Assembly (NCBI GenBank): GCA_913060645.1
Contig: CAJXSW010000020.1
Span: forward strand, 1-35,136
Origin: an uncultured Dokdonia sp.
Lineage (GTDB): Bacteria; Bacteroidota; Bacteroidia; Flavobacteriales; Flavobacteriaceae
DNA length: 35,136 bases
Reading direction: 5' to 3'
Positions 1-35,136 of the stretch are shown here, piece by piece. The notes beneath the pieces were generated by a model, which was not told the origin of the DNA, searched no databases, and was given only the letters and a program-made list of their open reading frames with translations. Position 1 is the stretch's first letter. Each line of letters opens with the position of its first letter. The position numbers and the translations under genes are program-made.

Positions 1-38
1 CCTCTTCGTCGGCAGCGTCAGATGTGTATAAGAGACAG
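1..38. other. Nextera sequencing adapter (Read 1 side), not genomic
   Basis: Positions 6-19 are the Nextera Read 1 adapter arm and 20-38 are the 19-base Tn5 mosaic end (AGATGTGTATAAGAGACAG). The five bases before it (CCTCT) match the end of an i5 index, consistent with S503 as I remember it. This is library sequence left on the contig end. Genomic sequence begins at 39. Confidence 0.98.
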
Positions 39-267
39 ATCTAGTAGAATCTGTCATGTCGTATTTTTTATGACAACTAGCGCATAGCTGAAAAAAAGCA
101 TCTCTGTTTTTAATGTAATCAAAACCATTTTTTAATGCCCAATGAAAGCTTTTACTTTTTTTATTACATCTATCACCCTCACACTTAGAAGCTTTTCCAT
201 ATTTCCTCCTCAACCAACAATGAACTTTAACGTAATCTACGTGGTCTTGTTTAATTTCTAGTTTCAT
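39..267 (-). CDS. Truncated small zinc-finger protein, HNH-like, phage type
   Basis: An open frame of 76 codons starts at ATG 267 and runs off the contig at the adapter junction, so the C-terminus is missing. The protein begins MKLEIKQDHVDYVKVHCWL. It carries a CX4C knuckle (KCEGDRC, residues 29-34) and a CX2CH knuckle (CASCHKKY, about residues 56-63), with an aromatic-basic stretch (SFHWALKNGFDYIKNRD) between them. This spacing resembles small HNH-type or zinc-ribbon proteins common in phages and mobile elements, but no complete HNH catalytic motif is visible. It lies 10 bp downstream of the next minus-strand gene, so the two are probably cotranscribed. The call rests on the cysteine pattern alone. 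Confidence 0.6.
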
Positions 268-277
268 AATGTTTCTT

Positions 278-481
278 TTATCTAATGAATAAATCGTAAA
301 GTAACTCTTCGTTACATTCTTGGTGTAAATCTTCTATTTGAGTATCTGTTAACTCTTTACCGTTATACTCTCCGTTTAATATGGTGTAAACTCCGAACCC
401 TGTATTCTTTTCAAATTCTAAATCTCCGAACTTGTTATAATCGAACGTTGGTCGGTTGTATGTTTCTTGTTGTGTTTTCAT
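278..481 (-). CDS. Small hypothetical protein, accessory island
   Basis: A 67-residue acidic protein starting MKTQQETYNRPTFDYNKFG. I do not recognise the family. It has no signal peptide, membrane segment or cysteine knuckle. A glycine- and aromatic-rich middle (GFGVYTILNGEYNGKEL) is followed by a predicted helical, Asp/Glu-rich tail. A promoter-like TATATTTG box sits 23 bp upstream on the minus strand. The gene runs with the truncated zinc-finger gene and is divergent from the XRE regulator, a layout typical of phage or island control regions. Confidence 0.55.
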   Translation of the reverse strand: MKTQQETYNRPTFDYNKFGDLEFEKNTGFGVYTILNGEYNGKELTDTQIEDLHQECNEELLYDLFIR

Positions 482-503
482 AGTTGTAATTGTTTTGATG
501 GTT

Positions 504-511
504 CAAATATA
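504..511 (-). promoter_or_regulatory. Promoter -7 box for the minus-strand island genes
   Basis: On the minus strand these bases read TATATTTG, a full match to the Bacteroidota -7 consensus TAnnTTTG, 23 bp upstream of ATG 481. No clear TTG -33 element is seen at the usual distance. Confidence 0.45.
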
Positions 512-598
512 CAAAACATTTTTACTTAAAAGTCATAAATAATGAAATATATTAAAATATTTATAAATTGTTTGTAAATCTGTATGTAATATAAGTAG

Positions 599-625
599 TT
601 GTAATTGATAAATGTGTTATATTTG
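599..625 (+). promoter_or_regulatory. Promoter for the XRE regulator gene
   Basis: TTG at 599-601 and TATATTTG at 618-625 are separated by 16 bp, close to the flavobacterial TTG-N17-23-TAnnTTTG pattern. Transcription from it would begin at about 630, which argues for a start codon at 644 or 662 rather than the upstream TTG at 605. Confidence 0.45.
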
Positions 626-643
626 TATATGGAAAAAATAATA

Positions 644-880
644 ATGATTAGTTTTAGCCTTATGGATTTAGGCAAACAAATGAGGCTTTACAGAGCCGAA
701 CACGAACTTACTCAGAAGCAATTATCTGAAAAAGTAGAAGCGATTGACGGAAGCGCAAAGCTTAGTCAGCGTGAAATATCTAACCTCGAAAAAGGAAAAG
801 GAAACCCCACTCTTAATAAGCTACTTGCAATAGCGGAAGTATTAGGAAAGGTTTTAGTACTTCAAGACATTAAAGAGTAG
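644..880 (+). CDS. XRE-family helix-turn-helix regulator
   Basis: A 78-residue single-domain DNA-binding protein. The Cro/C1-type helix-turn-helix covers most of it: GKQMRLYRAEHELTQKQLSEKV, then LSQREISNLEKGKGNPTLNKLLAIAEVLG, with the recognition helix around SQREISNLEKG. The frame is open back to TTG 605, but the promoter box at 618-625 lies inside that extension. I therefore place the start at ATG 644; ATG 662 is equally possible. It is divergent from the minus-strand island genes and its stop is 4 bp before the next gene. It probably regulates the divergent promoter region at 482-643, as such regulators do in phages and integrative elements, but no operator repeat is obvious. Confidence 0.82.
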   Translation: MISFSLMDLGKQMRLYRAEHELTQKQLSEKVEAIDGSAKLSQREISNLEKGKGNPTLNKLLAIAEVLGKVLVLQDIKE

Positions 881-884
881 AGGA

Positions 885-1307
885 ATGAAAAATAAAAATA
901 TAGAAGTTAAATGTTTCTTTGGAATAAACAGAGACAACCATAATCACGAATCAGTATTAGAAATAACAGATTCTAAAACACACAAGCGTATCATAGATAT
1001 AACATTTACACCTACGCAAATAGTCCAGCTTTTTGGAAGAATGGGGGGTGTTGTAGGTTTGGCTAGTGTTATTGATGAAGAAAACTTTAAGCAGCTAGGA
1101 AAGACGGCTATAAGAGAATCCTTAGATGTAGAAATACATAATATTAAGGACGAATTTAAAAGGGAAATGGCTGTGATTAAGGCTAAAGATTTATTAAAAG
1201 ATTCTGAGTATGACTGGCAAGTTTCTGATTACTTCGGAAGTAAAGAAAGTTTCTTTGAAAAAGACGGATTAAATTACGCAAAGGTTAAAATAACTAGGTA
1301 TGAATAA
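885..1307 (+). CDS. Hypothetical protein, accessory island
   Basis: A 140-residue soluble protein with ATG 885 four bases after the XRE stop and a purine-rich AGAGGA just upstream, indicating one operon. The N-terminal half looks like beta strands (VKCFFGINRDNHNHESVLEI), followed by a hydrophobic glycine-rich stretch (IVQLFGRMGGVVGLASVI, about residues 46-63) and a charged helical region. The C-terminus (SDYFGSKESFFEKDGLNYAKV) looks globular. I recognise no family. Length and context suit a phage or island accessory protein. Its last 8 bases overlap the next, frameshifted small gene. Confidence 0.6.
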   Translation: MKNKNIEVKCFFGINRDNHNHESVLEITDSKTHKRIIDITFTPTQIVQLFGRMGGVVGLASVIDEENFKQLGKTAIRESLDVEIHNIKDEFKREMAVIKAKDLLKDSEYDWQVSDYFGSKESFFEKDGLNYAKVKITRYE

Positions 1308-1459
1308 AAATATAAATTACGAACGCACAACAGTTTCTTACACACAGAAACCCAGCATTACACGAAATGTTCAAACCTAATCACAGAGATAGGTTAATCT
1401 GGAATAACATTACTGTAATGATGGAAGAGTACGCAACGTATAAAACTAAAAACACATAG
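1300..1459 (+). pseudogene. Frameshifted small island gene
   Basis: ATG 1300 opens a frame that diverges after five codons. A coding-like frame resumes at 1316 (ITNAQQFLTHRNPALHE..., then MFKPNHRDRLIWNNITVMME...) and ends at TAG 1457-1459. Removing one A from the AAA run at 1314-1316 joins the two into a 52-residue protein beginning MNKNIITNAQQFLTHRNPAL. This could be a real frameshift or a homopolymer sequencing error. If the first part is not used, an internal ATG at 1367 would give a 30-residue product. No family is recognised. Confidence 0.45.
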
Positions 1460-1461
1460 CA

Positions 1462-1800
1462 ATGAATAAAGAACAAATAATAAAAGAGCAAGGAACACTC
1501 CTAAGAATTAAACACCGAGCTAATGAGCTTTCATAGTTTGAATGTAGAGAGTTTATAGAGGGTGTTGCAAACGCATTACAGCCACTATGCAGTAAGTCAG
1601 ATCAAAAGCAATTCCTTATAACCTCATTTGACAAGATGGATAAAACACATATCACTATGCTGGAGCTTGCGCAATTTGACGACCTGGCGGATAAGCTTTT
1701 GGAGAAAGAAGATTTAAAAACGTGCGACGTATGCGGAAGTGAGAACACAATTACTGTTTCTAATAAGGGCGAAAACTGTGATTGGTGTAATCCATTATAA
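1462..1800 (+). pseudogene. Small zinc-ribbon protein gene with in-frame TAG at codon 25
   Basis: ATG 1462 follows the previous stop by 2 bp. The frame runs MNKEQIIKEQGTLLRIKHRANELS, then TAG at 1534-1536, and continues as FECREFIEGVANALQPL without another stop to TAA 1798-1800, for 112 codons in all. The C-terminus has two CX2C knuckles (CDVCG and CDWCNPL), a likely four-cysteine zinc ribbon. CAG (Gln) to TAG is a single transition, so it may be a recent nonsense mutation, a sequencing error, or suppressed or recoded amber. No good internal start lies just after the TAG. The function is unknown. Confidence 0.55.
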
Positions 1801-1851
1801 TCAAAACAAAACTACTAACGAGTAACAAAGTAATACTTAACAACTGAAACG

Positions 1852-2019
1852 ATGGAAATTGAAGATATTAGAGTAAAAACAGTAACCCACAAAAAGAAAA
1901 ATAAATTTTTGTGGATTCACTATAATACGACTTCATATGTTGAAAATATCATAGAGGTAAAATATAAGGGTGGAGAATGGCAATTACTAAAAAATGAAAG
2001 AGTAATTGAATTCATTTAA
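1852..2019 (+). CDS. Small hypothetical protein, accessory island
   Basis: A 55-residue basic protein beginning MEIEDIRVKTVTHKKKNKFL and ending ERVIEFI. It has alternating hydrophobic strands with aromatic residues (FLWIHYNTTSYVENIIEVKY, then GGEWQLL), suggesting a small beta-rich fold. No family is recognised. It is the last gene of the plus-strand island run, 51 bp after the zinc-ribbon gene and 28 bp before the boundary repeat. Confidence 0.5.
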   Translation: MEIEDIRVKTVTHKKKNKFLWIHYNTTSYVENIIEVKYKGGEWQLLKNERVIEFI

Positions 2020-2047
2020 ACAACCCTCAATTCAAACAAAAACGCCT

Positions 2048-2068
2048 ATTATCCGCAGATTATCCGCA
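2048..2068. repeat. Tandem direct repeat at the island/chromosome boundary
   Basis: ATTATCCGCA occurs at 2048-2057 and again at 2059-2068, an 11-bp period. It lies between the last island gene and the 3' end of rlmD, where an attachment site might be. No integrase is in the window and the other island end is missing, so att status is only a possibility. Confidence 0.5.
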
Positions 2069-2082
2069 ATTTTGAAAAGCAA

Positions 2083-3507
2083 TTAAGCGTTAACACCTCT
2101 CTTTTCAAGCAACACTACATTCTCAACATGATGAGTTTGGGGAAACATATCTACAGGTTGAACCTTAGTTACTTTGTAGGTGTCATCTAATAACGCAAGA
2201 TCACGTGCTTGTGTTGCACTGTTACAACTCACATACACCACTTTTTCTGGTGATATGTTTATAATTTGCTGTACAACGTCTGCGTGCATTCCATCTCTAG
2301 GGGGATCTGTGATGATAATATCTGGAACTCCATGGGCATTTATAAATTCTGTATTGAATACCTTCTTCATGTCACCCACAAAAAACTCTGTATTTTCAAT
2401 GCCATTAAGCTTTGCATTTTCCTTAGCTGCTTCAATTGCGTCTGGCACAGCTTCTACACCAATTACTTTTCTAGCTTTCTTTGCTACAAACTGAGCAATA
2501 GTACCGGTTCCAGTATATAAGTCATACACTAGCTCATTACCACTAAGTCCAGCAAAGTCACGTGTGATTTTGTACAACTCGTAAGCTTGTTTTGAATTCG
2601 TTTGGTAGAATGATTTGGCATTAATTTTAAACTTAAGACCTTCCATTTCTTCAAAAATATGATCTCTTCCAGAGAAGCATATAACCTCTTGGTCATAAAT
2701 GGTATCGTTCCCTTTACTATTTATTACATATAATAGCGAAGTTATTTCTGGCCAAGTGTCTTTTATATAGTTGAGGAGTAATTCTCTATTCTCAGTTTCT
2801 TCCTTAAAGAATTGAACTAAAACCATTAACTCACCATTAGATGATGTGCGTATCATCAATGTACGAAGGAGTCCATCTTGATTACGGGCATTATAAAATG
2901 CCATATTATTTGCAGTTGCAAATTCTTTTATACCATTACGTATGGCATTACTAGGATCACGTTGTAAATGACATTTATCAATATCAAGTATTTTATCCCA
3001 CATTCCAGCGATGTGGAAGCCTAGGGCGTTTCTATCTTCAATGACTTCATCACTTTTTATTTGTTCAAGTGTAAGCCATTTTGAGTCAGAAAAACCAAAC
3101 TCCATTTTATTGCGGTAAAAGTATTGCTCTGAACTTCCAGCGATTGGAGTAAGTTCAGGAAGTTCTATTTTACCCAAGCGTTTCAGGTTATTTTCTACTT
3201 CTTGCTGTTTGTATTCTAGTTGGAATTTATAATCCATGTGTTGCCACTTGCAACCACCACATGCATCAAAATGCTCGCATTGAGGTTGAGTACGCTTTCG
3301 CGAAAGCGTTAAAACCTCCGTTGCAGTTCCCTCGTAATAAGCTTTACGCTTCTTTGTAGTTTGTACGTTTACAACATCACCAGGCACTGCGTTATTAATG
3401 AAAATCACTTTTCCATCTGGCGCGTGGCCGATAGCTTTACCTTTTGCACCTGCATCTGTTACACTAATATTTTCAAAAACCTGTCTGTTTTGTTTACGTC
3501 TTCCCAT
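2083..3507 (-). CDS. rlmD: 23S rRNA (uracil-5-)-methyltransferase RlmD/RumA family
   Basis: A 474-residue SAM-dependent methyltransferase that makes 5-methyluridine in 23S rRNA. Residues about 12-66 are a TRAM RNA-binding domain. C77, C83, C86 (CEHFDACGGC) and C179 (DKCHLQ) fit the [4Fe-4S] ligands of RumA. The methyltransferase domain has YQTN (301-304), the SAM loop YDLYTGTGTI (328-337), the IITDPPRDGM motif (398-407) and the catalytic cysteine C428 in VYVSCNS. The start MGRRKQ lies directly behind a TATTTTTG box. A copy of the CGCTTTCGCGAAAGCG palindrome falls inside the gene and encodes LSRKR (68-72), in the linker between TRAM and the cluster cysteines. Several RumA paralogues exist in Bacteroidota, so the exact target uridine is inferred. 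Confidence 0.93.
   Translation of the reverse strand: MGRRKQNRQVFENISVTDAGAKGKAIGHAPDGKVIFINNAVPGDVVNVQTTKKRKAYYEGTATEVLTLSRKRTQPQCEHFDACGGCKWQHMDYKFQLEYKQQEVENNLKRLGKIELPELTPIAGSSEQYFYRNKMEFGFSDSKWLTLEQIKSDEVIEDRNALGFHIAGMWDKILDIDKCHLQRDPSNAIRNGIKEFATANNMAFYNARNQDGLLRTLMIRTSSNGELMVLVQFFKEETENRELLLNYIKDTWPEITSLLYVINSKGNDTIYDQEVICFSGRDHIFEEMEGLKFKINAKSFYQTNSKQAYELYKITRDFAGLSGNELVYDLYTGTGTIAQFVAKKARKVIGVEAVPDAIEAAKENAKLNGIENTEFFVGDMKKVFNTEFINAHGVPDIIITDPPRDGMHADVVQQIINISPEKVVYVSCNSATQARDLALLDDTYKVTKVQPVDMFPQTHHVENVVLLEKRGVNA
3293..3308. repeat. TTTCGCGAAA palindrome, copy 1
   Basis: Perfect 16-bp palindrome CGCTTTCGCGAAAGCG inside rlmD, read there as L-S-R-K-R codons. The dispersed family is discussed under findings. 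Confidence 0.95.
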
Positions 3508-3512
3508 AGGCG

Positions 3513-3539
3513 CAAAAATAGAACAATTCTGAATTGTTC
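3513..3539 (-). promoter_or_regulatory. rlmD promoter box with abutting operator-like palindrome
   Basis: The minus strand reads TATTTTTG at 3513-3520, a perfect TAnnTTTG -7 box only 5 bp from the rlmD start codon. Immediately upstream is a perfect inverted repeat, GAACAATTC-T-GAATTGTTC (3521-3539, 9-bp arms), filling the space between the -7 and -33 positions where a repressor would bind. No TTG -33 element is clear. Confidence 0.45.
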
Positions 3540-3662
3540 AGAAGGTTTTGCACGTCCTTTATAATTTGTAATTTAGAGGTCTTATATGGGATGATTTCTC
3601 TCCCCATTTCCATCTCTGGAAAAGCAGGAATTGTAGATTACTATCTTTAAAATATTATTATT

Positions 3663-4946
3663 ATGGCCACTGTTGATCAACTTTCTTCACAAGAGGCAAT
3701 TGCACTAGAAGACAAGCATGGAGCACACAATTATCACCCACTTCCTGTGGTTTTAAGTAAGGGAGAAGGCGTTTATGTGTGGGACGTAGAAGGAAAAAAA
3801 TACTACGACTTTCTATCTGCTTATTCTGCTGTAAACCAGGGACACTGTCACCCACGCATTGTAAATGCAATGACAGAACAAGCAAAAACACTTACGCTTA
3901 CTTCGCGTGCTTTTTACAACGATACCTTAGGACCGTACGAAAAATACGCTACAGAGTATTTTGACTTTGATAAGCTATTACCTATGAATACGGGAGCAGA
4001 GGCTGTAGAGACAGCTATAAAGCTTGCGCGAAAATGGGCTTACGAGAAAAAAGGTGTAGAAGAGCATGAAGCTCAGATTATTGTATGTGAAAATAACTTT
4101 CACGGAAGAACAACGACTATAATTTCTTTTTCTAACGATGAAGGTGCTCGTAAAAACTTTGGACCATATACTCCAGGATTTATTAAAATACCTTATGATG
4201 ATGTTGATGCGCTAGAAAATGCCCTTAAGTCACATAAAAATATTGCAGGTTTTCTAGTAGAACCTATCCAAGGTGAAGCAGGTGTTTATACTCCTGCAGA
4301 TGATTATATGCGTAAGGCGCAAGCTTTGTGTAATAAGCATGAAGTACTTTTTATAGCAGACGAAATTCAAACAGGAATTGCAAGAACTGGAGGTTTACTT
4401 GCAGTTTGTGGTAATTGTTCTTGTGAGTCTCATTGTGAGAAACAAGAGGATACCTATGCACAACCTGATATTTTAATATTAGGAAAAGCACTTTCTGGTG
4501 GAGCTTATCCAGTATCTGCCGTGCTAGCCAATGATCACATTATGGAGGTTATAAAGCCAGGGCAGCATGGTTCTACCTTTGGCGGAAATCCTATTGCTGG
4601 AGCAGTAGCAACAGCGGCATTAGAAGTTGTAAGGGATGAACACCTTATACAGAACGCTCGTAAACTAGGAACAATTTTCCGTGAGAAGATGCAGGAGTTT
4701 GTAGATTCAAGTTCTATCGCAACTTTAGTGCGTGGTCGAGGTTTATTAAATGCAGTTGTGATTAACGATACAGAAGATAGCTCAACGGCTTGGGATATAT
4801 GTATAGCGCTTCGTGATAATGGACTTCTTGCAAAACCAACACATGGTAACATTATTCGTTTTGCTCCACCATTAGTAATGAATGAAAAACAATTATTAGA
4901 GTGTACTGATATTATTATCAACACACTTAAGCAGTTTGAAAAGTAG
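3663..4946 (+). CDS. rocD: Ornithine aminotransferase (ornithine-oxo-acid transaminase)
   Basis: A 427-residue PLP-dependent class III aminotransferase that converts ornithine and 2-oxoglutarate to glutamate semialdehyde and glutamate. It shows the family's N-terminus (EDKHGAHNYHPLPVVL), the substrate-loop motif YSAVNQGHCHPR, NTGAEAVETAIKLAR (109-123), the cofactor aspartate in ADEIQTG (D233) and the Schiff-base lysine K275 in LGKALSGG. Between D233 and K275 there is an insertion with four cysteines (CGNCSCESHCEKQ, 249-261) absent from textbook OATs. Length is otherwise normal. ATG 3663 is the only sensible start. It is divergent from rlmD and followed by a strong terminator, so it is monocistronic. 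Confidence 0.96.
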   Translation: MATVDQLSSQEAIALEDKHGAHNYHPLPVVLSKGEGVYVWDVEGKKYYDFLSAYSAVNQGHCHPRIVNAMTEQAKTLTLTSRAFYNDTLGPYEKYATEYFDFDKLLPMNTGAEAVETAIKLARKWAYEKKGVEEHEAQIIVCENNFHGRTTTIISFSNDEGARKNFGPYTPGFIKIPYDDVDALENALKSHKNIAGFLVEPIQGEAGVYTPADDYMRKAQALCNKHEVLFIADEIQTGIARTGGLLAVCGNCSCESHCEKQEDTYAQPDILILGKALSGGAYPVSAVLANDHIMEVIKPGQHGSTFGGNPIAGAVATAALEVVRDEHLIQNARKLGTIFREKMQEFVDSSSIATLVRGRGLLNAVVINDTEDSSTAWDICIALRDNGLLAKPTHGNIIRFAPPLVMNEKQLLECTDIIINTLKQFEK

Positions 4947-4966
4947 ATCTTTTTGATTTAAAATAT

Positions 4967-5003
4967 AAAGCCGTTAGGATTATGAATCCTAACGGCTTTT
5001 TTG
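4967..5003 (+). terminator. Intrinsic terminator after rocD
   Basis: Perfect 15-bp stem (AAAGCCGTTAGGATT, loop ATG, AATCCTAACGGCTTT) followed by a T-rich run, 20 bp after the rocD stop. Confidence 0.93.
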
Positions 5004-5018
5004 CTTTCATGATTTGGC

Positions 5019-5046
5019 AAAAAAAAACACGTCGTGAGACGTGTTT
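5019..5046 (-). terminator. Intrinsic terminator for the CCC-motif gene set
   Basis: Minus-strand hairpin with 9-bp arms AAACACGTC/GACGTGTTT (5025-5046) and a 4-base loop. A long T run follows on the minus strand (A run at 5019-5027 on the plus strand). It ends transcription of the minus-strand gene starting at 5406. Confidence 0.85.
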
Positions 5047-5070
5047 AATGTTTATTCAAGAATAATAAGA

Positions 5071-5406
5071 CTATTGTCCCATTCCTGCTTGTTCCATTTG
5101 TTGTTGTTGCCATTCTTGCATGCCTTCCATTCCTCCAAACATAACGAGCATTACAGCTATCATTAATAAGGTTAATACACCTAAAACTAAACCAATAATA
5201 GCGATAATTCTTGCAGTTTTAAGCTGTCCATAATTATCATAGCTGTCAGGTGATAGTAAGTATGTTTTCTTGTCTTTGTTTGCTAAAAATAAGCCTATTC
5301 CAGAGAGTAGAACTCCTCCTATTCCCCAAGAGAAGCAGCAAGCTATGAATGATACAATCCCTAATACTAGAGATATGGTTACATTAGGCAGTTTACGATT
5401 TTCCAT
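5071..5406 (-). CDS. CCC-motif (DUF4190-like) small membrane protein
   Basis: A 111-residue membrane protein with two hydrophobic segments, about residues 8-42 (VTISLVLGIVSFIACCFSW..., helix or hairpin) and 66-91 (ARIIAIIGLVLGVLTLLMIA...). The ACCFSWGIGG stretch matches flavobacterial proteins annotated as CCC-motif membrane proteins. The C-terminal tail is methionine- and glutamine-rich (EWQQQQMEQAGMGQ). Between the helices is a polar loop (NKDKKTYLLSPDSYDNYGQLK). It lies 27 bp downstream of the DUF2752 gene, a pairing seen often in flavobacteria, and ends at a terminator. The molecular role is unknown. Confidence 0.8.
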   Translation of the reverse strand: MENRKLPNVTISLVLGIVSFIACCFSWGIGGVLLSGIGLFLANKDKKTYLLSPDSYDNYGQLKTARIIAIIGLVLGVLTLLMIAVMLVMFGGMEGMQEWQQQQMEQAGMGQ

Positions 5407-5433
5407 TTTAATGTTTGATGTTTAGTTAATTGA

Positions 5434-5709
5434 TTAGTTAGTCATTTTTATTGTGTAGCTAATGATGATAGTAGCGACCGTCAATATAGCTAAAAATATT
5501 ACACCTTTATTTGCAAATTTTAAATTTGTAAACTGATTGAGCATTAAAAAACCCAACAATGCTATCAAAGGATAGATTGCTGGGTACATATGAAATGCTT
5601 CTATAAATTCTCCTTTAAAAAGGAGGGAAATGGATCTTTGAATACCGCAGCCCATGCATTCAAAACCTAAATATTTCTTGTTCAGGCAGGGCAACATGTA
5701 TTCATCCAT
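5434..5709 (-). CDS. DUF2752-family membrane protein
   Basis: A 91-residue protein with the DUF2752 hallmark near the N-terminus, LGFECMGCGIQRSI (about residues 14-27), with two cysteines around MG. Two hydrophobic segments follow (YPAIYPLIALLGFLML and GVIFLAILTVATIIISYTI). The family is conserved in Bacteroidota and its function is unknown. Start MDEYMLP at 5709 is 9 bp after the T9SS-cargo gene stop, so all three minus-strand genes (7857 to 5071) look cotranscribed. M5 is an alternative start. Confidence 0.85.
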   Translation of the reverse strand: MDEYMLPCLNKKYLGFECMGCGIQRSISLLFKGEFIEAFHMYPAIYPLIALLGFLMLNQFTNLKFANKGVIFLAILTVATIIISYTIKMTN

Positions 5710-5718
5710 ATAACTTTT

Positions 5719-7857
5719 TTAGTTTACGATACTGATTTTACGTCCTTTTGTAAGTCCATCGCGAGTTGTAAATTTAACTACATATATTCCTGTTGACAAG
5801 TTTCTTGTAGGAAAAGTATATTCACTCTGGCCACCTAGGTTTATTTCATTAAAGATCTTTTTTCCAGATAGATCAAATAAAGTTACATCCTCAACAACAA
5901 TGTTATTTGGGTTGTAAATTTCAAGTTGGTTGTTTATGTTGTTCTGTATAATAGTAAAAGATTCAAGAACACTTTCTTCAATAAATGGATCTTGCTCGTT
6001 TACCGCTATGTCAACAGTTTCATCTGCTACATCAGTATCTTCTTCTTCTGTTGTTTCTTCCTCTTCAGTTGTTTCTTCCTCTTCAGTTGTTTCTTCTTCT
6101 TCTTGAGCGTCAGATGTTGTAAATCTAATAAAAAAGCGATCATCATAAATGCCATCCTCAAGCATCATAAGAACTTCTTCACCTAGGATAGAATGATATG
6201 CTTCTGTTTCCATATCAACTAAGAAAACGTCGTTGTACTCAAATGCTTCTGTGTAATGCACTGCAAATTTAAATTCTGTAGGTCCTGATGCCTTTATAGA
6301 TAAAGGAATCCACTGGTATTCATCTCTAGGCACTGCGTTAATCACATAATTGCTTTTTTCATCAATTTTAAATCCAACATCTGTCGTAATTTCGCTGATA
6401 GTTTGTGCATCCATCGCGGTGTCATAACCTGCAGTTGCCTCATCAAGAAATGCGATACTCATTTCCCTAGAATAAGTGTCATTTATACCTGCGTAAAATT
6501 TTATGTGTGATGGTTTTCTTAGTTCGTTTACGTTCTCATAATAATTAGCAACACCATGTGCTGATACAATATTATTATTTAAATTTTGAGCAGATCTAAA
6601 GTCAGAATTATCTCCTTCACGTACAAATACCCTTTGCTCATTGCTAAATGTTATATCTTCTGGCACTGCACCATTCATATCTTGATTAGTATCTCCAGTA
6701 ACCATGAAACCTTGTCCTACAGGTGAAAATCTTCTGTTATAAACTAATCCATTTGAGCCAGTATCACCTGTAGATTCTCCTGTAACATCGTAATTTAAGA
6801 ATGTTGCATTAACATAAATGCCGTCTCCATCTATTACTCCCATTGGAGAGTATGTTCCATAACCTCCTTTATATTCTACTAGGTAATGAGAAAGTGCTGT
6901 TGGATCACTATCCCAGAAATATGCTATACCAGTAGTTACTCTTTTTCTATCTATATTTTTATTGATTACTTCTCCAGAATATGGTGATGTATATGAGTAT
7001 GCATATGAATTTGGTTCACTTTCACCTCTCGAGTTTTTAATTAAAAAGTGATTTAGATCTAAAGCCGATGGGTAAGGGTTTCCTACTTGCGTTTGTTTAT
7101 CAGCACCAACAGCAATTTGAATATCACCACTGTTAGGGCGTCCTCTAAAGTCATAACGTTGTGAATCTCCTGGGTTGTTCTCTGGTTGAGCAACTTCAGT
7201 GGATATTGTTGTATTATCAGTGCCGGCAACACCCTTCATAGTAAAACCATATCCTGGTTCTAGCGTTTGAGTATTAGAAATATGTATCCAATCTCCGTAA
7301 TTTTCTCCAGACTGAAAAGACCATATCCAGTAGCTAGCAATATTTAAAGATCCAGCATTTTGATTACCATCATAACCTCCTATTGCAAATGCAGGGTTAC
7401 TTAGAGTGACAGTTGTTGGTTTAAATAATACTTGCGCTGCAGAGTTTGTGCTTTTAAATGCAAATGGGCCATTACCTTCACTTCTCGCAGGTTCTGCAAA
7501 GCCATTAGCACCTTCAACTCGTGATAAGCCCACAGGTGATCCCCATACATTGTAATCAAAGTTGTTTACCGTACCTTCTTGAAAGATTGATATCTCGCCC
7601 GTTCCTTTGTTATTCTTACTTAGAGTACCTTCTCCTTGTAAAATTTGAGCATTGTTTCTTAAAAGAATATTAGGTATCCCATTATCTGTAGTAGCTGTTA
7701 GACTTCTATTAGATTCTAATTCAACATCATTTTCAACATAAATAAAAGTGTCATTTACAAAAACATAAGATGCATCTGTATCTGTAGGCTTCACAAAAAG
7801 TTGTGCATGAGCAGAGAATCCTAGAGAGAGTACTGCTACAAGGAGTAGATTTTTCAT
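5719..7857 (-). CDS. Secreted protein with T9SS type A sorting domain
   Basis: A 712-residue exported protein. It has a signal peptide (MKNLLLVAVLSLGFSAHAQ) and a C-terminal Por-secretion sorting domain (about residues 645-712, ending VKFTTRDGLTKGRKISIVN). These predict Sec export and then type IX secretion to the cell surface or outside. The body is beta-rich with many Asn, Gly and Tyr, without a recognised enzymatic motif. An acidic linker of EEETTE repeats (about 590-612) separates it from the sorting domain. A TACATTTG box at 7902-7909 (minus strand) lies about 45 bp upstream. It heads the group with the DUF2752 and CCC-motif genes. The ligand or substrate is unknown; an adhesin or surface-layer role is possible. 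Confidence 0.88.
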   Translation of the reverse strand: MKNLLLVAVLSLGFSAHAQLFVKPTDTDASYVFVNDTFIYVENDVELESNRSLTATTDNGIPNILLRNNAQILQGEGTLSKNNKGTGEISIFQEGTVNNFDYNVWGSPVGLSRVEGANGFAEPARSEGNGPFAFKSTNSAAQVLFKPTTVTLSNPAFAIGGYDGNQNAGSLNIASYWIWSFQSGENYGDWIHISNTQTLEPGYGFTMKGVAGTDNTTISTEVAQPENNPGDSQRYDFRGRPNSGDIQIAVGADKQTQVGNPYPSALDLNHFLIKNSRGESEPNSYAYSYTSPYSGEVINKNIDRKRVTTGIAYFWDSDPTALSHYLVEYKGGYGTYSPMGVIDGDGIYVNATFLNYDVTGESTGDTGSNGLVYNRRFSPVGQGFMVTGDTNQDMNGAVPEDITFSNEQRVFVREGDNSDFRSAQNLNNNIVSAHGVANYYENVNELRKPSHIKFYAGINDTYSREMSIAFLDEATAGYDTAMDAQTISEITTDVGFKIDEKSNYVINAVPRDEYQWIPLSIKASGPTEFKFAVHYTEAFEYNDVFLVDMETEAYHSILGEEVLMMLEDGIYDDRFFIRFTTSDAQEEEETTEEEETTEEEETTEEEDTDVADETVDIAVNEQDPFIEESVLESFTIIQNNINNQLEIYNPNNIVVEDVTLFDLSGKKIFNEINLGGQSEYTFPTRNLSTGIYVVKFTTRDGLTKGRKISIVN
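6051..6104. repeat. 18-bp tandem repeat encoding EEETTE linker
   Basis: Two exact 18-bp units (6051-6068 and 6069-6086) and a diverged third (6087-6104) encode the acidic Glu/Thr linker of the T9SS cargo protein. Such arrays can change copy number by slippage in whole codons. Confidence 0.85.
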
Positions 7858-7901
7858 AATTTAAACTTTACACTTAGTTATAACTTGGGGTCAAACTTAG
7901 T

Positions 7902-7909
7902 CAAATGTA
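7902..7909 (-). promoter_or_regulatory. Promoter -7 box for the T9SS cargo gene
   Basis: Minus-strand TACATTTG, a full TAnnTTTG match, giving a leader of about 40 nt. No clear TTG -33 element is found upstream. Confidence 0.4.
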
Positions 7910-7999
7910 GATAGGACAGCGTAAGTACTATACTTTTCTGCTTAATTTTCGATAGATTGTATATTTTTACCGACTAAAAACCTATTCGACTGTAAATTT

Positions 8000-8539
8000 A
8001 TGAAATTAGGAGATCAAGTGCAAGCGTTAGACGATGATTTTGAGGGCGTTGTGGTGCATATAAAAGATGATGAAGTTTCGGTAGAAGATGAGGATGGCTT
8101 TATATCCTATTTTCGCGAAAGCGAGCTTATACCAGCAGTTTCTAAGAGTATGAGAGCGGCACTTTCTGTAGTGCCAGATTCTGTGATTTCAGAAAAAGAA
8201 GAGGCAAAAAGAAAGAAAGCAATAAAGGTAAACCCTAAAGAGCGCAATGCGCCCATGTTTGAGGTGGATTTACATATCCATAAGTTAGTCGATAGGGAAC
8301 GCGGTATGAGTAATTATGAAATTCTTACCGTTCAACTCGATACTGCAACCAGACAATTAGAATTTGCTATCAAAAAGCGTATTCCTAAGATGGTTTTTAT
8401 ACATGGAGTGGGAGAAGGAGTACTACGCGAGGAGCTCTATACACTACTTCGTAGGTATGATAATCTTAGGTTTTATGATGCAGATTTTCAGAAGTATGGA
8501 GTAGGAGCTACCGAAGTCTATATTTTTCAGAATACGTAA
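8000..8539 (+). CDS. Smr-domain protein (DUF2027/MutS2-like C-terminal nuclease domain)
   Basis: A 179-residue protein. Residues 1-45 form an SH3-like beta unit (MKLGDQVQALDDDFEGVVVH) and a charged linker follows. The C-terminal half is an Smr domain: FEVDLHIHKL (about 87-96, with the DLH motif) and VFIHGVGEGVLREEL (about 131-145, the HGxGxG motif). Smr domains nick branched DNA or cleave RNA, and this stand-alone form is common in Bacteroidota. A palindrome copy lies within the gene as F-R-E-S codons. Its stop is 1 bp from the convergent lipoprotein gene. Confidence 0.88.
   Translation: MKLGDQVQALDDDFEGVVVHIKDDEVSVEDEDGFISYFRESELIPAVSKSMRAALSVVPDSVISEKEEAKRKKAIKVNPKERNAPMFEVDLHIHKLVDRERGMSNYEILTVQLDTATRQLEFAIKKRIPKMVFIHGVGEGVLREELYTLLRRYDNLRFYDADFQKYGVGATEVYIFQNT
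8111..8123. repeat. TTTCGCGAAA palindrome, copy 2
   Basis: TTTCGCGAAAGCG within the Smr gene. The left GC arm is missing, so the palindrome is only the 10-bp core. Confidence 0.9.
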
Positions 8540-8540
8540 T

Positions 8541-9461
8541 TTAATTAAACACTGGGGTATCTTTTATTGAAACATCACCTGCGGAGTATGTTCCTAGTAG
8601 TTGTAATGTCTCATTTCGTAATTCTTCCTGGTTAGCAGGGTTAATAAGTACTGTATTAGTAATCGTGATATCAAGCGTTAGATCTGATATAAAGTATTCG
8701 TTTTCACGATAGACGTCTACAACAGTTTCTACAGTTATATTTGGGTTTAAGTAATCTGGAATTGTTGGAAAATCAAGATCAGATTTATCATTATTTGGGT
8801 TTAAGTCTCTGTTTAGGTCTTCGTTTCTTGTAAGAATCCCATCGCCATCATCGTCGTCATCAAGATAATCTGGAATCATATCTCCGTCTGTGTCGCGGGA
8901 TAACATTAAATCTATCGCTGTCTCATCTTCATTTAAAACTACACCCTCAAGTCTAGTAGGTACATTATCTCCATCATCATCAAAATCTAGGTAATCAAGA
9001 ATTCCGTCAAGATCTGTATCTAGTAAAAGTGTAGGGTCTTCTATTTCTGTAGGTATAGCATCTGCGTCGCTTTCTGTACCGCTAGAAAATATTTCTACCA
9101 GACCATCTGTACTTATAAACTCTTCTTGAACTAAAGGACTTGTAGGCGGTATCGCATTACAAAAGTAATTGCTTGGATCTCCATTAAATACGCGGTATGA
9201 GTATTGATCTGTTCCAGAAAGTAATATAGAATATGAAGTATTTACCTCTTCAAATAAAGGCTCATCTGTTTCAAATTGTAAAGCAAGCGCCTCATTAGTG
9301 CTAGACTTAGTTTTATAAAACACATAGTTAGTAACATCACTTACATTCTCACATCGTTGTAACTCAACATCGTCAAAATCAAGTTCCGTAACAATAACGT
9401 CGCCGTCATCACATGACACGATTAAAAATATAAGAGCAAGTAAAAGCGTGAGCTTCTTCAT
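8541..9461 (-). CDS. Lipoprotein with TSP3-like calcium-binding repeats
   Basis: A 306-residue lipoprotein. The lipobox ends in cysteine at about residue 17 (MKKLTLLLALIFLIVSC), followed by DDGD, an acidic +2 context. The middle holds Asp-rich repeats of thrombospondin type-3 form: DTDLDGILDYLDFDDDGDN and DTDGDMIPDYLDDDDDGDGI (about 148-210). These should bind calcium. The rest is beta-rich without known motifs. It is probably an envelope or surface lipoprotein. It is convergent with the Smr gene, the stops being 1 bp apart. A TATTTTTG box lies 18 bp upstream of its start. The ligand is unknown. Confidence 0.85.
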   Translation of the reverse strand: MKKLTLLLALIFLIVSCDDGDVIVTELDFDDVELQRCENVSDVTNYVFYKTKSSTNEALALQFETDEPLFEEVNTSYSILLSGTDQYSYRVFNGDPSNYFCNAIPPTSPLVQEEFISTDGLVEIFSSGTESDADAIPTEIEDPTLLLDTDLDGILDYLDFDDDGDNVPTRLEGVVLNEDETAIDLMLSRDTDGDMIPDYLDDDDDGDGILTRNEDLNRDLNPNNDKSDLDFPTIPDYLNPNITVETVVDVYRENEYFISDLTLDITITNTVLINPANQEELRNETLQLLGTYSAGDVSIKDTPVFN

Positions 9462-9478
9462 AGTTATAATGTTTAATG

Positions 9479-9486
9479 CAAAAATA
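9479..9486 (-). promoter_or_regulatory. Promoter -7 box for the TSP3-like lipoprotein
   Basis: Minus-strand TATTTTTG, 18 bp upstream of the start codon at 9461. The TTTCGCGAAA copy at 9506-9518 begins 20 bp further upstream, around the expected -33 position. Confidence 0.4.
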
Positions 9487-9505
9487 GGGCAAAGTGATTG
9501 AAATA

Positions 9506-9518
9506 CGCTTTCGCGAAA
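9506..9518. repeat. TTTCGCGAAA palindrome, copy 3
   Basis: CGCTTTCGCGAAA in the divergent gap between the lipoprotein and the cysteine desulfurase. It shares 22 identical bases (9505-9526) with the copy at 34233. Confidence 0.95.
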
Positions 9519-9621
9519 ATGTTATTTACTTTCTAAAAAGCAGCTATTAGTATTGTCGTTTAGCTCTGCAAATTCTAATAACCAAATATGCACCTATCGA
9601 GCAGTCTCGAGTTATTTTGGT

Positions 9622-9629
9622 TATTTTTG
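9622..9629 (+). promoter_or_regulatory. Promoter -7 box for the cysteine desulfurase
   Basis: TATTTTTG (TAnnTTTG), 27 bp before ATG 9657. No convincing TTG -33 is seen. Confidence 0.4.
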
Positions 9630-9656
9630 TACGCAAATCCCTAATGAGTAACGCTT

Positions 9657-10814
9657 ATGTCTAAGGTTTATTTTGATAACGCAGCCACCACGCAAATAAG
9701 AGAGGAAGTACTTGACCGTATTATGCAAGTAATGCGTGATGTTTCTGGAAATCCATCCTCTACACATGCTGTAGGTCGCAGTGCCAAAAGTATTGTAGAA
9801 AATGCTCGTAAGACAGTAGCTAAGATTCTCAATGTATCTGCTGGAGAAATATTCTTCACTTCTGGAGGTACAGAAGCAGATAACCTAGTAATAAATAGCG
9901 CAGCACGCGATTTAGGAATACAACGCATAATTACTTCGCGCATCGAGCACCATGCTGTACTTCATGCGGCCGAAGAGGCAGCACGTACTAATAATATCAA
10001 ATTAGAGTATGTAAACCTCAAGAACTGCGGGACACCGGATGAGAAGCATCTAGAAGAAATGCTAAGGTCGAGTGAAGAGAAAACGCTTGTGAGCTTAATG
10101 CATGTTAATAATGAAGTAGGTAATATGATTGACATAGAAGCTGTGGCGACTATGTGTAAGTCATATGGAGCATTAGTGCATAGTGACATGGTACAAAGTA
10201 TAGGTCATTATAATATAAACCTACAGAAGATACCTGTAGATTACATTGCCGCAGCTGCTCACAAATTTCACGGTCCTAAAGGAGTAGGGTTTGCCTTTGT
10301 GAGAAAAAATAGCGGCTTACGACCTTTAATTTATGGAGGTTCGCAAGAAAGAGGATTAAGAGCTGGAACAGAAGGAGTTCATAATATTGCAGGATTAGAA
10401 ACGGCAATGGAGTATGCTTATAAAAATCTTGAAGAGGAAAGCGCTTATGTGAAGGGTATAAAAGACTATTTCGCCGAAAGGCTACAAGAAGAGATTCCTG
10501 AAGCTAAGCTTAACGGTAATTGTTCTAACTCAGAAAAAAGTACGTACACCTTACTTAATGTGTGCTTACCTATAGCCTCAGAAAAGGCACTTTTACTATT
10601 ATTTCAACTAGATATGAAAGGTATATCTTGTTCTAAAGGAAGTGCTTGTCAAAGTGGTAGCGATAAGGGCTCGCATGTGTTACAAGAAATTTTATCGGGA
10701 GAAGATTTAGGAAAGCCTAGTGTGCGTTTTTCATTTTCAAAATATAACACCAAAGCCGATGTGGATTATGTAATAGAAATCTTAAAAGAATTTCTAGAAG
10801 GCGTTCCTGCCTAA
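9657..10814 (+). CDS. Cysteine desulfurase, NifS/IscS family
   Basis: A 385-residue PLP enzyme that takes sulfur from cysteine, leaving alanine and a persulfide used for Fe-S clusters and thiolated cofactors. The N-terminus VYFDNAATTQIREEVL is typical. The cofactor-binding region shows TSGGTEADNL (68-77), HH at 98-99 and the Schiff-base lysine K203 in AAHKFHGPKG. The persulfide cysteine is C331 in GSACQSG, with another cysteine, C325, nearby. Length fits group I (IscS/NifS) rather than SufS. It stands alone with no IscU or scaffold gene beside it, so I give no symbol. It ends 1 bp from the convergent TonB receptor. Confidence 0.94.
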   Translation: MSKVYFDNAATTQIREEVLDRIMQVMRDVSGNPSSTHAVGRSAKSIVENARKTVAKILNVSAGEIFFTSGGTEADNLVINSAARDLGIQRIITSRIEHHAVLHAAEEAARTNNIKLEYVNLKNCGTPDEKHLEEMLRSSEEKTLVSLMHVNNEVGNMIDIEAVATMCKSYGALVHSDMVQSIGHYNINLQKIPVDYIAAAAHKFHGPKGVGFAFVRKNSGLRPLIYGGSQERGLRAGTEGVHNIAGLETAMEYAYKNLEEESAYVKGIKDYFAERLQEEIPEAKLNGNCSNSEKSTYTLLNVCLPIASEKALLLLFQLDMKGISCSKGSACQSGSDKGSHVLQEILSGEDLGKPSVRFSFSKYNTKADVDYVIEILKEFLEGVPA

Positions 10815-10815
10815 T

Positions 10816-13287
10816 TTAGAACTTTGCAGACATTCTTACATTAAATACTCTAGGTGATAGAAAATTAGGGATTGCAAATTGTTGTCTCGTACTAGCATCT
10901 CTTACAAAAGTATTTGTAATCGAGTTTTGTCTATCAAAAATATTATAGATTTCAAAACCTGCCGTTAGATCTTTAAATACATGAAGCCAGTGTCCTTTTG
11001 GGTACGGTTTTGTTGCATCTGTGATGACATAGTTTATACCGATATCTGATCTAAAGTAATCTCGTAATCTCGGTAACTCTGCAAATTGATATGGGTCTGC
11101 ATAACTTGGAGATCCTCCTGGTAATCCTGTTTGATATACCATATTGATATATAACTTTAGATTTGGAATACTAGGAGCATAATCTTGAAATAAGAAAGCA
11201 ACCTTTAATCGCTGGTCTGTTGGTCGAGGTATATAGCCTTGATTATCTATATTTTCTTCTGTGCGTAATACACCCAGGCTTATCCAACTCTCTGTACCAG
11301 GTACAAACTCTCCATTAAGTCTTGTATCCAGACCGTACGATCGAGCAGTAGCATTATTAGTAGCTCTATATCTTATACGTACATTTTCTAACGTATATGG
11401 ATTTACGTCTGTAAGTCCTTTGTAGTAAGCTTCTGTAACTAGTTTAAAAGGACGCTCCCACATATTAAAGCTCCAATCGTGTCCAGCTACAATATGATAA
11501 GATTTTTGAGCTTTTACTTCTGGGCGTACTTGACCTAGTGAATCTCTTAACTCACGATAGAGAGGAGGTTGTGCATAAAGCCCTCCTGAGAGTCTAAAAA
11601 TCATATCCTCATTCCCGCCGGGTTTTAAGCTTATCTGAGCTCTAGGACTTACAATAGTTTGTGTATTACTTTCTATGCCTTCACCACTTACTGTCCATTG
11701 ATGTGCCCGTACTCCTGCATTAATCCATACTTCATTATTGCCCCAGTCCGTGCGCTTGCTATATTGACCATAAGCAGAGATGCGGTCTATTTGTACATTG
11801 TTGCGTGCTCTTATATTTGTAAAGGGTTCAAGAAGAGCGTCAAAAGCTTCGTAAGGTTGCTGGTTTATAAAATCTCCTATGGGAGGTCTAATTGAAAAGC
11901 CAGCCGAATCTATTACTTCATATTCCTCGAGGCGGTCACGTATATCTTCTCTAGTATATTTAATTCCCCAATCTATCTGATCATCATTTTTTAAGTAGGT
12001 TCCTTTGTGCTCTAGGTTAATAAAAAGCGCATCAAGATCATTACGGGCATGGGTAAGTTGAGACCCTATACCTTGAGTGAATTCTACATCTCCTAGATTT
12101 TCATCCCCTATATTTGTGTTAGGACGTCCTAAGCGATAATTTGCAAAAATGTCAAAATACTCTTGCTCTTGTGTGTGATATGCAGAGCCTAATAGCTTTA
12201 ATGTAGTATGCTCATTAAGCTCGTAAGTTCCTTTTAAGGCTCCAAAGTATGTCTCATACTTATCTTTTTCTTGGCCTTCATAAAAAACAACAAGTGCTAA
12301 AGGATCTGCTAAAGTTCCAAAATTAGTCTGTCTTGTAAGTGGCTCATAATTATATTTGTTTACAGCAATATTTCCAAGAAAGTCCAATTGGAATTTATTT
12401 GAAAACTTATAGGTTAGAAAAGTTTGTGCATCAAAGAATCTAGGTCTAAAGTTACTCTCAGTTTGCTTTGCATCTACTAGCAAACTGTTATCTCTATAAC
12501 GCACACCAGCAAGCGCAGTAAAGCGACCATCTTTTGAAATTCCTTCCCCAGAGATACTGCCGCCTAGAAGGCTGGCATCTACACTAGCAGCAAAATCTGT
12601 AGGTCTTCGGTAGGTGATATCTAAGACAGAAGAAAGTTTATCGCCATATTTTGCCTGAAAACCGCCTGCGCTAAATGCGACATTTTGGACGAGATCACTA
12701 TTTACAAAGCTTAATCCTTCTTGTTGTCCAGATCTTACCAAGAAAGGTCTGTACACTTCAATCTCATTTACATATACAAGGTTCTCATCAAAGTTTCCAC
12801 CACGTACAGAGTATTGTGTACTCAATTCGTTATTGTTGCTTACACCTGGTAAGGATTTTAATAAATTTTCTACCCCAGCGTTTGCTCCCGGTGTTTTTCT
12901 AATAACTTCTGGAGATATGGTAACAACACCCTCAACGCGTTGTTGTGTTGTTGCGGTTATAATTACTGTTCCTAGCTGCTCTACGTCTGCTTTTAACACT
13001 GGATTAAACTCCACTTCAGCATTAGGAGAGAGGTTAAATGGCTGAGATATTTTCTTAAAACCTACATAGGTAAAGTTTATAGTTACTTCCTCACCAGAAG
13101 GTATTTCTAGTATGTAAAAACCATTGTCATTTGTAGTTGTTCCATCCGTTCCATAAGAAACAGAAACCCCAGGGAATGGAGTATTTCTATCATCAACTAC
13201 AATACCGCGTATAGTAGCGGTTTGCGCTAGACTAGTAGCTGTTGTGACTAGAAATATAATTAGTAGGAGTAGATAGTTGTTTTTCAA
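10816..13287 (-). CDS. TonB-dependent outer-membrane receptor with carboxypeptidase-like N-terminal domain
   Basis: An 823-residue outer-membrane receptor. Signal peptide about residues 1-21 (KNNYLLLLIIFLVTTATSL), then a carboxypeptidase-D-like regulatory domain (IRGIVVDDRNTPFPGVSV..., about 26-105). The plug domain (about 120-235) shows LPGVSNNNELSTQYSVRGG, and a long beta-barrel ends in aromatic phenylalanine (NVRMSAKF). The start codon is TTG at 13287, inside the last codons of the M23 gene: the overlap reads TTGA, and no other start precedes the signal peptide. Translation is probably coupled to the peptidase. No SusD partner is present, so a siderophore, metal or peptide substrate is as likely as a glycan; the substrate is unknown. 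Confidence 0.92.
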   Translation of the reverse strand: MKNNYLLLLIIFLVTTATSLAQTATIRGIVVDDRNTPFPGVSVSYGTDGTTTNDNGFYILEIPSGEEVTINFTYVGFKKISQPFNLSPNAEVEFNPVLKADVEQLGTVIITATTQQRVEGVVTISPEVIRKTPGANAGVENLLKSLPGVSNNNELSTQYSVRGGNFDENLVYVNEIEVYRPFLVRSGQQEGLSFVNSDLVQNVAFSAGGFQAKYGDKLSSVLDITYRRPTDFAASVDASLLGGSISGEGISKDGRFTALAGVRYRDNSLLVDAKQTESNFRPRFFDAQTFLTYKFSNKFQLDFLGNIAVNKYNYEPLTRQTNFGTLADPLALVVFYEGQEKDKYETYFGALKGTYELNEHTTLKLLGSAYHTQEQEYFDIFANYRLGRPNTNIGDENLGDVEFTQGIGSQLTHARNDLDALFINLEHKGTYLKNDDQIDWGIKYTREDIRDRLEEYEVIDSAGFSIRPPIGDFINQQPYEAFDALLEPFTNIRARNNVQIDRISAYGQYSKRTDWGNNEVWINAGVRAHQWTVSGEGIESNTQTIVSPRAQISLKPGGNEDMIFRLSGGLYAQPPLYRELRDSLGQVRPEVKAQKSYHIVAGHDWSFNMWERPFKLVTEAYYKGLTDVNPYTLENVRIRYRATNNATARSYGLDTRLNGEFVPGTESWISLGVLRTEENIDNQGYIPRPTDQRLKVAFLFQDYAPSIPNLKLYINMVYQTGLPGGSPSYADPYQFAELPRLRDYFRSDIGINYVITDATKPYPKGHWLHVFKDLTAGFEIYNIFDRQNSITNTFVRDASTRQQFAIPNFLSPRVFNVRMSAKF

Positions 13288-14984
13288 AAGGCAGATTTTC
13301 TAAAGAAAGTAGTTTCAAATGTAGTGTTATTTCCCACATTGTCAGTTACAATCAGTTTTAAGTTGTTTTCTGTGTCTGTTACCACATTGTCATTAAAGTC
13401 ATGAGTAAGCAGCTTAGTCTTTGGGTCATACTCGAGTAGAATATACTTGCCATTTACAGTAGCTCTATAGCCTTTAATGCCGCTAGTAAGATCTGTTATT
13501 GTAAACTTGAGATATCTGTATTTTGACATCCATTTTCCCTTAGTGATATTTACAGCTTTTACGATTGGTGAATCCGTATCTTTTCCTATTGTATAGTCGC
13601 CTAGTATACGAGTACTTATCTGTAGCTTATTATCCTTAATTCTTGTGTTGCTATAATACACGTCTCCTTTGTATCCTATTCTACCTAAATATAGCTTATC
13701 TCGGTCTTCTTCATTATAACTAGACAAGTCATAAGAGATAGCAATATTCTTATGCACTGGTACTAGATCTTCGTGCAGTATAAGTTTATCCCCTTCTGTT
13801 TTTAAGTTGAGAAAAGTGTCTTCGTATAACGCTCCTTTTGGTATATAAACTTCAAATTTGCCATCATTATACGTGTATCCTTGATCACTATAGACATAAT
13901 CTTCTATTCCACTTTTGTCAGCAGGTGTTATCGTTTCTTTTTTACCAGTGATAGGTACGTTAATGATTACGTTATTACCTGCATAGTCACGCACATTTAT
14001 TTGATATTGATAAGAGAGACTATCTCCTATATTCAGCACCCCATTATCTACTTGCTTTGTGTAGATGCTTAGAGGATTGTTTTTTTCTATAAATAATTTT
14101 TGAACTCTTTTACGCTTGTCTTTGTAGAGACCATAATCAATCATTCGGTTGAGGTAGCGAGTCTCTGCAAATGAGAATTTATCCATAGTTACTTCAAAGT
14201 TTTCTTGACCATTAACAGCTGTGGTAATGGCATAAATACCATTTTTATTATTGGCCAAATCTTGTTGATCTATGGTACCTATTGCAAATCCTATCTCTCC
14301 ATATGCATTGAGATTTTCGGCGAGGTAGCTGCCATCAGGTTTTTGTGTGAGTCTCACAGACACTGGATTTGCATTTTGATTAATAGATGCATTTTCTCCT
14401 ACAGGGTACGCGCGTAGCTCATTAATAGTAGGTTTACGCGTGTCTTTTGCTGTAAGTCCAAATAAAAACGGATTCATAGGGCGTTCATTTGAATCTCTTA
14501 TTTCAAAATGTAAATGCGGTCCGCCGCTGCTTCCAGTATTACCACTATATGCTAGAATTTCACCTTGACCTATTTCTAGTTCGCCTTTTTTGGGGAAAAG
14601 CTCTATCTCAAAGCTTTCTTTTTTATACTGTGCATTTTTTACAAATTCTTCTATTTCATCACAGAATTTCTGCAAGTGTCCGTAAACGGTAGTGTATCCA
14701 TTAGGATGAGTAACATAAATGGCCTTACCATAACCGTAGTGCGATATCTTAATGCGTGTAACCGTACCAGCCGCAGATGCATAAACTGGAAGTCCTTCTC
14801 TTCTTTGTGTTTTTAAATCTAAACCACTATGAAAGTGATTACTTCTCAACTCTCCAAAACTTCCAGCAAGTACTAGCTGACCATCCAGCGGATTAACAAA
14901 ATAGTCTTGAGGTATATCTTGCTGTGAAAATAGAAGCGTGCTTGTTACTATAAATAATGTAAAGGATAAAATACTTTTAATCAT
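13284..14984 (-). CDS. M23-family metallopeptidase, probable peptidoglycan endopeptidase
   Basis: A 566-residue exported protein with signal peptide MIKSILSFTLFIVTSTLLFS. The LytM/M23 domain covers about residues 30-165. Zinc ligands and catalytic histidines fit H52 and D56 (FHSGLD), H103 (YGHL) and H157/H159 (GPHLHFE). The domain has an insertion of about 40 residues after YGHL. The remaining 400 residues are beta-rich repeats that may anchor or position it. It probably cuts peptide cross-links in the cell wall. It overlaps the downstream TonB receptor by 4 bp and begins 84 bp after the DUF4249 gene. Confidence 0.92.
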   Translation of the reverse strand: MIKSILSFTLFIVTSTLLFSQQDIPQDYFVNPLDGQLVLAGSFGELRSNHFHSGLDLKTQRREGLPVYASAAGTVTRIKISHYGYGKAIYVTHPNGYTTVYGHLQKFCDEIEEFVKNAQYKKESFEIELFPKKGELEIGQGEILAYSGNTGSSGGPHLHFEIRDSNERPMNPFLFGLTAKDTRKPTINELRAYPVGENASINQNANPVSVRLTQKPDGSYLAENLNAYGEIGFAIGTIDQQDLANNKNGIYAITTAVNGQENFEVTMDKFSFAETRYLNRMIDYGLYKDKRKRVQKLFIEKNNPLSIYTKQVDNGVLNIGDSLSYQYQINVRDYAGNNVIINVPITGKKETITPADKSGIEDYVYSDQGYTYNDGKFEVYIPKGALYEDTFLNLKTEGDKLILHEDLVPVHKNIAISYDLSSYNEEDRDKLYLGRIGYKGDVYYSNTRIKDNKLQISTRILGDYTIGKDTDSPIVKAVNITKGKWMSKYRYLKFTITDLTSGIKGYRATVNGKYILLEYDPKTKLLTHDFNDNVVTDTENNLKLIVTDNVGNNTTFETTFFRKSAF

Positions 14985-15041
14985 AAAGGCTAATGTAGGT
15001 AATCAAGTAATAAAATAAAATCTAGATGTATGTTATTAATA

Positions 15042-15057
15042 CGCTTTCGCGAAAGCG
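15042..15057. repeat. TTTCGCGAAA palindrome, copy 4
   Basis: Perfect 16-bp CGCTTTCGCGAAAGCG, between the DUF4249 stop and the M23 start, 12 bp beyond the DUF4249 stop codon. Confidence 0.95.
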
Positions 15058-15068
15058 TAAAAAGAAAA

Positions 15069-15962
15069 TTACTCTTCTATAACGAAGCTGGTTGTAAATT
15101 CTTGTGATAACGAGAAGTAGCCTAAGATAAAAGCATCTGGTCTATTTACGTTATCAAACTGGTCTATGTTATCTATGTCAGTTACATTAAGAAAGTTTCC
15201 TCTTACGGTGGCGGTAGGAGTTTGAAAAGGTCCATTATCTCCCTGCTGACTCTGTTCAACAAGTCCGTTCATGTAGTTAAAAAAGTCTTCTGTAGCTCCC
15301 AGAATACTAATATTTACTTCGTCTCCCGTTGCAATACCGGTATCTTCTGCATCATAAAAATAAGAGAACTCAAATTGTTGTCCCTCATAAAATCGATCCT
15401 CTGTAGGTAAGAATTCATTAAAACCGAAGTCAAAAAGATAATAGTTTTCTTGAGCTTCGATATCTGTAAATGCAACAATAACTTCCTTGTCATCTTCATC
15501 AAAGAGTCCTCCATCACCCTGGGTGACAGAATCAATAGGAGAAGAAGGCGCAAATGAAGTTCTTGCGAGGTATAGTTGATCTTGGTAGGTTACATATAAT
15601 AGAAACTCACTATCATCTACGAGCCAGTTAGTCACAATTTTATTATCTGACACAGGAGAAGTTGTCGTGCTGAAAGGGCGATACATGCCAGGTGACCCAG
15701 GAATAGGTTCATAGGGAACAGTGCTACCATCGTCTTCTTTTCTTAATTCTAGATTTTCTATTGAGGCAGGCTCAATAGCTCCAAAAAATGAAGATGATAA
15801 CGAAACCTTAATGGTTGCATCTGTTAGATTTTGTGTTGTATCAATTCTAATAAGTGCATCTACTATAAGTCTTGGTGCTTCATTGTTAAGATCTACATCT
15901 ACTACGTCTTCACAAGAAGTAGCGATAAAAAGCAGAATAATGATGGAAAATAAATATTTCAT
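15069..15962 (-). CDS. DUF4249 lipoprotein, TonB-receptor partner
   Basis: A 297-residue lipoprotein: MKYLFSIIILLFIATSC with the lipobox cysteine at about 17, then EDVVDVDLNNEAPRLIVDAL, the characteristic DUF4249 opening. The rest is beta-rich (Ig-like strands, many Asp/Glu). DUF4249 proteins are almost always encoded just after a TonB-dependent receptor, as here with 4 bp between genes. That suggests a surface lipoprotein working with the receptor, though its molecular role is not established. Start ATG 15962 is set by the signal peptide. Confidence 0.9.
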   Translation of the reverse strand: MKYLFSIIILLFIATSCEDVVDVDLNNEAPRLIVDALIRIDTTQNLTDATIKVSLSSSFFGAIEPASIENLELRKEDDGSTVPYEPIPGSPGMYRPFSTTTSPVSDNKIVTNWLVDDSEFLLYVTYQDQLYLARTSFAPSSPIDSVTQGDGGLFDEDDKEVIVAFTDIEAQENYYLFDFGFNEFLPTEDRFYEGQQFEFSYFYDAEDTGIATGDEVNISILGATEDFFNYMNGLVEQSQQGDNGPFQTPTATVRGNFLNVTDIDNIDQFDNVNRPDAFILGYFSLSQEFTTSFVIEE

Positions 15963-15966
15963 ATTC

Positions 15967-18345
15967 TTAAAATTTGAAATTATAAGTTACTGCCGGTATT
16001 GCCCCAAAAATAGAAGTCCTAATAGCTTCATTGTTTCCAGTTTCTGCATTTTGCCTAAAGTTAATTGAAGCAGCATTTCGACGATTATAAGCATTATAAA
16101 GACTAAAAATCCACTCGGATTTCCATGAGCGACCTTCATTTGCACTAGGAGTTAGTGTTGCGCTTAAGTCTAGTCTATGGTAAGATGGCAATCGTTGTTC
16201 ATTGCGAGGACCATATGTTGGGATTACTATTCCTTGAAACTCAAATTGTCCTACAGGAAAATTTGTAGGCTGTCCTGTTTGAAAAAGAAAGTTACTACCA
16301 AATCTCCACTTCTTACTGAGCTCATAGCTTAGATTCATAGAGATGTCATGAGTTTTATCATAAGGAGTGTTATACCACTGCCCTCTATTTATACCTAACT
16401 CATTCTCATTTCTGCCAGGAGTACGTTGCTCAGATTTTGAGAGCGTGTATGTTATAAATCCTTTAAGGTTACCATCATTTTTTCTCAATAAGAACTCTAG
16501 GCCGTAAGCTCTTGCTTCACCTTGTAATACTACCTGCTCGATGGCATCATTTGCGATAAGTTGTGCGCCATCAATATAATCTACTCTACCATCAATATTT
16601 TTATAAAATGCCTCAGTTTCTAGGGTGTACTCTGTGTCTTTTACTTCAAAGTTTTTAAAATATCCCAAAGCATACTGATCGAGTTTTTGAGGTTGTACAA
16701 ATTGCCCACTAGGAGTCCATATGTCTAGAGGAGTAGGGGAGCTTGTGTTTGACAATAAATGAAGATATTGAACTAGTCGCGTGTAACTTGCTTTTATAGA
16801 AGTGTCGTCATTAAACGCATAAGATGCAGCGATACGTGGCTCTAGTGAGTTAAAGGTAGCTAGTTTATCACTTCTTGATAAAGAAGTGTTTGTTTCAATA
16901 GGATCTTCACTTTTATAAATCAATAGAAACGGATCAAAAGTAACAGGTTGATTATCTCTATATATATTAATCTCATCTTGACCAAGACGAGTAAAATTAC
17001 TATAACGTAACCCGTACTCTACAGTGAAGTCTTTAGATAGTTTGTGCTCAATATCTACGTATGCAGCAAACTCATTTGCATACTTCTTTGTGAGTTGCTC
17101 TTCTATAATGCCAGAATCTGGTCCATTAGGTTTTATACGTCCAGGATTAAATGTGTAGTATAGATTATTAATCCCAGAATAAATCTTCATTTTATCATTT
17201 AAGTAATGAGTGAGATCATACTTGAGGTTAATGTTGTTGATGCCTGAGTTCCACTCAAATCCTACAAAGTCAAGATCTAAACCATAATAATAGTCACTAT
17301 AAATCAGTGAGGCGTTAGAAAATAATTTATCAGAAAAGATGTGATTCCATCGTAAGTTTCCTACAGCATTTCCATAGACATTTTTAAAACTGTCATCTAT
17401 ACTAAAGAGGTCTCTACCAAAGTATCCAGAAAGATATAGACTATTGTTGTCGTTTATGTTATAGTTAATCTTAGTGTTGAGGTCGTAAAAGTATGCCTTG
17501 TTGTCTATATCAAATAAGGGTAAAAATAAATGAGCATATGATGCTCTTCCTCCTAGTAGAAACGCAGCTTTGTCTTTTACAATAGGTCCTTCTACAAGTA
17601 ATCTACTTGCTACAGCGCCTATTCCTCCGCTTACTTTTACATTTTTGCTATTACCTTCTTTTTGATAAATATCTAGTACAGAAGAGACGCGACCACCATA
17701 ACGTGCAGGGATTCCGCCTTTATATAGCTTTAAATCTTTAATCGCATCAGGGTTAAACACTGAGAAAAATCCAAAGAGGTGAGAGGAGTTGAATATGGTA
17801 GCCTCATCAAGAAGTATCAAATTTTGATCTGCCGCACCACCGCGTACGTTAAATCCAGAGGCACCTTCGCCAGCACTTGTAACTCCAGGGAGTAATAAAA
17901 TCGCTTTAATGACATCTGCCTCTCCTAGTACTACGGGAATTTGTTTAATAGTAGCCGAACTTAAAGCGTTTACACTCATTTGAGGTTTGCGTATACGTAC
18001 TCGTTCTACTTTTTCTTCTAAGATAACTTCATTGAGTAGCTCTTCAGAAGGTGTTAGTTTAAAATTGCGACGTATATCACTTGTAAGATTAACAGTCTCA
18101 ATTACATCTTTAAATCCTAGATAGCTTACTTGTAATTGATAGGTTCCTTCGGGTAGCGTTATGGAATAGAATCCATAAGAATTTGTCACTACGCCATCGC
18201 TTAATTCTGGAAATAGGATACTCACACCAATCAAGGTTTCATTACTTGAGTTATCGGTGATTGTTCCACTTAGTGTATACTTTTCTTGTCCCAATGAAAG
18301 TTGAGTAACCCCTATGAGAAAGAGTAAAGTAAAGAACTTTTTCAT
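15967..18345 (-). CDS. TonB-dependent outer-membrane receptor, DUF4249-linked
   Basis: A 792-residue receptor when started at MKKFFTLLFLIGVTQLSLG. The frame is open 9 codons further (18372), but that would put a polar extension before the signal peptide. After the signal come a carboxypeptidase-like domain (YTLSGTITDNSSNETLIGVS), a plug (LLPGVTSAGEGASGFNVRGG, about 155-175) and a beta-barrel ending in TYNFKF. LYKGGIPARYGGRVSSVLDI is the plug's usual C-terminal signature. It is cotranscribed with the DUF4249 gene. The substrate is unknown. Confidence 0.92.
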   Translation of the reverse strand: MKKFFTLLFLIGVTQLSLGQEKYTLSGTITDNSSNETLIGVSILFPELSDGVVTNSYGFYSITLPEGTYQLQVSYLGFKDVIETVNLTSDIRRNFKLTPSEELLNEVILEEKVERVRIRKPQMSVNALSSATIKQIPVVLGEADVIKAILLLPGVTSAGEGASGFNVRGGAADQNLILLDEATIFNSSHLFGFFSVFNPDAIKDLKLYKGGIPARYGGRVSSVLDIYQKEGNSKNVKVSGGIGAVASRLLVEGPIVKDKAAFLLGGRASYAHLFLPLFDIDNKAYFYDLNTKINYNINDNNSLYLSGYFGRDLFSIDDSFKNVYGNAVGNLRWNHIFSDKLFSNASLIYSDYYYGLDLDFVGFEWNSGINNINLKYDLTHYLNDKMKIYSGINNLYYTFNPGRIKPNGPDSGIIEEQLTKKYANEFAAYVDIEHKLSKDFTVEYGLRYSNFTRLGQDEINIYRDNQPVTFDPFLLIYKSEDPIETNTSLSRSDKLATFNSLEPRIAASYAFNDDTSIKASYTRLVQYLHLLSNTSSPTPLDIWTPSGQFVQPQKLDQYALGYFKNFEVKDTEYTLETEAFYKNIDGRVDYIDGAQLIANDAIEQVVLQGEARAYGLEFLLRKNDGNLKGFITYTLSKSEQRTPGRNENELGINRGQWYNTPYDKTHDISMNLSYELSKKWRFGSNFLFQTGQPTNFPVGQFEFQGIVIPTYGPRNEQRLPSYHRLDLSATLTPSANEGRSWKSEWIFSLYNAYNRRNAASINFRQNAETGNNEAIRTSIFGAIPAVTYNFKF

Positions 18346-18403
18346 GTTATAGTTTTGAGTAAAGCTAACCACAATTCTTTAATTAAACTTGTTAAAAAAA
18401 ATG

Positions 18404-18431
18404 AAAGCCTCTTCTGTTTAGAAGAGGCTTT
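18404..18431 (-). terminator. Intrinsic terminator after icd
   Basis: Stem of 11 bp (AAAGCCTCTTC, 6-base loop, GAAGAGGCTTT). On the minus strand it is followed closely by a T run (A run at 18394-18401 on the plus strand). It lies between icd and the TonB receptor start. Confidence 0.9.
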
Positions 18432-18445
18432 TAAGTGATTTTGTA

Positions 18446-18461
18446 CGCTTTCGCGAAAGCG
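18446..18461. repeat. TTTCGCGAAA palindrome, copy 5
   Basis: Perfect 16-bp CGCTTTCGCGAAAGCG, 8 bp beyond the icd stop codon and just before the terminator. Confidence 0.95.
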
Positions 18462-18468
18462 TTACAAT

Positions 18469-20691
<2,223 letters not shown>

Positions 20692-20746
20692 TTAGAAGGT
20701 ATTTGTTTAGTAAATCTATTGAAAATCACTCGTAAGTCGAGCCTAG

Positions 20747-20778
20747 CAAATATACCAAATCACTAAGGTTACTTGCAA
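20747..20778 (-). promoter_or_regulatory. icd promoter
   Basis: Minus strand: TTG (20776-20778), 21-bp spacer, TATATTTG (20747-20754). Both elements and spacing match the flavobacterial consensus. This is one of the clearest promoters in the window. Confidence 0.7.
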
Positions 20779-21161
20779 TGCTTAGGTGCGTGAATACACT
20801 CATAATTATTAAGAATATTGTATTTAACTATACATTAAATTCATTTAAGTATTTAAAGTAGATGAATTATGCTCTTTATGAAGTTATATAAAGTATAAGG
20901 TGGTCTTGATTTTGGTTGTGTAACAAGATCCTAATACTAATAACTGCATTTGTTGTGTAGTATATGAGCAGAGGAGTTTAGTTTGAGGAAAAGGGAAGTG
21001 GCTTTGATATTTCTTATCAACGACTAGATGGAGATTCTAATTAGTTAGAAAGATGATAGCAGTATTTGACTTGATTAATTAATCTGTCTTATTCTAAGCT
21101 GAGTGGTAGATGTCCGTTTAATTTTTAACTTCTTAAGATATTTTTACTCTAATATATATCC
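20779..21161. other. Gene-free stretch upstream of icd
   Basis: About 380 bp of AT-rich sequence between the icd promoter and the rplS terminator. It holds only tiny frames (longest about 27 codons, from ATG 20779) with no convincing start region or coding character. I see no repeat, hairpin or RNA signature in it. It is the longest stretch without a gene in the chromosomal part. Confidence 0.6.
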
Positions 21162-21196
21162 AAAAAAAAAGCTCCATCGTTATGATGGAGCTTTTT
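21162..21196 (-). terminator. Intrinsic terminator after rplS
   Basis: Stem GCTCCATC/GATGGAGC extended by A/T pairs to 13 bp, 5-base loop, T run on the minus strand. It lies 20 bp beyond the rplS stop. Confidence 0.92.
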
Positions 21197-21215
21197 GATA
21201 ATATATTGTGGTAGC

Positions 21216-21569
21216 TTAAGCGCCACGTCTTTCTTTAATACGAGCTTTCTTACCAGTAAGACCTCTAAAGTAAAAGATACGTGCACGACGTACAATACCT
21301 TTCTTGTTTATTTCAATCTTTTGGATTGCAGGAAGGTTAAGTGGGAATACACGTTCCACACCAACAGTACCAGACATTTTACGGATTGTAAATGTTTGAG
21401 TTCTTCCAGTTCCTCTTAATTGAATCACAACTCCTCTAAAGAACTGTGTTCTACTTTTTTCACCTTCCTTTATTTCATAAAATACAGTAATTGTATCTCC
21501 TGCTGAAAAAGTTGGGAAATCATTTTTTGGGATGAATTCGTCTTGTACGAATTTTACTAAATCTTCCAT
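21216..21569 (-). CDS. rplS: 50S ribosomal protein L19
   Basis: A 117-residue protein with the L19 pattern: FSAGDTITVFYEIKEGEKSR, TQFFRGVVIQLRG, TFTIRKMSGTVGVERVFPLN and the basic tail IVRRARIFYFRGLTGKKARI. L19 sits at the 30S-50S interface. Full length. It is alone here, without the usual trmD/rimM neighbours of proteobacteria. The 220-bp gap upstream contains several inverted repeats that may form a leader. Confidence 0.98.
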   Translation of the reverse strand: MEDLVKFVQDEFIPKNDFPTFSAGDTITVFYEIKEGEKSRTQFFRGVVIQLRGTGRTQTFTIRKMSGTVGVERVFPLNLPAIQKIEINKKGIVRRARIFYFRGLTGKKARIKERRGA

Positions 21570-21604
21570 TTCTATGGATATTAAAGTGGTTTTACGTTAG
21601 GGCA

Positions 21605-21660
21605 ACATTCACGAACATCGTCAGAGGTTAGCCTAATCAGTTGCAAGAATTTCTTGCGGT
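21605..21660 (-). promoter_or_regulatory. Possible structured leader of rplS
   Basis: Upstream of L19 the sequence holds a perfect inverted repeat GCAAGAA-T-TTCTTGC (21643-21657) and a small hairpin ACGA/TCGT about 30 bp closer to the gene. Ribosomal genes often have autoregulatory leaders, but I cannot match a named family. The fold is tentative. Confidence 0.3.
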
Positions 21661-21696
21661 ATTAATCTTAATATGTAAAAGTAGTAGATAGGTTTT

Positions 21697-21711
21697 GCTT
21701 TCGCGAAAGCG
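21697..21711. repeat. TTTCGCGAAA palindrome, copy 6
   Basis: GCTTTCGCGAAAGCG between rpsT and rplS. It sits inside a larger inverted repeat with arms AGTAGATA (21683-21690) and TATCTACT (21723-21730). Confidence 0.95.
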
Positions 21712-21744
21712 TAAGTTGTACTTATCTACTTCTTAAATAACAAA

Positions 21745-21772
21745 AGAACCCCTATAGAAATATAGAAGTTCT
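21745..21772 (-). terminator. Intrinsic terminator after rpsT
   Basis: Minus strand AGAACTTCTATA, loop TTTC, TATAGGGGTTCT, then TTTTGTT. Twelve pairs include two G-U pairs that form only in the minus-strand RNA, fixing its direction. Confidence 0.75.
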
Positions 21773-21796
21773 CTGTATATCATAATCGTAGTGCTA

Positions 21797-22048
21797 TTAT
21801 AGCGCTGCTACGTGCTTTGCAAGCTTAGATTTCAGGTTAGCTGCTTTGTTATCATGAATGATATTACGCTTAGCTAACTTGTCAATCATAGAAGCTACAG
21901 CAGGATATAAAGCCTGTGCATCTTTCTGCTCAGTCATATCGCGTAGTCTTTTGATCGCGTTACGAGTCGTTCTGTGTTGGTAACGATTTCTAAGACGCTT
22001 AGCTTCGTTGCTTCTAATTCTCTTTAAAGCTGACTTGTGATTTGCCAT
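21797..22048 (-). CDS. rpsT: 30S ribosomal protein S20
   Basis: An 83-residue, Lys/Arg/Ala-rich helical protein beginning MANHKSALKRIRSNEAKRLR, the S20 signature, and ending SKLAKHVAAL. S20 binds 16S rRNA in the 30S body. Start ATG 22048 is 30 bp after the 3' end of tRNA-Glu with no clear separate promoter, so it may be processed from a tRNA-rpsT transcript. Confidence 0.98.
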   Translation of the reverse strand: MANHKSALKRIRSNEAKRLRNRYQHRTTRNAIKRLRDMTEQKDAQALYPAVASMIDKLAKRNIIHDNKAANLKSKLAKHVAAL

Positions 22049-22078
22049 TATTGTTTTTTCTAGTAATTATAAAAATTG

Positions 22079-22150
22079 TAGCCCGTAGGGGAATCGAACC
22101 CCTCTTACATGGATGAAAACCATGCGTCCTAGCCGATAGACGAACGGGCC
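22079..22150 (-). tRNA. tRNA-Glu (anticodon TTC)
   Basis: The minus strand folds as a cloverleaf: acceptor GGCCCGT/ACGGGCT with discriminator A, D-arm with CGGCTAGG, anticodon stem CATGG/CCATG with loop TTTTCAT (anticodon TTC), and T-arm GGGGTTCGATTCCCC. CCA is not encoded. It is read with a good promoter upstream and rpsT 30 bp downstream. Confidence 0.97.
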
Positions 22151-22176
22151 TAGAACAATCGCTTAAATTGCGGATG

Positions 22177-22206
22177 CAAAAATAAACATTTTTCTAGATG
22201 TTGCAA
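22177..22206 (-). promoter_or_regulatory. tRNA-Glu promoter
   Basis: Minus strand: TTG (22204-22206), 19-bp spacer, TATTTTTG (22177-22184), 26 bp before the tRNA 5' end. Full match to the consensus. Confidence 0.7.
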
Positions 22207-22235
22207 GACTATTTGAAACTTTTTTCAAAAAAAAA

Positions 22236-23714
22236 TTAATATGCCTTGGCAAACAGTACTCTACGATTAGAAGGAGCGCCAGAAAAAACGCATTTTCCTT
22301 CTTCTTCAACAGCATCCATAGGTATGCATCGTATGGTTGCTTTTGTGATTTGTTTGATTTTTTCTTCAGTTTCTGCAGTGCCATCCCAATGTGCACTTAG
22401 AAATCCACCTTTGGTCTCTAGTACTTCTTTGAATTCTTCAAAGTCATTTACAGGCGTTATATGCGTGTCTCTGTAATTTTTTGCCTTAGTATATAGGTTT
22501 TCTTGTATTTCCTTTAAAAGGTCAACTACAGTCTCTACAATATCCTCTTTGGCTACAAACTCCTTTGTGAGCGTATCGCGCCTAGCAAGTTCTACTGTTC
22601 GTTTCTCAAGGTCTTTAGGTCCTATTCCTATTCTTAAAGGAACACCCTTGAGCTCATACTCATTAAATTTCCACCCTGGTTTGTGTGTATCTCGATTATC
22701 AAACTTTACAGAAACTCCATGAAGTTTGAGGTCTTGTACAATTTCATTTGCCACTTGGGAAATCGCATCCAGTTGTTCTTGTCCTTTATATATTGGAACA
22801 ATGACCACCTGGAATGGAGCGAGGTTAGGAGGTAGCACAAGTCCTTGATCATCACTATGCGTCATTATAAGCGCTCCCATAAGTCGTGTAGATACACCCC
22901 ATGAGGTAGCCCATACATGCTCTTGTTTTCCTTGGTTTGTTGTAAATTTTACATCAAACGCTTTCGCGAAATTTTGACCTAAAAAGTGAGATGTACCTGC
23001 TTGTAGTGCTTTTCCATCTTGCATAAGTGCTTCGATACAAAAGGTTTCATCTGCACCAGCAAAACGTTCACTCTCTGTCTTTACACCTTTTACTACAGGA
23101 ATAGCTAAGAAATTCTCAGCAAATTCTGCATAGATGTTATTCATTAATTCTGCCTCTACTAGTGCTTCCTGTTTAGTAGCGTGTGCTGTATGACCTTCTT
23201 GCCATAAGAATTCGGCAGTCCTTAAGAATAGGCGAGTACGCATTTCCCAGCGTACTACGTTTGCCCATTGGTTTATTAATAATGGAAGATCTCTATATGA
23301 TTGAATCCATCCTTTATATGTATTCCATATAATAGCTTCACTAGTAGGACGAACAATAAGTTCTTCCTCTAATTTTGCATTAGGATCAACAATAAGCTTG
23401 CTAGGATTATCAGGATCTGTTTTTAATCTGTAGTGAGTAACTACTGCACATTCCTTTGCAAAGCCCTCTGCATTCTTTTCTTCTGCTTCAAAAAGACTTT
23501 TGGGTACAAATAATGGAAAATATGCATTTTCATGTCCTGTTTCTTTGAACATGCGATCAAGCTCTGCTTGCATTTTTTCCCAGATGGCATATCCGTATGG
23601 TTTGATAACCATACAGCCGCGCACTGCTGAGTTTTCTGCTAGGTCTGCTTGAACTACTAATTCATTATACCATTTAGAATAATCTTCACTTCTTTTTGTG
23701 AGGTTCTTGCCCAT
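22236..23714 (-). CDS. proS: Prolyl-tRNA synthetase, archaeal/eukaryotic-type
   Basis: A 492-residue class II synthetase that charges tRNA-Pro. It is the short ProRS form without the bacterial editing insertion. It shows [18 protein letters not shown] near the N-terminus, the motif 2 region [18 protein letters not shown] with [20 protein letters not shown], and the anticodon domain (VVIVPIY...). The C-terminal domain ends in RRVLFAKAY, with the terminal tyrosine typical of this type. A TTTCGCGAAA copy is read as F-A-K-A in the conserved [10 protein letters not shown] segment. It is divergent from the R/S-rich lipoprotein gene. Confidence 0.97.
22959..22971. repeat. TTTCGCGAAA palindrome, copy 7
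   Basis: CGCTTTCGCGAAA inside proS, encoding F-A-K-A on the minus strand. Confidence 0.95.
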
Positions 23715-23754
23715 AAAACTTGTTTTGGCACAAATGTTGTGTTAATTTGAATGT

Positions 23755-23783
23755 AAAAATACCTAGCGAAATTAGGTATTTTT
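23755..23783 (+). promoter_or_regulatory. Hairpin with T run in the proS/lipoprotein divergent gap
   Basis: Inverted repeat AAAAATACCTA (23755-23765), 7-base loop, TAGGTATTTTT (23773-23783). It looks like an intrinsic terminator but lies upstream of a gene with no plus-strand gene before it. It could be an operator, an attenuator in the 5' leader of the 23814 gene, or an antisense terminator. Confidence 0.5.
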
Positions 23784-23813
23784 CAATCAAGCAACAATTA
23801 AAACACTATTGAT

Positions 23814-24965
23814 ATGGAATTTAATACTTCTCTCTTAAGCACAGTAAAAAAAATAACATTTCTAGCTGTTACATCAGTTTTTATTATTGGTTGTAGTTCT
23901 ACTCAGAATATTTATGATGAGGATGGAATTTATAATAGTTCAGAAGCTGTCGTGTCTAACGAATCAGATCAAAAGGTTAGTGATGGTGCAAATACTCAGG
24001 TTTACAAAAACTATTTTGAAAAAGGTGTCCAAGAACTTAGTGAGTTAGAAGAAGATGGAGCTGTATTTACTGATATTGAATCCTATTCTTCAGAAGCCGG
24101 GACAGATATCTATGTAGATGGAGCTAGTTTTGAAACTAATACTGGTTACGCAGCCTGGGGTGATGAAACTCAAGATGTAGAAATCACTATTTATAATAAT
24201 AATATTCCTTACTGGAGAGGTTTTGGATTTGGCTATGGAGGTTTTGGTAATGGTTTTGGATTTCCTAATCCATATGGAATCAGAAGTTACGCTGCATTTT
24301 GGTCTCCATGGGGAATGGGATTTTGGAACACTCCCCATTACGGATATGGGAATTTCGGTTATGGATACTATAGACCTTTTGTATCTCATGGTCACTACAA
24401 TTATGGTACATATAACGGCGCAAGACTCGCATACAATAACAGTCCTCGTGGAAGAAGTTTAAATACAGGAAGAAGAAGTAGTGCTGTAAATGCTATCTCA
24501 TCTTCAAGATCTCGTTTACGTTCGGCTTCAGGAAGAACTTCAAGTGCTACAAGTAGAAATACATATTCTAGAAACAGAGGGACTAGCTCGCGAGTAATTG
24601 GAACTAGACCAACATCTGCAAATCGTGATGGCGTTACTAGAGGAAGACCTACAACTACAAATCGCGATGGTGTTACTAGAGGAAGACCTACAACAACTAA
24701 TCGTGATGGTGTTACAAGAGGTAGGCCTAATGCAACGAGACCAAGCCGTCCTACAAGACCATCTGGAACTCAATCAAGACCTTCGCGTCCAGTAAGACCT
24801 AGTGGAACTAAATCAAGACCTGCATCAAGTTCGTCTAGACCTACAGCGACGCCTAGCAGATCTTCATCAAGAAGTAGCTCTGCATCTAGATCGTCTTCAC
24901 CATCAAGAAGTAGTAGTGGATCATCTTCAAGATCTTCTGGTAGAAGCGGAGGACGCAGAGGATAA
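23814..24965 (+). CDS. Low-complexity lipoprotein with aromatic-Gly and Arg/Ser-rich regions
   Basis: A 383-residue lipoprotein: positively charged start, hydrophobic stretch, lipobox IIGC with C27 and SSTQ after it. Residues about 30-130 are acidic and ordered-looking. Residues about 130-185 are rich in Gly, Phe, Tyr and Trp (GFGFGYGGFGNGFGFPNPYG). Residues 200-383 are strongly basic and disordered, rich in Arg, Ser, Thr and Pro, with three RDGVTRGRP repeats and an SSSRSS-type tail. No domain is recognised. The organisation suggests an envelope-anchored structural or matrix protein, which is inference. The next gene, 31 bp on, is a FadL-type porin, and they are probably cotranscribed. Confidence 0.8.
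   Translation: MEFNTSLLSTVKKITFLAVTSVFIIGCSSTQNIYDEDGIYNSSEAVVSNESDQKVSDGANTQVYKNYFEKGVQELSELEEDGAVFTDIESYSSEAGTDIYVDGASFETNTGYAAWGDETQDVEITIYNNNIPYWRGFGFGYGGFGNGFGFPNPYGIRSYAAFWSPWGMGFWNTPHYGYGNFGYGYYRPFVSHGHYNYGTYNGARLAYNNSPRGRSLNTGRRSSAVNAISSSRSRLRSASGRTSSATSRNTYSRNRGTSSRVIGTRPTSANRDGVTRGRPTTTNRDGVTRGRPTTTNRDGVTRGRPNATRPSRPTRPSGTQSRPSRPVRPSGTKSRPASSSSRPTATPSRSSSRSSSASRSSSPSRSSSGSSSRSSGRSGGRRG
24621..24737. repeat. 39-bp tandem repeat encoding RDGVTRGRPTTTN
   Basis: Three 39-bp units (24621-24659, 24660-24698, 24699-24737); the first two are nearly identical and the third has diverged. They encode the 13-residue basic repeat of the low-complexity lipoprotein. Confidence 0.9.
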
Positions 24966-24996
24966 GCGATATAGTCTACAATATTAAATTTTTTAT

Positions 24997-26520
24997 ATGA
25001 AAAAACTTATTATAATAGCGGCTTTAGTGGCCACGGGAACATCTTTTGGACAGAGTATTTCTGATGCACTTTTATATACCTCATCAAATGTAACTGGAAC
25101 AGCTCGATATAGAGCAATGGGAGGTGCATTTGGGGCTTTAGGTGGAGATTTAAGTGCAATAGGTGATAATCCCGCAGCAAGTGCTGTTTTTACAAAAGGT
25201 ACAGTATCACTATCTATCGTTAATGATAACTTCGACAATGATACGAGATACCTTGGAAATACAACAAATGTTTCAGATTCTGATTTATCTATAAATCAGG
25301 CTGGAGGTGTTTTTATTATAGGTGGTTCAGGTAATTCTAAGTGGAATAAAGTTTCTCTTAGTTTCAATTATGATCGAACATCAAATCTTGATAATCAATA
25401 CACAGCTATCGGAAACAATACAAATTCTATTTCTAGCTACTTTAGTGATTTTGCACAAGGGATTCCTCTTGATTTGTTAGAGACGGTTGATGGAGAGTCT
25501 GTTTCAGATTTATATCAATTTCTTGGAGAAAGTGAAGGGTTTGGTGCGCAACAAGCATTATTAGGATTTCAATCTTTCATCATAGACCCAGCTTCAAATG
25601 ATTTTGGTAATACAGAGTATTTTGTAAACACGGTTGCCGAAAATTATGACCAGGAGTACATCTTTGCATCATCGGGTTATAGTGGTAAAGCATCATTTAA
25701 TATTGGAGCTCAGTATGATGAAAATCTTTATTTAGGACTTAACTTAAATTCTCACTTTGTAGATTATAATCAGTCTACTGTTTTATTTGAATCTAATAAT
25801 GTAGGGGCAGATGAAGGTTTTACAAACATTACAGATATTCGTTTTGAAAATAATTTAAGAACTATTGGTAGTGGATTTTCTTTCCAACTAGGAAGTATTT
25901 ATAAGGCTGGAGAAAACTTGAGAGTTGGCTTTACCTATGATTCACCTACGTGGACAACTATAAGCGAAGAGACTAATCAAAGTATTTCTACTACAGCAAT
26001 AGATGATGCAGGAGTATTCAACACAGTGATTAATCCTAGAGTAACTAATATCTATGAGGATTATGAAATCAAAACTCCTGGAAAATATACAGGTAGTGTT
26101 GCATATCTTTTCGGACAGCAAGGTTTATTGAGCTTCGATTACTCTTACAAGGATTATACAAATCTTAGTTTTAGACCAGAAAGCGATTCTTTCTTCAATG
26201 CACAGAATGCAGCGATAGATAATTTATTGCAACCAGTAAATTCTTATAAACTTGGTGGGGAGATTAGATCTCAAGCATGGAGTTTTAGAGGTGGTTATCG
26301 CTATGAAGATAGCCCATTTAAAGATGAGACTACAGTAGGTGACTTATCTGGATACTCTGCAGGAATTGGTTATAATTTTGGAAAGATAAAATTAGATGTA
26401 GCTTATGATACATTCTCTCAAGAGCGCACTAATTCTTTATACAGCACAGGATTAACAAATGAAGCTACGGTAGACCGTGATAACACATCGATTATTGCTA
26501 CACTTACATTGAGCCTATAA
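24997..26520 (+). CDS. OmpP1/FadL-family outer-membrane transporter
   Basis: A 507-residue beta-barrel with signal peptide MKKLIIIAALVATGTSFGQ. The segment YRAMGGAFGALGGDLSAIGD followed by NPAASAVF is the hallmark of FadL-type proteins (the NPA motif region that helps form the hatch). The rest shows alternating strands, ending in TLTLSL. FadL proteins import long-chain fatty acids or other hydrophobic molecules. Bacteroidota members are often annotated as hemin receptors without proof, so the substrate is unknown. It follows the R/S-rich lipoprotein gene and ends at a terminator. Confidence 0.9.
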   Translation: MKKLIIIAALVATGTSFGQSISDALLYTSSNVTGTARYRAMGGAFGALGGDLSAIGDNPAASAVFTKGTVSLSIVNDNFDNDTRYLGNTTNVSDSDLSINQAGGVFIIGGSGNSKWNKVSLSFNYDRTSNLDNQYTAIGNNTNSISSYFSDFAQGIPLDLLETVDGESVSDLYQFLGESEGFGAQQALLGFQSFIIDPASNDFGNTEYFVNTVAENYDQEYIFASSGYSGKASFNIGAQYDENLYLGLNLNSHFVDYNQSTVLFESNNVGADEGFTNITDIRFENNLRTIGSGFSFQLGSIYKAGENLRVGFTYDSPTWTTISEETNQSISTTAIDDAGVFNTVINPRVTNIYEDYEIKTPGKYTGSVAYLFGQQGLLSFDYSYKDYTNLSFRPESDSFFNAQNAAIDNLLQPVNSYKLGGEIRSQAWSFRGGYRYEDSPFKDETTVGDLSGYSAGIGYNFGKIKLDVAYDTFSQERTNSLYSTGLTNEATVDRDNTSIIATLTLSL

Positions 26521-26541
26521 TTGAGAAAATATATAATTAAT

Positions 26542-26570
26542 AAAAAAGCTACCTTCGGGTGGCTTTTTTT
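26542..26570 (+). terminator. Intrinsic terminator after the FadL-type gene
   Basis: Stem AAAAAGCTACC/GGTGGCTTTTT with a TTCG tetraloop and a 7-T run. It lies 22 bp after the stop and just before the next gene's start. Confidence 0.92.
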
Positions 26571-26578
26571 ATGAAACT

Positions 26579-27121
26579 ATGGAAACAATTATAGCACTAT
26601 CCGGAAGTAATAGCAAAACATCTATAAATAGTATGTTACTGGATTATATTATTAATGCGATACAATCTCAGCCCGCCTCGCGTTTACATCTTCTAGATTA
26701 TGATATTCCTATGTACAATTTAGATCTTGAACAAGAGCGAGGAATCCCAATTGATATTCAGATCATTAAAAATAAGATAGCCGAAGCTTCTGGGATTATC
26801 ATAGGAGTAAATGAGCACAACGGGATGATATCTGCCTATTTTAAAAATATTCTAGACTGGCTTTCTCGAGCAGACAGGAATTTCTTAGCAAATAAAAAGA
26901 TCCTATTAGTGAGCACTTCTCCTGGAGCTAGAGGAGCCTCTTCTGCGCTTGAATACATGAAGAGCACAGCTCCCCGTTTTGGAGGAGTTATAGCGGAGAG
27001 TTTTAGCTTTCCATCATTTCAAGAAAATTTTGATGTAAACGACCTCTCCATAACGAATCCTGCTATGGAGTTAGGGATTTCTCAAGTGCTGGCATCATTT
27101 CTTCAGCAGCTAGATAATTAG
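26579..27121 (+). CDS. NAD(P)H-dependent FMN reductase family protein
   Basis: A 180-residue flavodoxin-fold oxidoreductase of the FMN_red family. The N-terminal phosphate loop is ALSGSNSKTSINSML (residues 6-20). The YDIPMYNLDLEQERGIP segment and the GVNEHNGMISAYFKNILDWLSR motif (about 76-97) are those of this family. It binds FMN and reduces quinones, azo compounds or flavin with NAD(P)H; the specific substrate cannot be read from sequence. The start is 9 bp after the terminator T run, so its promoter must lie further up or transcription reads through. Its TAG stop overlaps the antiparallel TAA stop of the amylase. Confidence 0.88.
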   Translation: METIIALSGSNSKTSINSMLLDYIINAIQSQPASRLHLLDYDIPMYNLDLEQERGIPIDIQIIKNKIAEASGIIIGVNEHNGMISAYFKNILDWLSRADRNFLANKKILLVSTSPGARGASSALEYMKSTAPRFGGVIAESFSFPSFQENFDVNDLSITNPAMELGISQVLASFLQQLDN

Positions 27122-28791
27122 TTTTTTACAACCTCAAGTAAAACAATATCGTAAGGAGTGTCAAGAGTTATCTTGCCGTCGATTATACTAGCTTCTTGTC
27201 CTGAGTAGGTGTCCTTGACAGTTTGCGCTTTCGCGAAAGCGTTACCTACCACAATCTCTTTCACCCCGATATTAAGGTCTAATCCTACAACCACAGTATC
27301 TGTAACACCATTTTTATCAAATGATCTTTTAAAAACATAAGGAGCGGCACTTAGCATCTCATGAGTACCAGCGCCTACCGAAGGGTGATCTCTTCTAAAA
27401 GTCCCCAGCTTTTGCCAGTGAGTAAGAACCTCATTTGTTGTAGTACTTTTAATATCTTGCCAGTTCATAAAACTACGCAGGGTTGCATCACCATCGGTAC
27501 CTTCTATCGTTAAGTCTCTAGCAGTTTCATCACCATAATAAACCTGAGATATACCAGTAGTTAATAACAGCTTAGTACCTGTTTCTATAGCTTTGTTTCG
27601 GTCTTTATCAAATGGTTGTCCATCATCATGCGAGGTTGCATAATTTACAAAACTCTTATCGCTAAAAATGGAATCCTTAATTGTTGCATACTTACTAAAA
27701 AGTTGCTCATAGCTGCCTTGAGCATCATATTTGAATTGGAAATTAATAAGGTTATCAAAGCCATTTGCAAAGTAATCTACCTTTTTATCTCCAAAATCAT
27801 AAGCACGACCTCCATCTATAGAGTAATTGTAAACTTCTCCAAACATGAAAAAGTCATTGTCATCCATCACTTTATAATCATTGTTTGCTTTATAATCTGC
27901 AAAGGCTTTATCTGCTTGTGCTCTTAATGCCACCCATGAGGCTTCGTCTACATGTTTTGTAGTATCTACTCTAAAAGCATCTATTCCAAAATCACGTATA
28001 TAATCCGTAAGCCATTTTATAATGTAGTTGCGTGGTGTTTTCTTAAGGTTGTTTGCTGCAAAATAAGAGTCAAGTTCTGCCATTTCCTCATCATAACGTC
28101 CTTCAGACTTCCACTTTGCAACTAGTGTAGCTGGGAGCGCAACTTCTTGATTACTCTCGGTAAGGATGTCTGGAAGGTTTTCTACAAGACTACAAGCGGT
28201 AGTATTTTCATAAGTGCTAAAGGCACAATTAGGGTTTTCTCGTGCCCAATCTTCACCCCAGAATGGATCTTCCTCTGTGACTGGACCTGTGTGATTAAGT
28301 ACCACATCCATGACAATACGTATATCTTTTTGATGTGCTGCTGCTATAAGTGCTTGTAAGTCCTCTCTAGTGCCAAAGTTAGGGTCAAGTGAAGTCCAGT
28401 CCTTAGTCCAGTAACCGTGATAACCATAAGTCACACCTGTGCCTTCATCTACGGCTCCATGTACTTGCTCTACAACTGGAGTAAACCAGATGGCATTGAT
28501 CCCAAGATCTGTAAAGTAACCGTCTTCTATCTTTTGTGTGATCCCTTTGATATCACCACCCATAAAATCTCTTAGTATAGCACTCTCTTGAGTTCTATCA
28601 AAGTTGACATCATTACTTGTATCGCCATTATTAAAACGATCTGTAAGCAAGAAATACATATTTGCAGCTTCCCAGAAAAAAGGATTTTTTTCTTCCACTT
28701 CAACCTGCGTTACTGTAGTTTCTTTTTGTTTACAACTTGATACTGAAAGAATAACAAGGAGTAGCGCGGCAATAGATTTTAGATTCATCAT
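27118..28791 (-). CDS. GH13 alpha-amylase-family lipoprotein
   Basis: A 557-residue glycoside hydrolase when started at 28791 (MMNLKSIAALLLVILSVSSC). The signal ends in lipobox VSSC with KQKE after it, so it is a lipoprotein in the envelope. The reading frame extends to 29025, but that would overlap menA and add a non-signal leader. GH13 conserved regions are all present: DVVLNHTG (D162 region), FRVDTTKH with nucleophile D276, GEVYN with acid/base E319, and SHDD with H388/D389. It acts on alpha-1,4-glucans; whether hydrolase or transferase is not clear. A palindrome copy is read as N-A-F-A-K-A near the C-terminus. No other glycan-degradation gene is nearby. Confidence 0.92.
   Translation of the reverse strand: MMNLKSIAALLLVILSVSSCKQKETTVTQVEVEEKNPFFWEAANMYFLLTDRFNNGDTSNDVNFDRTQESAILRDFMGGDIKGITQKIEDGYFTDLGINAIWFTPVVEQVHGAVDEGTGVTYGYHGYWTKDWTSLDPNFGTREDLQALIAAAHQKDIRIVMDVVLNHTGPVTEEDPFWGEDWARENPNCAFSTYENTTACSLVENLPDILTESNQEVALPATLVAKWKSEGRYDEEMAELDSYFAANNLKKTPRNYIIKWLTDYIRDFGIDAFRVDTTKHVDEASWVALRAQADKAFADYKANNDYKVMDDNDFFMFGEVYNYSIDGGRAYDFGDKKVDYFANGFDNLINFQFKYDAQGSYEQLFSKYATIKDSIFSDKSFVNYATSHDDGQPFDKDRNKAIETGTKLLLTTGISQVYYGDETARDLTIEGTDGDATLRSFMNWQDIKSTTTNEVLTHWQKLGTFRRDHPSVGAGTHEMLSAAPYVFKRSFDKNGVTDTVVVGLDLNIGVKEIVVGNAFAKAQTVKDTYSGQEASIIDGKITLDTPYDIVLLEVVKN
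27226..27241. repeat. TTTCGCGAAA palindrome, copy 8
   Basis: Perfect 16-bp CGCTTTCGCGAAAGCG within the amylase gene, encoding A-F-A-K-A. Confidence 0.95.
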
Positions 28792-28891
28792 GAGAATATT
28801 TTTAATCATTACGAAGCTAGTAAATCCTTTTGAAATTTGAGAAGGGTAGAAGCCCAAAGAAAATAGTACATTTACGCACTTAAAAATATTT

Positions 28892-29794
28892 ATGCCCTCA
28901 TTCCAAGTTTGGCTTAGTGCCGCCCGTCCTCGTACCTTACCACTTTCTATAGCTGGGATTCTTGTGGGAGGCGGACTAGCTCTACAAGAAGGCGCATTTA
29001 ACTGGAGTATTTTTATACTAGCCATACTCGCTACTTTAGGTTTTCAGATCTTATCTAACTATGCAAATGATTATGGTGACGGAGTTAAGGGAACAGATAA
29101 TGCAGAGCGGGTAGGGCCAGCAAGAGCCATGCAAAGCGGACTTCTAACTGCACAAGATCTTAAGAAGGCAATTATAATTACATCAATTATCACCGTGATT
29201 ACTGTACTGCTCTTAATTTATGTCTCTTTTGGCGTAAATCATTTCTTGCTTTCCATCTTATTCTTACTTTTAGGAATTGCCGCCATCGTATCTGCCATAA
29301 AGTACACAGTGGGAAAAAGTGCTTACGGTTATAGAGGACTAGGAGACGTTTTTGTTTTTATATTCTTTGGTCTCGTGGGTGTTCTGGGGTCTTTCTTTTT
29401 ATTTACACAGTATATTAATTTTATACAGGTACTTCCTGCGCTTACTATAGGTACATTATCTACTATGGTGTTACACCTTAATAATATGAGAGACCGTGAA
29501 GCAGATGCTCGCGTAGGTAAAAACACACTTGCTGTTGTTTTGGGAGCCGCAGGTGCAGAGAAGTATCACGTTGTATTATTCCTTGTAGGACTTTTAAGCT
29601 GGGTTTCTTACCTCTTACTTACAGCAACGCATATTATTGATTATATCTCTCTTATGGCTTTTATACCACTAGTGAAGCACATGTTTACGGTAAGAAGTAC
29701 TTCAATACACGCTTTACTTGACCCAGAACTTAAAAAAGTAGCTTTATCTACATTTTTGCTTGCAGTGCTATTTTTTATAAGTTGTTACTTATAA
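28892..29794 (+). CDS. menA: 1,4-dihydroxy-2-naphthoate polyprenyltransferase
   Basis: A 300-residue UbiA-superfamily membrane prenyltransferase that joins a polyprenyl chain to DHNA in menaquinone synthesis. The first Asp-rich motif is NYANDYGDGVKGTD (56-69) and the second is NNMRDREADARVGK (197-210). About eight hydrophobic segments span the protein. The start MPSFQVWLSAARPRTLPLS is characteristic. It is divergent from the amylase gene and unaccompanied by other men genes. Confidence 0.95.
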   Translation: MPSFQVWLSAARPRTLPLSIAGILVGGGLALQEGAFNWSIFILAILATLGFQILSNYANDYGDGVKGTDNAERVGPARAMQSGLLTAQDLKKAIIITSIITVITVLLLIYVSFGVNHFLLSILFLLLGIAAIVSAIKYTVGKSAYGYRGLGDVFVFIFFGLVGVLGSFFLFTQYINFIQVLPALTIGTLSTMVLHLNNMRDREADARVGKNTLAVVLGAAGAEKYHVVLFLVGLLSWVSYLLLTATHIIDYISLMAFIPLVKHMFTVRSTSIHALLDPELKKVALSTFLLAVLFFISCYL

Positions 29795-29805
29795 TGGTTT
29801 AATTC

Positions 29806-29818
29806 CGCTTTCGCGAAA
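29806..29818. repeat. TTTCGCGAAA palindrome, copy 9
   Basis: CGCTTTCGCGAAA, 12 bp after the menA stop. Confidence 0.95.
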
Positions 29819-29972
29819 TTTTTATAAGCTTCTAAAATAAACATCCTAATTATTTTACAACGTAATCCCATTACCGCTTATGGGGTACTATGATTTATAA
29901 TTAGACAATGAGCGATTACTAAACTATAAAGTAAAACGAGGGTAGTTTCATTTGAAGCCGGTGTAAAACAAA

Positions 29973-30004
29973 AAAAAACGGGTAGCGTGAGCTACCCGTT
30001 TTTT
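29973..30004 (-). terminator. Bidirectional terminator between menA and HU
   Basis: Stem AAAAAACGGGTAGC, loop GTGA, GCTACCCGTTTTTT. A and T runs flank both sides, so it can act for HU on the minus strand and for menA on the plus strand. Confidence 0.92.
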
Positions 30005-30023
30005 ATATAACAGTTAAAACTGA

Positions 30024-30296
30024 CTAGTTTACAGAAGTTGCAAGCTCAGATCCAGCTTTGAACTTTACTACGTTCTTTGCTGCAATTTTAATAGTTTTTC
30101 CAGTTTGTGGATTTCTTCCTTCACGTGCGTTACGCTTAGAAACAGACCAAGATCCAAAACCTACAAGAGAAACACGTCCTCCGTCTTTAAGAGTCTTTTC
30201 AACATCTCCTAAGAAAGATTCTAATGCTTTTTTTGCTGCAGCTTTAGTGATACCTGCATGCTCTGCCATTCCGTCAATTAATTCTGATTTGTTCAT
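30024..30296 (-). CDS. HU-family DNA-binding protein
   Basis: A 90-residue histone-like protein: MNKSELIDGMAEHAGITKAA, then FLGDVEKTLKDGGRVSLVGFGSW, and the DNA-contacting arm REGRNPQTGKTIKIAAKNVVKF with the conserved RNPQTG turn. It bends and compacts DNA as a dimer. Full length, single gene with its own promoter (30353-30382) and terminator. Confidence 0.97.
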   Translation of the reverse strand: MNKSELIDGMAEHAGITKAAAKKALESFLGDVEKTLKDGGRVSLVGFGSWSVSKRNAREGRNPQTGKTIKIAAKNVVKFKAGSELATSVN

Positions 30297-30352
30297 AATG
30301 TAAATTGTTAATTAATTAAATTGTTGGTTAAGCTAAATGCTTAATTCCCTAA

Positions 30353-30382
30353 CAAATTTATCCGAATTAATTGCCTACGCAA
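30353..30382 (-). promoter_or_regulatory. HU promoter
   Basis: Minus strand: TTG (30380-30382), 19-bp spacer, TAAATTTG (30353-30360). Full consensus match, with a leader of about 50 nt. Confidence 0.7.
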
Positions 30383-30484
30383 GCAATAGCAAGGGAAATC
30401 AGAGGTTTTGTTAATAAGTCAAGCCAATTGTTGATAAAGGTAGTCTCTTTTTATAATTCCCTTAACACCAATAGGAGCAGGGGT

Positions 30485-31435
30485 TTAGCGCATTTTTGCA
30501 TTTTTATCAAATTTGTATCCGTTTAAAAGGTCTTTAACGGCCATTTTTTTCTTCCCAGAAAGCTGTATTTCGGTGATGCATATGTAACCTTCTGGCGTTG
30601 CGATAGCTAGATAATCTTCTACCTGAGTTACTGCTCCAGATGGAATAAACATCTCTTTTTCTGCTTTCGCGAAAGCGCTATAAATTTTTACGCGTTGCTC
30701 TTTTCCTCCATTTTCTAGCATCGTGTAAGCTGCTGGATAAGGACTCAATCCTCTTATGTGATTGTAAATATCTTGAAGTGGAGCTTCCCAATCTATTCTA
30801 GTATTCTTACTGTGTAACTTATATGCTGTTTTAAGTTCTCTACTTGAGTCTTGTACAAAAGTGCTTACTTCATCTATTGCTATTGCTTTTACCGTTTTTA
30901 CAACAAGATCCTTACCTGCAATCATAAGACGGTCATGTAACACGCCAGCATTTTCCTTATCATCTATAGCAAGCTTTTCTTGTAAGATAATCTCACCGGT
31001 ATCAATTTTTTCATCTATAAAGAAAGTAGTCACTCCTGTTTCTGTCTCTCCATTAATGATTGCCCAGTTAATAGGTGCGGCGCCACGATATTGAGGTAAG
31101 AGCGATGCATGTAGGTTAAAGGTTCCATAAGCTGGCATTTTCCATACAGCTTCTGGAAGCATTCTAAAGGCAACTACAATCTGTAGGTTTGCATTAAGGT
31201 CTTTAAGTTCTTCTAAAAACTCCTCGCTTTTGAGGTTTGTAGGTTGTAGGATGTTGAGGTTTCTTGCCTTTGCAAATGCCTTTACATCACTTTCTCTTAC
31301 TTTCTGTCCTCTTCCTGCAGGACGATCTGGTGCGGTGATTACTCCCACTACATTATATTCTTCTTCTAGTAAACCGTTTAATATAGTTACTGCAAACTCT
31401 GGTGTACCCATGAAAACTATGCGTAAATCTCTCAT
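30485..31435 (-). CDS. fmt: Methionyl-tRNA formyltransferase
   Basis: A 316-residue enzyme that formylates initiator Met-tRNA using 10-formyl-THF. The catalytic domain shows FMGTPEFAV (8-16), NLHASLLPQYRGAAPINWAI with the Asn/His pair, and an FFIDEKIDTG motif holding the third catalytic residue. The C-terminal OB-like domain ends LLNGYKFDKNAKMR. ATG 31435 overlaps the recQ stop by 4 bp (ATGA), indicating coupled translation. A palindrome copy is read as S-A-F-A-K-A in the C-terminal domain. Confidence 0.97.
   Translation of the reverse strand: MRDLRIVFMGTPEFAVTILNGLLEEEYNVVGVITAPDRPAGRGQKVRESDVKAFAKARNLNILQPTNLKSEEFLEELKDLNANLQIVVAFRMLPEAVWKMPAYGTFNLHASLLPQYRGAAPINWAIINGETETGVTTFFIDEKIDTGEIILQEKLAIDDKENAGVLHDRLMIAGKDLVVKTVKAIAIDEVSTFVQDSSRELKTAYKLHSKNTRIDWEAPLQDIYNHIRGLSPYPAAYTMLENGGKEQRVKIYSAFAKAEKEMFIPSGAVTQVEDYLAIATPEGYICITEIQLSGKKKMAVKDLLNGYKFDKNAKMR
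30663..30677. repeat. TTTCGCGAAA palindrome, copy 10
   Basis: GCTTTCGCGAAAGCG within fmt, encoding A-F-A-K-A. Confidence 0.95.
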
Positions 31436-33321
31436 AATAAGGTGTAGGTGTTATTTGCCAAGATGGCTATCTTTTTCTGATCCAAAAGTAGTCGAATCGT
31501 ATTAATTATAGTTTGTTGTGGGTAGTCTAGTTGTGATATTTCGCGAGAAGTTTTTGGGCCTTCTCTTAAAATATCGATAATAGCACTGTGTATAGCAGTT
31601 CTTGAAACTTGTTGTGTTGCATTTGTACACACATCGCATTCTCCACATGGTGTAGTTAATGTTTCGTCAAAGTACTGCATAAGTTGGATCGCTCTACAAA
31701 CGGTATCTGTAGCCAGATATGTTTTTATAGCATCTACTTGATTTTTCTTGTATGTTGCTTGTGCTTTAATATACGGTGCGATAACGTTTATTGTTCTATC
31801 ATCATCTCTAGGGACAAGGAAGGTAATTGCGGTATCATAATTTTGATGCTCATAATCTATAATATCATCTTTTTCAAGCGTAAGTAGGACTTGGTGCACT
31901 TGCTCTATAGTTTTACTTGCCTTTGTGGCAACTATGCTATAGTTGATATTTGTGACTTGTTCAAAAACGGCTCCGTACGTTCTAAGAACAGCCTTAACCA
32001 CATCATCCAGCTGATTATTACGAATCAAATAGTAAGAAAGCGCAAAATCATTTACCTTAAAATTGATAGTTGCACGTTTTGTAAACTCTTGAGACAAGCT
32101 TATCACGCTATTGCGATCCAGCACTTGAAGCGCGTTAAATGTGAGGATAGTGTGCAGCTTATAGGTTGCACAAAACTCGCTAAAGTTAAATCGATGCAGT
32201 GTCTCTTGGCCTTCGCCGTAAGAGATTTGAAAGTAGTTGTTGAGGTGCTTGTATATTTTTTTTACATCTGCTACCTGAGGAATCACTTTAATAAATTGAT
32301 TTTCTAGTCGTACCTCGTCATTTTCATTATAAAGGAGTACAGCTTGTGATTCTTGTCCTGCTCTTCCAGCTCTTCCAGACTCTTGAAAGTAATTTTCTAT
32401 GCTATCAGGGATTTCTAAATGCACTACTGTAGCTACGTCTGCTTTATCAATTCCCATCCCAAAGGCACTTGTGCCTACCATGACTTGTACTTTGTTATTT
32501 CGCCATGCGAGATATTGTTTGTGACGTTCATCACGAGACATACCTCCGTGGTAAGAAGTAGCAGAGATGCCTCTACCTTTTAAAAAGTGTGCAGTATTAA
32601 GTGTAGCCTTTCTATTACGCACATATACAATAGCACTAGCCTTTGTATTTGCGAGGATAGTTTCTAGCTGGTAGAACTTGTCTGTAGCTTGCACTACATT
32701 ATATGTGAGGTTAGGGCGGTGATAAGAAGTTTTAAATAACTGCGGGTCTTCTAACTCTAACTGCTCTGTGATATCTTTAAGTACCTTAGGAGTAGCCGTT
32801 GCTGTAAGTGCTATAAATGGCACGGTAGGCTTGAGAGCACGTAGTTGTGAGATTTCTCTATATGCAGGTCTAAAGTCATGTCCCCATTGAGAAATACAAT
32901 GAGCCTCATCTACCGCAATGAGAGAGACATTCATAAGTTTAATACGTTCCCTTACAAGCTCTTGTTGTAATCGCTCTGGTGAGAGATATAAAAGCTTGTA
33001 GTTACCATAAATGCAATTATCGAGTAGCGTGTCTAGCTCGCTAAAGGAAATTCCGCTCGTTATAGAGAGTGCTTTGATACCTTTTTCTTGCAAAGTCATT
33101 ACTTGGTCCTTCATGAGAGCGATAAGTGGTGATACCACTATCGTAATTCCGTCCAGTAATAACGCAGGTAATTGATAGCATAGAGACTTTCCGCCACCTG
33201 TGGGTAATAGTGCAATACTATCACTTCCAGAAAGCACATTCTTTATAATTTCTGCTTGTTGTGGTCTAAAGGTGGAGTGACCCCAGTATTGTTGTAATAT
33301 GTCTTGTGCTTGATTACTCAA
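31432..33321 (-). CDS. recQ: ATP-dependent DNA helicase RecQ
   Basis: A 629-residue 3'-5' SF2 helicase. Walker A LLPTGGGKS (38-46), DEAH box VDEAHCISQWGHDFRP and motif VI ESGRAGRAGQ are all present. The zinc-binding subdomain has cysteines in CRAIQLMQYF and CGECDVC, followed by an RQC-like winged helix. The C-terminus (TAIHSAIIDILREGPKTSRE...) looks like a winged-helix segment rather than a recognisable HRDC domain. It overlaps the AAA-ATPase upstream (8 bp) and fmt downstream (4 bp), giving a three-gene operon. Confidence 0.95.
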   Translation of the reverse strand: MSNQAQDILQQYWGHSTFRPQQAEIIKNVLSGSDSIALLPTGGGKSLCYQLPALLLDGITIVVSPLIALMKDQVMTLQEKGIKALSITSGISFSELDTLLDNCIYGNYKLLYLSPERLQQELVRERIKLMNVSLIAVDEAHCISQWGHDFRPAYREISQLRALKPTVPFIALTATATPKVLKDITEQLELEDPQLFKTSYHRPNLTYNVVQATDKFYQLETILANTKASAIVYVRNRKATLNTAHFLKGRGISATSYHGGMSRDERHKQYLAWRNNKVQVMVGTSAFGMGIDKADVATVVHLEIPDSIENYFQESGRAGRAGQESQAVLLYNENDEVRLENQFIKVIPQVADVKKIYKHLNNYFQISYGEGQETLHRFNFSEFCATYKLHTILTFNALQVLDRNSVISLSQEFTKRATINFKVNDFALSYYLIRNNQLDDVVKAVLRTYGAVFEQVTNINYSIVATKASKTIEQVHQVLLTLEKDDIIDYEHQNYDTAITFLVPRDDDRTINVIAPYIKAQATYKKNQVDAIKTYLATDTVCRAIQLMQYFDETLTTPCGECDVCTNATQQVSRTAIHSAIIDILREGPKTSREISQLDYPQQTIINTIRLLLDQKKIAILANNTYTLL

Positions 33322-33853
33322 GAGCCAGCGTTTTTAATATAAAAGCCGCTCTATCCTCTACTGGAGACATAGGTACTACAATAGGGGTGTACCCATAATT
33401 TTGGTACGTTTTTACAAGGTGTTTTTCAATTTTTTGAGCTTGTTCAAAAGTCTCGTATCGCTCTTGATCTACTTTATGTATTTTCTCCCAAGTAGGCAAT
33501 ATGAATACGATATCATAAGTATACGTCTTACAAGCCTGTACAAAAGCCTCAGGATATTCTTGTCCTATAAAATCCATGTATGCCACGGTGTCAGGAATCC
33601 CTCGGTCTATAAAAACAGTGTCTGTGATGTATGTATCTACATCTTTGTGCTGTTCTATGCGAGCATCTCTCAGAAGCTCAGAAAACAACAGTGGTTTCTC
33701 TAGAAATAACTGATCTATACCTTCCTTTTGGGCTTGGCTTATCACTTGTCTTGAGATTTCCTCAAGGCACGGATACCCTAGTTGTTCTAGGTGCTTGAGT
33801 AATGTTGTTTTCCCGGTAGATGGACCTCCTATGAGAAGTATACGTTTTGGCAT
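33314..33853 (-). CDS. AAA-family ATPase, NadR/Ttd14-like P-loop protein
   Basis: A 179-residue P-loop NTPase when started at MPKRILLIGGPSTGKTTLLK. The open frame reaches 33982, but that extension is AT-rich, overlaps the divergent DUF493 gene and carries no domain. Walker A is GGPSTGKTT (7-15) and a DRGIPDTVAYMDF segment follows around residues 80-92. This fits the AAA_28 family (PF13521), related to the kinase domain of NadR. The substrate is unknown. A minus-strand TAATTTTG box lies 20 bp upstream. It is the first gene of the recQ-fmt operon. Confidence 0.85.
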   Translation of the reverse strand: MPKRILLIGGPSTGKTTLLKHLEQLGYPCLEEISRQVISQAQKEGIDQLFLEKPLLFSELLRDARIEQHKDVDTYITDTVFIDRGIPDTVAYMDFIGQEYPEAFVQACKTYTYDIVFILPTWEKIHKVDQERYETFEQAQKIEKHLVKTYQNYGYTPIVVPMSPVEDRAAFILKTLALE

Positions 33854-33873
33854 AAAAATGGTAGTCTTTTTAG

Positions 33874-33916
33874 CAAAATTAAGCAAACTACAAAGAACGT
33901 GAATTTTGTACCTTTG
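33874..33916. promoter_or_regulatory. Divergent promoter pair (AAA-ATPase / DUF493)
   Basis: Minus-strand TAATTTTG (33874-33881) faces the AAA-ATPase operon. Plus-strand TACCTTTG (33909-33916) lies 17 bp before DUF493. Both match TAnnTTTG; the -33 elements are unclear. Confidence 0.45.
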
Positions 33917-33933
33917 TATTATAATAGATACCC

Positions 33934-34224
33934 ATGAGTTCAGATAAAAATCCAGAAGAATTTTATAAAAAATTAAAGACACAACTAGAAGAAACTTCTA
34001 GCTGGCCTGCACCTTATTTGTACAAGTTTATTGTGCCTGCAAATGCAGAGAAAGAAGCGCAAATAGAAGGTCTCTTTGATCACCTAGGAGCTGTAATAAA
34101 GAAGAATGTCTCTCGCACAGGCAAGTACACAAGCGTTTCTATTAACGTGCGTCTAGATAATCCTGATGTTGTGATAGAAAAGTACAAGGAAGTAAGTAAG
34201 ATAGAAGGCGTTATTTCATTGTAA
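33934..34224 (+). CDS. DUF493 (YbeD-like) protein
   Basis: A 96-residue small alpha/beta protein matching DUF493: YKFIVPANAEKEAQIEGLFD, then KKNVSRTGKYTSVSINVRL and VIEKYKEVSKIEGVISL at the C-terminus. The fold resembles ACT-like regulatory domains. The family is conserved in bacteria and its function is unclear. It is a single gene with its own promoter and is followed by a structured RNA-like element. Confidence 0.9.
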   Translation: MSSDKNPEEFYKKLKTQLEETSSWPAPYLYKFIVPANAEKEAQIEGLFDHLGAVIKKNVSRTGKYTSVSINVRLDNPDVVIEKYKEVSKIEGVISL

Positions 34225-34232
34225 GAGATACA

Positions 34233-34245
34233 CGCTTTCGCGAAA
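34233..34245. repeat. TTTCGCGAAA palindrome, copy 11
   Basis: CGCTTTCGCGAAA, 8 bp after the DUF493 stop. It shares the 22-base context (34232-34253) with copy 3. Confidence 0.95.
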
Positions 34246-34283
34246 ATGTTATTAATCACCACTATTTTGTAGCATTACTAACT

Positions 34284-34383
34284 CCGCGTGAGGGATCGCA
34301 GTGGTTACCCTACAGGCTCATAAAGCGATAGCGCAAGGAGCCGAAGCGTATAAACGTAGAGCCCGACCCTTGTGGTCACGCCC
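34284..34383 (+). ncRNA. Structured RNA-like element, unnamed
   Basis: About 100 nt with nested complementary arms and a composition much richer in G and C than its surroundings. GCGTGA (34286-34291) pairs with TCACGC (34376-34381). GGG (34292-34294) pairs with CCC (34367-34369). CTAC (34310-34313) pairs with GTAG (34356-34359). GGCTC (34315-34319) pairs with GAGCC (34338-34342), and GCG/CGC closes the tip. There is no start codon or frame. The motifs GAGGGAT...GTGG and AGCCCGACCC seem familiar from flavobacterial genomes, perhaps a Flavo-1-type motif, but I cannot confirm that. The strand is assigned from the following T-rich hairpin and is not certain. Confidence 0.5.
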
Positions 34384-34399
34384 AAAGCATCCTTATAAC

Positions 34400-34423
34400 A
34401 CAATAAGAGGGTTTTTTTATTGT
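34400..34423 (+). terminator. Weak hairpin with internal T run after the RNA element
   Basis: ACAATAA (34400-34406) pairs with TTATTGT (34417-34423). The T run lies in the loop and right arm, so it is not a classical terminator. It may end the preceding RNA. Confidence 0.3.
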
Positions 34424-34521
34424 TATGTTATCAATTTACTAAAGACTAGATGCGTTTAGACAAATTTTAGTATTTTGCACATGTCTTTACTTAAAGGACG
34501 ACTTCACTTAATTTTTTACAA

Positions 34522-35090
34522 TTGATAGATCAATTAGAGTACAACACGGAGAGAGTTCATCTCATCATTCCCGAGTATGGGCGCCATATACAGAAAATGG
34601 TAAATGATGCGACGGCAATGGAAGACGCCGAAGAGCGTAACAAAACAGCTAAAGCTATTATCGCAGTAATGGGGAATTTACAACCTCACTTGCGTGATGT
34701 ACCAGATTTTCAACATAAGTTGTGGGATCAGTTATTTATAATGTCTGATTTTAAACTAGATGTTGAGTCACCATATGGAAAACCATCTAGAGAGGAGCTT
34801 GCAGAGCGTCCAGAGCCTTTAGAGTATCCACAAAACCATCCTAAATATCGTTTTTACGGTAACAACATCAAACGTATGATTGATGTAGCGGTAAGTTGGG
34901 ATAAAGGAGATATGCGCGAGGGACTTGCAATGACTATCGCAAACCATATGAAAAAGTGCTTCTTAAACTGGAATAAAGATACTGTAGATGATGAGGTCAT
35001 CTTTAATCACTTATTTGAGTTGAGTAATGGGGAAATCAATCTAAAAAATAGTGGAGAAGAATTAGGAGATTCTGACAGGCTTATAAGAGC
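34522..35090 (+). CDS. DUF4290 protein, 3'-truncated
   Basis: An open frame of 189 codons running into the adapter junction. It starts at TTG 34522 (MIDQLEYNTERVHLIIPEYG). TTG is the only usable start, because a stop lies at 34492-34494 with no ATG between. The sequence matches the Bacteroidota-specific DUF4290 family: EYGRHIQKMVNDA, EERNKTAKAIIAVMGNLQP and NNIKRMIDVAVSW. The function is unknown. In related genomes this gene commonly precedes murA, which would lie beyond the contig end (from memory). Confidence 0.85.
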
Positions 35091-35136
35091 CTGTCTCTTA
35101 TACACATCTCCGAGCCCACGAGACGGACTCCTATCT
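35091..35136. other. Nextera sequencing adapter (Read 2 side), not genomic
   Basis: CTGTCTCTTATACACATCT (mosaic end, 35091-35109), CCGAGCCCACGAGAC (35110-35124), then GGACTCCT and ATCT. The eight-base index matches N705 as I remember it. This is library sequence, not genome. Confidence 0.98.

Follow-up and report, generated by a model that had tools for sequence, protein, structure and literature searches.

Why should one 10-bp palindrome, TTTCGCGAAA, recur across a short stretch of a Dokdonia genome? In the window (the whole 35,136-nucleotide stretch of DNA that was analyzed), the word occurs 11 times, whereas 0.04 copies are expected, and 11 copies were reached in none of 100 shuffles. An initial annotation of this DNA had reported 11 copies of the core in 35 kb, and all of them are present (Table 1). 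Its positions mark real sites but lie 0 to 3 bases below the 10-mer starts, since most of them point to the first base of an extended CGC or GC. The core had also been described as usually extended and as lying in both intergenic and coding DNA. All 11 copies have GC on at least one side of the 10-mer, and 6 of them have it on both; relative to open reading frames (ORFs) of at least 100 codons, six copies are intergenic and five are coding. Copies with one mismatch to the 10-mer number two in the window.

Table 1. Copies of the word in the window, with their extended form, gene context, and state in relatives (only sites with an alignment across the site are counted)
Site	Sequence	Position	10-mer start	Context	State in relatives
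1	CGCTTTCGCGAAAGCG	3293..3308	3296	Inside RNA (uracil-5-)methyltransferase-like gene (ORF 2083-3507, -)	Intact in 10/10 aligned genomes, including the window's own; eleventh without alignment
2	TTTCGCGAAAGCG (one arm)	8111..8123	8111	Inside ORF 8000-8539 (+)	Missing or altered in G010 and G004
3	CGCTTTCGCGAAA (one arm)	9506..9518	9509	Intergenic, divergent ORFs either side	
4	CGCTTTCGCGAAAGCG	15042..15057	15045	Intergenic, tandem ORFs either side	G008 differs by one base
5	CGCTTTCGCGAAAGCG	18446..18461	18449	Intergenic, directly past isocitrate dehydrogenase stop codon (ORF 18469-20691, -)	
6	GCTTTCGCGAAAGCG	21697..21711	21699	Intergenic	10-mer in 10/10 aligned genomes despite differing flank letters
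7	CGCTTTCGCGAAA (one arm)	22959..22971	22962	Inside prolyl-tRNA synthetase gene (ORF 22236-23714, -)	Differs by point changes; TTTTGCAAAA or TTTTGCGAAA in several relatives
8	CGCTTTCGCGAAAGCG	27226..27241	27229	Inside alpha-amylase-like gene (ORF 27118-29025, -)	
9	CGCTTTCGCGAAA (one arm)	29806..29818	29809	Directly past UbiA-like gene (ORF 28892-29794, +)	Aligned in two relatives only, 10-mer in both
10	GCTTTCGCGAAAGCG	30663..30677	30665	Inside formyltransferase gene (ORF 30485-31435, -)	Missing in G010
11	CGCTTTCGCGAAA (one arm)	34233..34245	34236	Intergenic	Aligned in three relatives, 10-mer in all

Copies are not confined to this region. The window's own 3.11-Mb genome holds 932 copies, compared with 10 for the reversed word used as a control, and 17 of 17 other Dokdonia genomes are word-rich, with 481 to 1,195 copies each. 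A 278/280 match to rhodopsin KR2 identifies the genus as Dokdonia. Counts in the genus are far from the Markov expectation: 376 copies were observed and 0.93 expected under a second-order model (1.20 Mb from six Dokdonia genomes). In two single-contig chromosomes, each of 39 samples of 20 kb holds 4 to 9 copies. Density is about one site per 3 kb in the denser genomes and one per 5 to 6 kb in the sparser ones. A sample of 397 genomes from the family contained six word-rich genomes from three genera (Dokdonia, Nonlabens, and one further genus); the remaining 391 carry at most 34 copies. No other dispersed palindrome of like strength was among the matches listed in k-mer scans of family loci of at least 12 kb and at least 9 kb. 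Among the matches listed from the open-licence literature, none dealt with TTTCGCGAAA in bacteria; where it occurs in PMC8034619, the subject is words that human and other animal genomes lack.

The repeated unit is ACGC-TTTCGCGAAA-GCGT with C-poor, GT-rich arms out to about 25 bp from the center, in coding and intergenic DNA alike. Its consensus is palindromic (121 sites from seven genomes), and its arms are polar, with the GT-rich, C-poor strand lying 5' of the palindrome on both sides. This polarity was seen in 209 coding and 206 intergenic sites from nine genomes (classes that, here and in the gene-position tests, come from a simple custom ORF caller) and also in 31 Nonlabens sites. Arm halves vary independently (both, one, or none in 234, 159, and 22 sites observed versus 237, 153, and 25 expected), and 12 of 275 arm deviations are compensated, which fits two half-sites in duplex DNA and not a hairpin. 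Mirrored flanks show no pairing above their own shuffles, and coding sites occupy all three reading frames. Near-variants of the word keep a greater distance from perfect sites (medians of 1,403 and 1,633 bp) than do random positions (851 bp). Third-position variants are in excess, yet they are without C-poor arms (C, 0.143), which counts against the reading that we prefer below.

Sites are kept in place across species. Between genomes G006 and G009, 55 of 59 aligned sites are intact at 5.7% flank divergence, compared with 32.7 expected without constraint. Intact sites likewise exceeded expectation from G006 to G016 (13 of 18; 2.3 expected), G016 to G006 (11 of 15; 2.1 expected), G016 to G004 (6 of 14; 0.9 expected), G000 to G016 (4 of 7; 0.6 expected), and G000 to G004 (3 of 5; 0.3 expected), with some of the "changed" sites in distant pairs being shifted alignments that still hold a site and others being real losses. 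Differences at aligned sites are mostly point mutations, and sites are scarcer in strain-specific DNA. A mobile palindromic repeat dispersed through the genome (REP, MITE, or similar), or a hairpin or terminator element, would account for the dispersal, the palindromy, and an intergenic enrichment, and a gap at the site does separate a few aligned copies (1 of 59, 2 of 18 from G006 to G016, and 1 of 14 from G016 to G004), the last two comparisons also counting against our preferred reading. However, gaps were 0 of 60 from G009 to G006, and the predominance of point changes, the rarity of compensated arm changes, the unpaired flanks, and the use of all three reading frames largely contradict this explanation, which we regard as highly improbable.

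In the two chromosomes that were sampled around their whole length, spacing is much more regular than chance would give, with variance/mean ratios of counts per 20 kb of 0.19 (G016, 19 samples) and 0.23 (G004, 20 samples); this evenness was matched by 0 and 1, respectively, of 5,000 random draws. G013 is less even (0.61 per 10 kb, 8 bins). Pooled gaps, of which 20-kb samples censor the long ones, were below 500 bp in 6 of 304 cases, and G006 and G009, despite their lack of short gaps, have gap coefficients of variation (CV; 0.89 and 0.92) no different from random, a result that, like that for G013, counts against our preferred reading. In the three larger samples, coding sites stood at 0.50 to 0.65 of background, and enrichment was seen in intergenic regions of all three orientations (tandem, convergent, and divergent), so that the word is neither a promoter nor a terminator element. 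G012 (15 sites: 10 coding, 5 tandem, 0 convergent, and 0 divergent) and G027 (11 sites) have too few to judge, and close pairs of sites revealed no convincing self-regulated gene. Copy number, word-rich relatives, even spacing, and constraint at aligned sites strongly support the proposal of the initial annotation that the word is maintained genome-wide, and they indicate that it is probably read by a protein.

Tailed phages carry the word too, including in structural genes, and it is kept in place between related phages (a comparison using 26 of 41 stretches, many of them near-identical). Among 30 viral contigs bearing the 16-mer, 19 have two to seven copies. C-poor arms are present in 14 of those 19; the other five lack clear C-poor arms (0.14 to 0.20), which again counts against our preferred reading. 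The 11 single-copy contigs are mostly GC-rich, and most of them are probably chance occurrences. Two cultured Nonlabens phages have no copy of the word, which is another point against that reading; their annotations include ERF and YqaJ-type recombination proteins of their own. A plasmid search with prolyl-tRNA synthetase gave no relative of the word-rich genera among the best 10 of 84 records.

We tentatively propose that the word is the high-affinity site of a putative symmetric (dimeric) DNA-binding protein with a role in chromosome architecture or maintenance in Dokdonia, Nonlabens, and the one further genus, a reading that has a real, if less than even, chance of being correct. A protein dimer would read the 16- to 18-bp palindrome ACGCTTTCGCGAAAGCGT in duplex DNA, with a footprint reaching about 25 bp from the center on each side. 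Each of the approximately 500 to 1,200 sites per genome, spread evenly round the chromosome, would serve the surrounding few kilobases as the place where a chromosome-organizing or DNA-maintenance complex is anchored or loaded. A nearby second site would then add nothing, and a long empty stretch would be under selection to gain one. The sites of ParB (parS), Noc, and SlmA, together with matS, are palindromic chromosomal sites of dimeric proteins, and parS and Noc sites carry TTTC...GAAA, as does the word. Those sites are, however, far fewer and unevenly placed, in contrast to the hundreds per genome (481 to 1,195) found here and their evenness all round the two chromosomes sampled. A ParB/Noc-type system with an extra ParB-family protein fits poorly: ParB_N gave a single match in 10 of the 12 word-rich genomes and in 13 of the 18 word-poor ones, with extra copies scattered in both groups, so ParB-family genes are no richer in the word-rich set. 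No binding protein was found, which counts against our reading. To our knowledge, no bacterial nucleoid system has about 1,000 sites of 16 bp, and a GT-rich strand is more typical of single-strand readers, e.g., RecA. Evenness, constraint, and point-mutation origin are also expected of an uptake or self-marking signal, which counts against an architectural role.

The first of these signals, a DNA uptake sequence, seems to us unlikely but worth serious consideration. Here, a surface receptor would prefer word-bearing DNA, and transformation would spread and maintain the word as a palindromic dialect of the DUS/USS type. The DUS/USS of Neisseriaceae and Pasteurellaceae share with it a copy number on the order of 1,000, a strong consensus, a preference for intergenic DNA, an origin by point mutation, restriction to few genera, and significant even spacing (as cited in PMC1939737), and scarcity in strain-specific DNA would also fit. 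Riemerella columbina, assigned to Flavobacteriaceae in its paper, is described there as preferring its own DNA. G016 carries a Competence-family (ComEC type) gene (L182:8711-10735), and the pilus/secretion ATPase family PF00437 was found in 5 of 12 word-rich versus 2 of 18 word-poor genomes. Nevertheless, PF00437 had no match over the cutoff in 7 of 12 word-rich genomes, including the single-contig G006, G016, and G238, and the word differs from DUS/USS in its palindrome with polar arms on both sides and its presence in some phages, structural genes included. We know of no palindromic uptake word. A mark of self DNA is rather less probable still. It would be a two-way Chi-like site that stops a DNA-end-processing enzyme or loads RecA, the latter going first to the GT-rich strand that lies 5' of the word on either side, and phages would acquire it to survive. 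Such a mark would suit the arm polarity on both strands, the phage copies kept in place between relatives, and the recombination proteins of the word-free Nonlabens phages. Chi (RecBCD/AddAB) has a similar density (34 in 150 kb of Escherichia coli), and the favoring of GT-rich DNA by RecA is a possible link between the two. Yet Chi words are 5 to 8 nucleotides long and nonpalindromic, whereas the long palindrome here (16 bp) points to a dimer on duplex DNA and argues against a Chi-like reading; E. coli Chi is also randomly spaced on those 150 kb (variance/mean of 1.29 per 10 kb; gap CV of 0.93) and without a GT-rich 5' flank.

The initial annotation had likened the word to HIP1 (GCGATCGC) of cyanobacteria. 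The likeness holds in that an iterated palindrome limited to few genera is maintained across whole genomes of a clade, far above Markov expectation. It fails in that the word is 16 to 18 bp with polar arms, compared with 8 bp for HIP1, and is strongly evenly spaced, without an overrepresented inner methylation word. It is also about tenfold rarer than HIP1. Outside the 10-mer, TTCGCGAA was observed 0 to 1 times and TCGCGA at a ratio of 0.94 to 1.42 (four genomes), i.e., near chance. The C5 DNA methylase family PF00145, in a search confined to C5 methylases, was absent from 6 of 12 word-rich and present in 10 of 18 word-poor genomes. Because the inner words are at chance and PF00145 is missing from 6 of those 12 word-rich genomes, methylation loses ground among the roles suggested initially; nucleoid, maintenance, or repair functions remain. 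PMC4390886 describes cyanobacterial HIP words as going with methyltransferases and HIP1 flanks as extending palindromically in some species, and its section 2.6 describes deviation as tending to peak at outer positions, whereas deviations at the outer two positions of this word are at chance level (5 versus 6.4). We therefore consider a HIP1-type word kept through a DNA methyltransferase and methyl-directed repair very unlikely. As explanations, HIP1-type methylation, Chi, hairpins, ParB paralogues, and mobile repeats all fit poorly.

A more ambitious form of the architecture or maintenance reading is possible but doubtful: about a thousand near-identical 50-bp sites may act as a ruler of about 3 kb for a putative dimeric protein that organizes or licenses all resident DNA, with phages forced to acquire the same ruler. 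If true, this ruler would represent an undescribed type of bacterial system for chromosome packing or self-recognition. Why genomes have iterated words, HIP1 and uptake sequences among them, is a long-standing question, and since this word is long, almost without partial copies, evenly spaced, and common to some phages, its reader protein should be findable by affinity in these marine bacteria, which are cultivable and harmless. A nucleoid protein would make this a bacterial case of architectural sites set at regular intervals, an uptake receptor would bring Bacteroidota and palindromes into the range of sequence-specific uptake, and a mark of self DNA would explain carriage by phages.

Two minor observations concern other genomes. 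G638 holds seven Flavobacterium-type copies without shared gene context, as judged by eye. A second word of other genera, CTTCGGAA, was considered as a possible dialect and dropped; it has a gap CV of 0.82 to 1.20 and a variance/mean ratio per 10 kb of 0.48 to 1.35, and 91 to 97% of its copies are coding.

Eleven exact copies of the palindromic 10-mer TTTCGCGAAA (here, the word) were confirmed in the window where the initial annotation had placed them, and its proposal that the word is maintained genome-wide was borne out: the genome containing the window (G000; 3,112,495 bases in 219 contigs) had 932 copies versus 10 of the word read backwards. Counted against expectation, 1.20 Mb from six Dokdonia genomes held 376 perfect 10-mers (0.93 expected), and 17 other Dokdonia genomes examined carried 481 to 1,195 copies each. 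Six of 397 genomes in the family (G000, G012, G027, G289, G441, and G238), from three genera, were word-rich, with hundreds of copies; the remaining 391 had ≤34. Across a phylum sample of 395 genomes, the 12-mer CTTTCGCGAAAG occurred 727 times in G000 and 0 to 11 times in each other genome. No account of TTTCGCGAAA in bacteria was found in the accessible portions of open-licence papers (including PMC4390886, PMC7965970, PMC1939737, PMC7811141, PMC5217627, and PMC8034619).

Genome size in Dokdonia varied up to 1.6-fold without a matching rise in copy number: G011, G014, and G015 (4.8 to 5.5 Mb) and G006, G008, and G016 (3.3 to 3.4 Mb) had ~1,000 to 1,200 copies throughout, with fewer in G013 (4.3 Mb, 663) and G007 (5.5 Mb, 955). 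It is as if the sites belonged to the core genome. G006 is close to G000 (99% identical isocitrate dehydrogenase), and its sodium-pump rhodopsin matched 278 of 280 residues, counted from the printed alignment, of solved structure 7q36, which we take to be KR2 of Krokinobacter (Dokdonia) eikasta; this match assigns the genus of the window to Dokdonia. A prolyl-tRNA synthetase tree, made from one gene by a quick method, grouped the second word-rich genus, g11, with Nonlabens dokdonensis (support 100), whose genome has 730 copies; Nonlabens lay within a separate group (support 98), and G238, of the third genus, fell next to Christiangramia (support 88). Since the three word-rich genera were not one clade in this single-gene tree, a single origin of the word is unsupported. 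Genus g147, which grouped with Flavobacterium, included five genomes (G364, G604, G638, G654, and G744) with 8 to 11 copies of CTTTCGCGAAAG each (control, 0 to 1) and other sampled genomes with 0 to 4; the copies were dispersed, and seven places examined in G638 had no gene context in common.

The spacing of the word was far from random in the best-sampled chromosomes. Samples of 20 kb contained 5 to 9 copies around the G016 chromosome (n = 19; variance/mean, 0.19) and 4 to 8 in G004 (n = 20; 0.23), an evenness matched by 0 and 1 of 5,000 random draws, respectively. Evenness was as marked in Nonlabens G027 (variance/mean of 0.17 per 10 kb in 16 bins) and weaker in G013 (0.61 in 8 bins). Gaps of <500 bp made up 6 of 304 pooled gaps versus ~45 reckoned from the mean gap. 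In G006 and G009, each represented by one 235-kb stretch that includes 5 kb of N, gap coefficients of variation (CVs) of 0.89 and 0.92 showed no departure from random, and short gaps were missing (1 each versus 7.6 and 8.3 expected). Strain-specific DNA lay inside four of the six gaps of >8.5 kb in these two genomes and in neither of the other two; site counts in such DNA were 3 over 32.5 kb and 4 over 28.6 kb, compared with 0.30 per kb in shared DNA. As a yardstick, CTTCGGAA, a word of other genera, had gap CVs of 0.82 to 1.20. E. coli Chi (150 kb) differed from TTTCGCGAAA, with a variance/mean of 1.29 per 10 kb, a gap CV of 0.93, and no GT-rich flank.

Sites were concentrated between genes, with a coding share of 44 to 56% versus 87 to 91% of the DNA being coding and with 2.6- to 9.5-fold enrichment in tandem, convergent, and divergent intergenic regions (G006, G016, and G004). 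The 209 coding sites occupied all three frames (AFAKA-like, 115; LSRKR-like, 52; RFRES-like, 42). Because every intergenic type was enriched and all frames were used, we rejected a promoter or terminator element and a peptide motif.

The consensus of 121 sites from seven Dokdonia genomes was the palindrome TACGC-TTTCGCGAAA-GCGTA. Single-mismatch 10-mers numbered 74 (36 expected) in the 1.20 Mb, with the excess mostly at the third position (39 versus 5.6). CGC flanked 234 of 415 sites on both sides, 159 on one side, and 22 on neither, as independent halves would, and flank changes were mirrored on the opposite side in 12 of 275 cases. The strand 5′ of the palindrome was GT-rich and C-poor 10 to 25 bases from the center (C, 0.02 to 0.13 by position versus ~0.16 at greater distances), whether sites were coding (n = 209) or intergenic (n = 206); 31 Nonlabens sites showed the same pattern. 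Pairing between the arms was not above chance. Together, the independent halves, scarce mirrored changes, and nonpairing arms fit two half-sites read symmetrically in duplex DNA rather than a hairpin; the reader would be a protein dimer.

Sites resisted change between relatives. Several orthologous places retained the word though flanking identity fell to 67 to 80%. Among the window copies, numbered in order, site 1 was intact in 10 of 10 aligned genomes, and sites 2, 4, 7, and 10 were lost in some relatives. With flanks 5.7% divergent, 55 of the 59 sites aligned from G006 to G009 remained intact, where unconstrained change would have left 32.7, and a single site had a gap; the reverse direction gave 55 of 60 intact and no gaps. 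More distant comparisons, whose counts are lowered by shifted alignments, kept 13 of 18 from G006 to G016 (2.3 expected; two gaps) and 6 of 14 from G016 to G004 (0.9 expected; one gap). Point changes predominated, as in the prolyl-tRNA synthetase gene, where relatives have TTTTGCAAAA or TTTTGCGAAA. These few gaps, like the independent, nonpairing halves, make a mobile or hairpin element scarcely credible.

We tentatively favor a role for the word in serving an architecture or maintenance protein. The pattern of selection matches local coverage: sites are retained to serve some kilobases of surrounding DNA, and another one close by contributes nothing. An uptake signal is somewhat unlikely: the pilus/secretion ATPase family (PF00437) was commoner in word-rich (5/12) than in word-poor (2/18) genomes but fell below the cutoff in 7 of the 12, at odds with canonical uptake. 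That the word is a self mark or recombination signal is doubtful. Methylation of the kind proposed for HIP1, the iterated palindrome of cyanobacteria, is very improbable, considering that inner words were near chance once the 10-mer was excluded. Of 12 word-rich genomes, 6 lacked a C5 methylase (PF00145), the one methylase family covered. Deviations were also not concentrated at outer positions, unlike those of HIP1, which tend to be, according to PMC4390886. A ParB/Noc system fitted poorly, as no paralogue was confined to word-rich genomes among the 12 word-rich and 18 word-poor genomes compared.

The extended 16-mer CGCTTTCGCGAAAGCG was found in 41 stretches of viral DNA on 30 contigs, 19 of which had two to seven 10-mer copies in the sequence covered. 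Arms on these 19 were C-poor in 14 (C, 0.02 to 0.11) and not clearly so in five (0.14 to 0.20). The other 11 contigs, mostly GC-rich, had single copies, which on GC-rich contigs are probably due to chance. Annotation covered 20 proteins on five contigs: three had head, portal, tape-measure, terminase, or sheath genes, one had an integrase, and one had only phage families of unknown function; the closest named relatives of two of these proteins belonged to phages of Cellulophaga and Winogradskyella. Of 117 comparisons between homologues sharing less than 90% amino acid identity, 78 retained the word; the contigs had all been selected for carrying it, and many were near copies of one another. 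Word-bearing phages presumably live in word-rich hosts. Two cultured Nonlabens phages had zero copies in 35.7 and 35.0 kb.

Some local clusters stood out (see the table). That in G208 is a possible transferred island, and those in G029 and G149 look as if carried on an integrative element formerly resident in a word-rich host.

Local clusters of the word and their surroundings
Location	Feature	Context
G016:C1:101679 and 101712 (L182:6679 and 6712)	Two sites merely 33 bp apart	Flanked by SurE-like gene (by eye) and small ORF; Competence-family (ComEC type) gene nearby, carrying its own site
G208:C1:311232-326910	Four 12-mer copies in 16 kb	Rest of genome word-poor
G029:C18:74149-85794	Several clustered TTTCGCGAAA copies	Word-poor genus; near ParB-family gene (616-codon open frame)
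G149:C1:2364602-2377607	Several clustered TTTCGCGAAA copies	Word-poor genus; near ParB-family gene (616-codon open frame)

The second over-represented word, CTTCGGAA, was seen in Ulvibacter antarcticus (L077) and at loci L133 and L015. Its TCTTCGGAAA form occurred 167 to 451 times per genome, on both strands, in G444, G063, G029, G384, G124, G024, G445, and G149 and 0 to 7 times in five Dokdonia and two Nonlabens genomes. With near-random spacing and 91 to 97% of copies coding where examined, CTTCGGAA could be either Chi-like or codon-driven.
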